NCBI GenBank assembly: GCA_002989075.1 | Contig: PSQN01000015.1 | Location: forward strand, 1,116,001-1,180,000 | Direction: 5' to 3' | DNA length: 64,000 nt | Source of the DNA: Arthonia radiata | Lineage: Eukaryota > Ascomycota > Arthoniomycetes > Arthoniales > Arthoniaceae | Shown: in pieces, positions 1 to 64,000 of the stretch | Layout: each line of letters opens with the position of its first letter | Numbering within the stretch: the first letter of the stretch is position 1 | Notes under the pieces: model-generated | Databases searched by the model: none | Told to the model about the DNA's origin: nothing | The model's input: the letters and a program-made list of their open reading frames with translations, nothing else | Position numbers and translations under genes: made by a program

Positions 1-30
1 TGATGCTCAGACTGCTGTACAACAGCTAGT

Positions 31-3000
31 ATGGCTGCAAGGTAAAGTACCAACCAATCAAGCGCACAATGCGGCTTTACTACGCATTTACTCACAACAG
101 CTTCCACTGCAGTACTCTCAGAGCGATCATCAAGAGTTTGGACAGCTCCCTAGGCTCTGCACAGGCCTCAGCAAACCTCCCACCAACGCTCGAGCAATCG
201 ATACAGGCAAGCGTGGACAAAGATGTCAAAGTCGACGATCAGGGTGCGCAGCGACTGCACGAAGATTTGCTAAGCATACACCATCGTCATGTCGCCAACG
301 CCGAGACGAAGTTGGGAGCATTCCTACAAGCCCTTGTCCTCCTCCAGCCATACGTGAAAGGTCAAGCACGGAAGCAAGAGTGGTGGAAGCTCGTAATCAA
401 GCCGGTGTTGGATAGCTTCGGCAGAAGAAGAGTCGAAATAGAGCGAGCCAGCGAGTTCATGCTCAATACACTCAACTATGATGCAGACGATGACGCCGAT
501 GGAACAGCGGCGAAGCATTCAGCACACTTTACGAAACTGCTGCTCGAGGCGTACCTTGCGCGGACGAACATAGGAGATGTTGAGTCCGAGGACTATTTCC
601 TGGAGAACGAGCACATCGCTGGCCAATATGAGAGCATCTTAGTCAGCTTCGGGAAAAAGAAGCCTCAAGACCTGATCGTCGCCCTCGATAGACTTGTGGT
701 GCAAGCGAAATATCGGAGCCAAGCATTGAGCCTATTGTCAGCATTCGTCAGAGGACAACCGCCGCATTTGGACCTTGTATCTAAGACGTCGCTGATCGAG
801 CATTTGTTGCAGTGCCTGATGATCGATTCATCATCTACAGTGGTGCAACTGGCCATCACCGTTTTGATCATGTTTCTGCCACACGTACCGAGCTCAATAC
901 GAGTACATTTACCTCGACTGTTCCTGATCTACAGCAGGTTGCTGTGCTGGGATCAGATTGAGAAACCTCGCACCGATGATGAGTACTTGTCGCCTGACGA
1001 AGACAAGTTGCCAGAGCTGGATCGTGCCAAATCTAATCAATCAGAAGAGACCTCGGGCTGGGCAAAACTCGAAGGCTCTGCTGGCGAGTCTGCGTCATCT
1101 CTTGACGTCTCGTACTACTTCACTTTCCTGTACGGCCTGTACCCGTCGAACTTTACTGCCTACGTCAGAAAGCCCCGAAGATATCTCAAAGATATCAACT
1201 TCCCACGCGCAGAGCAATTAGAGTTGGATCAAGACTCCATCCGTCAGCGCACAGAACCTTTCCGTGCGATTCACCTGCTACACCCGAACTTCTACAATAC
1301 GACGGCGGAAGACGAGCTTGAAGACGACCGATGGTTGACGAGTGACGCTGCGGACGTTGTGGCAGATTGCATAAGCCTGCGTGTATCACTCTTGGCTAAC
1401 AACACCTCACAGCCTCCTGGTCCACCACCGGCAGCTAAGTTGCCTGAAACTCCCAGTGAGACACCACTACACAGCATGACAAGCGCTGATGAAGACACTT
1501 CGATAACCACTGGCAGCGCTCGATCCTCATCAGGCAGCGGAGGCTCAATTCTCTCGCGGACCAAGACCACCTCGAAGCGACCTCCCCGTCGGCCGTCTCG
1601 TCCAGCGACTGGACTAGATCCTGGTGACAGCCCTACTTTGCCACCCGTTGCAGCACCCCGCCGATCTTCCGTCTCAAGCGTCGGTGGCTCTACTACCGAT
1701 CCAAGCAAGGCCGTCCTACAGCAACAACTCGCTCTTCTGCGGAATGATCTCAACTTTGAGCGTTACCTCAAGCAACAGCATCTGGCACACATCGGACAGC
1801 TCCAACGCCTTCATATCAGCGACGCTACTGTCTCCGCCAATATTGAGAATCTCAACAACACGAACAAATCTCTGAAGGCTAAGCTTACCAAGGCTAACGA
1901 CGCCCTGGCTGCTCACAAGAAGGAGACGGCCACAGGCCGCACACAGTCGAAGAAATTTGAATCGGATCTTAGCTCCAAGGTGCGTGCCCTGCGAGATGCA
2001 GAGCGCGTCTGGCATTCTGAGGAGTCTACATTGAAGCTTGAGCTTGAAAAAGCCCGCGGTGACTGCGAAGCTCTTCGTAAGCTTGTCGTGGAAGCCGAAT
2101 CTCGAGAGTTACTTGCAAGCCAGAAGATCAATTCGATGGAGCTCCAGCTTGATGCCGTGACAAGCCTGCAAGCACGCGTGGCGGAACTTGAGGACCAGGT
2201 GAAAATCTTCGAGCGCAAAGACTTCGAGTTTGATCGAAGCACTGACAATACTGACACTCTCAAGATGGATCTCGCAATGATGAAACTGCAGCTGCAAGCC
2301 AAGGATGGCTCGGCGGAGCAAGTTCGTAGATCTTACGAGCGCCGCGTCCAAGAGCTTGAGTTTCAGCTTGCAGATGCTCGCTCGAGCGCGGCTCCTAACT
2401 CAGATAGCGTGCCACTCGAGAGTCGTCGGAAGGTGCAAGAGGCGATCGAGCGCGCCCTTGGTTCGATGACAACAAGGCTTTCTGCGGCACAGAAAGAGCT
2501 CGCCCAGCTGAAGCGCAACAACGTAGAGTTGGAGATCCGCAAGAGTGAGCTTGAAGCTGAGCTTGACACTTTCAGGCCCGCTTTGGCACCCATACAAGAT
2601 GGTGTGGGATCTAGATCTATTCCTGTGCCAAAGCGCGCCGGAACAGCGCCAACGTCGAGTATTGCCGGTCACTGGCGCAACAGCACTGGTACGCCTACCG
2701 ATACCGACGAAGGCTCAACATCGCCGTCACGCCCAGCTCGTCCGTTGAGACCGGAAGCGACGTTGGGAAGCGGGCTACACGCCTTGCGGCGCAGCTCACG
2801 CGGCGCAGCTAGTGCACTCGCTGGTGCCTCAGCCCGTGTCAATGAAGACTCCTCGGGCGTCTCAACGCCCCCTGTCGTTGGCCCTTCCTCAGCACCAGCG
2901 AAGCACCCACCTCTTCCCGTCGGCACCGCGCTCGGGTCACCACGGCATCCTAGTTTCGCTCTGAATCCCGACGTAGCGCCTGACTCAGATGCTGCCGTCG

Positions 3001-3284
3001 GTAGTGGCGGTTCCTCAGCTCCTACCGGCACTGGCCAAGGTATGTATCTGAACAAGAAGAGCGCGTGGAGCGTCGACTCGTTCGACTCGGGCCAGACTGC
3101 TGAATCGGGCAAGACCAAGGGGAGCGTGAAGTCAGGCAAGAGTAACGGTAGTAGCTTGTTCGGCATGGGTGCGCCGGCCAAGAAGACTGAGGGAGAAGCG
3201 GAGGAGGAGAGAAGGAAGAAAGAAAGGATGAGGAGACAGCCACCGAAGCCCGGCGGCCTGAAAGGTCTGAGGGGTTTGATCTGA
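31..3284 (+). CDS. TSC1: TSC1 (hamartin) orthologue
   Basis: Hamartin is the partner of tuberin (TSC2); the complex acts as the GAP for Rheb and restrains TORC1 at the lysosome/vacuole. A helical N-terminal region (about residues 1-280) with the hamartin-like run LHEDLLSIHH and the hydrophobic FLPHVPSSIRVHLPRLF stretch is followed by a low-complexity Ser/Pro linker, a long coiled coil (about 540-840) and a Ser/Gly-rich tail ending in basic residues. The longest ORF begins at 69, but its first residues look intronic. I prefer a start at 31: an 11-nt first exon (31-41), a GTAAAG intron 42-112 and an exon from 113, giving MAASTLRAIIKSLDSSL and 1,060 residues. An acceptor at 100 would also keep frame and add four residues. 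Family call confident; N-terminus less so. Confidence 0.88.
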
Positions 3285-3870
3285 TGAAAAGAACGGATGA
3301 AAGCAGGACGCAATGATACCCACAAGACGACAAAGATGAGCTGAGACTGGCTGATGGATTGGAGATTGTAACCCTGAGTTCACCCCAACAGCATGGGCTG
3401 ATTCTATCATCTTGTAATTGCTCACTCGAGAGCACACTCTCCTCGTTCTTCTTCGAGTTCGTTATTCGCCGACAAAGCAGCAAAACTCCTTGCTGGAACC
3501 CCGGACTGATGTAGATGCTTTGCGACACATCGCTTTTGTGGCGCCTTTGTCGTCAATATCCATTGATAAGCGCGGCGCTCATGCGCTGTTGTCCTCCCCC
3601 CTCCCAGCTTCCAATTTCAAAAAGCTACGGTGTGCCCATCTATTAGTTGTCTCTCTCTGTGAGACGGCCCTGCACGCCCATCATCGACGCATGAACCTTT
3701 GCTGCGAGCTCGAAGTGGCGCTGAGCTGAGGTCATCATTTAAGCTCATGCAATATCTCAGATGAACGCGAATGCTCGTTCCGATGGTCCGTGGGACTCGC
3801 CGGCAGATATTATCAGCTCGTCTTGACTGTGCGATGTTCAGGTCCTTTCCTCATGACCTGGCCGTCAGGC
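3285..3870. other. Intergenic, convergent 3' ends
   Basis: Space between the 3' end of TSC1 and the 3' end of the small minus-strand gene. I see no supported gene; the short ORFs lack conserved features. Confidence 0.5.
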
Positions 3871-4302
3871 TCACGTGCCCTTCCCACCCTCTTCACCCTC
3901 CCGTCTTATCACCACCTCCTCCCTCAACACTCTCGGCCTCTCCGCGTCCCCATCAAACCCCATCCACCGTCCAGGAAACCCTCTCGGTTTCGGCACCGGG
4001 CATTCCCGCTCCTTGCCCTCCACAGCGCCGAAGCCCACGGCATTTGCTCCCTCCTCTTCTCTGTCGCGCTCATGCGCCTTCGAAGGTATTTGCGGAGCCG
4101 CCGGCTTCTTATACACCCGCCTGTACACCCTCCGCCCGTTCTCGTCCGTCACCTCTTCTATCGTCGTCGCATCGAGGTGCTGGCGCGAGGGTACGGGACA
4201 CGGAAACATGTGTGGAAGTCCGACGACGAGGAAGGAGATGGCGAGAGTGGCGCTGAAGAGGGTTGTTGTGTGGGAGGAGCGGGGATGGAGGTTTGGTGGC
4301 AT
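3871..4302 (-). CDS. Small single-TM protein, conserved style, unknown role
   Basis: A 143-residue intronless reading frame. Residues about 14-34 form one hydrophobic segment (LFSATLAISFLVVGLPH) followed by PCPVPSRQ and then a charged stretch (EEVTDENGRRVYRRVYKK); the rest is charged and Gly-rich. A short N-terminus, one membrane span and a basic soluble tail is the layout of many small mitochondrial inner-membrane assembly factors in fungi, but I do not recognise the family and this is only analogy. A TATAAAA box lies about 100 bp upstream on the same strand, which supports a real transcription unit. Base composition of the coding strand runs from C-rich at the 5' end to G-rich at the 3' end. 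It is divergent from the PP4 gene and convergent with TSC1. Confidence 0.6.
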   Translation of the reverse strand: MPPNLHPRSSHTTTLFSATLAISFLVVGLPHMFPCPVPSRQHLDATTIEEVTDENGRRVYRRVYKKPAAPQIPSKAHERDREEEGANAVGFGAVEGKERECPVPKPRGFPGRWMGFDGDAERPRVLREEVVIRREGEEGGKGT

Positions 4303-4399
4303 GGCGCGGTCGCCGCGAGGTCCAGTGTAGGGCGGATGTGAGTTGCTTCAGGCGGTGATGATTTTGATGCTGAAGGTGCGGACCGGGATTGACGGTTGT

Positions 4400-4406
4400 T
4401 TTTATA
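4400..4406 (-). promoter_or_regulatory. TATA box of the small TM-protein gene
   Basis: TATAAAA on the minus strand, about 100 bp before the ATG at 4302. Confidence 0.45.
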
Positions 4407-4681
4407 AGCGCATAGAGTCTAGCGATGCTTGAAACTGTGGGTGGACAGGACGCGTTGGGTGCGATGAGATGGCAGCTCGCCGCTCGGAGTCAAATGTAGA
4501 TTTGGGACCCTTGCTGGATCTTGCATTGGTCGCTCGTAGGGCTGATGGCGCGTCAGGCGCGTGGCGTCATTTGCCGCGAGGCGCGTGCTTTTCCATCTGA
4601 TAGCTCACACTTCACTGAATGATTTTGGGCTCGGATCAAGGCGGAAGAGCTTGCTAGCCATCTTCGACCTCACGAAAGAAT

Positions 4682-4699
4682 ATGGCGACGCCTAAGTAA
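4682..4699 (+). promoter_or_regulatory. Possible 5-codon uORF or leader-intron donor before PP4
   Basis: ATGGCGACGCCTAAGTAA lies 160 bp before the PP4 start. It can be read as a minimal uORF (MATPK). The overlapping GTAAGC could equally be the 5' splice site of a leader intron. Neither can be decided from sequence alone. Confidence 0.25.
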
Positions 4700-4858
4700 G
4701 CATTTGCGCTTCTAAGAGACCTCGCGCAAGGATACCACACCCACCGCCACCCTACTCAGCTGAGTGCGCGCCCACGACGACCACCTCCACCCGCTCTCAA
4801 TTCCCCTCCCACACCACCCTCGACTGCTTCCAGAGCTCACCTCATTACCGCCGCTAAA

Positions 4859-6208
4859 ATGTCCGACCTCGACGCCCACATCGCAACCCTCCAATCCTGC
4901 CGCCCCATCCCCGAACCCGCCGTCCGCACCCTCACCGCCAAAGCCCGCGAGCTCCTCCTCGAAGAACCCAACGTCGTCACCATCCCCGCCCCCGTCACCA
5001 TCTGCGGCGACATCCACGGCCAGTTCCACGACCTCATGGAGCTCTTCCGCGTCGGCGGCTCTCCCCCGCAAACCAATTACCTATTCATGGGCGACTTCGT
5101 GGACAGAGGCTTCTACTCCCTCGAAAGCTTCCTCTTACTACTCTGCCTGAAAGTCCGCTACCCAGACCGCGTCACCTTGATACGCGGCAACCACGAAAGC
5201 AGACAAATAACAACCGTCTACGGCTTCTACGACGAGTGTCTCCGCAAATACGGCACAGCGAACGTGTGGCGCTACTGCTGCGAAGTCTTCGACTATCTAG
5301 CCCTCGGCGCTGTCGTCGTCGGCGCTAGCACCGCGCTTGAAAACGTACCCCTCGCCGACCCCCCATTCGCAGTCGAACCCGACGGCCCCGACCCCGCGGA
5401 AATGCCCGACGACGACCTCGAAATCGAAGTGTTGAACGCAGAAAACCAAGTCTTGATGAGATACGGCCGGCAGTACCGCAATAATATCACATCATCCCCG
5501 TACAGCCGCAAAGGCAGTCCCGGCTCCAGCAGCCCCATGCGCGACACCGAGCCCGCGGAGCCCGGAGGACCGCCGGGGTCCGGGGCCGCGGGGAACGGGG
5601 CTTTAAGTGCGGGCACGACGGCCGGCGCGGTGTTCTGCGTGCATGGCGGTCTGAGCCCGCTGATCGACACGCTGGATAAGATCCGGCTGCTCGATCGGAA
5701 GCAGGAGGTGCCGCATGAGGGCGCGATGTGCGACTTGCTGTGGTCGGACCCGGATGAGATTTCCTCCTGGGGGCTGAGTCCGCGGGGCGCTGGGTTCCTG
5801 TTTGGGGGCGATATCGTGAGGCAGTTTAATCATGTGAATGGGCTGTCGTTGATTGCGCGGGCGCATCAGTTGGTGATGGAGGGGTTCAAGGAGATGTTCG
5901 ATAGCCGGATTGTGACGGTGTGGAGTGCGCCGAATTATTGTTATCGGTGTGGGAATGTAGCGGCGATACTGGAGGTCGGGGCCGATGGGAGTGATGGGGG
6001 GTATGTGCCTGGTGTGGATGGGGGCATTTTGGGGCTGGGGGAGGTGAGTGGGGAAAGTGGAGGGTTGAGCGGGCAGGATGGCGGCGTGAGAGATGCGGTG
6101 CAGAGGGTTGGGGGGCCGGGGAGGAGATATAGGGTTTTTGAGGCCGCGAGAGGGGCGCATGAGAGGGGCATGCCGGCGAAGAAGCCGATGGCGGAGTATT
6201 TCTTATGA
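4859..6208 (+). CDS. PPH3: PP4-type Ser/Thr phosphatase catalytic subunit (Pph3)
   Basis: Catalytic subunit of protein phosphatase 4, a metallophosphatase acting in DNA-damage recovery (for example gamma-H2A and Rad53 dephosphorylation in yeast) and nutrient signalling. The start [15 protein letters not shown] matches the PP4 N-terminus. Metal and active-site motifs are present: GDIHGQ (50-55), GDFVDRG (78-84), RGNHE (109-113), HGGLSP, then LLWSDPDE and [10 protein letters not shown]. The protein ends in YFL, the carboxymethylated C-terminus of PP2A-like enzymes. At 449 residues it is much longer than the usual ~307. The excess is an acidic/Ser-Gly-Pro insert of about 100 residues after residue ~158 and a Gly-rich insert of about 50 residues before the tail. 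No intron. Codons are C-ending in the first half and G-ending in the second. Confidence 0.93.
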
Positions 6209-6389
6209 TTGTGGTCATGTGAAGAAGGGGTGACAATAAGAGATGAACGCTGTGCATACGAGGGTAAGAGTTTATGCATACGAATCACTTTAGCGTGGCG
6301 TCTGGGATCGATATTGGAAATGAACAGTGGCATATTTGAGGGACATGAGCGTGGTTATTAGAAGCTCTGTAAATTGCAACGATATTGCT

Positions 6390-9300
6390 CTAATCGTCTC
6401 CAGCGTCTATGGCTTCGTGCGAGCCCCCCAATTCAGCCTGCTGATTACCGCCAGCTACCGCGTGAATCATCATCTCAACCCCACAGTGCCAGTGCTTAGC
6501 CTTCTTCCGGTCACACTGCTCCCATTGCTCCTCACCCATGGCCTTTTGCAGGCTGTAAAGGCTACCGCCGTCCCACTGACGATTGGTGTCCTGGTCGCAG
6601 GTCTGCCATATCTGACGCATGAGCTGCTTCAGACCTTCCCGGCCAACCAGATCAGTCGGGCCCCTACCAGCGCCTCGACTGGACACTAGCCCAGACAGCC
6701 AGCTCACGACGCCGACGCGTGTTATAAGCATCGTGCTGCCTTCTTCGATGCATGTGACTCGCCATACCAAGCCAAGAACCAGCTCTCTGAGGCCACGAGG
6801 TAGGAAGTTGTCGGAGCCTGCGATCGCTAGAATGGACTCAAGCACGCTTGATGAGCGCAGGAGATCTACATCTGTCGGCGTCCGAATGGCGTGATAAAGG
6901 TAAGAGAGGAAGAAGTGGATGCCTGTGTGGTAGGGGTCGTTCGGGAACGCATACGATTGAGCTAGCGATGTAAGAGGCATGGGTGGAAGCGTGACGACTG
7001 CGGTTATCCCGTCATCATCATGATTGCTGATTGGCGTGCCTACGTGCTGAGGCTTTGGCGGCTGTCGGAAGTCAGGTGGCGCATCACGTAGCGTGCGGTG
7101 CAGCCAGTAGCGGAGAATCTTGTTTTCTTGGAACACAGGACCCCGTAATAGGTACTGGTTGATTGGCTCGTACAGCGGATTGGTGGGATCTGTCAGTATG
7201 GGCGCTGCCAGTGAAGCGAAGGCGGTGATCACACAAGGCACAGTCTTACTCGCACTGCTTGAGATCGAGTCTGGTGTATTGAAGATACTTTTTACTGTGT
7301 TCTCGAGTACACCTAAGAGAAGCCAGATTTGCCTTGACGGGCCAAATTGAGATTCAGCGTCGGATCCACCAAGCCTTTTGAGCAATGCTCGGACAGTCGT
7401 GAGAGCTTGAGTCTGCATGTCCGTATCACTCGAAGATAAGCACAGAAGGACATTCGAAAGGATCCCAGACTGGACTGCCTCCGTTAACTCGTCGAGCGGT
7501 ATGCTCAGAACCTTGTGAAGAGCACTCATGACTGCTTTCGACTCTGCAGGGTCAGGCGGCGGTCCGAAGGTTTCGGCGTTGAGGGCTTTCCTCTGAGCGG
7601 CTGGCTGACCGGACTGTTCGTCTTGAGCAGGGGCGTGGGCGCGACTTTTGATCATCCGTTGCCATGAGCTTTGGACTTCTGAGGTGTTTCTACCGCTTAC
7701 TGCGCTCAAGATCGTGTTTTCTGCGGATTCGATCTTGGTCTGAGCAACGAACTTGGTACGAAGTCTCTCAGCGAGGCCTTCACTCCCTTCAACAAGCGAA
7801 ATGGCTTCCAGGAACCTGCGCAGGAAATCCGCAATGTTGCTGGAATCTTCTCGTCGCTCCAACGCGAAAGGCCACTGCTCGACGAGAGCCATCCACAACG
7901 GACTAAGTTCGAGTTCTTCTTTCTCACCTGCAAAGTCGTCGAGATCATCTTCGTACTTAATGGGCTTCCGCACATAGCGTTGGAATACTTCGTCCAGCCA
8001 TTCGAATACGCCCGTTCCAGGCTGCCAATGTTCTGACGCTGTGAGACCGATGATAAGGGCATCGACTGCAGAGGGCTGCAGGATATCGCTTTCTTGTGAA
8101 ATACTGTAAAGCAATTTTCGTGAGCCATGGGAAATCGTAGTGCCCGTTTGTATCCTGATCAGGCAGGTAAAAGGACAGTACGGCAAGGCCTCTGGTTTGT
8201 GAAACCATCTAGTGTCAGGTGTCCTAGCTGCGATACACATAAGATGGCCAAGTTCTACCGCGTGTAGATCGTTGATGTCTTCAGTGGTAGACTTTGTAAG
8301 GATTCGAGATAGAGAATGATTTAAGGGCAACGAGACGTCGAGCTTATGTTCCCCTGTCATTTGCGGAACGACTTCACAAAACAGGCTCAGAAGTCTCAAA
8401 ACTGCCTCGCGCTGGACCCCATCGCCAGAACTCGCAGCCCTTTGGAAGACCCCGATGATATCCTTATGACTCGGACAGCGCTGGGCGAATGCGTCGACAA
8501 GATGCTGCCTACTTTCATTCCAAAGGGAGCCATGCTTTCGAGATGCTTCATCAAAGCCGTGGAGGACCTGTTGCAACTTTTGAAACGCCGCGATGAGGAG
8601 CCTGACTGTGGTGAAAGTGATCAAATCTGATGACTGATTCAAACATCGTATGAGGACCTTCTGGTTCATCGGAACCGGTAAAATGTTGTCAAGTACGATC
8701 GACGTAGGAGGCGGCGCTTCTCCGTACCCATCTCGAAGCCCAAGGTAACGTGGAACTCGCGTGCGAATCGTGGAAAACAGGAAGGCTGCATAGCCGATCC
8801 AAGTCGCGGTGAGCTTGGGATCGATAGAGAACTTCGTGCCGCGAAAGTAATCTGCCACTAACTCCGGCGTCGTTTCAAATATTGAGATGACCAGCTCACA
8901 TTCGAGTCGTGAAACATATGGCTTGAGAGCGCGTATAAATCGAGATAGGTATCCGTTGACGACAGGTATATTCGCGTCGTACTTGTGATACCAAGGGATA
9001 GAGTCCAGACCCAAATCAATCGACAGCTCCGCTTCTTCATCGAGGTCGATGCGATCCGTTCCAGCTGGGTAGAAACCTTGGCTGAGACGGAGGAGCCCAA
9101 GTCCTGGTGTGGTACAGACGTATAGCAGAAAGTCATGCGCAATGAGGTCAGGGTGAGCCTTGCTGTCTCCTACTGAGGCAGAGTCCGATCTATAAAGACT
9201 CGCAATGCTCACGAGATGCTCGTTACTGAGGAGATGGCCTTTCGTCTGCCGGTCCAGTTTTTCGTCCTTCAATATGTATTCTTTGATGGCCGTTAGTAGG

Positions 9301-10171
9301 TCCGCCAGCAGTACAGGGCTGTCTTGCTTCACATTTCTAAAGAGTACCCTGGACACGGACGCTGAGCGCAGGACGTCCCTTTTCGCTTGGGGTGACGAGA
9401 ACTTCAATAGAGATATGAGGTATCTAATGCAGTTGGCTCGGACGGTGGGCTTGTCTGTTCGCGCTTGCACACTCTCGTCCGAAACGATGCCGAGTGTGAG
9501 ACACCGTGTCAGGATTTTGGCATCGAGCGTGACATATCTGACGACGTGTATCCGACTCGTGAGCGAGCCACCGTCAAAGGCCGCTACCTCGCTCAGCAGC
9601 CTCAGACACGGCGAGATGATATGCTCCTTCTCTTTTGGCGCCCCAAGGCCCCTACCTATGAGCTTGATTTGCTCCTCGCGCAGGATTGTCTTACCCAGCG
9701 CAAGTCCAACATCGCGTAGTTCGAGGATGTGGGAGATGGCTCTGAGCAATAACGTGAGTATAGCAGGGACTGCAGATGAGAGACTGTCATTGTTGACTTT
9801 CGCGGCGAAGCTCCAAGCTTGAAAGAGAGGGCTCAATGGCAGATCTTCGTCGTTCCTAGGCCGTTCCCGAACCAAGTACTCGTTGAGAATAATCTGCTGC
9901 TTGGTGGAGGAGGACTTGTCTTCGGTGTAAAGGATGGATTCGAGAAGGGCTTTGAAGCTTCTGATGCCTGTGCGCAGATTTTAGTCTAGCATATAGAGGT
10001 CTTCAAGACTTGCTTACCTGCGAGAAGTCGCGGTATTGCATCCTGCTGGAATGCCAGTAATTCTCGCAGATGTTCACTCGATTTGACCTCCTCCGGAGGG
10101 TCATGATGCTGCAACTTCTGACGCTTCTGGACCGGAACATCGTTCGCGGACCCAAATTCGCGCTTGCTCAT
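6390..10171 (-). CDS. URB1: URB1/NPA1 nucleolar pre-ribosomal protein
   Basis: Large helical-repeat protein needed for early 60S pre-ribosome assembly in the nucleolus. Two exons, 10171-10018 and 9967-6390, flank a 50-nt intron (GTAAGC ... CACAG); the join RLLAG-IRSFKALLESIL is in frame and gives 1,243 residues. The N-terminal part (LLRAISHILELRDVGLALG, ISPCLRLLSEVAAFDGG) matches the NPA1 N-terminal domain, and the C-terminal part (LPRGLRELVLGLVWRVTCIE) matches the URB1 C-terminal domain. The start at 10171 is the first ATG that leads into the charged nuclear-type N-terminus (MSKREFGSANDVPVQKRQK). An upstream in-frame extension to 10273 is less likely. Its 3' end converges on PP4 with 181 bp between the two stops. 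Confidence 0.88.
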
Positions 10172-11873
10172 ATCGTATGATACAGGTCCCGCGCGTATAG
10201 CTCTCAATGTAGGTAGAATCGCGAAATCGTATATCAAATTGAGAGAGATGAACGCCAAGATTTCCGGAGTCACTTCCGATAATCAACGAGGCTGACTTCA
10301 TCCGCCTCCACTCCACGGATCCTTCGGACCTTGCGGTACGCTGGGTGGCCGGCTGTGGCTGGCGTACAGCAACTGTGCGGTTCGGAAAGCTGACATATTC
10401 AAAGCTTTTAGCCGAAGCGCTTACATTCTCGCAAGCTGACTATCCATCCGACGTGCAAAGGTGCTACCGGGGTGTCATACCTCGATTTGTCACAGCGCGA
10501 AGCTCAAACTGTGTCCTTGATTGTAATATACAATCCCAACGCGGTGCACTTGGACCGATTGAGCAACTGCCAATTGTAGGCAGGTAAGAGCTAGAAGGTT
10601 GGCTGGACTGCAATACCAAGTGGAAGGTCCTGCGTATCTCACACCTTGTATTACAGAGAAGCGAGCCAGCCGCGAAATGGGGCGAGACCTTACGACCCTG
10701 TACTAAATTGGATCGTTCATTCACATTCCAGCCGAACGCAGCCGGCAACTCACAACACATCTTATATCCCGAAAGCGTGCTAGACGAGAACAGCGGTATC
10801 AGCTAGGCAGACTAGCGTCGTATGAGCAACAGTAAGCGGGCAGACTCAGGGCACTCCAATCCTATAATCCAATCTCAAGTTAGTGTATCTCCAAGCATTC
10901 TGCAACCGTCGTCCCTCAGCAGCATCTAGGTCCTCCTGCTGGTTCTACCCCTCTTCCGAGGACCCCTGTCGCGGGTCCCGCCCAGGTCCGCTTCGACTGA
11001 CGCTTCAGAAGGAAGTTATGCCTTTCATTCTCGGGAAGCAGTATCGTAGAGTGTTCACGGCGTACCAAGGAGGATTGCTCGATGCTACGGGCACACCAAG
11101 TTGTAGAGAATGGGGCCAGGATTAAAGTCCCCTGAGCCAGCCCGAACAGTAAGCTCATTAGAGCTCTTTTACGTGCACGCAGCTTGCGCTATTTAAAGCG
11201 TATTTCTGTCCTGATCTCACCCGACACGTATGCTAGCAAGAACGTTTCACGCAGAACGGTCGGGTGTAAGCTGCAGAGAGACGCCTATCCTTCAGCGGGC
11301 TTGAGAAGCCGCGGTCTTGTTGTGCGTTTCACAGCGCAGAAGTAACGCAGTGCAAGACTTGAGGACATGTTCACAAGTATGAACCTCAAAGCTATGAAAT
11401 TGTACGTGCGTTTCAGCTCCTCGAGTACCAACGGAGTGTTTATTGCCGCCAAGAGACAAGTGCCTTCTTTGAGAAGGGAGTGCTTCCATGGGGATGTTCT
11501 GGCAATGTACGAACCGAACAAGCGCTTGTAAGAGACCCCTCTTCATAGTAGAGCGTGTGAGTGAAGAGTTTGCGGGAGATCATGCCTAATCTAGAGGGCC
11601 CCAGCTTTTGAAGGGCAAGATCATTGATGTTTGCAGTTTCAGAAGGATCAACAGATCCTGACAGTTTGCACTCCAAGATTGTACTGTCCCGTTCTTCGTC
11701 GACCCTCCTTAGGCAAACCCCTACGTGTCAAGTGCTTCCAAGAACACGTCATGCCTGTCGAAAATATAAGTAGTGCCTTTCGGGTGGACTATCTGCTGTG
11801 GTTATAATAACAAGCACGAACAAATCAGCCTGTACCTCCTTTATCGGTCTGCTTATACGTCCTACACTAGAAT
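10172..11873. other. Intergenic, 1.7 kb
   Basis: No supported gene. On the minus strand, 11.28-11.70 kb has two overlapping open frames with protein-like composition but no ATG-led model or splice pair I could complete; it may be a decayed gene. A TATAAG at 11765-11770 probably belongs to the following gene. Confidence 0.4.
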
Positions 11874-12632
11874 ATGGCATCCAGACTCCCGGCTCATCTC
11901 CACATCACTCATCCCCATCGCGCTCACCATGATGGTCAGGGTGAGATCGTCGACCTCGTCGAACAGGCCAAGACCGATTGGTGGAACAAGTCTGGTACGG
12001 AAGAAGTCCAAGAGTTCAAGGCTAGTCTTGCCAAGCATTCCGACAACATTGGTAAGGCGCGAAAGGTTGTCCTTGCCGGAGGAGGTGCGCTCCACTCTAC
12101 ACACAAGGATCATAAAACAAGCGAGGACCCTGATGAAGCGGAAATGATGGAAGAGACTCTCTGGCGATACGTAGGCCAGCTCACGCTTTTCCTGGACATG
12201 CCGCATGACATCAAAAAGCACTTGCTGTCGCACTCGGTAGAACTTCTCGCAGTAGATACGGACTACAATGATGAAGACATCAAGACCTTGCATCACTGGG
12301 GCGTCTCAGCATCAAACAAGAAAGAAGACACTGAAAGTTTCATTGACGAGCACACGGTCTTCATCAGTGCTTTCTTACCACCAGCAGCATTTCCCAAGCA
12401 GATCGAGCAGGGCCATGTCAAGCCTAGTATGATCATCGAAGGCCTCAATCAAACGACCAGCCCGCACATCGATGAAATGAAGAAGCACTACGACATGCAC
12501 GCCGTGTTCTCTGAAGGGCTCCTTGGAAATAAGAATCACTACGACCGTTTCGCTAAGGACAATGGTGAAAGCAAGAGAAAGTCGGTATACTGGGCCTCTA
12601 TACAGGCCTTCAAGATCTGGACACCCAAGTAG
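11874..12632 (+). CDS. Orphan soluble protein, unknown function
   Basis: A 252-residue intronless frame from an ATG about 100 bp after a TATAAG box. The protein is His-, Lys- and Asp/Glu-rich, with no signal peptide or membrane segment. It has helical stretches (EEVQEFKASLAKHSDNIGK, WRYVGQLTLFLDMPHDIKKH) and ends FKIWTPK. I do not recognise a family. Its length, TATA spacing and even composition argue that it is a real gene, probably lineage-restricted. It stands alone in a gene-poor stretch downstream of URB1. Confidence 0.55.
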   Translation: MASRLPAHLHITHPHRAHHDGQGEIVDLVEQAKTDWWNKSGTEEVQEFKASLAKHSDNIGKARKVVLAGGGALHSTHKDHKTSEDPDEAEMMEETLWRYVGQLTLFLDMPHDIKKHLLSHSVELLAVDTDYNDEDIKTLHHWGVSASNKKEDTESFIDEHTVFISAFLPPAAFPKQIEQGHVKPSMIIEGLNQTTSPHIDEMKKHYDMHAVFSEGLLGNKNHYDRFAKDNGESKRKSVYWASIQAFKIWTPK

Positions 12633-13053
12633 AGAGCCGTAAGCCAACCGCAACCAGAGCGTCACGCGTCTGCCTACCCTTTGTCATACTTTCTTATTAG
12701 AATGTAGCGCAGAACCTTTTTCGCAACACCATGGATTATACGTTTCGTCCAGCTTCGGAGTATCTGCAAAACACATTCAACGCTTTCCCACTATCCCTCT
12801 CGCCGTTGAATCATTTGCATAAGGGCATGAAAGGATTTGCCGTTGATGATGAGGCGTGATTCGTGGTGTGGCTGCTGTTGATGGCTTACAAAGTCGAATG
12901 GCCTTCCGTGTAGGACAATCCCCTACATGCTATGACACATCACATACGTAGAACACTCGTCTCCACTTTCTGACACAAAAGTCAAGTTTCACGTCCTTGG
13001 CAAGTGGATCGTTTCAGCATTGCGGGAAGTCAGCGGCGTTATGCGTTCAGTGA

Positions 13054-13370
13054 AGGGAGCGGAAACACTTCATCCTCGAAGTTCAGGCCGGAGCCTGAGC
13101 ATTCAAAGAAAAGGGAGGACTCGCGTCAGCCAGACGTAGACTTTTCGACATAGACGGCCACCGTGCCAAGCCTGTCGGTCAAGGGATAATGACTTGATCC
13201 TCACAGCACGGTCAACAGCATAAGCCAGCAAGGTAGAGGAAGAAACACTTCTTCCTCACAGACTAGTCAAAGACCAGACATGCAAAGAAAAAGGTGTTCG
13301 CGTCAAAGCCAGAGGTAGTGCAGGTACTGGCGACACTGTGGCACCAAGGATGAGCAAGCCCAGAGCGCCT
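13054..13370. repeat. Imperfect tandem duplication, ~180-bp period
   Basis: Two diverged copies, about 13054-13185 and 13234-13370, share in order the blocks AAACACTTC.TCCTC, CA.TCAAAGAAAA/CATGCAAAGAAAA, CGCGTC..AGCCAGA and G.CACC..GCCAAG/GGCACCAAGG. The second copy's first block forms a hairpin (GAGGAAGA / TCTTCCTC, 6-nt loop). No frame stays open across both copies. Confidence 0.5.
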
Positions 13371-13584
13371 GGTGCCGAGGCCAAAAAATTGGTTGATATT
13401 GAATGAGTCCGTAGACTCGGTTCAGCTATCAAACTGAACAGAACAGATACCTGCAGGTTGTCAGTCAGCAATCTCAGAACTGAGTAACAACAAGACTTAC
13501 TACACTTGATCTAAGCTAGTTGGCAAAGAGAGCTGAGGAGAAAAAAAAAGGAGGAAGGGTGGGCGGGGGAGCGAGACTTTATAG
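13250..13584 (-). other. Candidate minus-strand spliced transcript without a clear ORF
   Basis: On the minus strand, CTATAAAG (13577-13584) is followed by a pyrimidine-rich tract and a good 5' splice site (GTAAGT, G at 13500), then a CTGACTGAC branch-like run and an acceptor at 13451 or 13434. The downstream exon has no ATG-led ORF of note and runs into the duplicated segment. This fits a short-peptide or non-coding transcript, but it rests only on signals. Confidence 0.25.
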
Positions 13585-14105
13585 TATTCGAAGGTGCACG
13601 AGCCACCTCGCTGGCTAGACCGTATTGGGGCAAGCGACGACGATAGCGCAAGGCGACAGCAGGCAGCAGCGCTCACGTGACAGGCCGCAGCGGCGGATGA
13701 CGTGGTGTTTGAGCAATCCGGTTGCTGGGGGAGACCAGATGAGGTCTTGGCAGCAAACGCGGATACGACCAGCTCCAACCGGCCGAGGCCCGGGCCCGAA
13801 CCCACTTCATGCGAGTGGTGAACAGTTTATGCAGTCAACGGAAGAAGAAGGACGACAGCATGGGGGCCTCGAACGGTAAGTCACAGGAGCGTGAGGCCGG
13901 ACGAGCTGCATCGCTAGGAGCGTTTCAAGCGCGAGTAGGTTATCGACTGAATGTGAGACTATCTATCTTAACCCTCAGCGATCAACGATGCTCGGAAAGG
14001 GCACAAGGGGGTCTTCTGAAGTTCATGGTCATAGCCCCAATCATGGATATGCTCGTCAAACATCTACCCAAACTCTCCCGAACGCCAACGACCAAGCCAT
14101 TGCGA

Positions 14106-14569
14106 CTACAGACCCTTTGGTTCGCCTCCAACTATCATGTTCTCAAAGCCTGCCGGACGTGTCGCGTAGAGCCCCCAGCGCTGCCGCACCCTCAGAGCAT
14201 CGCGGACGCTGAGCTTGGCAAAATACGCAATTCCTTGAGTTCTGTCGAAGTCCTCGCAGAAAGAGCCTGATGCAGCGACGCTTGAGATATCAGCACGGAG
14301 TTGGTGGGCTCTTTTCCGGTCGAAGTGACTGGACTTGAAGGGACAAAGCTCCTTGGGGATGTCGAAGCTCAGATCCAGAAAGATACTGTTGGCAAGATAT
14401 CGATAGACGCGCATCCGGCTTTGTGCAAAGCTGAGCAAATCTGTAGGATTCTCCAGCTAAGCGACTAGTAAGTTCGACGCGCGCGACTGGGGTCAGATGA
14501 TAGACTTACAGCCTTGGCTATCTGAACGTGCATCTCAGCCGGGAGGTCTGTGAGGCTTGCTGGGGACAT
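14106..14569 (-). CDS. Short F-box protein
   Basis: Two exons, 14569-14510 and 14456-14106, flank a 53-nt intron (GTAAGTC ... CTTAG) and join in phase 0 to give 136 residues. The N-terminus MSPASLTDLPAEMHVQIAKA followed by LENPTDLLSFAQ is a standard F-box (xLPxE ... I ... L..P.DLLSFAxxxR), the segment that docks on Skp1 in SCF ubiquitin ligases. The remainder is helical and ends with RVRQRWGLYATRPAGFE and a short tail, without recognisable LRR or WD repeats. It is much shorter than most fungal F-box proteins, so it may be a truncated member of a larger local family. The start is fixed by the F-box and by the phase-0 splice. Confidence 0.62.
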
Positions 14570-15446
14570 TCTTCAAGTGATTATGCCGAATGAAAAGATA
14601 TCACTGTTGAGACATTGCTTGTTGAGTTTTACGAAATTGAGAAATAACCAGCCAGCCCGAGCATTCAACGCGGCCGCATCTACCAAGGGATCAAGACGAC
14701 AACACGCTTATGCCAGAGGCAAGAAACGGCCGGTGTGAGTCATCATTTGTACACGAGCTGATGATGACTCTGTGCGATCTTACACGGCGTAAGCCAGAGA
14801 CCAGTCCGAGGCTGCTTATTGTTGTACGAGCGTCATTCCTGAGCGACGACGGTCGCACGTCGAGGACGCGCGGGAGCTAAAGCTTTAGCGTATACTTGCC
14901 TGTCGTACCAGTCCGTGCACGACGCAGTACGCACACATTCATACTCTTAAATTTTAGCGACCAACCGATAGCGATATCAACTTCATCCACACAAACTTTT
15001 TTGTCAATGTATTGAGAGTTGCACGATTCCGATTGACACTCAAGGGCATAGGGTTCGTTGTGAGCTATCTTCTTCTCGTTTCTGGCCCTAGCGCGCACTA
15101 GTGTCCGGACACTAGTCCTTTATTATCTTGTACACAGGAATACATCGTTGTTGTACGAATTGGATTACGATGGTCTTCTGGAGTCAAGTGGCATTTGAGT
15201 TGGAGACAAACCTGGCATTACAGGTGTGGAAAGTCTGCGCAACCCAGTGGGAGCTATGCTACCTTCACAAATGTTCACCGCGGCGACTCGTCTACAAGTA
15301 ATAGCAGTATGCCAAAGCTCTTTGGCGCGAGTCTTTTGGCTATGCGAACTTCTGTGTTACACTTGCTTGCTCTCGTCCTCGCATGCAGTCTGTGCTTTGC
15401 TTCCATTCTTAAAAGTCGTTCGCGCCTCCTTTGGCTTTCGATAACA
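14570..15446. other. Intergenic, 0.9 kb
   Basis: Nothing supported; only short ORFs without conserved features. Confidence 0.5.
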
Positions 15447-16670
15447 TCACATGGCACCATGGTTCTTCCTCATTGCATCTGGCAGCTTTTCGTCACGGCG
15501 CACTTCGGTGCCCATGAATGAGTGGTACCATGTGCTCTGTCCATGTTTGACGCGGCAGCCCTCACTCCATTTCTTATCCTCAGCCCGCTGCCAATAGTCC
15601 CCGTCGGCTCCACCAATGGCCTTTTGACTGTCTTGCATACAATCAAGACAGAGGCCTTGACACAGGCCGAGCGCGAGCTCTTGAGCAGCTCTTACTTGAC
15701 CCGTGTAATTGGCCTTGCAGTTGAAACACTGTTTCTCGATCTCTGGCATCGTGAATTCATCCAACTTGTCATCTATCTCCGTGACGCTGGCGAGACGAAA
15801 CGCGTCGGTGAAGGGCTAGGCTTTGCACTTGTGCTCGAGGGCGGCATAGAAGCGTTGAAATGTGATGGCGCAGCACGGATCTGCGTCGAGTTTGCGAAGC
15901 TTCTTGCAGCAGGCATTGAGCTGGCGCTCAAGTACGATCATGATGCGGCCTTTCGCTTGACGAAGCTGACCTGTGAAGAATTAGCAGCGAACTCAACGGG
16001 AACGGGCCAAGCACATACGGAGAGTCCTGTTGTCGAGTTTGCCGGGCGGGATTGGGAGATCGGTGAGGTCCACCAGAGCACCTGTGCCATGGTACATCAA
16101 AGCGTTGGTAGCCTTTTGAAACGCGTCGGCATGATCGAACCAGTATGCTGCGTAGAACAGGCCTTGCAATGCGTCGCGGTCATCATTGCTCATTCCCATC
16201 TTGAAATTGAACTCCGAGTTATGAAGAGCGAACCATTTCTCGAACCAGTCCTTCATTCGATGTAAATCGAATTCGTAGTAGTCCGCAACGAGCCACATCT
16301 GCCAGAGGGTATGCATGCCAACTGCAAGCAAGTCGTCGTTACGAGTGTTGTGTAGCTCGCGAAAGATGATTTCGAGGGCGTTGACATTGCTGACCTCGCG
16401 GGGTTCTCTATCATGTTTCCACTTGTCGGACTGAGCTTTGCTGAGTGCTCTGGAGACCGTAGGCTTGCTAATAACGGCCTCGTTGACCTTGAAGGTTCTC
16501 TGACCCTGAATAGAAGACTTGGGCTCGTCACCGACGCTGAGATCCTCTTTGTGGACATCATCGATGTCTTCTTTGTCTTGATAGTCACAGTAGAGGAGCT
16601 CCAGATCTGGGTCGTCGCTGATCTTGATGATGACAGGAGGGGCAGCTGTGTATTCAATGGGCCTTGTCAT
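15447..16670 (-). pseudogene. BTB-zinc family member A, interrupted by an in-frame stop
   Basis: Same architecture as members B and C in this window: a BTB/POZ-like N-terminal half (NALEIIFRELH ... LWQMWLVADYYEFDL ... WFEKWF ... AAYWFDHADAF ... ALMYHGTG) and a Cys-rich C-terminal half. Exons 16670-16019 and 15970-15447 flank a 47-nt intron (GTATGT ... TTCACAG) in phase 1, the same place and phase as in B and C. In exon 2 the frame meets TAG at 15818-15816, where B and C have Trp in the WPMEFRF motif (TGG to TAG). The same frame then continues for 122 codons with the full zinc signature CFNC ... GLCLDC ... CRVKH ... TWYHS. Either this is a recently disabled gene, or it makes a BTB half only. 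There is no good alternative intron around the stop. Confidence 0.7.
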
Positions 16671-17567
16671 TTTTGAGCAGGACGTCAAGAAGCTCTGGTC
16701 AAGATATCGTGCTCGGTTGGTCCAGCTGGAATGACTGCGCGCAGATTGAGCAAGTTGACCACAGCGGTTATTGACCGAGGGGGGGGTCCGAAGCAACGAT
16801 AATGCAGCAGCGGCTAGGCAGGTGGCATTGAGCCGCTGCAAAGCTAGGATGAACAATCGAGGATGGTGAAATGAGCTGCAAACCTTTGGGAGGAGAAATT
16901 GAAGAGGAAAGGTTAGGAGAGGATGGTACAAAGTGAAGGTTCGGGTTGCAAGAAGAAAGGCGGTCATCAAGCTCTTGAGAGCGGTCAAAGGCTGCGCCTG
17001 AGCCATCATCAATCCGTCACCTACACGTGATTCTACCATATGAGTAGTGTACCTCTGAGACAGGTAGGTACAAGCGAAGCAAATCAGCGCGTAACGCAGC
17101 ATAGAATGCAAAGCGGTGAAAAGGTCGTCTCCAACGATGCTTTCTCCAGGTCTGAGTCCACATTGGTGCAATTGGAAACACTCTAAAGCAGTTTCGAATC
17201 AGCTCCATTGAATGCGTGCCTTTGCACTGCTGGACTTGATTGCAGCAGTGCTTCTTGTTCAATCCCTCCAGGAAAAAGGGGGACGGAGACGAATTTGATA
17301 TCGCGGCCTAATACGGACTAGCTCGCCCGCGTTCTTCCCGGCCTTAATGCAGGACTCGGAGATAGCATCAATAGAGCTTCTATTCATGACCGCCTTGAAT
17401 ATCTCTCGAAGCATCGTATTGTCGTCCCAATCTCTGTCTGAGCAAGCTGCTGAGGGCACCTTTACCTTCAGCAGCCTCTGCCCATCACATCTTCATGCCT
17501 ACAACCCATACCGATCTCCAACCCCAACGAACTCTTCTCACGCCTTCTCCCACCCACCCACACGACC
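16671..17567. other. Intergenic between divergent genes A and OTU
   Basis: About 0.9 kb of shared promoter space. It contains a perfect 9-bp-stem inverted repeat (17224-17251). No supported gene. Confidence 0.5.
17224..17251. repeat. 9-bp inverted repeat GCACTGCTG / CAGCAGTGC
   Basis: Perfect arms with a 10-nt spacer, 554-581 bp upstream of member A. The arm GCACTGCTG also occurs inside the array upstream of member C. Confidence 0.5.
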
Positions 17568-19113
17568 ATGTACTCCGACGAATTTCCTGGTCTCCATCGA
17601 GTCGGGCTGTATGCCTCCAACATCACCGGCGATGGTAAGCACGCTCTATTCAACACGTCTTAAGCCCAGAAAAACGCGTACTAATTTCTTCGTATTAGGG
17701 AATTGCCTCTTCAATGCACTGAGCGACCAGCTATTTGGCAACCAAGCACAACATCAGGAGATCCGCCGCAGAGTCGTGCAGTACATGCGTGACAACAAAG
17801 ATGACTACACACCCTTCCTCGATGTCCTCCCAGGTGGTGCCACTCGACGAAATCCAAAGCGAAAGAATGCGGCAACCTTCTCCTCGAGTTACGACTTCAA
17901 GATCCCCTCTCCTGAGGAGATCGACCGAGCATTCGAAGACCGACTCCGGCGGATGGGTCAAGGTGGGACATACGGCGACAACTTCGAGATTGTGGCTTTC
18001 ACTCGAGCCTTCAGTGCGGATGTCATGGTCTTCCAAACGAATGAGAGGCTGTACTTTGCAGCCCCTCGCACTGCCGATCACAAGACGACATGCTACATCG
18101 CCTATCACGTAAGTTACGCTCTCTTGCTCATTGATAATTCAGACTGCTGACACTTCTAGACTTGGGAACACTACTCATCTATCCGCAACACTAATGGACC
18201 CCACGTCGGTCTTCCCGAGGTTCGGCTCAACGAGCTTACCGTCGAGGAACTCAGCCAGATGAAGACGCCCACCAACGGACCCATCAACGTTCAACAGTGG
18301 CAGATCGACGTTCTGATGAAGTCCTTGTGGTTCCCAGTCGACGAGCATACCGCCATTAGGCTACTCGAAGATTGCCGCGGCAGCGTCGATGACGCCGTCT
18401 CGAGACTCATGGACGAAATGGAATCGCCAGATCGCAGCTCATCAGTCCGAAGTTCAAGCGCTGAGCTTCCGACTACGAAAGAGGGAGACACCACGGACGG
18501 ACCCAACAAGAAGCAGGATCGTAGAATGAGCCGCAACTCAAAGTCTGTGTCTCGCAATCGAGAACGCCAAGAGCGTGATCAGTATGCTGCAAGTCTAAGC
18601 TCAGGCTCGTCCCTCGAGCGTTTACAGTCTGCAACAACACCATCAACCGAGAGCAACGGTCAGCGTCGTCGGAACTTGAAAGTCATATATGATGAGGAGG
18701 ACGAGGACGACTATGATCCAAAAGACGAGGACACCGAAATGGAAGAAGCGACTACTCCACCTCCATTGTACGACGGCAGCACATCTTCAGAGTCTGAGTA
18801 TTCAGTACCGACGTCACCTCCAAAGCCACCTCTCACCCTGAGGCTTAGCCTCAAGCCTCCTCCTCAGTCAGCTCAGGCTAATCAACCATCACTACCCCTC
18901 CCAAGACCCCTTCACAAGGCTGCTCCACCAAAGAAGCGACTGAGCGCTGCTCGTGACATGAAGAGCCTGAAGAAACACGCTCAGAAGCAGCACGCCAAGG
19001 AACGCCGACAAGCTGCATCGAAGCCAAAGAAAGAGCAAAGCACACTCAGCTTCTCGTCCGATGGCTCATCACAGACTGCGGTCAATACCGGCTTCCGCCT
19101 GCTTCATGTCTGA
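17568..19113 (+). CDS. OTU-family deubiquitinase with UBA-like segment
   Basis: Cysteine protease of the OTU class, which removes ubiquitin from substrates. Exons 17568-17634, 17699-18108 and 18160-19113 flank introns of 64 and 51 nt with TACTAAT and CTGAC branch sites; the total is 476 residues. Catalytic features are GDGNCLFNALSDQL (Asp22, Cys25) and TWEHYSSIR, with His163 right after the second splice. Residues about 200-245 (QIDVLMKSLWFPVDEHTAI, then GSVDDAVSRLMDE) look like a UBA/CUE-type three-helix ubiquitin-binding module. The rest is Ser/Pro-rich with acidic (DEEDEDDYDPKDEDTE) and Lys-rich blocks that resemble nuclear localisation signals. The ATG at 17568 gives a short leader typical of fungal OTU1/OTU2-like proteins; an extra upstream exon cannot be excluded. 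Confidence 0.88.
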
Positions 19114-19863
19114 GTGAGCAGGCCTTTTGAGAGGCACACCATTGCTACGACGACTACGACGAAAGAGCGGCTCCTTTAGAGTCGCTCCATCTAATGAGGC
19201 CACGGCTTACATTTGCATTTGACGGAGACACTTACTGCATTTTGGCATTGCATCAACAACAGCATAAGCAGGCTTGGAGCATTTGCGTAGACATTACAAC
19301 TAGTCATTTGATACCGCTGCATTCTCCGGTGGTTGACTGGAGACATCGCGCACAACTACGCATGGCGACGGCGCTTGGGGGAATGGGTTTGAGATACTTT
19401 TCTTTGGGCATAACATTGCATGAACATACTGCAAGGCGCTGGACGGATCATGTGGCCACCGGCATCGGGGCTAATTCTGATATTTGACATCAAATACTCA
19501 ACCTCATGCATGAGTGGGTGAGCGAACATAGCATTCTGCAGACTCTGTAGCGGGTCCGAATTAAGACTCATACGTCAATCCGACGAATCTCATGACTCCT
19601 GTCTCTTGGACCGCTCTCGATGCCAGACCTTGGCCTTCTACTGAACAGTACAAGAAAGGCCTTGCAGGCTGTATACCTTTAGTGCTAAGCGCGGGCGGGA
19701 ACTGTTGCTCAACGTAAGTCCAGTCCGTTCTGTTACAGTCTAATTACTATTCTTCAAAGCTGTTTCATCTGGACACTAATGCTTCCAAACATCCACGCAA
19801 CGGCCCTCCTCCAGATAAAGCCTGTTATACCATCGCGTCTCCTTGCAGCTCTCAGCATGCTCA
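19114..19863. other. Intergenic, convergent 3' ends
   Basis: 750 bp between the OTU gene and the dioxygenase-like remnant. Nothing supported. Confidence 0.5.
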
Positions 19864-20646
19864 TCAATGTATGACTTTTCGAAACACCATGTTCCGCCCC
19901 AGAACTTCATTCTTCCGCCTACTTATGCAGTCATTTCGGCTGAAGTACGCACCGTGCAGGCGCCTATGTCCAGTGAATGCACTCCGACCGTGAAGGAGTC
20001 GCCAATTGTCAAACACTCAGTCACTTAGCGTGGCTTCCAGCGTCGAACGGAAGACGCACCTATTAGCATCCCCGGCTTCAGCTGAAAGTCTATCCACCAT
20101 CTTGGGTTGGTATTGATCACATTGTTCCAATTCGCTGCGGCATTGTACCACTTTGCGACCATGTCGCTATGCAGCGCATCGGTGTCAAATCTGGCACGAT
20201 CATCGTTGTCCCCTCGTGTTACGTTGGCAATACTTCGATACAGTGAAGGGCTCGCCGACAACACTAACATCCTCATTACCAGAGCTATGGGCGTACAGTC
20301 TCACATCGTGGAGGCTTGCTCTATTCTCGTCGCTCAGACACTCGGCAATCCGAGGTCCATCCAGAATTTGTGTTGCGCCGCCCTCGCCATCGGTATGGCT
20401 GAGAATGTGAAAAGCCTGTAACTTCACAGGATCCGATAAATACGTGGTATCATTGTGCGGCGGCTGGTACTGAGTCGTATACGCTGTATCCTTTAACGTT
20501 AGATCGAGTGTCATGTTGTAGTAAGTACCGTAATGCGAATTGCGAACAGGGCCGATCCTTTCGAGAAGATCGTTTGTAGCTCCAACGGACGCCGGAGTGT
20601 TGAGCACAAGAGAAAAGTCCCACACGCGCTGTTTGGCTTCAGCAGG
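19864..20646 (-). pseudogene. TauD/trimethyllysine-dioxygenase-like gene, damaged
   Basis: Homologous to the Fe(II)/2-oxoglutarate enzymes that hydroxylate trimethyllysine or gamma-butyrobetaine in carnitine synthesis. Blocks in order are LLERIGPVRNSHYG, DTAYTTQYQPPHNDTTYLSD (the H-x-D iron ligands), LSHTDGEGGATQILDG, GDNDDRARFD, then, after a probable 44-nt intron (20059-20016), FDNWRLLHGRSAFTG (distal His) and HRRLHGAYF. Catalytic residues survive. However, the frame changes by +1 nt between VVGEP and SLYRSIANV (near 20.24 kb), and I find no N-terminal small domain in the 300 bp before the MFS gene. It is therefore either a 5'-truncated, frameshifted pseudogene or a gene hit by a sequencing indel. 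It lies just downstream of the MFS gene on the same strand. Confidence 0.65.
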
Positions 20647-20949
20647 TTACAAGCAAAAGGGCGAATGAGGACATGCACATCCACTCGGCCGACGCGCCAG
20701 GCCTGGACTCTCTTAAATCCTCATATCGGACGCAGGGTACGCAAGCTATCCTAGTATCCTTATGAGCTGTTTCTCATAGCCAGTCCGGAAAGGGTGAGAC
20801 GCATCATTGTTGCATCCGACTTGATCCGGAGGCATATGTTATCATGCAGTAGTAATGTGCAAGTTAGGCTTAAATAGAAGCCACGCTCACATTAGAGACT
20901 GAGTCCGGCTCAACAGATTCGGTAAACGTAACCTACGAATCACACGACA

Positions 20950-22709
20950 TCATCGATTCTGCCGCTGGCTCAGTCTCTCATTCCGTAGTGAAATAGACAG
21001 TACCAATGATAAAGCCGCCGTGGCAATCACTTGGATCCAGACACACTTGATAGCGTCTAAGACCGCTTGGATCACCGCTTGCTTCTGAGCTGTCGAGAGC
21101 GTGCTGGTCAAAGAAGTACTCACCCCAGCAATACCTTCCTGCACCACCGCTCGTGGTGTGTCGGGCAGAATACGCTGTATGTTATGCGTAGCACGGTTGA
21201 CGAACAAACTATTTGCCACTCCAACCGATATCGCACCGCAGACGGTGTCTACGCACCCGAAGATGGTGCCAATATCCCCCACGTCTTTCTCCTCTACGCT
21301 TGCTGACATTATCGGACCGGCGTTCATCGCGTACAGACCCGTTCCAATGCCGCCTATCACCAAGTAACCATAGAGTTTGCCATGTTCGGTGTTAATCTCG
21401 GTCTTATAAAGGCATACTGCCATGACCAACGCCAGTACGCTGCCCGCAACAAACCACACCTTATACCATACAATGCTCCTAATGAAGAAACCAGATACCA
21501 GCATTGCAGCAATCGCCGTGACCAGAAACGGAAGTAAGCCAACCGCGGACCGGACTGCCGTCTCACCCTGCACGAACTGGAGGTACAGAGGGATGTAGTA
21601 AATCGTCAGAAACAAGATGCCGATAGAGCTGCCCACGAGTATGATAAGAACCCACATCTCCAACGATCTCAAGACGTGGATTGGAAGCAGCCGCTCTTGT
21701 CTCGTAGTAAAGGTAGTGGTGGCTTGCTGGAGCCCGAAGAGAATCGAAAGGATACCGGAGCAGCAAAGTAGCCCGATAATGCGGCCGCTGTCCCAGGCGT
21801 AAAGCGCCCCGCCAAACGACAGAGCCATGATGCCAGAACATAAAGCGCCGGCGAAGAGTAGTGCGCCGATCCAGTCGACGCGTGCGATGCCGGCCATGAA
21901 GCCATTGTTGACAAGGGATGTGTTTCGGGGCTTTGGCATAAGTAGAAATATAGGGAATGTGGCACCGACGAGGATTGCATTGAAATAGAAGCTCCATCGC
22001 CACCCAGCGGCAGTGTCGGCAAAGCCGCCTCCAACTAGCGGCCCAATACTGCGTGTTCGTTTAGTAGGAGTGTATGAAAGCCGCCGCGGAAAGAGCAAAC
22101 TGACATGGTGCCCAGCCCCCAGCTGAAGCCGATGTAACCGAAGTATCGCCCTCGTTTCTCGGGCGTTGTGAGAGTGTTGAGGATGTTGATGATAGCGATG
22201 TAGGTGCCGCTACCTCCAATACCCGCAATAGCTTTGCCAACGATAAAAGAGTTCATCGAGGGAGCGGCGCCACTGAGAGCGCATCCCACCGCGAAGAGCA
22301 GTCGAGCAAGCAACAGGACGTTCTTGCCGCCCCAAAACGCAATCAACTTCCCCCTGACACGGGCTGTGAGTATTCGGTTGTCCTTGTGTCGAGGAGGAGC
22401 TCACCATAGCAAGCAAGTCCCTCCGTTCGCCAACGCATAAGTTACGTTGATCCATGGAAATTTTGATATCTCTCCCAGGTCGTTGATAATGGTGGGTTGC
22501 AAGTTGGCGGTCATGGTGTTTTCCAAGGCTGCTTGCAACTCGGCTAGCAGCAGTGAGGAGCTGAGGATCACCCACCAGACCTGACCATTGATGCCGCGCG
22601 GAGTACGTCGCATCGACGGATGCTCGATAGCGGGGGCGTGAGAGTCGTCTTCATGCTTCATGGGAGTCACGGTGGTCTTCTCACTAACATGCTGATCTGC
22701 ATTATCCAT
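20950..22709 (-). CDS. MFS transporter, DHA2-type (14 TM)
   Basis: Proton-coupled plasma-membrane or vacuolar exporter of the DHA2 branch. Exons 22709-22405, 22353-22105 and 22048-20950 flank introns of 51 and 56 nt; the total is 550 residues. The splices rebuild the family motifs: TCLLWGKLIAFWGGKN (motif A region after TM2) and GLGTIIGPLVGGGFADT (antiporter motif C). About 14 hydrophobic spans are visible, with an acidic/His-rich cytosolic N-terminus. The donor of the second intron is the unusual GTCAGT. A TCATCAGATGA palindrome and half of a 13-bp inverted repeat lie about 180 bp upstream. The adjacent dioxygenase-like remnant suggests a former two-gene unit. Substrate cannot be told. Confidence 0.87.
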
Positions 22710-22891
22710 ACACTCAAGACTATCTAGACAATGAGAAGGTCACGAGGGTGCGAGGAAAATCATGTTTCTGACGATTGGAGTCAGATCTCGGGGGGTGTGG
22801 CTTGTCCTGCCTGATTAAGGGGGGACTTTATGCGCGCATGACGCCATCAGCCATTGAAGCAGTATCCTCAGCGTCTTGACATCCCCTCTTC

Positions 22892-22902
22892 TCATCAGAT
22901 GA
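22892..22902. promoter_or_regulatory. Palindrome TCATCAGATGA, copy 1
   Basis: Perfect 11-bp palindrome about 185 bp before the MFS start; identical copies lie at 28001 and 36597. Confidence 0.4.
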
Positions 22903-23113
22903 ACGTTTCAAGACGTGGAAGGCATTCGCCTCGCATGGCGTGCATGTGTTTGTGCCTTCACCATCGTACTGGCGGCCCGAAATCGAACCATCGGATCGAC
23001 TACGCTATGCCCAAATAGGTAGTCATCCCGCCGCTGACGCTTGAACGGCCCACATTCCGATCCCAATGGCCGTCCGCTTTCAACAGATAGGCGGTTTTAG
23101 AACGTTCATCTGA
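22895..23113. repeat. 13-bp inverted repeat TCAGATGAACGTT
   Basis: Arms 22895-22907 and 23101-23113 are perfect inverted copies about 190 bp apart in the MFS/rhodopsin divergent promoter. The left arm overlaps the 11-bp palindrome. Confidence 0.45.
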
Positions 23114-24138
23114 GTATGAGGGCGTGAGGCGGCGCACGCGGCCCGTCTGGACTCGGCAACGGGAAGGGTCGATGGCGCCGTCGATGACACAGCTGCAGGC
23201 GAATCAAACTGTCGAGGTTTCCTCCCTCCCCGCCACCACGGCTACACTAGCAACCCGTCCTGCAAGTAAGCCGCAAGCTTCCGGGCTGACGCATTGAATG
23301 TCCTTCTGCAGATGTTCTGCGGATGGCAGACTGGCTGCCTCTCAGGTTGAACGGGCAGAACCTGGATTGTCCCGCCTTTGCTTGAGTGTGAGGGCTAACC
23401 CATTGAAATCCTCCCGTTCACGGAGCAGGTGTGAAGATCCATAACTTTGGAGAGTATGCCATGACGTATGAAAGGGCGAGATTGCCTGACATGAGTAGCA
23501 GGCGGCACCCATGAGGGTAAGCCTTCATTCCCCACAATACGCATAGCTTCTCAGAAAGGACTTTGCTCAATGATTCTTCGTTATCGACTCCTCTATAGGC
23601 ACGGCTACATGCGGAATGTATGTTCTGCTTGACTCGATGTCACCGCTCTCATGGCTTATCAAAGAGAGGCGGCTTGACGCCCATCGCTACGCACATGAAT
23701 CGGCGGACATGCATCTGTGATACCATTCGCTCTTTGTAGTACTTGAAGTTTCAGTGAACGGCTGATCGCCCTCAGTAAGCTCACTCATCACCTCAAGACT
23801 ATATATCAAGGCTATCAACAGTTTAGGCACCTGGCAAGGCTTTGTATCAGATGTGCAGCGAAAGGGCTTTGCCTTGCATGATCAAGGGTCTTTTGTGACG
23901 GGCAGCAACTGCTGTGAATCTCAAACAGGAGTGGTGCGGGCTAGGGCCGTCCACGCTGAGGGACTTCTGTCCGTGCATTGTTGCTCCGCTCCTAGATCTA
24001 CTAGTCGGGCCTCCCGCCTCCTGGCGGGGTCCTGACCATACATCAGTCAAAGCCTACTTGTTCGGTTTTGCGGTCTTGATTTCATTTAGCTTGAGCTCGC
24101 TTCTCACGCCGCGTTAATACGAAGCGCGTTTGCCCAAG

Positions 24139-25787
24139 ATGATGCACCATTTCACTGTCAAAGGCATCGCCTTCATCGCTTGTGAATGGGTGCTCACGTT
24201 CATCCAGCTACTTGCTGTGAGCATTCGACTGTACTCCAGGACGTTCCTCACGAGGTCCGTCGGTTCCGATGACCTTGCAATATTGTTATCATTTGTACGA
24301 TTTAGCTGTTCTGTCGCGCAGATGATTTAACGCAGATGATTCCTGCCAGGCTCTCGAAATCTTTACAACCGTATGCAACTTGGAGTCATTTCTCCATGGA
24401 TGGTCCCAACATGAAAGTCAAGTTTCTGCCGCCGATCTCGCACAAGAAACGAAATGGTAAGTCAATGGCACAGTGGAAGGCATGTAGCACAATAAACCCG
24501 GGTATCTATCTAACATGTTTACAGGGAATACATCGGCTACACTGGTGTATATATTGTCTATTTCCTGACGCGCACCTCAATCATGCTCTTCGTTCTTCGC
24601 CTTTTACCCTCGTATAAGAAGTGGCAAGCAAAGGCTGTGTGCGCCCTCTTCGCGCTGAACTTCGCGACTACTGTCTATACATGTGTCACTTTTGGTGTTT
24701 CGTGCATACCGTTCAGAGCCAATTGGGATGATGTTCCGAACTCAAAATGTTTCTCAAAAGATCTGTTGGTGATAACGAACCAAGTGAATGCTAGTGAGTC
24801 CGAACCTCTAGCTCGATTCCGTACTGAGTCCAGCTGATGGCAATAGTCCTCGCTTGTGTATGCGACATCGGAACAGCCCTGGTTCCTCAGTTCCTCCTCT
24901 GGGACGTTCAGATGAGACGCAAGACCAAGATGCAGCTAAACATCGTGTTTGCTCTTGGCCTGGTTACTGCGTTGTTGAGCATTGGCCGTGCAGCCACCAT
25001 ATCTAAGAAAACACTTACAGAAGATAGCACCTGTATGTTGTCTGTCTTGAACACCAGCTCCGGTTAGTTGACAATCCACAGGGAACATGATACCATCTTA
25101 TTACTTTAGCGCGTTTGAGAGCAAGCTGGGCATTATCTTCGCATGTGGTCCAGCCTTACGACAGTTCTACTCATATCAAAAGCGAACAAAGACTTTTCTG
25201 CCCACCAAACAACGACAGCACCCCAATCAAGACTTTGAGAAGATGCGTTGGCGTATCAACCTGAGAGATATCCTCTGGTATCGAAGCGCGCCGATGTCTG
25301 GAGGACGAGTCTACGACGCTGCTCCGATCTTCCGAAGCCAATCTGAACCACCTGGGAACTCGACGAGCAGTGTAGAGACCGATAGGCAACGAAATCGCTC
25401 AATACTTGATCGAATGGAAGGCAAAGTCAAAACACTATTTGGTGGTAGCAGCAAGGGTGTCTCGGTAAGGTCTTTCTTCCACTTACGCGCGTCAGCTGAC
25501 ATTTGTAGACTCGACGTTCATCTTCGTCAAAACACCTACCGACGTCTGCGTCAGATGAGCCGGCCTCCGAAGACACTTCCAGCGGGCGTAGCTGGCGGAC
25601 TTGGGGTCATGCTGACAAGAAGAGTGCTCGTCATACCTCTCCAGGGACATTCCTCATGTCCAATAGCGCAGCTGGTACGGGTGTCTCTACTACTGGTGGC
25701 AGAGAGCCTTCCTCACCGTTTGATGACAGCGAGCTTGCAATCGAGCTAGCCAGTCCGAAGGATGGTCGCAGCTCCCGGAACGTATGA
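24139..25787 (+). CDS. Fungal rhodopsin-domain 7-TM membrane protein
   Basis: Member of the large Pezizomycotina integral-membrane family (Fung_rhodopsin type, related in layout to PTH11-like receptors). Six exons (24139-24294, 24350-24456, 24525-24793, 24847-25032, 25082-25464, 25509-25787) sum to a whole frame of 459 residues. Each splice restores a family block: SDDLAILLSF-ALEIFTTV, LAQETKW-EYIGYTGVYIVYF, TNQVNA-ILACVCDIG and TEDSTW-NMIPSYYFSAF. Seven hydrophobic spans are followed by KLGIIFACGPALRQF, the conserved end of the core, and a Ser-rich cytosolic tail of about 180 residues. There is no N-terminal CFEM domain. Ligand and role are unknown for most of this family. The alternative first ATG is at 24142. 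Confidence 0.82.
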
Positions 25788-26374
25788 CGCACCAGACATG
25801 TATCTGTCTCAGCAGCGTTTCAGAAGATCCGGAGGGGTGGTCTTCGAGAGGCACGTATGTAAGCAGCTACGCTGTCGTACATACTGGGCAGCGATTTGCA
25901 GCAGAGCGCCGGCCTTTGTTGAAATACCTATTTTCGTGATCTCCAGCAGTAATACTTCAGCTCTGTTGCGCGACAATCGTCATTGACATGCTTGAGATGC
26001 CCGAACTGTAACACCGTTGTAACTCGTGTGCTCGTGGTTGAGTGTCCGGGCTAATGAAGAGAGGCTGGGCCAGTATTTCCGGTCTAACTCCGGGGTTTCG
26101 ATGCTCCTCCCACTGCGCGTCGCAACCTCTAGACACCCCCAAAACGGGGGGTCTTCCGGAGCTGAACCCGGCGTTCAAGCCGGCAACCTGAGTCGTACCA
26201 ATATGGAAAAGCACCTTCAGCGGCTTTGAATCCTCAGCAAATGAAAGCACACTGTTTATAGGCAGTATCCCTCCTACCGTGTTCTGCAGCTGACCACGGC
26301 CGTCATCTCGACCTGCTGTGCGTGATACGGTAGCTTGAAAACGCAGCCGTCTTCACGCTGTGCAGCCTGCAATC
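25788..26374. other. Intergenic, 0.6 kb
   Basis: No gene. A strong G/C hairpin, ACCCCC (26135-26140) with GGGGGT (26147-26152), sits about 350 bp after the rhodopsin-like stop. Confidence 0.45.
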
Positions 26375-27510
26375 ATGAAGCCACTTATACCGTCCATAGC
26401 AACCAGTCTGCTTGTCATCTATGCATACTTGAGACACGCCTTGACACTACGAGGTATCGCTGCTGCAACCTTGACCGCAGTAGCTCATGCGATCCATCCT
26501 TGGAGCGTGTGGTTCGCGCTCTTGTGCACCTTCTTTCTCGCGGGCACAGGAGTCACCAAAGTAAGCGAGCACCAAAAGTCATGCACCTCTGGAGCAAGAG
26601 CTAATTGCGATCCGGTCAGCTCAAACAGGCCCACAAATCTACCCTCACAGCCTCTTCGCAACCGGCTCCTCATCCGACTCCAGGCCAGAAACCCAAAGCA
26701 CATCCTCGAACTGCTACACAGGTGTTCTGTAATAGCCTGCCGGCATCCGTGTTGGTTCTTTTGCATGCGCTCTACCTCAAATACCCAGACTATCTGTACG
26801 GCCTCTTAGCACCATTGCCAGGACGGACACCAATTTATGATCCTACATCGTGCCTCGTCGCTCCAAACTCCAATCACTTTCAGAGGTCGCGCAACATTGC
26901 CTTTCCGCGCTCAAGCGCGGAGCGGGTACTCAACACTCTCCCTTATGGCATACTCGCTCTGTACGCGACTGCGGCGGCTGATACTTTTGCAAGCGAGCTC
27001 GGCATCATTGCCTCGTCTGAGCCAATACTGCTCACTGACTTGTTCAAATTCAAGATCACGAGTGTGCCAAGAGGAACGAACGGTGGAATCACAGCCTTCG
27101 GTGTCATAGCATCAGGGATAGGCGCTTGCGTTGCGTCTGGCGTCTTTGTCAGCCTGGTGCCCCTCTGTGCGCGACAATGGGACGCGGGCGAGCAGATTGT
27201 GTTGGCCCTGGGCTCGATCTCGATTGGCACTCTTGGAGCGCTGTTGGACAGTCTACTTGGGGCTTGGTGTCAGGCGAGCGTGGTGGATATATCCTCTGGA
27301 AAGATTGTAGAGAGCGCAGGCGGGGGCAAAGTCCAGTACAGAACGGCTGATAGCGTATATGCAGTCGCTGGCAAGGAGGTAGGAAGAGTTGAAGAAAAAC
27401 GAAGGTTGGTCATCGGCAGGGATCTGCTCAGCAACAACGGGGTCAACCTGGTCACCGGGCTGTCAATGGCCGCTTTCACGATCACGCTGATTCTATTTGC
27501 GGCTCGATAG
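26375..27510 (+). CDS. DUF92/TMEM19-family membrane protein
   Basis: Polytopic membrane protein of the TMEM19/DUF92 family, whose plant member VTE6 is a phytyl-phosphate kinase; the fungal role is unsettled. Exons 26375-26560 and 26620-27510 flank a 59-nt intron with a GCTAATT branch site; the total is 358 residues. Family blocks are HPWSVWFALLCTFFLAGTGVTK at the end of exon 1, QVFCNSLPASVLVLLHAL, AAADTFASELGI (the conserved acidic ADTFASE motif) and SVPRGTNGGITAFG. About six to seven hydrophobic spans; the last ends at the C-terminus. The start at 26375 is the first ATG and puts a membrane segment at residues 1-20. Confidence 0.88.
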
Positions 27511-28622
27511 GCTAGATTTGGGTAAGATCAGGAAGGTGAGAGCCTAGATCTAGACAGCGACGATGCTACTTTGGATGCCACGCTCGTCTAGACCCGCAGC
27601 GCAGCTATTGCTTTGCAGAGTCTCCAGGCCAAGTCTTCGAAGGATTGACATCAGTCGTTGCTCTAACGCCTTGAGGCATCGCACGCACGCCAGCGACTGA
27701 GCATACCAGAAGGCTGTAATGCCTTCTGGCCGTAGAAAGGTGGCCGGAGACAGCACGAGACTGAGAGCATGGAGCATAGTGAGGCTCTCTAGCTCTTGGT
27801 CTAATGCTCGAGCTTGTACAGACTGGTCGATGTGGTTCTAGGTATCGTGCTCACGCACTAGCGGACACACGCCGGTAGAGTTGTTGAACCAATGCTAAGA
27901 GGGAAGCGTTCCATCCTTGGAGATGGGCACCACCCCGCACTTTGCTACTTTGGATGTGGGGCAGACGCGTCTTCCCGCGCTCGCTTTGCCAGCATTGACC
28001 TCATCAGATGAGTACCCTTATGGACGCTCGTCGCTATATATGGCTTGTGGACAGACTGAGCACTCTCCATGAAGCTATTGAAAAAGCAGAAGAGCCGGCA
28101 GCCCTTCAAACGCTCGAATAGTAATCAGAACAGCTTCGACCTCTAGCCACTGACTAGACGCGTTTCAATATGCGCGCTCAATTTAAAGTGCCGTGCTAGT
28201 GGTCAATCGCAGCCATCGGAGCAGCGGGACTGTCTTCTCCTCCACACCATTCCTGACCTAGAGGCTTTGCCATGTGTCTATTTGCTCACGAGGATTCCAA
28301 TGTCAAAGCACATCTCTCAGCCACCGGAGCTGCCTGGACCCACCAAGACGGCTCACTGCCCCTCATCCGGTTGCACCTCGTCACAGACTAGGCAATGGAT
28401 GCTTCGACGCGGCAAGAAACAAGAGAGGGGATGAGTTCCAGACGGACTACCCCTCGCGATGCGATCTGCTCCCTGGATCCGCAGTGAATAATTGTATATT
28501 AGGCCGGCTCCTTCCTCACGTCGTAGCGTCATCCTCCTTCATTTCCTTCATCAGCAGCTCCACATCAACAACATACCGTCACTGAGTAAATCCCCGAAAA
28601 CATCTAAACACACTCAAACAAC
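27511..28622. other. ADH promoter region, 1.1 kb
   Basis: No gene supported. It contains palindrome copy 2 (28001-28011), a TATATTA near 28.49 kb and a pyrimidine-rich leader directly before the ADH start, with the favourable context CAAACAACATG. Confidence 0.45.
28001..28011. promoter_or_regulatory. Palindrome TCATCAGATGA, copy 2
   Basis: Same 11-bp palindrome (with a preceding C, as in the other copies), 612 bp before the ADH start. Confidence 0.35.
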
Positions 28623-29800
28623 ATGTCTCAAGACGTTCCGTCAGAACAGTGGGCCCAAGTCATCGAGAAGACCGGCGGTCCCGTCGAGTACAAAAAGATT
28701 CCAGTCCAGAAGCCAGGCCCTGACGAGGTTCTGATCAACGTCAAGTACTCCGGTGTCTGCCACACTGACTTGCACGCTGTGAACGGCGATTGGCCACTGC
28801 CCACAAAGCTCCCGCTCGTCGGCGGCCACGAGGGTGCCGGTACCGTCGTTGCGAAGGGTGACCTGGTAACTGAGATCAACATTGGCGACTACGCTGGCAT
28901 CAAATGGATTAACGGCACTTGCCTGGCCTGTGACTTCTGCCAGGTATAGAACGGCTTACAAACAAGGGTGTTTCCGTGTTTGCTTGGCTGACTGTTTGTC
29001 CAGCAATCCGACGAGCCCCTCTGCCCCAAGGCGCTGCTTTCAGGCTATACAGTCGACGGCTCATTCCAGCAATACGCCATCGCCAAGGCCGCCCACGTGG
29101 CCAAAATCCCCAAGGGAGTTGACCTTGCTGGCGTTGCGCCAGTCCTCTGCGCCGGTATCACAGTCTACAAAGGCCTGAAGGAGTCTGGCGCTCGCCCCGG
29201 TCAGACCGTTGCCATTGTTGGTGCAGGTGGCGGCCTTGGCTCGCTCGCTCAGCAATATGCGAGAGCCATGGGTCTGAACGTGATCGCCATCGACACTGGT
29301 GACGAGAAGAAGAAGATGTGTCTCGAGCAGCTCGGCGCCGGCTCCTTTGTGGACTTTGCCACGAGCAAGAACGTGGTCAAGGACGTGCAGAGCGCGACTG
29401 AGGACGGTCTTGGTCCACATGCAGTCATCCTCGTGGCAGTGAATGAGTAAGCGACACTCCGATGTGAGTAAGCGAAACGACTGTGCTGACGAGCTTATCC
29501 AGGAAACCATTCCAGCAAGCCGCCGAATACGTCCGCCCACGCGGCACAGTCATCTGCATTGGTCTGCCAGCCGGCGCATACCTGAAAGCACCCGTATTCG
29601 AATCCGTCATCAAGATGGTCACAATCAAGGGCAGCTACGTTGGCAACCGCAAGGACACCAGCGAGGCGCTCGACTTCTATAAGCGCGGTCTCATCAAGGC
29701 GCCATACAAGATCATCGGTCTGTCGAAGCTGCAGGAAGTATACGACATGATGCACAAGGGGCAAATCGCTGGCCGCTACGTCGTGGACACCACTCAATAG
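28623..29800 (+). CDS. Zinc alcohol dehydrogenase, yeast ADH1 class
   Basis: NAD-dependent interconversion of ethanol and acetaldehyde in the cytosol. Exons 28623-28943, 29004-29446 and 29503-29800 flank introns of 60 and 56 nt, both with CTGAC branch sites; the total is 353 residues. Catalytic zinc ligands are Cys46 (GVCHTD) and His69/Glu70 (GGHEGAG), and the structural zinc ligands are Cys100, 103, 106 and 114. The dinucleotide fold shows GAGGGLGS and then the acidic DTGDEKK that selects NAD. Length matches yeast ADH (about 348-352). The first intron lies directly after the structural zinc CxxCxxC. The ATG context and CT-rich leader resemble highly expressed fungal genes. A second MDR gene follows about 420 bp downstream on the same strand. 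Confidence 0.95.
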
Positions 29801-29861
29801 AGAGGTTTAGCAGGTGGGGCATGGTTGCATTGGAGTTCGCGGCGATTTGTACATTGTGAAA

Positions 29862-29909
29862 GCCCGTAGTGATAGGCTTCATAACGCCCGTAGTGATAGG
29901 CTTTATAAA
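29862..29909 (+). repeat. 24-bp tandem repeat in the ADH 3' region
   Basis: Two adjacent copies of GCCCGTAGTGATAGGCTTYA plus four further bases, then a partial third (GCCCG). The second copy creates the perfect 14-bp palindrome GGCTTTATAAAGCC (29899-29912). Starts about 60 bp after the ADH stop. Confidence 0.6.
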
Positions 29910-30224
29910 GCCCGAAATGCCCATCGGCGCAGACATCGCGAGTGCACTGCATGCCAATTTCTCCAAGCATCCTCCGAGCATACTCCAGACCACCCCTCTT
30001 CATAAAAACTCCAGATTACCAATATGCAGCAGGGGTGCTGCAGTCTCTGCCCCTCCATACGTCATGTTCCTTGGTCCATTTGGTTTTAGCCGAAGCGCCC
30101 GGGCTTGTATAGAAGTATAAGAGGAATCTTTTTGCACGCTTTCATAATTGCTTTTAGCGTATAAGCCCTGTAACACATACGGCAGAAGCATTTTCCTTGA
30201 GGATTCTCGCATCCAGCATCCATC

Positions 30225-31489
30225 ATGTCTGTTCCATCAACCACCAAAGCATGGACTGTCGAGGGCACCAAGGGCTTTGACGAGCTCAAGTTCCACGAGT
30301 CCATACCGGTGCCGCAGGTCGGCGACCATGAAGTGCTCGTGAAGAGTACGTTGCAGCCTCCAACCAGTCTGTGGTGCTGTGCAGATGTCAGCCTCCAAGC
30401 AAAGAGCCCAATGGGCCTCACAGCCACGACAGTCCACAATCTGTGGAGTCAACATCCCAGCTTTGAGAACATAACTAACGCGCATTTGCAGTCGAGGGCG
30501 TCTCCCTTAACTACCGCGACCTCATCATCCCCCAAGGCAAATACCCCTTCGCCATGAAGACACCGGTCATCCCCTGCTCCGACGGCGCAGGCACAGTCGT
30601 GGCTACGGGCAAGAACGCGACCAAGTTCAAGCAAGGCGACAAAGTCGGTACGTCGATACTCACACCTGGATCATTACCACCATACACTTCTTTCTTTCTC
30701 TGACACCACCGCACAGTCACACTCTTCAACCAAGGCCACCTCGGTGGCTCCCTGGACGCTCACTCCGGCGCCACAGGCCTCGGCGGCGCCATCGACGGCA
30801 CCCTACGTCAGTACGGCGCGTTCGCCGAGACAGGTCTTGCGTACGCTCCCTCCAACCTCTCCTCTGGCGAAGCCTCCACACTGTGTTGCGCCGGCCTCAC
30901 AGCATGGAACGCGCTCTTCGGTATGCCCGGCCGTACGCTGAAGCAGGGCGATTGGGTGCTCACGCAGGGTACCGGCGGTGTCTCGATCTTCGCCGTACAG
31001 TACGCCAAGGCGGCCGGCGCGCGCGTGGTCGCCACGACGAGCAGCAGTGAGAAGAGCAAGTTGTTGAAGAAGTTAGGTGCAGACGTGATTATAAATTACA
31101 AGGAGACGCCGGAGTGGGGTGCCGAGGCCAAGAAAGCGACAGGCGGCAGGGGTTTTGAGCACATCGTCGAGGTTGCGGGGCCGTCGTCAATGCAGCAGTC
31201 GCTGAATGCGATTGGGATTGATGGTGTGATCAGCATCATCGGGTTCGTGGGCGGCATGGGTAAGGAGCAGCCGAGCTTCCTAGAAGTGCTGTCGCATATC
31301 TGCACGGTGCGAGGAACGTTGGTGGGGAGTAAGCCGCAGCTGGAGGAGTTGGTGCGGGCGGTGGAGGCGAACGAGAGCTTGAGGCCGGTGGTGGATCAGA
31401 AGGTGTTCAAGGGGATTGAGAAGGCGAAGGAGGCGTATGAGTATATGTGGGATCAGAAGCATCAGGGGAATGTGGTGATTGAGCTTTGA
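30225..31489 (+). CDS. Zinc-less MDR oxidoreductase (quinone reductase/enoyl reductase-like)
   Basis: NAD(P)H-dependent medium-chain reductase. Exons 30225-30345, 30492-30647 and 30717-31489 flank introns of 146 nt (ATAACTAACG branch) and 69 nt; the total is 349 residues. Both splices restore family motifs: EVLVKIEGVSLNYRDLIIP and FKQGDKVVTLFNQGH. The cofactor fold has LTQGTGGVSIFAVQYAKAAG and GADVIINYK. The ADH zinc ligands are absent: no CHTD, no four-Cys lobe. The likely role is reduction of quinones, enones or aldehydes; the substrate is open. Coding-strand composition switches from C-rich to G-rich at about 31.04 kb. It follows the zinc ADH in the same direction, but the two are not recent duplicates. 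Confidence 0.88.
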
Positions 31490-32969
31490 GAGGGGTTTTG
31501 GTTGTACTGTAGATGTATTGGCGTATTCAAAAGACATGCCAAACGGTCCGTGCTTTTCTGGCAGCTGAGGATTCTCTCCTCGCATTCGCAGCTCGAAAAT
31601 TACTGGTTTGGGCAGTATCTTAAAGGAACGGGCGGCTTCGGTGCTAGCGCGTAGGTGTTGAGTCAGATGCTAGAACACAAGACTAAAGATATTTCATCGA
31701 ACTCTACGAATTATTCAATAAAGACGAAATAGGGAGATTTGTGAGCTGTTCTCTTTCTATGCACATTTCTTAGAATTTCTAGTGTCGCAGCAAGCTGAAC
31801 TAGGTTTGTGGGAAGGTTGAAAGGAAAAAAGCTTGGACCGTTTCGCATGTCTTTTGAATACGCCAATATTGACATTGTACAGAACGTGGTGTGTTGCACC
31901 TCGTGGCCAAACCTCCATGGAGATGTCTTGCTATGCGATACACAAATCATCATTGTTTTCACGGTCAGTTGAGATCTGATGGAGCATTTTGCGCAGCATG
32001 CAACCACCTGACGTGGGCGCACACAGAAATTTCGCAAGCACAGGGCGAAAAGGGGCGAGACCGTCGGGCCTCCCGCAAACCTGGTTCTCAAACTTACTTC
32101 TTAATGAGGGGCTGTCCCTCAATCATGGGCATCCTTGCAGCCACCCGCCTCATCGCGAATTTGCTCTCAAAGGGGAACTGGAAAGATACTCGAACGCCAT
32201 CAGGCAATTTGAATAGCAGACGAGCAGGAGAATTTATAAATCTTCCCCCGACCCATCGACAATTCAGGACAGTCATGAGTCGGGCCGATCTCTTTTGACA
32301 AGCAAGTGACAACTAATTTCCCAGATCGGAAACAAAGTTGGACAAACGCGGCGTTATGGACGATCACAGACCCACCGCCCGCCCGGAATTGAAATTTGAT
32401 GGGTGCTTAGCCGCGAGTCTAAAGTCTGGATGCAGTCCTTTTCGTTGCTAGCATGGAGACTGCAGCTGTGGCTTGAAAATTCTGCTGTGGCGCAGTGCTT
32501 TTCAGCAGCAATGGTTATGCGCCTGCCTTGGTCTGTGGGGTTGCACTGGATAGTAGAGACTGTAGCAAACATATATGAGACTCAAGGCGCCGACAGGAGG
32601 TGTTTGTGTTTGAGTGTTTGAGGCCAGCAGAGGCGCGTGCGATTGACAGGCTCATTAATTGCCCAGACTATTGAAGAGATCGTCATCGGGTGGCCCAAGC
32701 TCGACCTCCCTTGCGCGACCCCCAAATCCATCCCTCTGCCAACCTCCAAGCGCGTCTGCTCCTGTTCTCTTCCTTCCTGCCCATACCACTCTCTCCTCCA
32801 TCCTTCCCGAGACCCTACAAACCACCCTCAACCTCCGCAGACTACTAGGGGTCTATCTTCACCTCTCGAGATTGTCGCATACCACGGATTCAACAAGAGC
32901 GCTGCGCGCTAATCCTTGATTGACTGCGGGCCATTGGCAGCCCTGTCTGCTCGCGCAGATACGCCCACC
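31490..32969. other. Intergenic, 1.5 kb
   Basis: No gene supported. It includes an inverted repeat (listed), an AATAAA at about 31.72 kb and the CT-rich leader of the CSC1-type gene. Confidence 0.45.
31515..31870. repeat. Inverted repeat, ~43-bp arms
   Basis: The left arm (31515-31557) and the inverted right arm (about 31827-31869) share a perfect 24-bp block around TTGGCGTATTCAAAAGACAT, then AAACGGTCC and GCTTTT, with three or so mismatches. The spacing is about 270 bp. No ORF lies between. It could be a small foldback/MITE-like element or an inverted duplication. Confidence 0.6.
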
Positions 32970-35900
32970 ATGGCGAACATGGCCAGTCGCAGTGAAAATG
33001 TCGCGACTAAGATCATTGCGCGTCAGATGGCTGTAAGTCTTCATTGCCCAAAAATTCACAAGCAAGATCGGCATCTTCGAATTCACAGTCGAGCTGCTTC
33101 TCAGGCACATTTCGGTCACATGGCGGGGTTCTGCTTGAGCTTGTGCAACAACCAAGCCATGGCGAGACTGCTTCAGATCGCGTCGAAACGACAAGCGCAA
33201 TCATCTGTAATCGTACTGACCAAATCTCCAGAGTGCCACACCCACCTCGAACTCCGCCTCTTCACTCATCTCGACCCTTGTCCCAGTTCTTCTCATCTCC
33301 TTGGTATGGCTCATCTTGTTTCTCATCCTGCGCAAGAAGTTCCCGCGTGTCTATATGCCGCGAACCTTCCTGAGCAGCTTGCGAGAACCGTACGTATTCA
33401 AGCTTACCCACGTGCGGCCCGGGACCTGACATCTTGACAGCGAGCGAACCCGCGCCTTGCCCAATGGCCTCACCAACTGGTTCGGCACTTGGTTCTCGAC
33501 CCCAGATACCATTGTGCTCAACACGCAGACTCTCGACAGCTTCCTGTTCCTTCGCCTGCTCAAAATGAGCGTCATGACCTGTTTCGTGGGCATCTGCATC
33601 ACCTGGCCAATCCTATTCCCCGTCAACGCCACTGGACCAGGCCAACAGTCGCAGCTCGATCTACTTTCCATGTCCAACGCAACTCTGAAGGACAACAAGA
33701 CCAGTTACTTCCGATGGTTCGCCCACGCTGGATGTGCCTGGATATTCTTTGGTTTCGTCATCTACATGATCACGCGCGAATGCATCTACTACATCAACCT
33801 GAAGCAAGCGTATCTGGTCTCACCTTTGTATGCCGATAGGGTTTCATCCAAGACGGTCCTCTTCGTATCTGTCCCGGATGCATATCTCAACCCTGCAATC
33901 TTGCGCGAGATGCTTGGTCCTTCCGTTGTGCGCATCTGGATCCCGAGAGACACCAAGGAGCTCGAGGAGCACGTCCAAGAGCGTGATAAGATCGCTTTGA
34001 AGCTCGAGGCTGCCGAGACTAAACTCATCAAGACCGCAAACAAGAACCGCATGAAGGCCGCGAAGAAGGGAGGCGACGGTGAGACTGGCAACGGTCACAA
34101 GACCGAGACCGGCTCCGTGGCTGCTCGATACCTCTCCCCCAAGCAGAGACCAACCCACAAGACGAAGTTTCTCATTGGTAAGAAAGTCGACACCATCGAG
34201 TGGTGCCGCAACGAGCTCCAGACTCGCATCCCTGATGTCGACAACTACCAGCAGAAGCATGCCCGCGGGGAGACTAAGCCACTACACTCGGTCTTCGTCC
34301 AGTTTGCCAATCTTCGGGAAGCGCAGGCTGCCTATCAGAGTCTGACGCATCACCAAGCTCTCCATATGGCTCCCCGATTCACCGGCATGGTTCCTGAAGA
34401 GATCATCTGGAAGAACCTGGACATCCCTTGGTGGACACGCGTAATCAAGCAATTCATCGCCATTGCCGCCGTCACCGCTGTCATCATCTTTTGGACCATT
34501 CCGATTGCTCTTATTGGCGCAATTTCAAACATCACCCTTCTCATCGACAAGGCGCCGTGGTTGAGCTTCCTCAACAAATTGCCTACGCCCCTTGTTGGTA
34601 TCGTTGACGGCTTGTTGCCCGTTGTCCTGCTCGCGGTCTTGATGGCACTGCTTCCGATCTTCTTGCGCTTCTGCGCTAGATTCGCAGGCGCTGCTACTTT
34701 GGCTGAGGTCGAGTATCGCGTCCAGGTGAGTCTGCGTCATATCTCGGAGGGTTTGAATCGACTAACAAGAGTGCCAGAATTACTACTTCGCCTTCTATGT
34801 CATCCAAGTTTTCTTCATCGAGTCGATTGCGTCCGGCTCGTTTAAGAGTCTCTTTGCCATTCTGAATGATCCTTCCTCGGCTCCTGGCGCTTTGGCAACT
34901 GGCCTTCCTGGCGCATCCAACTTCTACATTTCCTACTTCATCCTGCAGGGCCTTGGTGTCACATCAGGCATGCTGGTGGCGATTGTAGGACTGATCATAT
35001 TCCTTGTGCTTGGCAAACTACTGGATACCACTCCGGTAAGTCGACCCCTCCCCACGCATCATTCGCAGTATGTTTGCTAATTACCTCATCTGTAGAGGAA
35101 GATGTACATGCGCTGGAGGACTCTGTCCCCTCTTGGCCTCGGAACTGTCTACCCAGTCTTCACTGGCTTGTTCGTCATCGCGCTCGCCTACTCGATCATC
35201 GCACCACTGGTTCTAGGTTTCGCTGCCATTGGCCTTTACTTCTTCTATCTTGCCTACCGATACAACTTTCTTTACAAGACCGGCGCTGGATACGACACCA
35301 AGGGCCTCATGTACCCGCGTGCCATGCAGCAGGTATTCGTGGGTCTGTACTTCGCTGAGGTCGCGATTCTCGGCATCTTCGCTATTGGTATGGGCTCGGC
35401 ACCCCTCCAGGCGGTTGGACCTCTGGTGATGATCGTCCTCCTCCTGATCTTCACTGTTCTATACCACTTGTCACTCAACTCAGCCCTCAAGCCTCTCCTC
35501 ACTTACCTTCCCAAGACTCTCGAGTCTGAAGAGCGCCGTCTCCTCGCCATGGAAGAGCACGACAGTGAAGCCGACTACGCCATGGGTTCTCCAGCGTCCA
35601 ACGAGAAGGGCGTCAAGTCCAGCACTCACTCGACCTCCAAGCACCACGGCGCCCCACACAAGAAGCCAAACTTCCTCACCAAGTTCATGCGCCCGGATAT
35701 CTACACGGACTACCACACCCTGCGCCGCTTGGTGCCGCGTGAATTTGCGGCATTGCAGTACCCGAACGAGATCCTCGACGATGCCTACCACCACCCCTCG
35801 GTCAAGAGTCAGCCGCCGCTCCTCTGGATCCCGCGTGACCCCATGGGCATCTCAGCCCAGGAGGTGCACGAGACGTCCAAGGTCATCCCCATCACCGACG

Positions 35901-35992
35901 AGGGCGCCTCCTTCGACGAGAAGGGCAAGATCGTCTGGGACCAGGACAACGCGCATCTAGCGCCCATCTACGAAGAGAAGATCTATTACTAG
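32970..35992 (+). CDS. CSC1/RSN1-type osmosensitive cation channel (OSCA/TMEM63)
   Basis: Plasma-membrane or endomembrane cation channel or scramblase of the CSC1/OSCA family. Five exons (32970-33032, 33232-33389, 33441-34725, 34778-35035, 35096-35992) sum to 886 residues. Exon 2 supplies TM0 (STLVPVLLISLVWLILFLIL) and RTFLSSLREPERTRALPNGL. The cytosolic domain contains TVLFVSVPDAYLN and the RRM-like PLHSVFVQFANLREAQAAYQ, followed by the channel core with VRQ-type loop sequence AEVEYRVQ-NYYFAFYVIQ. The C-terminal tail is long and charged (HHPSVKSQPPLLWIPRDPMG). The first intron (199 nt) is several times longer than the others. The short first exon rests on the ATG at 32970 and phase-0 splicing, and is the least certain part. 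Confidence 0.9.
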
Positions 35993-36596
35993 ACCTTTTC
36001 GATTATCACTATAAAAGAGCGTGCACCCGGCATGCTACGAACGCGCGACGGACGGATTGTATTTTGGCAAGGCGCTGGATACCCCTTTCGCAGGATCAGG
36101 TATGAGTATTAGATAGTAATGGGATGCACTGGTTTCATCGACTGGTGTGTCGGGATACCGTAATCATGGCGGGAATGGCAAATTGCATGGAGGACTCGAT
36201 GGAGGATCTCATAGGCTTTGTCGTTAGTTGTTCTTCACTGACACATGAACATGATCGTAGTGTCGGTTTGCCTTCACGCATCTTTCACGGGGCTTGTTTG
36301 CCCACAATGTCGCGGTGAAAGTACGCCCAGCGAGTGAATTACCACCCTGGCGACTGGCAGGCTGGCTGCAGGTTTCTCTGTCGTTGGCAAGGGGGTCGTT
36401 GACCTCGAACGATAGTGAGAGCGTTTTTGTTTTGGCTAATTTGGAAACATGGTGCACGTGTAATGCCCCGCGACGGGGTAATGGGTACTGCCGATATCTT
36501 CTACATATCGATCTCGGCACCATCAGCTGGTCTCTCAGCCGTTCAATATCGTACTAATTTCCTCCGCCAGAACTTGTCTCTTGACCATTCTTCGTC

Positions 36597-36607
36597 TCAT
36601 CAGATGA
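36597..36607. promoter_or_regulatory. Palindrome TCATCAGATGA, copy 3
   Basis: Third identical 11-bp palindrome, about 600 bp after the CSC1-type gene, again preceded by C. Confidence 0.3.
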
Positions 36608-36715
36608 AAGAGCATGGTTTCCCTCGTGTGTCTCCAACAGCAATCAGCCAGAAAGAAGTGGCACGGCTCTTCCAGTATGAGATGGCAGATGCTGACTGCA
36701 TGCGACAAGAGCAAT

Positions 36716-37443
36716 TTAACGTTGGTGCATCAGCTTAAGGTTCTGGATCTGTAGCTGGCAGGATACACTGGACTCGCTCAACCTATTGCCACACGATCGC
36801 CTCTGATCCCACGACGCACTCCGGTCATCAGACGTCCACTGCCTCGCAACACTCCTGCCAGTCAACTGAGCTACCATAACAGTAACAGTCAACCAGAGAA
36901 GGGAGACACATCCGACACTGATTAGGAATTTCTGTTGGGTCAAAAAGAACGGCGACACCAAGATGTGGTCCGCCAGGACTTTACTACCCGCAGTAACGTT
37001 GGCCGGTCTTTCCCTGACTCTGACCTGGACGACATAAGTGTTGAGGAAAGCTCTGAAGGCTCTATCAATGATGGAAAACATGCTCAAGAAAACCTGTGGC
37101 GCGAGCAAATTCACTGGGCGGGCTTTGAAGCGGAGAAAGACCAGATGAACCGACCCGTCGACTCTTGGGACCGTCTGAACTCAAGCTTTCCGAGGAGCAA
37201 ACCAACTACCACAGATCGCGAACGTCGGTCATTGTATAAGCTGTTCAACCTGACGAGGCAACAGAGAGATTCATACCGGTCCACAATTCTCCACTGGAGG
37301 TTGTGAAGAATGCGGAGGATATTCTTCCATGCTTGGAAGGAATAGCAGAACATACTGATGAGTAAATCGGCACAAGGTCGCCAAATATCGCCTTCCGCAT
37401 GGGTTTTTGTCATTCTCATTTCTGCGGTACCAGGTATGGACAA
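36716..37443 (-). pseudogene. Possible remnant of a membrane protein
   Basis: Two adjoining open minus-strand frames meet at about 37.11 kb. The downstream one reads MFSIIDRAFRAFLNTYVVQ ... SPFFLTQQKFLISVG followed by a strongly hydrophobic segment (CVSLLWLTVTVMVAQL), as in a membrane protein. A CACAG acceptor precedes its first residues. I could not complete a model with a start codon and matched splice sites. I do not recognise the family; it may be noise. Confidence 0.25.
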
Positions 37444-37858
37444 CTCACCATGATTATCAGATGCGGTATAGTTCTTACATCGAGCGCAAAAGCTTTACAA
37501 ATATGGCTCTGGACGCTCCTACTCTGATAGCTGATCGTGCTGGAGGGCCCCTGCCTCTCATGACCGTGTCGCAACTGCGGCAACAGTCTCGACAACCGTC
37601 ACGGCTCTTTCTTTACTCCGAATATTGTCGACTTTGATTGTCAACATACCAAACAAATTCTGAGCAGGCTCATCAGTTGAGTCTGCCTGCATATCAAAGC
37701 ACTTGTTCTTGCTCCACGTCTTGGTCGACGTTTCACACAAGCTCATCACTTGAGTTTGTCAACCAAACACTCGTATCTTGCAACTTCTGCTGTGACCCGT
37801 CACCAGCGGCTTCAGTGTACGATGCAGGCCCCACGCGAGCTTACGCATTCGCAAGCGC

Positions 37859-40685
37859 ATGGTTCCAACCTCCGCCCATAAGAGTAACGCTCAAGCATAT
37901 CGCATCAGCTCCCTTGTGAAGACAGCTCCACGCACGCTCCAGGACATCGTGGCCATCGATGCAAACAAAGGTAGTCTGAAGCCGTTCATTGAGGACTATC
38001 CACGCTTGAAGAAAAGGCTGGAGAGCGTAAGTCGTAACTATGTCCTGCTTTTACCACCTTTTTTCAGTGTCTTGACGGCCGAAAAGCTCAACACCGACAT
38101 CAAAAGCCATACAGTTGAAGCTGAAGAAGCAGACAAGAATCTTCTATCAGACAAAGCCGCCAGTGACAAGGCATCAGTCTCCTCCGTGGACTCTGCCCAG
38201 CCCCTCAGGCATGATACTGCCAAACAGGTCGAGAAACTCAGAGAGCTTCTCGTCGCTCGAGCTCAGTTACCCTCACTTATACTCAATGCTAATATGTTCG
38301 CTCGCTTCTAACATTATTGCAATAGTCACACCGGAGACAGTCCTGAAGGGCAGGTCTTCCGTTCGTCAAATAACAATGTCAACGACTTCCTCCGGTTACA
38401 GGGAGTGCCAATGACTCACGGCGCCTGGCGAACTTCTGCCATAGTTCATACTTTTATGGTGCTGGGTTCGGCATATCAGCATTGCAGGAAAGAGTATGAG
38501 CAAGAATCTCGTAAGGTCTTCAACGAGGCTGGCGAAAATGCCACGAAGTTACAGCATCAGATTGACACCCTCAGACAAGATCTGGAGAAGTCTCGCCACC
38601 GTGCCAACAATCTGGTCAAAGAACCGGAATCACACTCTGCTCATGTGTCGTCGACCGACACTGCAACGAGGAATGCCAGCCTCATTTCTCAGCTCGAAAA
38701 AGCCCGCGAGGACTTTGATGCAGTCAGTTCGAATAATGCCGTCCAGAAAGCGGAGACGTGCGACTAAAGAAAGAACTTCAGACCTTGCATCCAGTATGCG
38801 AGGGTCACGAACAGAAAGCGCTCTGCTTGCGCCAAGAAAACAGCACCTTGAGTTCGAAATTGGCCAAGATGGAAGATATCTGGAACAGGACAAGGTCGTC
38901 CTTGCGGACAAACACAGTCGAGAAAATGTGTTTGAAGAGGTCAAGTCTGACAAGGCAAATCTTCGAGCGACATGCAATGGACTCAAAACAAAGGCTTCCG
39001 AGCAGTGCGCAAACAATGAGCAAGCCTGGCAGGAGGTGAAGACGGCGAAAGCTGAAACCAAAAGACATCAGACGAGTAACGAACGCCTTGAGACTCGCGT
39101 GGCGGAGTTTTCAAAGGCAATAGCGTCTCTCAGAGCGCGGTATGACGAAGGCGAGGGTTCAATGAAGGCACTTGTGGCAGACAATCTATGGCTCGCCAAA
39201 AGAGCTGGCATTTCAAACACCGAGCGCGACAAGTACCAACAAGAGCTCATCCACCTCCTGCCAATCGACCAGCTGCATGAAGGGTGCGCGAAGCAGCGCG
39301 TCGAACTTGACGCGGAGCTTCAGCAGCTCCAAGCATCAAACTGACACACATCAAACTGACAAACTCCGCACATCCAACTTGCGCAACTTGCCCTTGCAAA
39401 CAGGACTCGGAGCTTCGAGATAACATTCAATCAGGTCCTTAACCCAGTGATGGTGTTGGGACAGACGTAAGCGCCACGAAAGACCTCGAACTTGAGCTGT
39501 GCAACGTATCCAATGAGCGAAACATCCTGCGAGGCGAGCTCGTCAATCATCGTTCTATTGTGTCCCGACTACAAATGAGCAAGATCAAACGCGTCCAACA
39601 AGCTCGAAAGATTGCCCATCTACGCCATCGCATCCAGATCCAGTATCGGCGCAGTGCTTCACGCTTACGAGAAGTTTTCTCTCGCATCGCTCGGCCGCGG
39701 ATTTATACTAATGCTCAGCGCATTGGGGACACAGCAAGACAGTTTGCTGAGCTTGAGTCCAAGTTGGTCAAGAAGCACAACGAAGAGATGCAAACAGTAC
39801 ACAACAACATCGCTGGAAACCTGTTCTCCCTACTCCGCGGGCGGGTAGATCAAACACTCCGCACTTCCAACGTCACTCACCAAACAATCACAATACTAAT
39901 CAGCGCAATGGCAGCTCAGCACGCTGACGCTGATGCCATGCTGAAGCGACTCGTGTCTGTTGCGCACATCTCAGACACCTTCACTGTTGACCATCGACGG
40001 ATGCTTGCTTCATGGCTTGGTCTTCCTTGTGCACCATCGCCGATTGCTCGTGGCCACCCGTACGAACCTCTATCGTTTGCTACGGAAATTGAAGGTTTTC
40101 TCAAACATCACGCAGTCGTCAGCAGCATCAAAACCTCTGACTTGGCCATCTACGGCTTTGACGGTGTCAGCGACGTCCTCTGGGCCACTAACGTGAGACC
40201 ACGTCTAGTTGAGTGCACTGCCGTCGCTGATTTTCTTCAACTTGCGGCCCGGAAGATGATTGGAAGCGACCAGCCACATCCGTCGTTCGCCGTGGCCTGC
40301 AAATTTGCCGCCCATCTCCAGCACAACTGGCCCTCTCAGGTTATACCAAATACAGTTCGTACGATCTTCGATCGCTATGATCACCTCGATGCCACAGACC
40401 GAATCTGCGCCGTCAGACTATTTCTCGTTGCGCACCGGCACTCCTTCACCCCAGCCGATATCACTGACACACATCCTGGTATTGCCGAATCCCGATCTTC
40501 TCGCGCTACTCAAAGATGTGCCTATCACTGGCGACTTTGCGCATTCTTTCTGTCTCTTCGGCGAAGTCAACTTCAACTTCGAGAATCCTTTCAAAACCAC
40601 AAGCACATCCTTACCGAACAAGCCCGCGCTGATCATCTTCCGCTCTGGAGAAACTGAACCTGTCTTCACGCGAGAACCGAATTGA
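37859..40685 (+). pseudogene. Decayed long coiled-coil protein gene
   Basis: A series of adjoining plus-strand frames encodes one continuous protein type: heptad-rich coiled coil (LQHQIDTLRQDLEKSRHRAN, KKELQTLHPVCEGHEQKAL, ARYDEGEGSMKALVADNLWL), then a basic helical part and a globular C-terminal domain ending GDFAHSFCLFGEVNFNF ... ALIIFRSGETEPVFTR. One intron near 38.27-38.33 kb (CTAAC branch, AATAG acceptor) restores frame (ARAHHTGDSPEGQVFRSS). At about 38.76, 38.87 and 40.44 kb the frame shifts without a usable intron, and the passage at 39.3-39.45 kb is unresolved. It is either a decaying host gene with about three to four breaks or a region with sequencing indels. Function unknown. Confidence 0.5.
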
Positions 40686-40779
40686 CCGGGATTAAGGTGC
40701 ACTGTCAAGGGTTTACAAATCATAATCCTAAAGGACGGTGTCGCTTTCTGTATTAGCCCACGTTGCACATAATCTCATT

Positions 40780-40935
40780 AGCTGAGCTTATCAGCTAAAT
40801 ATTCGTTTCTTATAACTACTGCCGTAATCCGCGGTAGGTAGCTTTAATCTATAGTATAAGTTCTATAAGAGCTTATTTATTTATAAGCTTATAGTTTAGC
40901 TTGTAAGAGTAATATTTAAGCGTATTATATTAGCA
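40780..40935. repeat. AT-rich island
   Basis: A short stretch rich in TTATAA, TATAAG and TTTATAAGCTTATAG, far more AT-rich than anything nearby, with small inverted repeats (AGCTGA ... TCAGCT at its left edge). It lies just after the decayed coiled-coil gene. The composition resembles a RIP-mutated repeat fragment, but no element is recognisable. Confidence 0.45.
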
Positions 40936-41267
40936 CCCTTGTAAGGACAGCTTTACGCACAACCCAGGTTATTGAGGTCATTGAGGCCGGTGACGACAAC
41001 ATTTCTGATCTGATAATTTTCAGGTGAGACTGGTAGGGAGGATAGTTAGTAAGATGACACCACAGTTTGTATAAGCAAAGAAAGGAGCAGATGTATGCTA
41101 GTAAGACAACGAAGAATAAGGGAACTAAGAGAAGAGAACACATTGACCTAGACTGCAGGTGCTCTGCCTACCAATTTCGTTGATCCACGGACTTGTTCTA
41201 CCCGCTAATTACGACCACTCGCCGAACTCATCAACCTGCTCCGACGGATGGCCACCCCAGACGGCTT

Positions 41268-42293
41268 CTACGGGTACAGGTATCCACCGTTGCCTTGCAA
41301 CTGCGTCGCAACAACACCCTCGTCCCAGACACTCACCGCCTTGCAGACAAGGCCTCCCTCATCAAACTCCAAAAACAACATTCCCCTCACTCTCACCCCA
41401 CGGGTGCCATCTGCCTCGATCCCCATGTACTCGCTCTTTTGCGCACCTTGCCACAAATACTCGATAGCGCCTTGCTTCCCATCCGCCAGGATATAGAAGT
41501 CATGAAACGCCTTCTCGGGAAACGCGCCCATCCCCGCATTCTGCGCAGACACAGCCGCGACGAAGGCATCACGCCCACGGACCACGCTATCATTTTCATT
41601 GATCTCAACATTCTCCGCCGCCAGCGCCGCATTCGCGCTTGCGTTACCGGCATTGACATTCGCGTGCAGCATCGCCATATTCTTACGGAGCAACGCGCGG
41701 TACTCAGCCGACGTCTGCGGGTTTGCCGGAAGCTCACCTGGCGTCTGCGTTGAAAACGGGGGCACCGCGATCTGATGGCTCATCTGCGCCTTCATCCTGC
41801 CGATGGAGTCCACGGTCATCCAGTCCCGGGCGAGCGCATCCGCGTCAAAGACGAAGCGCTCTGCGCCCCACACGCTGTAGCGTCCGTTGTCTTGCAGCGG
41901 CAGGCCGGGGAACGCCGCGGACTGCACGCCCTGCAGGCGGTATAGCACGGCGCCTACGTTGCCGTCGACGATGTTGTATTGGTCGAGCAATTGCAGGCCT
42001 TGTAGCGGGCCTTCAGCGTTGTGGCGCAGTGCGGCGACGGAGGCGGCGCGGGACGTCAAGAGGAGGCCGTCGTAGTTCCAGTGGTGGTCCGGGGCGAGCA
42101 GGGGGCCGTTTGCGCTGGCTTGGCCTTGGCTGAGGTTTATGTGGTAGCGGACGAAGTTCGCGCGGAGTTTTGACTCGTGGGTTGGAGGGTCGGGGATGTT
42201 GTCGAAGGTGGTTGGGTGCAGAGGCCCTGGGGTTGCGGTGGCCATGGCTAAGAAGATCGATGCGGTGAGGAAGACTAGGAGGCTTATGGTCAT
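41268..42293 (-). CDS. Secreted tandem NTF2-fold (SnoaL-like) protein
   Basis: An intronless 341-residue protein with an N-terminal signal peptide (MTISLLVFLTASIFLAMATA, cleavage near residue 21). Two similar alpha+beta halves follow, each with an N-terminal helix, a conserved NVG/EVNENDSVV-type strand, FHDFYILADGKQGAIEYLW and a final KAVSVWDE strand. This is the layout of NTF2-like, SnoaL-type cyclase/isomerase folds. Activity and substrate are not evident; extracellular members are common in plant-associated fungi. TATAAAG on the minus strand (42417-42423) lies about 125 bp upstream of the ATG. The coding strand is C-rich in the 5' half and G-rich in the 3' half, switching at about 41.88 kb. 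Confidence 0.72.
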   Translation of the reverse strand: MTISLLVFLTASIFLAMATATPGPLHPTTFDNIPDPPTHESKLRANFVRYHINLSQGQASANGPLLAPDHHWNYDGLLLTSRAASVAALRHNAEGPLQGLQLLDQYNIVDGNVGAVLYRLQGVQSAAFPGLPLQDNGRYSVWGAERFVFDADALARDWMTVDSIGRMKAQMSHQIAVPPFSTQTPGELPANPQTSAEYRALLRKNMAMLHANVNAGNASANAALAAENVEINENDSVVRGRDAFVAAVSAQNAGMGAFPEKAFHDFYILADGKQGAIEYLWQGAQKSEYMGIEADGTRGVRVRGMLFLEFDEGGLVCKAVSVWDEGVVATQLQGNGGYLYP

Positions 42294-42416
42294 TATGGAT
42301 GGTGTGAGTTGAGTGCGGGCGGCTTTGTGTTGATACCTAGAGAGTGAATGATGTTGATCTGGTCGGAGGCTGTGGTGTTGATGATTTCGGGGTACTGACT
42401 GGACTTACAGCCATGT

Positions 42417-42423
42417 CTTTATA
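42417..42423 (-). promoter_or_regulatory. TATA box of the NTF2-fold gene
   Basis: CATATAAAG on the minus strand, about 125 bp before the ATG at 42293. Confidence 0.5.
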
Positions 42424-43514
42424 TGCTTGTAACATGCGACAACCTACGGACCCGAGCATAGGAGACTGAGGATTCCAGATCATGCATGATACAGCACATT
42501 GGCAGAACAGGCCATCAGCGTACTGTCAGGGATCATTGATGAATACAATTGCTGAGATCAAGGCGACCCCATCGATAGCGCGCGGATATCGAGGACTCCT
42601 CCTGATACTAGCCTTATGCTTAGTCTGCACGGGCTCGTAGAAGGCAAAAGAGCCGCAGAAACCCTGCTCCTGACATAATTGGTGCTCTGGTCGATTCATC
42701 GAGAAAAGCGCCAACAGCCCGTTCAGCTTCCGGGCTTACGTCTCGCCATTGTCGACCTTTGGTATCAGTGTTACAACCTGCACGGCACCAGACGAAAGCA
42801 CCCGTCCTTGGAAGACTATTGCGTGCAGATATTGTCCCACAGCGAACCAAATCAGCTATACCTAAGATGTTGAGCAGTTGACAACCATCCGGAGGAACCG
42901 AAGCGTCAGCGTCAGCTCCTTCTTACAACGCAAGGGTTGGCATTGTGAGCCTCGAGCCGCGCGCATCCGTCAATGTGGGCGATGTATGTGTATATGTCGG
43001 CGGAGACGATGTATAGCTGTACAGGACGGATGGTTTTGCGATAGTGTGTGTCATCAGCTATCTTGAATAGGATGTTTCTGCGTGTCAGCGTGCGTTTGTG
43101 CTCTTGGCTTCTTGGCTCATGCGATGATTCCGTAATGGTGTCCCAGCATGATGCATACCAAGAGTGGAGATGGAGCAATGCGTGCTATGGTTGGGATAAG
43201 TGGAGAGTATGCAGTAGGGCGAGTAGGTACTGTTGTGGCAAGAGTACCTTCACGACTCAACTGTAGAATGAGATGAATGTGGTCTCATTTCTTAGTATCA
43301 TCTCTTTTCGCCGCCTTATGGTCATAGATCTACTCCTTTCTCCGCTCATGCAAACTATGGTGTTATCTTGTTGGAAAATGGGATGGCTGGCAAAAGGCTT
43401 GGCGTTATCCCGCCACCCGATCAATGGGTGAATATTGCTACCTTTCTCCTTTTCAATTCAAACTTCGTTTCCATTACAGAAGGCAGCTAGAAGTTAACAG
43501 CGCGATCGGACTAT

Positions 43515-43570
43515 TGTAGACTTGCTGCAGACTTTCCTGCAGCTCTCCTGCAGCTAAGCTGCTGTTAAGC
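43515..43570. repeat. TGYAG array 1, five ~11-bp units
   Basis: Units TGTAGACTTGC, TGCAGACTTTCC, TGCAGCTCTCC, TGCAGCTAAGC and TGCTGTTAAGC run head to tail (11 or 12 bp each). Ends about 250 bp after the stop of member B. Confidence 0.6.
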
Positions 43571-43817
43571 CGTGGAATTAGCTTTTCGCAAAAAGCATGC
43601 CACGCGATAACATTTGTGCAGACTTGATTTTTAGATGGAAAAGTAGCTGGTGCAAATTTGGGACGACGCTTCGGCTATCCTGTATTTGATCTCTACGTGA
43701 AAGTACTTTTCAGTACTTGTCAAGAGTGCGAGTAGTCGACTTGATTGCAATTGAGGACTGATGTCGAGAGCTGAGGCGTGCTGCCCCCATTCTGGCATTA
43801 TCGTACGCGTTGCTGTG

Positions 43818-45145
43818 CTAGACGAAGTAACCTTGCTTAACCATTGCGCCCCACTGCGACGCGAAGTCCGGAGCACTCGCCACTGGCGCATCAGCCTCCA
43901 TCGGCGCGCCAAGGTTGGAGTGATACCACGTCGGCTCCCCATGCTGTGTCGTGCACGTCTTCCCACTGTTCCTGTACAGCTGCTTCTTCGCATGGAACGT
44001 CTTGTCTGCATCCCTGCCCTTGGACGCATACATACACTCCACACACAGCCCCTTGGAGAAGTACTTCTCAGCCTTCTCGCACACCTCCGCGACAAGCATC
44101 CGGTACGCTTTGCGGCACTTCTCGCATGAGTTTTTACGCGACTTCATCTTGAAGACGCTGAGACGTTTGATCAGGTCGATAATACTCGAGTCCGAGAAGC
44201 GGAACTCCATCGGCCAGACACGGCAGGCTTTGAGCGCCTGATGAAAGTGGACAAAGGCCTGTTCGCAGCACGGTTTAGCAGGCTCGTCGATGAGGGAGCT
44301 AACAAGGTCGTAGAGGTGGTGCTGCATGATGTTGCGGAGGCGGCCTTTGCCAGCGTTGAGACAACCTGTTCGATACGTTAGTCGTCGTCCATAAGAGGTA
44401 GCGCTCAGCAATAGAGTCAAGACTTACGGCCGACACCAGGCTCCAGCATGCTCTTCGGCACCAACAGAGGCTCCAGCGGTCTGATCGGCTGCCGGGCGTC
44501 CAAGTGCCCGACGCCGTTATACATGAGGAATTTGGTTAGCTGGGCGAAGATGACGGCGTGGCCGAACCAGTAGGCCGGTTGTATGAGCAGCATTGCTTCG
44601 CGGACGTGTTCGGCAACAGCTATCTTCATCTCTTCCGTCGTTTCGGCTCTCACATGCGTGCTGGAATATGTATGCCTGACGCGTTCGTACCAATGCTTGA
44701 ACCATTCTCTCATATCGTTAGTGTTGATGTTGACCACGAACTGATTCGCGATCAGGCGGATCTGCCAAAGGCAGCGCCGGTTGACGCTGTAAAAGCGGAC
44801 ATCGAGAGCATCGTGCAGCATCCTCAAGACGATCTCGAAGGCATCGACGTTTTCGACTTTGATGGACCTAGCGTCGTCGGCTGTGTCGCGGTTGACATCA
44901 TCGGAACCGAGCTGTTTGGCTAATGTGGGAGCCACGTTACGAATAAGAGCGGCTTTGACCAGGTAGAGGCGCTGGCGGAAGATGCGAGGATGATTGTCGT
45001 TGAGATGCTGAAGCTCGTTGCGCAGGTCGTCGATGTCGGCCTTGGGTTCGATGTCGTGCACGTAGAGAGTGGCGTTGCCTTCAGAATAGATGTCGCAGAA
45101 GCTGATCTTGAGACAGGGGGGTTTGGCGAAGTTTTGGGTGGTCAT
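43818..45145 (-). CDS. BTB-zinc family member B
   Basis: Exons 45145-44428 and 44365-43818 flank a 62-nt intron (GTAAGT ... ACTAAC ... GAACAG) in phase 1; the total is 421 residues. The N-terminal half has a short beta-rich leader (ATLYVHDIEP) and a BTB/POZ-like domain: DAFEIVLRMLHD, CLWQIRLIANQFVVN, MREWFKHWYE, QPAYWFGHAVIF, TKFLMYNG. The C-terminal half opens with GKGRLRNIMQHHLYD, has a CC pair, KACRVWPMEFRFSDSSI, and then C-x2-C-x23-C-x2-C-x26-C-x3-H-x4-WYHS, a likely zinc-binding module. BTB domains usually mediate dimerisation or bind Cul3; the C-terminal domain is not one I can name. Intact, in contrast to member A. Confidence 0.8.
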
Positions 45146-45952
45146 GACGGGCCTGTGTTTAACGGATAGTACAGACCTTGCTGAAAGGCCTGTAGATGAG
45201 TGGGCGTGAAGTTGAAAAGAGGAAGCCGGAAAGGAAGACAGAGAAAAGTTTTTGGGGATGCCGTTGAGCAGAGCGAGAGCGATAACACATCATGCTCGGC
45301 TTAAGATACCCTGACACATTTCGAAAGTGGTTGGGGATATGGAAAATGGTTGAATTAACAAAGTGAGGGAAAGGCGGCTACAGGTGAGCACTTTTGCTTC
45401 AGTCTTGCAGTACGCTTCTAACACCTGGAATGGGCCGGCGGCAAACATGCCCGTATTTGTGACTCAGCGTTTGACATATTCGCAAAAGTCTCAAAAGCCC
45501 AAGATAGACTAGGAAAGAGCAAGCGTAGCACATCCCTTTCTGGCATCCATATGAGGTCTGGTGCGACTTCCATGACTCCCTTGTAGTGCACTGTAGTGCG
45601 CTGTAGGTCCACTGTAGTGCCCTATAGTGGTGCTGTAGTGGGCTGCAGGTCCGCTCCAAAACGATCCAGAAGAATGCTGAGATTTTCACAAGGCATTATA
45701 AAAGAAACCTATGGCCATAGTACAACAAGCAATCTGCCTGTAGTGGTTCAATATAGACTTTATCACGTCTGTACCTGTAAAACCCGTTTATCTCTGCTTT
45801 ATCTTGTAAGCTGCGTGTTTGCCACAGTGTTGTGCGAGTGACGCGACGGGGTGGTTATGTGTTTGTGCCAAAGTCAGCGATGGCAGCATTGTCTTTTTAC
45901 CTTTGGTCCTATCCTAATGATTGGACAGTCTTTGTCGCTGTGGTCACCGCTG
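45146..45952. other. Upstream region of member B
   Basis: No gene; it contains TGYAG array 2. No clear TATA box was identified. Confidence 0.45.
45582..45654. repeat. TGYAG array 2, seven 10-11-bp units
   Basis: Head-to-tail units TGTAGTGCAC, TGTAGTGCGC, TGTAGGTCCAC, TGTAGTGCCC, TATAGTGGTGC, TGTAGTGGGC and TGCAGGTCCGC. Lies 437-509 bp upstream of the start of member B. Confidence 0.7.
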
Positions 45953-46276
45953 TCACTTCTTCAACTTGGGCCATTCTCCACCCTTTGGATCTGTCGCCCA
46001 TTCCGCAGGAACGGAATGCGTTATAGTTTTGTCTTCACCCGGATTGTACTTCGTGGGACGTTGGACCAAGTGGTGGATCAAACGCTTGGAAGCTTGTTCG
46101 TTTGGGAGTTCGTGGGCGGATATGTGGTTATGGATCTGTACAAACCAGTCGCTGACGTATTTCAGGTAGTGGTGATGCACCTCTGGATCTATACCTTGCG
46201 CTTCCAACTCTTCGATCATTTGTTGTTGGTAAGGGGACTCTCGGATCTCGGAGGGACCATTTTGTTGTGAAGCCAT
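45953..46276 (-). CDS. Small orphan protein, paralogue 1 of a pair
   Basis: A 107-residue intronless frame. It is a hydrophilic helical protein without signal peptide or membrane span: YQQQMIEELEAQGIDPEVHH, then HYLKYVSDWF, ISAHELPNEQ and a Lys-rich end. It aligns along its first 60 residues with the 105-residue frame at 47606-47923 on the same strand (Y...(I/M)..EL, HxHY, IS.H, QA/QE). Two related reading frames kept open argue that both are real genes. Function unknown; it sits between the BTB-zinc genes B and C. Confidence 0.5.
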   Translation of the reverse strand: MASQQNGPSEIRESPYQQQMIEELEAQGIDPEVHHHYLKYVSDWFVQIHNHISAHELPNEQASKRLIHHLVQRPTKYNPGEDKTITHSVPAEWATDPKGGEWPKLKK

Positions 46277-47605
46277 ACAAAATTTTGCTGATCGGGCTGT
46301 ATTCGTTTTGCAAGTTCGAAAGGCTTAATACTGATCGTCGACCACGATGTGCACTTGCAAACCGCCAACGAGATCACAGACTGGTGGCAGCAATACTGCG
46401 TGGAGTCACGTCTGTTGATAGCTGCCACGTAGCTAATCAAACTTGCCACGTGCCGACATACCATTGGCAACGATCAGAAAGGATCCGAAGGATTCGACGG
46501 GTGAAACGAGAGCGGGTGACCTCACTTGAGGCGGAAGAGATGCTGCTGCGTTCGAGAACCAATTTGGCTGAGTAGTTGATGCACATGCGCCGACTTTGTA
46601 GTATGCTCCGATTTCAAGCCAAAGGGAGGTACCCTAGTACGAGGCCACTGTCTGACACTATTTGTGCCGTTAGGTACACCTCCGCGTGAGCACTTGGGGA
46701 ATCAGCAAGCGCACCGACCGTTACCCATATAATGCCAGAGCAATGCTAGTCACCACAAGATACGCACTTTCGGTAGTTTCCCAGACTAAGCATCGTTGTC
46801 GGGCTTGTGCGCCCCCGGAATTTGCAGGCACCTCAGCGGTATCTGCATCACTCACTGCTGCATGCTGTGGAATTGTATCGACCACTTTTCGCTCGCTTAG
46901 CCCAAGACGCTTATATCTACTTTCTGACTGAGCTCTGACTATATCAACTGCCTCTTGTGTTGTGGGTGCCTTGGCGGTTTCCTATATCTCGAAAAGCTCT
47001 GAGAACTGCTCGCGTTCCGCCTGAGCAACTGAAACCCGACAATGACGTCTTCAGCTCGTATCTAGTGAAATTAATGGAATGAAACCTAAGGAGCCATCTG
47101 GATACCGGCCGCTTAAAGCGGTCTGGTGTTCATTTTCCAAGTAAAAGTGTCTTGAGACAGTTGTTTACCGCAATGATTGCACGTGACCTTATACCTTGTC
47201 TAGCGCTGTTTGATCCCCTATCCAGCGGACGCACAGGCCAAAACGCGAAAAGTCGCGTAAATTACGCGTGTCTAGTACTTTTTTGACTAGATACCGGATC
47301 GTTACATGAATCGCGAAATGGGTTGGTCGGGATGTGAAGCAAACGGTCTGGATCATTGCGGTCTTGGTAGCGGTAAGGCCAGGCTCTGCTGAAAGGCGCT
47401 GAGGAAGGGCCAGCAACCTATCCTGGGTCGCCACGCATACGCACACCAAACGTAGCCCGCCTGTTTGGTCATTAGTAGATTGTGGAATTTGTAAAAGAGG
47501 TGACACTGTGGTGTGAGTCTGTAGCAAGAGGGTCGCAAATCGAGTGTCTAGTCATGACACGTTTGTAGGCTTGCGTCGGCTCGAAAAACCTGATAGTTAC
47601 GTCTA
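46277..47605. other. Intergenic, 1.3 kb
   Basis: No supported gene; it contains the palindrome at 47254-47268. Confidence 0.45.
47254..47268. promoter_or_regulatory. 15-bp palindrome CGCGTAAATTACGCG
   Basis: Perfect 7-bp arms around a central A, embedded in CGCG-rich sequence between the two small paralogues. Looks like a dimer binding site; no further support. Confidence 0.35.
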
Positions 47606-47923
47606 TCACAACTTCAGTGAGGTCGTGTCTAGTAAGCAAGCGGGTGAGACGTTGTTGTAGCCTACGAATGCTATATCTGAGTCCAATGTAGGATTGACCT
47701 CGTGACCGTCCCCTCTCTTTGATCGCAACTGGCGGTACCGTGACAAATGAGCACCGCCCTCCTGTCCTGCGCCATGTTCGGAGATTGCTTTGGTGTTTTG
47801 CGCACGAAATTGGTTGAACAAGCTGAAGTAGTGCTTGTGTTGGTCTTGGGGGACCGCGTTCTTGTTCAGCTCATCGACGATATGCTCGTGGTATGCGGTG
47901 TTTGTGTGAGTGTTGTCAGACAT
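47606..47923 (-). CDS. Small orphan protein, paralogue 2 of a pair
   Basis: A 105-residue frame from ATG 47923. Residues 10-60 (YHEHIVDELNKNAVPQDQHK, HYFSLFNQFRAQ, AISEHGAGQE) parallel the gene at 45953-46276: same strand, same length, same spacing of the HxHY and IS.H motifs. The C-termini differ; here the end reads SDIAFVGYNNVSPACLLD and may hide an unspliced intron after SKRGDGHE. No known domain. The spacing of 1.3 kb suggests an old tandem duplication. Confidence 0.45.
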   Translation of the reverse strand: MSDNTHTNTAYHEHIVDELNKNAVPQDQHKHYFSLFNQFRAQNTKAISEHGAGQEGGAHLSRYRQLRSKRGDGHEVNPTLDSDIAFVGYNNVSPACLLDTTSLKL

Positions 47924-50306
47924 GGCGAATGTATGGATTTGGTGTGCGTCGAGGCTCTATGTGCTGATGGCGAATGGAGCTGTTATGTATGTGTCAAAGC
48001 TAAGGATGTTTATGATGGTTCTGGTTTAACCTGACAATTATGGCCGTTTACCCGTACATATATACCTCGTCCTTACAACATTGACAGATTGCCTTTTAGA
48101 CTGAACATGCTGTACGCGAGAATGTAAGACGCCCACTGCTGAGCTTGATGGACAGCTGTCAGTTCTGAGTTCACAACAAGACATCACGGCTACAGTTCAA
48201 ACAAAGGCTGATTCAGCCAACTCACACCATCGACCAAGGCGCTTCGAGGTGTCTCAACTGGCCTCGGGCTGCTCCGTGATCAAGAAGTAGCCTCATATCA
48301 GAGACGTGTTGTTACCTTGGCAGCAACAGCTGTGCAGTTCGCAGGTCAGTATAAGCTGGCAACTCGCTGAGGCAGACAGATGTTGCCCGCAAGGTCCGCC
48401 AGTAGATCTGGAAGCGTTTGGCCGGCTGCGCTTCTGCCACGAAACATGTTGGAACTTATCGCAGGCTTTGTTGTAGCATGGTCGCGACCAATGGGGGTTT
48501 GGGTCGTTTCAGTCGTCGTCAGTAACCACCTGTTCATCCCGACGTGTACAGTAAGGCACTATTGGTTTTGCCTTGAATGAAGCTAACTGAGGGCTGCGTC
48601 GGCGGTAGATCACGCACCCGCCACCATACAAAATACGTGTCGAAGTCATGGACGGTTCATCTTGCGAAGGCTGAGTCGAAAGGGAGCCACTTCCATCAAG
48701 GATGTAGGTGTGATTTGACACCCATTGCTCGAACGTTTGTTTGCGAGGACCCCTCAACCCCACACACGGCAGGTGCTCAGCGCAAGTGAATTCTCTCAAT
48801 ACGGAGGAGTCATAGGGGCCAATCGCTTATCAATATGCTCGTTCAGCGAAGCTTATACCAAGCTGCCATATCCAGCGAAATCTACACGGCAAAGACGGCC
48901 TTCTTCAACACGCTGGAAAGACCTGGCAGAGACCCTACGTCACGCTGGTTTCAAGTCCTGCATCTTGCTTGGCCCTAGACCTACGAGGCTTCTCCGTGGA
49001 GCCTGAGAAACGCGAGCATGGTGTTGCGCTTTGTAGGCGGACAAGTCAACGAAGCGTTTGAGATTCACGCTCTGCTCGCAACTGAGAAACAAGAGGCGGG
49101 AAGTTAGTGTGCTTGGCCAATGATGTTGAAAATCAAGGGAACACAAATCAGCCTCCCTTAGAATGTTGGCGGCCGGTATGTTAGTGTCAACTCCGTACGA
49201 AGTACACAAGTTCGCACGAGGTGGAACGACGGAAGGGTCGGAAGGGAGACCAACGTGAACAACGGGAGGCCGGAAGGCCGGGAGAGGCAAAAGGAACCTA
49301 ATAAGTTCGGTGACGCCGATGATCACGTGCTCATGGACCTTTCCTTTTCGGGCTTCTGATGATCTCTCTTTTGACGTTCAAGCCGGGGACAACTTTGCAA
49401 CGAGCTCCAGTCAACCGTGTCAACTGCGCAAGCTGACAAGCTAGAGTATGTCCAATCATCTGAACCGGATCTTTGCATCAGCTTTCATCTATGATGATGA
49501 TTAGTACAAGCACGATTGCCCCACAACGATGCGTCCAGTCTTCGAGCCATTGCAGCAACCATGGATCAAGTCTGCTCTGATCTCAGACGCGCAAGCTATC
49601 ATTTCGCAGTCTTTCAGTCCAGTAGTGCGGACAAGTTATGTCTAGGTCCTGCAAGGACAGGCTTGGGTGAAGATGATGATCACTTATTGTTTTTACCACG
49701 GCGAAGAAGTGCCTGGGGAAGAGATGGCGAAAATAACTTGTAAACGATGTGAAAGCAGACATCACAAATGCTAAACTTCACGTAGACGTTGTAGCACTGC
49801 TGTAGCACTGCTGTAGTACTGCTGCAGCACTGTTGCAGCACTGTTATAAAGGTGCTGCAGCACTGAGCAGCGACCTTGCGACCCGGTCAAAGATATCATG
49901 CAATCGAGGAGTCGTAGCCGTGGCTGAGAAAGGTAGGTAAATGCGAAGTGAATCCGCGGCTGAGCGTATCTCATTATCTCCTGACGAGAGGAAGTGACCT
50001 TCTGAGTGTGAGGTGCTGCGGTTTTCCGGTGACTGTTGATGATGTACGCCTATCAGTCTACCCGCTTCTTTGCCCCGCTTGGTGAGCGTCTCAATCGAAG
50101 GTCATCTCGAATGCGGGTGCTTTCTTGCGATGCTTGCTCTCGAGCTACGCTTACGGATGCCATTCTGAGCTTGTACGCGCAACCTCAGGTTCGCTGCTGC
50201 CTTGAGCTCTATCTCTTCCCTTCTCAAAATCTCTCAAACTCGCATCGCTTCTTCAATTTATTGCCTTCACGAGCTTTGCTCAGAAAGACCTCTCTCTTGC
50301 GCGAAG
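47924..50306. other. Intergenic, 2.4 kb
   Basis: No gene I can support. It contains TGYAG array 3 near its right end, inside the upstream region of member C. Confidence 0.45.
49790..49866. repeat. TGYAG array 3, seven 11-bp units
   Basis: Exactly seven 11-bp units: TGTAGCACTGC twice, TGTAGTACTGC, TGCAGCACTGT twice, TATAAAGGTGC and TGCAGCACTGA. The sixth unit is also a TATAAAG sequence. Lies 441-517 bp upstream of the start of member C. Confidence 0.75.
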
Positions 50307-51545
50307 ATGGCCTTCGTGGACCATTTCAGCCCGTTGCGAGGGTTAGAGATCCATATCGCAGACAATGGAAACGCACGACTACACGTTCACGACATTGAGC
50401 ATAAAGAACAACTTGATGACACCTGTGATGAGCTTTACCAGGTTAAGGGCGACTCACCCTCCCTTGTGAAGCGTCAACGCATCTTCCGCATTAGCACGAG
50501 CATATTCACTAACGACAAGGGTGATGCTGTCTTGTCAAAGTTAGAGGGAAAGATCGAAACTCTTGGGTCTGGGAAGCCTGCATCTCTCCATGTCGCGATT
50601 GTAGACGCCGTGGAGATCATCCTGCGAGAAATGCACAGCAAGCGCCACGAGATGTTCCAAGGGGTCAAGACCAGAACCATCTGGCAGATTCGCCAAGTCG
50701 CCGAATGGTTCGACATCAACATCAGCAACATGTCAGTCTGGTTTGGTCTCTGGTTCAAGCGTCAGGAGCAGGCTCTGCGCCTCGCAACGCAGCCGAGACT
50801 GAATGATTCCGAGCAGACTCGGAAAAACAACTATCTGCTGCGTCTCATGTTTCACGCACAGCTCTTCCATCCAGCAGTGTGGTTCGACGAGCCCCGGGTC
50901 TTCGCGACAACTACCAAATACCTCATGTACAGTGGCCGAAGCCGCGTGCGTGAGAACAAGCCCCAGAACGTCACCGTGGCAGAGGATGCAGTCGAACACC
51001 GCATTACTGGTATGTTGACTCCACTACTTCTCTTTTGTGACTTCGCACAACTAACGTCACAACTAGAGCGTATCAACAACGCCAAAGGCCGCCTTCGCAA
51101 CCGCCTGCAGCACGATCTCTACGACAAATGCAAGCAGCTCGTCGAAGACGATGCCGCTGGATCCTGCTGCCGCGACGCCTTCTACCAGTTCCACAAAGCG
51201 CTCATGAAATGCGACGTCTGGCCAATGGAGTTCCGCTTCCACGATGCAAGCATTGCTGAGCTCATCCAGCGGCTAAAAGGCTTCAGAATCCAGCTAATGA
51301 GCACGTGTGGGAAATGCAATCTCAACTATGATAACATCGTGAGGATGGCCTGCCAGAGAGCCGAATACCAGTTTCAAGGACTGTGCTTGGAATGTGTGAA
51401 AGACTCTAGGTCTGCAGATACGTACGAGAAGTACAAGGCGAGGGAGGAGAATACGCGGGGTGGTAACCTTGCGTGCAAAATCGCGCACAAGAACCCGACG
51501 TGGTATTACTCGAACATCAGTTTCAATAGCGAAGATGACGAATAG
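50307..51545 (+). CDS. BTB-zinc family member C
   Basis: Exons 50307-51009 and 51067-51545 flank a 57-nt intron (GTATGT ... ACTAAC ... AACTAG) in phase 1, exactly where members A and B are split; the total is 393 residues. The open frame runs through the intron, so an unspliced reading would insert 19 residues. BTB-like half: LHVHDIEHKEQLDD, DAVEIILREMHS, TIWQIRQVAEWFDIN, VWFGLWF, HPAVWFDEPRVF, TKYLMYSG. C-terminal half: AKGRLRNRLQHDLYD, CC, KCDVWPMEFRFHDASI, then C-x2-C-x22-C-x2-C-x26-C-x3-H-x4-WYYS. The nearest relative here is B. An in-frame upstream extension to 50202 is unlikely, since alignment with B begins at MAFVDHF. Confidence 0.82.
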   Translation: MAFVDHFSPLRGLEIHIADNGNARLHVHDIEHKEQLDDTCDELYQVKGDSPSLVKRQRIFRISTSIFTNDKGDAVLSKLEGKIETLGSGKPASLHVAIVDAVEIILREMHSKRHEMFQGVKTRTIWQIRQVAEWFDINISNMSVWFGLWFKRQEQALRLATQPRLNDSEQTRKNNYLLRLMFHAQLFHPAVWFDEPRVFATTTKYLMYSGRSRVRENKPQNVTVAEDAVEHRITGMLTPLLLFCDFAQLTSQLERINNAKGRLRNRLQHDLYDKCKQLVEDDAAGSCCRDAFYQFHKALMKCDVWPMEFRFHDASIAELIQRLKGFRIQLMSTCGKCNLNYDNIVRMACQRAEYQFQGLCLECVKDSRSADTYEKYKAREENTRGGNLACKIAHKNPTWYYSNISFNSEDDE

Positions 51546-51947
51546 ATGCAGCGACGTCGGGCTCTGCGAGATCTGACAGGGGGAAGGAGTGAGCGTCATA
51601 TCAGACCTTCAACACAGTGTGGAGAGCTGTGAGACCCGCGGGCGATTAACATGCGACCTCAGATAGAAAAGGGTGCACACTCTCATTAGCATGTAGCATG
51701 AACAATGCTTCAGTCTGTGCAGATTCAAGTGACGTTTTAATCAATTCTTTTTCATTCTATTCAACGAATCATACATAGGAGACATTACCACAGCCACCAT
51801 TGCAGCACTCGCTATTGTATCTTTTGAAAACCCCCTTGTACATCCATTCTCCATATCTAAACATTGCTCCAATACATTTTCTTTTCAATCTCTTTGACGG
51901 CTTCATCCATGCCATGAACAAGCTGAAGATTCTGGCATGTTTTTCGC
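51546..51947. other. Intergenic, convergent 3' ends
   Basis: 400 bp between member C and the wall-protein stop. Nothing seen. Confidence 0.5.
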
Positions 51948-54900
51948 CTAGACGAAAATGATAACCAGGGCCGCAATAATAGCAGCAACAGTGCTAGCAC
52001 TATTCTTGCGGGCGCCGCCGGTGTAGCTAGTCTGAGCTGCCCCGCTGGAACCAGCAGGAGCGTTGGCAGAGGTGGCAGCAGTAGATGCTGGCGGAGCGTT
52101 GGTGGCCATTGGCGCCGACGTAGGTGCCTGAGGCTGGTTATCGGCCGCTTGAGTGACGAGGCCGGCGGTGGTGGCTGGCGCAGACGGTGCTAGAGCTGAG
52201 CCGGCCGGGGCGCTTGGAGCGGACGCGGACGGAGCTGAAGCTGATCCGGCAGGCACGGAGGCAGCTGGAGCGGAGCCGGCAGGCACAGACGGTGCTGGAG
52301 CTGAGCCGGCTGGAGCATTCGAAGCCGGTGCAGACGGAGCCGGCGCTGAGCCAGCAACAGAGGGAGCTGGAGCAGAGCCGGCAGGCACGGAGGGAGCTGG
52401 AGCGGAGCCAGCTGGAACGCTTGGAGCAGGCGCAGAAGACGCAGGGGCAGAGCCGGCTGGCTGGGATGGGACACTCTGCGCTAGTGGAGCGCTGGAAGGA
52501 GCTTGAGGCTGATTGTCGGAAGCCTGTGTGACGACAGATGAAGCCTTGGGCGCCGATGATGCGGATTGGTACACAGCTGATTGAGATGCAGCTGGCTGAG
52601 ATGCAGCTGGCCGAGATGGAACACTCTGTGCTGGTAGAGCGCTGGAAGGAGCTTGAGGTTGTTTGTCGGAAGCCTGTGTGACGACAGATGAAGCCTTGGG
52701 CGCCGATGATGCGGATGGGTAGACAGCTGGTTGAGATGCAGCTGGCTGAGATGCAGCTGGTCGAGATGCAGCTGGTTGAGATGCAGCTGGCTGAGACGGC
52801 ACGCTCTGCGCTGGTGGAGCGCTGGAAGGAGCTTGAGGCTGGTTGTCGGAGGCCTGCGTGACGGCAGATGAAGCCTTTGGAGCCGATTGCGCAGGCTGGG
52901 ATGCAGCTGGCTGAGATGGCGCAGGTGCAGAGGTAACGGGCTTGTTTGACGCCGGTGGAGCACTGCTGGGAGCTTGAGGTTGGTTGTCCGAGGCCTGAGT
53001 CACAACGGAAGACGCCTTTGGGGCAGATTGAGCTGGTTGAGATGGTGCTGGTGCGGAGATAACGGGCTTGTTTGAAGCCGGCGGAGCGCTGCTGGGGGCT
53101 TGAGGTTGGTTGTCCGAGGCCTGAGTCACGACTGAAGACGCCTTCGGGGCAGATTGAGCTGGCTGGGACGGCGCTGACTGAGAGAGTGCCGGAGCCGAGC
53201 TGACAGGCTTCGTGGAAGCAGGAGGAGCGCTGCTTGGAGCTTGTGGCTGGTTGTCGGAAGCTTGAGTAATGACAGAAGAGCCCTTGGGAGCCGAGGGAGC
53301 GGGCTGAGACGGTGCGGGCGCGGTCGCCACGGTAGTCTGCTTTGATGAGCTTGGAGCAGCAGACGTGGGCTTCGACGTTGCTGATTGAGTTTGAGGCACG
53401 CTCTGAATGACAATTGAATTCGACGTAGACTGCGGCGGCGCTGGCTGGATCTGTGGCACGCTCTGAGTGGCAGTGGTTTTCTTGGTCGACGAGGGTGGCG
53501 CTGATTGAGTCTCTGGTTTGCTCTGGGTAACAGTCGACTTCTTGGTTGATTTGCCTGTCGAGACGCTTACGGAAGTCGACGGAGGCGTAACGACCGGCAC
53601 CGTGGTAGGTGGAGTCACCGAAGTCGTTGGAGGAGGAGCGGTGCTAACAGGGCACACAGTGGTTGTAGTGATCTTGTAAGTCTTCGTGGTGGAGACTGGC
53701 ACGCTGTAGGTCGTACCCTTGCTGACATAGCTTGTAGTGGAGACTGGGCACGTCGTGCTTGTCTGAGTAATGGTCTTGGTGGTGTAGCTCACGGTGCCGT
53801 TCGTCACAGGATAGTAAGTCGTTGGCTTGAACGGAGTAGTGGATCCAGGAGCGCTAGTTGGTTGAGTGACAGGGACAAGCACAGTTTTGGAGCCACCTGG
53901 GCAAGTAGGGCAGGATGACACCGTCTTGGTAAGAGACTGAGTCAAGGTGGTCGCAGGAGCGCTCGTACGTTGAGTGACAGGGACAAGCACAGTATTGGAG
54001 CCACCTGGGCAAGTAGGGCAGGATGACACCGTCTTGGTAAGAGACTGAGTCAAGGTGGTCGCAGGAGCGCTCGTACGTTGAGTGACAGGGACAAGCACAG
54101 TCTTGGAGCCACCTGGGCAAGTAGGGCAGGATGACACCGTCTTGGTAAGAGTCTTAGTCAAGGTGGTCGAGCCGCCTGGGCACATTGGGCAATCAGCAGT
54201 AATGGTGGTCTTGATGAGCTTGGTCGTCATCGTCTCGGGCTTGTACGGGTTTGGACTGGTGCCGTTCACGGGAGGAGTGAGCACTGGGCGCGGTGACGTA
54301 ACGACTGGGCGAGATGGCGTAGTAACCGGGGTCGAAGGAGTCTCCACCTTGGAGGTGGTGGAGTAGGTTGGCGAGTAGGGACTCTGGACATTCGACGTTG
54401 GGCTAGACGAAACCGGTGTGCTTGGAGTCTCAACCTGGGATGTGGTGGAGTAGGCCGGGGAATAGGGACTCTGGACCTTCGACGTTGGGCTAGATGAAGC
54501 CGGTGTGCTTGGAGTCTCAACCTGGGAGGTGGTGGAGTAGGTCGGGGAGTAGGGACTCTGGACCTTCGACGTTGGGCTAGATGAAGCCAGTGTGCTTGGA
54601 GTCTGGACCTTCGACGTTGGGCTAGTGTAAACCGGAGTGCTAGGAGTCTCAACGTTGGAGCTCGGAGGCGTGTACGATGACGCGGGAGGAGTCTCAACGT
54701 TGGAGCTTGAAATAGGGTGCGTCGGGGAGTACGGCGGCGCGGTCGAAGAAGTCTTCGACTTATTCGGGCATGGAGTCTTAGCCGTGGGTGTCACCAGGGT
54801 CTTCGCCGTTGTGGCAGCTGTATAGGTAGTATGTGTTAGCGAAGGCGTCTTACGACCGAAGGGCGTGCTGGTGCTATTGTGTGCAGGAGGGTGATAGGGG

Positions 54901-57900
54901 TTCACGGAAGGTGTTGTGCTCGAGTCTTTCACGCTCGGGGGCTCGTTCATCACGGTCATCACATCTTGCGCGGTCGTTAAGACCTTTTCGATCGAAGTCG
55001 CGGTGTGGTTCTTCCCAGCAGAGACTATGGTCTTGTAGAAAGTGGTCGAATTTTTTACGCTCGCGGGCTCGTTCATCACGGTCATCACATCTTGCACGGT
55101 CGTTGGAACCTTATCAATCGAGGTTATAGTATGGTTCTTCCTAGCAGAGACTATGGTCCGGTGAAAAGTGGTGGGCACGATGAGTGTGGAGGTGGACGTG
55201 AAGTTGCGGGAGTTGGTAATAGTAACAGGCTTGCCATACGGCACGGTCTTTGACGATGTCACTGTGGTCGGAACTGACTCGACGAAGTAAACTGTTTGAT
55301 TTTCGCCCATAGACGTCACAGTGCGCTCCACGGTGCGTTCGACTGTAGTTGGGACGACCCGCATTGACGTTGCGGTAAAATTTCGAGCATCCGTGACGGT
55401 GACAGCCGAAGCCGAGAGGGTGGTAGGAACCAGCGAGGTGACAGTCGTGGGAACTGATTTAACAGAGAATAACGTCTGTTTCCGGCCTGCAGATGTAACG
55501 ATACGCTCTATAGTCCGCACAACGGTCGTTGGCACCAGCCGCAGCGAAGTCGTGGTGAAGTTATGAGCGTCCGTAAAGGTGACAGGTATGGGTGTTGGAA
55601 CTGTCGTTGGGACCCTCAAAGTTACCGTTGTAGGCACAGACTCGACGGAGAACACCGTCTGATTTTGGCCAGCAGACGTGATGATACGCTCTACGGTACG
55701 CTCGACCGTGGTGGGAACGACCTGCAACGAAGTTGTAGTAAAGTTATGAGCATCTGTGAAGGTGACAGGAACTGGTTTCGGGACAGTCGTTGGAATCATT
55801 GAAGTTACCGTTGTCGGCACAGACTCGATAGAGAACACCGTTTGGTTCTGGCCAGCAGACGTGACGATCCGCTCCACGGTTCGCTCAACTGTAGTAGGAA
55901 CAACCTCCATGAAAGTTGCGGTAAAGTTATGAGCATCTGTAAAGGTGACAGGTATGGGAATGGGGATGGTCGTTGAGATCAGTGAGGTCACAGTAGTTGG
56001 AACTCGCTCAATAGACGTCACGGTCGCGTTTTGGCCAGGTAACGATGAGACCACAGTATGATCGACAGTCGTGGCTAGCGCTTGAAGGGACGTCGTTGTC
56101 ACGAGGCGGTCTGAGGTGACCGTACTTGGAGCCAAAGTTGAAGTCACTGTTGTTGGCACTTGCTCGACAGATGTGATTGTCTGGCCCGGTCCGACCGATT
56201 GGACAATCACTCGGTCGACGGTAGTAATGAGAGTACTCAATGCTGTGGTCGTAATGCTCTTCTCCGATGTCACTGGGACGGGGACCGGCTGTACCGAAGT
56301 GACAACACGGACACGCTCAACAGATATTGGAGTAGCAATGGTAGTCGGAACTTTTTGAACTATTGTGACAGCACTGCCACTGGAAATAGAAGTTACAGTT
56401 CGTTCGACGTTAGTTGGCACCGGCTCTAACTCAGTCGTTGTATAGGTGCTTAGGGACGTTACCGTTGTTGCATTACGCTCGATTGTGACAGGGACCGGCA
56501 CAGGCTGTACTAAAGTGACGACACGGACACGCTCCACAGGGATTGGAGTAGCCACCGTCGTCGGAACTTGTTGAACTGATACGACAGTACTAGCGCCGGA
56601 AATAGAAGTTATAGTTCGTTCGACGGTGATTGGAACGGTCTCCAACGCAGTCATTGTAAAAGTGCTCAGCGACGTGGCTATGGTTGCATTACGCTCGATT
56701 GTGACAGGAACTGGCACAGTCTGAACCGAGTTTACGATGCGGACACGCCCGATGGGAATTGGAGTGACGATCGTGGTCGGAACCTGTTGGATTGATGTGA
56801 CAGTGCTACCGCTAGAAACTGAAGTTACAGTTCGCTCGACTGTAGCGGGAAAGGACTCTAGCGCAGTCGCGGTGAAAGTGCTCAAGAACGTGGTCGTTAC
56901 GTTGCGCTCGGTCGTGACTGGGATCGGTAGAGGCTGTACCGAAGTAGCGATGCGCTCGACAGTTACTGGCGTGACAACAGTGGTTGGAACCTGCTGCAAA
57001 GAGGTGACAATGCTGCCACTCACAATCGAGGTGACGGTGCGCTCGACAGTAGTAGAGACGTCTTCCAGGGCAGTTGTGGTGAAGGTACTCAAGGAAGTCG
57101 TCGTAACACTTCGCTCCGTCGTAACAGGAAATGGAACAGGCTGTACCGAAGTAGCAGCGCGCTCAATAGTGACTGGCGTAGCAACAGTGGTTGGCACTTG
57201 CTGCACAGAAGTAACAGTGCTACCACTGACGATCGAGGTGACGGTGCGGTCGACAGTGGTATGGATGGCGTCTAGCACAGTCGTGGTGAAGGTACTGAAG
57301 GAGGTCGTCCCAGCACTTCGCCCCGTCGTGACTGGAAAGGGAACTGGCTGGATAGAAGTGACAGTGGTGCTGATGCCGCTTGTCACGGGTACGTCATTGA
57401 CGAGTGTCGTAGGGACTCGCTGGACAGATGTGACCGTTGCACCATCTGCGCCAAGCGACGTCACTGTTCGATCGACGGTGGTGGTGAGAGACTCGGTAGC
57501 GGTATCAGTGACTGTGCTCATGGAAGTGATTATGAGACTCCGCTCCGTGGTCACAGGGACTGGCACTGGCTGAACAGAAGTCACCGTCGTACTGCGCTCG
57601 GTGGTCACGGGGATTGGAATGGCCATGGTCGTAGGCACCTGTTGTACAGAGAACACGGTGTTCCCGCTGGCGCTGACAGATGTGACGGTGTGGTCCACAG
57701 TTGATGTGATTGACTGCAACTCAGTGGTGGTCACTTGTTCCTGGGTAGTCACTGTCGCAGTTGACAAGGACACTGAAGAAGTCGGACGGTTGCCAACAGA
57801 AAATACATCCACGTAACCGTCGGCGGGCTCAGATGACGAGCTACTTGATGCTTGAGGTCCTTGGGCTTCGACGCTTGACGACGAAGCCGCTGGACTAGTC

Positions 57901-60556
57901 AAGACAACGCTTGACGATGAAGCTGCTGAAGCAGGGAAGATAATGCCTGACGACGATGCCGCTGGACTAGTCAAGACAGCGCTTGACGATGAAGCTGCTG
58001 AAGCAGTGAAGATAATGCTTGGCGACGAAGCCGCTGGACTAGCTAAGACAACGCTTGACGTATACTCGGCAGGAGCCGTCATTTGGGATGGTGCTGGAAG
58101 TGAATATATAGCTCCAGTATTGCTTGTCGTATTTGAACCTGGGAATGGAACAGCTGAGTCGGAACTCGTAGGCGCCGGATAACCAAATGGCTCGCCATCG
58201 GCCGAAGTCGAAGGTGCAAATGGTATTGGGTAGCCGCCATCAGAGGTTGACGCTGATGGCAGCGAAGGGCCACTTGTAGACTCGGGTGATGTTCCTATGT
58301 CAGACGCAGATGGTAGCAAGAAAGAGCCTGCTTGTTCGGTAGAAGCAGTCTCGAAGGTGGTACTTGACGGGATCAAAGAAACGTTCGTCGACCCTGAGAA
58401 GATTGCTTCGGAGCTAGATCCAGAGGGTAAAGAGGGGGAGCTCGTCGGACCAGCGACAAAAGTCCCAGAGCTGGATGACGTCGGCAGCGTGTTGACATCG
58501 GTTGAGCCCGGGAGGAGTGCATCGGAAACAGATGTTGGGGACGAGGACGCGAGACTGGTCGACCCCGCAACGATAGACTCTGAGCTCAGCGATGATGGCA
58601 CGGCCGATACGCCAGTGGGCTCGCCTACAAATGAACGCGTGCTCGACACCGATGGCAGAGACGGGCCTTCACTTGAACCAACGGGGAAAGTCCCGGAAAG
58701 GGACGACGATGGTAGGTAGAGAGCGTCAGTCGATCCAGCTGAGGATGGATCCGTGCTCGACACCGATGGCAGGGAGGGAAAGGCAGTCGACCCAAAGAAG
58801 GGTGCCTCAGAGCTAGAAGCATACGGTAGCGAAGGAGCGTTAGTCGGTCCAGCGAAGGATAGATCGGTGCTCGACGCCAGTGGTAGAGAGGGAGTGCTGG
58901 TTGGTCCAACGAAGGGCGCCTCCGAGCTGGAAGAAAAGGGAAAGGAAGGTTTGTCACTCGGTCCAGCCAAGGATAAATCGGTGCTCGACGCTGATGGTAG
59001 GGAGAAGGCGCCGGTCGATCCAACCAGGGGTGCCTCCGAGCTAGAAGAGAAAGGCAACGAAGGAGCGTCCGTCGGTGCAGCGAAGGATGACTCGGTGCTC
59101 GGCGCTGACGGTAGGTAGGGAGCGCCAGTTGATCCGACTGAGGGTGCCTCGAAGCTAGAAGGAAACGGAAGCGGAGGAGCAACCGTCGGTTCGGTCAGGG
59201 ATGATTCGGAGCTCGACACGGTAGCCAGGGAGGGAGTGCTTGTTGGTCCAGCGAAAAGTGCGCCAGAGCTGGAAGTTGATGATAAATTGGGAGCGTCAAA
59301 TGATGCGGCGAAGGGCGCCTCGGTAGTAGAAGAGGAAAGAAGCGCGAATGGCTGAACTGAATGTGATGATGATGCAAACAAAGTTGTAGTGGAGATGGAA
59401 GGCGTCGCTCCAGAGCTGGAACAAGGCGAAGTAGACGAAGAAAGCTGACCTGGTACTGACGCCGTAAAGTATGGTATGTCCAAGCTCGGTGTCCCAATCG
59501 CCAGAGAAGAACTCGTTGATGGAGCACCAAAGGGCATGTCAGAAGTCGCAGACGAAGAGAGTTGCCCTGGCACTGACGCCGTGGAGTATGGTATGCCTAA
59601 GCTCGGGGTCTCCATCGCCGGAAGAGAAGTCGTTGAAGGTGCACCGAAGGACACGTCAGAGGTCATAGTAGGCTGGATTGAAAATGATTGTGTGGACTCT
59701 GCGGATGGAGTGACCCCTGGAGCAGAGGTCGAGACGGCGGGGTCGCCTGATCCTGCTGAAGATATGCCACCGGACGTGGCCGAGGAGTATGGAGCCCCAC
59801 CAGTCGAACCACTGCTCGACATTGACGTGCTGACCGCTGACGACTGTGACGCCAAAGTGGGATCGGCAGTACCAAGTGGATTTGCCGGCAGAGTGCTCGG
59901 GGACGGCTCGACTTCGCCATTCATGGATGCCACAGCGGCTGCGCTCGACGATGGAGATACTACGGCAAATTCCCGATACTCGTCCCCAGTCACGTATATT
60001 GCCGTAGCCGTAGGATCGATTCTCCGAAGACCGGACGGGGCAGATGATAATGTGATACGAGAGTATTCGCTCAGATCAACGTAGTACTCATTCGTTGTGA
60101 AAGTTGCAATGGTCACCATGCTAGATGGCGCCGTTTTTGTGATAGGCAGAGTCGACTCTTCCCAACCAGTCTTCCAGGTTGGTGAAGGGCCTCCTGAGCT
60201 CCCTGAAGTGAAGAATCCGTGGCCATCATCGAATATGGATGTCTGATGCGCATAGTCACCCGTGGAAAAGTCATCTGCCGTGCCACTAGCAGAAGACGTG
60301 CTGGAAGAACTTGTTTGGGGGAAGCGAGTGGTCGAAGCGAAAGCAGAAGATGTCCCATGAAACGAGTGATGTGTGGAGGTGGGAGCGTTTGAATGAGGGG
60401 TTGAAGGCTTACCGGCAGCATCCCCAGCACGAGGGCGAAGGGGTGGAGCTGATTATGTTAGTTGGATGCGTTGTTGGAGACATCGTGCATCTTACCATTT
60501 TCAGCTGCTGAGGCGACGATGGCCGGAAGCAGGGCAATAACAACTGAAAGCTGCAT
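51948..60556 (-). CDS. Giant Ser/Thr/Pro-rich GPI-anchored cell-wall protein
   Basis: A 2,853-residue mannoprotein/adhesin-like surface protein. Exon 1 (60556-60496) encodes the signal peptide MQLSVVIALLPAIVASAAEN; a 47-nt intron (GTAAGA ... CTAAC ... ATCAG) follows, and then one 8.5-kb exon (60448-51948) to the end. Blocks in order: a short unique N-terminal part (TTNEYYVDLSEYSRITLSS); Ser-rich repeats with SLP/SSSEAP; many copies of a ~70-residue Thr/Val repeat (TVERTVTS ... SVQQVPTTV ... VTSVQPVPVPVT); ETPS/KVQSPYSP repeats; three 36-residue Cys repeats (CPTCPGGSKTVLVPVTQ); Pro-Ala repeats (TQASDNQPQAPSSAPP); and Gly-Ser-Ala-Pro repeats. The C-terminus, SYTGGARKNSASTVAAIIAA, then hydrophobic, is a GPI-addition signal. 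No globular catalytic domain is visible; dense O-mannosylation is expected. Confidence 0.88.
52480..53310 (-). repeat. Pro-Ala-Ser coding repeats, ~126 bp
   Basis: Tandem and nested copies of a unit encoding VTQASDNQPQAPSSAPP plus a variable APSQPA tract. Two adjacent copies are 126 bp apart (52981 and 53107) and nearly identical; others vary in length. Confidence 0.7.
53887..54160 (-). repeat. 108-bp tandem repeats encoding CPTCPGGS units
   Basis: Three copies start at 108-bp spacing (TTGGAGCCACCTGGGCAAGT at about 53887, 53995 and 54103) and are almost identical at DNA level, so expansion or gene conversion is recent. A diverged fourth unit (CPMCPGGSTTLTK) precedes them in the protein. Confidence 0.8.
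55000..57800 (-). repeat. ~70-residue Thr/Val coding repeats
   Basis: About a dozen diverged copies of a unit containing TVERTVTS, SVQQVPTTV and PVTxER, recognisable on DNA by GTTGGCAC/GTCGGAAC and CGCTCGAC runs. Older than the 108-bp block, judging by divergence. Confidence 0.65.
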
Positions 60557-62038
60557 GATGAGCTAGAAGCGAATGACAACGGCCGAAGAGCCCCGTAACG
60601 AGTGAATGCCGCTGTCGTTGGAAGAGCGGATGAGCGAGGGAGAATTCAAGAAGGAGAAGGCGGCGAAGAGCAGGTAGAAGGGAAAAAAGCTCTGCAGCTA
60701 TGACCATCCCAACAAGTTTGCACCTTGAGGAGTCGTGACAGAAGATGAGAGAGCTCTTTCTGAATCTTGAGGCAATCATGAAGTGTGTATGACATACATG
60801 AGCAAGAATGAGAAGAATCTGATAGGCCCTCTTCTCCCGGCGAGATCATTTAGCCTCCAGTAGCATCTAGCCTCTAGTAGTTATTCCTAATCTGAACTCC
60901 TTCTGCGCTCATGAGAAAGCGTGGATAAAAGGGACCATACCATGTTGGAATAGGAAACGCATTGAAGCTCTTTCCGGCTTCATGCAATTGGATGCGTCAG
61001 TGCGTTTGGTGGTGCCAGAAACCACACCACGCCTGACCAAGCTTCGAAAAATGCTAGACTTACTCACTGGAAGTCTTCAAAAAGGCGTGGCCAGCTTTTT
61101 AAAACAGGAACATGCATCGCGAAAGGGCACAGCCACGCATTGATGTAAAATCGAGCGTGGATCCAGCCTACCCATCGCGGCGCCAGCCCGCGTTCACGGA
61201 TTGGCTATACTTCCTTATCAAAAGACACTGGACCTGTCGCTATGTTCACCGCCGAGTCCACGCCGTTTCTGTCTGGCCTTCACGCCGCTGTCGCTCTTGT
61301 TCTCACCTGTTATGCTGGTGAGGCCCTGAAAAGAGACTGATGTCTTTACTTGCCCAAGCAAGTCGCGCGTTGGGAAAATAGTTCATGACAAAAGTATGTC
61401 GTCATGACCGTAGCTCGCAGCACCGGCAGAGAAAATGAAGGCGAAGGGGACGAGGTCGTTAAGGAGGGACGAGCAGGTGAGAGCGCGCGGGTTTCGCGAT
61501 TTGCCGCGACGGCTCCTCCCGAATATCGATGCACGACTCTGAACCAATAAGCGATGCCGAAGCTTATCCGCAAGCGCCACAGTCTCAATCGAGCAACTAC
61601 GTCGTTCTAGTCCAGCTTTCTCCTGACTCTCTCGCCTTTGCTGCCCTTGGCATTACCACCCATTGCCCACCTTCCTCTCGTCCCTCTGCTGCCCCAATAA
61701 CCACCAGCGAGCGCGGCCAAACCATCCCCACGGTCCTCAAGCAATAGCCAGACACGTCCGATCCGTCGAGGCACATTTGATTCCCGTTTGCAGACTACAA
61801 CCCTCTTTGGGCAGTATCGCTTCTCCACCACACATTCCTTAACATGATGCCATCACTTCCCCGGTGACTAGCCGTCCCCAGCGGCCCCGCATACACACGT
61901 GTCGAGCAGGATGACCGGACTTTCGGTGGTTTGATCACCTCGCCCACCCGGACGTCTCCACGGCATGCAAAGAAAAGCAGTGTCTCCCCGCTCCGCTTTG
62001 AAGAAGAGCGGCGGGACAGGAATAGATGGTGGGAAGAC
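60557..62038. other. Divergent promoter region, 1.5 kb
   Basis: Between the wall-protein gene (-) and the DUF3431 gene (+). No gene supported. The frame leading into the DUF3431 gene stays open from 61868, so that gene may have an undetected upstream exon here. Confidence 0.45.
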
Positions 62039-63115
62039 ATGCTCGGGCGGAATGGTCACTGGCGAAGAGCTTTGTTGCGGTGGACACTCATACTCGCCGT
62101 GATAGGCGCCGCTACATGGTTTTGGTTCTGGCAGAAGCAAGTCGGTGAGTTGAACCCTTTTACCCGAAGTTAGCGCGCATGCGTTGACAGATGGCCTCCT
62201 ATAAAGAACGGACTGCGAGAGACAACGATGTACCTCCGCCGGGGCAAGTCACCAAAGCTATCGTTGCGGCCAAGACAAGGAAAGACGACGCCAGATGGAT
62301 GCATGACCTCAAGCCCGACTGGACACCCTACATTTACACCACCTCGAGACCTCCTGAGCGCGGCTACAAGCTCAAACCTCCCGCATACCGTGGCCGCGAA
62401 TCTCTCATCTACCTCACCTTCATCATTGACAATTACGACGATCTCCCCGAATACGTTGCCTTTGTCCACGCCGGCCCGGATCAATGGCACAATGACCTCT
62501 TAGGACCGAAGACCTCCAAAATCCTGCAGAACATTCGCTTAGATACCGCAAAAAGAAAAGGCTACCTCAATCTGCGATGCGAAGCAGACCCAGGCTGCCC
62601 AGTTGGCGTGGACCCGTTTCATCCGACCGACACCGACATCCAGGGCAAGGATATCCGCGCTTATTTCGCGGACGTTTACATGGAGCTCTTCAACGTCCCG
62701 CCAAGTCAAATACCACACGAGATTGGCAACGTCTGCTGCGGTCAGTTCGTGGTTACCAGAGAGCGAATGCGAGAAAGACCTTTGGAAGATTACATTCGTA
62801 TGCGAAAATGGGGCCTGGAGACCACGGTCACAGACAGCTTTGGCATCGGCTGGGTCTTCGAGAAGGTCTGGCACATCATCTTTGGCATGCCGGCTCAGTA
62901 GTAAGACCGTTCTCGGTCCTCGATATCTGTCAAAACGCATGCTAACTTTCTGCAGCTGTCCCGACGAAGATACGTGCAAATGCGACCTCCTCGGCTGGTG
63001 CGGTCCCATCCCTGAAACCTGCAAGACCACTTCTTCACCAATGGTCAAGCAGCACGAGCACATCAGCAGCTCGCCCGACCGTCACCGACGGACGGCGCAC
63101 TACCACGAGATATGA
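62039..63115 (+). CDS. DUF3431 type II membrane protein
   Basis: Fungal DUF3431 family, found as Golgi/secretory type II membrane proteins with a glycosyltransferase-like look; no activity is established. Exon 1 from ATG 62039 carries the signal anchor (LLRWTLILAVIGAATWFWFW). Exon 2 (62191-62900) carries the core: AIVAAKTRKDDARWMHDL, GRESLIYLTFIIDNYDDLPE, FVHAGPDQWHND, YLNLRCEADPGCPV, NVCCGQFVVTRERMRERPLE and FEKVWHIIFGMPAQ. Exon 3 (62956-63115) adds YCPDEDTCKCDLLGWC. The second intron (55 nt, GCTAAC) is clear. The first is uncertain: phase requires a GTCGGT donor at 62141, although GTGAGT sits at 62145. The start is also uncertain, because the frame is open upstream with charged sequence (RFEEERRDRNRWWED). 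Confidence 0.8.
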
Positions 63116-63589
63116 CCGAACCGCCACGACAGCCACGCCTTGCCGTACACTTTCCTTGTTTGAATATGCACCTTAGACAGCGAAGGCGTTTGGGCTTTGT
63201 GATGACGATAGACTTCTACATACTGCATTCTGCATAGCGAGAGTGGATTTGGACGATCGAGATGTCTTGAAGTTTTCAATCAGTGTAATAGTACGCATAC
63301 CTATTGTGGCGTCTCATAAGTAGTCAGACAGTCAATGCAGGAGGGACGCTGAGCGCTCCCTGTCCAGTGAGGCCATTTCCCGACCTGAATTCATCTGGGT
63401 CTTCCCAGGAGTAATAGTCATCCCACCGGCGAGTGTGGTCTGCACCGTGGTCACGATCACACGTAAGCTCAGGCCAAGTAGAAGGACCAGAATCAATGCC
63501 ATTGCTTGGGCAATTGTATTGATCAATAGTATGTCGTCTCGGGTCACTAACCATTGCAGTGACTCTAATACCTTGAAGTCCCTGTTTCC
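63116..63589. other. Intergenic, convergent 3' ends
   Basis: 470 bp between the DUF3431 and CLP1 stops. Nothing supported. Confidence 0.5.
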
Positions 63590-64000
63590 TCAGCCAACGA
63601 CCCCACCAACAGCACCCGGCCACCGTCCAAGCACACACGGTCCGCTTGGCAACCTCCCTCCGACCGGACACAGCACTCTCGCTCGCATCCGGCTCGCATC
63701 GACATCGACCACATAGAGGAAGCCCATCACACTTGCATCCCTCACGGTGTCCGGGCTTGCATCTTTCGCGCAGTGCTTCACCGCCAGGATGTGTTGGCTC
63801 ATCTCTGACGATATGTTGACTTTCTCTAGCATACCTAGCTGCCCGTGTGACGTCTGATCATTAGTAGGGAAAGCAGCGTCGGTGAAGCCGCCGGGTTTGA
63901 AATCGTCGCCATAGGCGTCTTCGTCTTTCTTTTGCGTGTCGTTGTTTGTGGGCGTGGGGGTCACGAAGGGTAAGCGGTAGACTGTCAGCGGGCAGTTGGA
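63590..64000 (-). CDS. CLP1: CLP1 polynucleotide kinase, C-terminal part (runs off window)
   Basis: C-terminal domain of the Clp1 subunit of mRNA cleavage factor IA, which links 3'-end cleavage factors to Pcf11 and binds ATP. Visible are the conserved ILAVKHCAKDASPDTVRDAS, VMGFLYVVDVDASRMRARVL and SPV/CPVGGRLPSGPCVLGRWP blocks, ending a few residues later at the TGA 63592-63590. A hydrophilic insert (TNNDTQKKDEDAYGDDFKPG) lies before them. The frame is open to position 64000 (LTVYRLPFV), so the N-terminal and kinase domains lie outside the window. Confidence 0.88.
   Translation of the reverse strand, partial: SNCPLTVYRLPFVTPTPTNNDTQKKDEDAYGDDFKPGGFTDAAFPTNDQTSHGQLGMLEKVNISSEMSQHILAVKHCAKDASPDTVRDASVMGFLYVVDVDASRMRARVLCPVGGRLPSGPCVLGRWPGAVGGVVG

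Follow-up and report, generated by a model that had tools for sequence, protein, structure and literature searches.

Three divergent paralogues with one common intron and a cysteine-rich C-terminal half in Arthonia radiata

The window analysed here, a stretch of 64,000 nucleotides from Arthonia radiata (assembly GCA_002989075.1, contig PSQN01000015.1, positions 1,116,001 to 1,180,000), contains three paralogous loci, A, B and C, within 36 kb. Member A can be translated on the minus strand from 16670 to 15447: its first exon (16019..16670; 217 codons plus 1 nt) and a 48-nt intron (15971..16018; GTATGT..CAG) are followed by an exon 2 region (15447..15970) that carries an in-frame TAG at 15816-15818 and is otherwise open to 15447. 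Member B, also on the minus strand (45145-43818; 421 aa in all), consists of exon 1 (44428..45145), a 62-nt intron (44366..44427; GTAAGT..CAG) and exon 2 (43818..44365), and member C, on the plus strand (50307-51545; 393 aa with the intron removed), of exon 1 (50307..51009), a 57-nt intron (51010..51066; GTATGT..TAG) and exon 2 (51067..51545). Exon 2 of both B and C encodes a CC pair and a cysteine/histidine (C/H) signature. As the first-pass annotation had proposed, each gene is split once, at one position and in phase 1: all three introns are of the GT-AG type, and the split codon falls in a single column of the A/B/C alignment, five residues N-terminal of the first residue of an [AG]KGR motif. 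Because the intron of C is a multiple of three and free of stops, the unspliced frame of C is open too. The frames of B and C are open and their splice signals canonical, and in B, in C and also in A the G+C content at codon position 2 is lower than at position 3.

B and C are divergently oriented and 5.2 kb apart, in agreement with the spacing of about 5 kb given earlier, and no ORF of at least 150 aa lies between them. Two small ORFs in this interval, at 45953-46276 (-) and 47606-47923 (-), have a weak similarity to each other over 42 aa (24%; E 4e-4, for a single comparison), and each has a single additional match, the two overlapping on contig C2 (2502150-2502425; E 3.0e-4 and 1.1e-11); they may perhaps represent a second small paralogue family. 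Downstream of C and close to its 3' end, the opposite strand carries a tandem-repeat-rich open frame of 2834 aa (51948-60452, minus strand) for which there was no Pfam match at E 0.001. Elsewhere in the window are a U2 spliceosomal RNA gene (13292-13472, minus strand) and, just after an alcohol-dehydrogenase-like ORF, a 42-nt inverted repeat (31516-31868) that is 93% complementary and has its arms 269 nt apart. Pfam searches with 20 ORFs of the window returned hamartin, calcineurin-like phosphoesterase, Npa1, MFS and OTU, together with DUF92, ADH, a PHM7-type channel, SnoaL and DUF3431; with the U2 RNA gene and the shortness of the introns, this gene content points to a filamentous ascomycete.

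The identity between members is low in both exons: 31.0% (exon 1) and 42.4% (exon 2) for C and B, 25.2% and 34.6% for C and A, and 28.6% and 30.0% for B and A. A search of the 33.5 Mb genome (16 contigs) with C matched exon 2 of B at E 7.1e-38, exon 1 of B at E 1.1e-24 and A at E 1.3e-33, which, with the identities per exon, places three paralogues where they had been annotated. Besides C, the genome queries were B and, for A, the first exon, exon 2 of A being left out as a separate query; all were run at BLAST sensitivity, and match counts are lower bounds. At this sensitivity, they returned A, B, C and a single unconvincing line at E 0.194, and we rejected further genomic copies. A DNA pattern for GLCxxC occurs at seven places in the genome, namely A, B, C and four unrelated frames, and the reversed control pattern also gave four matches. 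Relatives of the family were absent from one prokaryote scan and from one viral scan. These results support A, B and C as a paralogue family with a common, old intron. The earlier view of an old and highly diverged family is thus borne out by the common intron and by identities of 25-42% per exon, but three genes are what was found, and to call them an undescribed system is too strong.

One of the three is probably no longer a complete gene. Read past the intron, the frame of A meets the TAG (15818-15816) at codon 269, and the next stop is codon 392 (15449-15447). The first of these stops lies upstream of the first C-x2-C, with the CC pair before it and the whole C/H signature after it; as assembled, A therefore does not encode the signature. 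The first-pass annotation, which had counted A as a family member, was right about its locus, intron and CC pair but overlooked this stop. It is conceivable, if unlikely, that A is intact, its stop stemming from misassembly or being removed by splicing: the frame is open across 391 codons bar one, and the signature is kept. However, by the GT/AG rule there are three frame-keeping alternative introns (45-150 nt), none of which matches the branch-site motif that we scanned for, and each of which covers sequence conserved in B and C. We also considered repeat-induced point mutation (RIP). Its composite index is -1.02 for A, -0.56 for B and -0.71 for C, against -0.54 for the window; it is not raised, and a RIP signature over A was rejected. 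Given the in-frame TAG and the poor support for alternative introns, we regard A as probably either a pseudogene or truncated. The decay might extend to the whole family, such that all three are relics under little selection and A is simply the one already broken, as the TAG, the high divergence among the members and the lack of longer ORFs between B and C would allow. We regard this as more improbable still than an intact A, since in B and C the full frames are open, the splice sites canonical and the cysteines of the set all kept, and the RIP indices are not raised.

The conservation of the C-terminal half is concentrated in its cysteines. Read directly from the translations, the signature is C-x2-C-x22-C-x2-C-x26-C-x3-H-x4-W in C, with spacings of 2/23/2/26/3/4 in B and, beyond the TAG, 2/22/2/27/3/4 in A; a set of at least four Cys/His residues with near-fixed spacing is thus present, differing by one residue at two places. 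The anatomy first described for this half stands with regard to the spacings and to the CC pair, which is found in all three members, but the motif given as AKGR is GKGR in B, and the signature of A lies behind its stop. In an alignment of the three (A being read with an X at its stop), eight of the ten exon 2 cysteines of C are invariant (C268, C269, C283, C315, C318, C341, C344 and C371), as are one of its four exon 2 histidines (H375) and W380; the single cysteine of exon 1 is not. The earlier count of five cysteines and one histidine was accordingly too low, with eight cysteines and one histidine invariant in exon 2. The excess of conserved cysteines in exon 2, where pairs are 30.0-42.4% identical, is significant (Fisher p = 1.0e-4), albeit in a test that is weak because it includes only three sequences that come from one genome and are mutually related.

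On this pattern, zinc binding by the C-terminal half is plausible. In C, residues C315, C318, C341 and C344 would form one C4 zinc site, and the CC pair, C283 and the C-x3-H would be available for a second. Predicted structures were of too low a confidence to model a zinc site: AlphaFold reached a pLDDT of 45.1 for unspliced C with an alignment of six rows and of 39.5 for its second exon by itself, run with no alignment, and a Foldseek search with the former gave 117 matches, none of them at E <= 0.001 (best 50 of 117 listed).

The first-pass annotation could not name the C-terminal module, and our searches agree: no Pfam or NCBIfam model reached its cut-off for this half. The best lines were at chance level: for exon 2 of C, Pfam BTB_KLHL33 (PF21536; E 0.2, with 12 bits where the cut-off is 27) and CLIP_SPH_Scar (E 0.23); for the C-terminal half of B, Pfam DZR_2 (E 6.3); and for the part of A that follows the TAG, NCBIfam galT_1 (E 0.18). 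Among PDB sequences, matches to the C-terminal half were at chance level (best E 0.75). A C-terminus of the type GLCLDCM ... C-x3-H-x4-WY is, we presume, common in uncharacterised ascomycete proteins, often labelled as BTB domain-containing or hypothetical; this group would have the C-terminal pattern in common with A, B and C and come closest to the reading frame of A. A text search of the literature for GLCLDCM-type peptides found nothing. We consider the family ordinary, and the view that it is an already-known kind of protein leans on this presumed ascomycete pattern.

The N-terminal half had been described as BTB/POZ-like, a description that found no support in Pfam, hhalign or hmmsearch. 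No curated cut-off was reached for this half either: the Pfam BTB model (PF00651) gave no line for exon 1 of A, B or C. None of the PDB sequence matches was to a BTB domain. We then compared the family with a profile built from 22 of 30 BTB loci fetched from the same genome, the other eight being left out. Aligned to this profile by hhalign, the stretch of the alignment that spans residues 10 to 149 of C reached a probability of 0.2%, and 49 of 100 column shuffles equalled or beat the A/B/C columns; four held-out BTB triplets reached 97.7, 99.8, 99.5 and 98.8%, although some of these are easy controls, having close paralogues that remain in the profile. In hmmsearch, the same profile gave negative scores throughout (A, -0.3; C, -0.9; B, -1.2 bits). 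With no Pfam match, scores at shuffle level and negative bits, we rejected a BTB label on sequence; the label rests on resemblance by eye.

That resemblance is found at about C 96-110, where V-x2-V-[DN]-A-x-E-I-[IV]-[LF]-R-x-[LM]-H is BTB-like in part, and where a trimmed hhalign run placed its best segment; the untrimmed run placed its best segment elsewhere. A genuine BTB/POZ domain, able to dimerise or to bind Cul3 and joined to a C-terminal half that would recruit substrates, would also suit the poor model (pLDDT 45.1), in which four strands precede two helices, and a genome that has cullins (five exon-level matches) and many BTB genes, although the presence of cullin genes carries no information on binding by A, B or C. 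Set against the profile results, these points leave such a domain a possibility that we rate somewhat below even: a very diverged BTB is retained because one motif and the order of strands and helices fit, the model being too poor to count.

The genome's own BTB genes are numerous. We scored at least 60 exon-level BTB matches, of which 55 were over the Pfam cut-off (three of these only with neighbours), and many are clustered on contigs C1, C2, C14 and C15. No similarity between this BTB expansion and the A/B/C family could be detected: six-frame searches with the A/B/C profile, covering 31 loci (30 of them BTB loci) and then 20 stretches, and thereby 59 of the 60 BTB matches plus flanks of roughly 1 to 1.5 kb at either end, gave best E values of 0.35 and 0.31, and a relationship between the family and these loci was rejected. 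What A, B and C have in common with BTB/POZ genes (PF00651) is thus the short motif seen by eye and the clustering of paralogues in one genome, whereas similarity at the profile level is undetectable. A BTB-domain orthogroup is listed with the expanded gene families in work on psychrophilic Dothideomycetes (PMC11412873); nothing links this orthogroup to the A/B/C family. Nor was the C-terminal module described in those portions of the literature on fungal BTB families and their expansion that we consulted.

Cumulatively, we favour, at a probability of roughly 55%, a small, old and local family of two-part intracellular proteins that combine an interaction module with a cysteine-braced half and putatively act as adaptors or scaffolds. 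The half encoded by exon 1 would be a protein-interaction module, possibly of a very diverged BTB type, and that encoded by exon 2 a module braced by the conserved cysteines; an intracellular location is suggested by N-termini that, by eye, are not signal-like, and the most likely job would be that of a binding adaptor or scaffold. That the locus instead encodes a zinc fold new to description (the C4 site plus the second site), joined to a non-BTB N-terminal module and restricted to a narrow fungal group and a single locus, seems to us improbable. Should the cysteine-rich half of this putative adaptor family prove to be a zinc fold, zinc binding would offer a testable property for a module reached by no Pfam or NCBIfam model. 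Otherwise, A, B and C are a normal small family with one probably dead copy, and the main use of the analysis is to withhold from them a BTB label that their sequences do not support.
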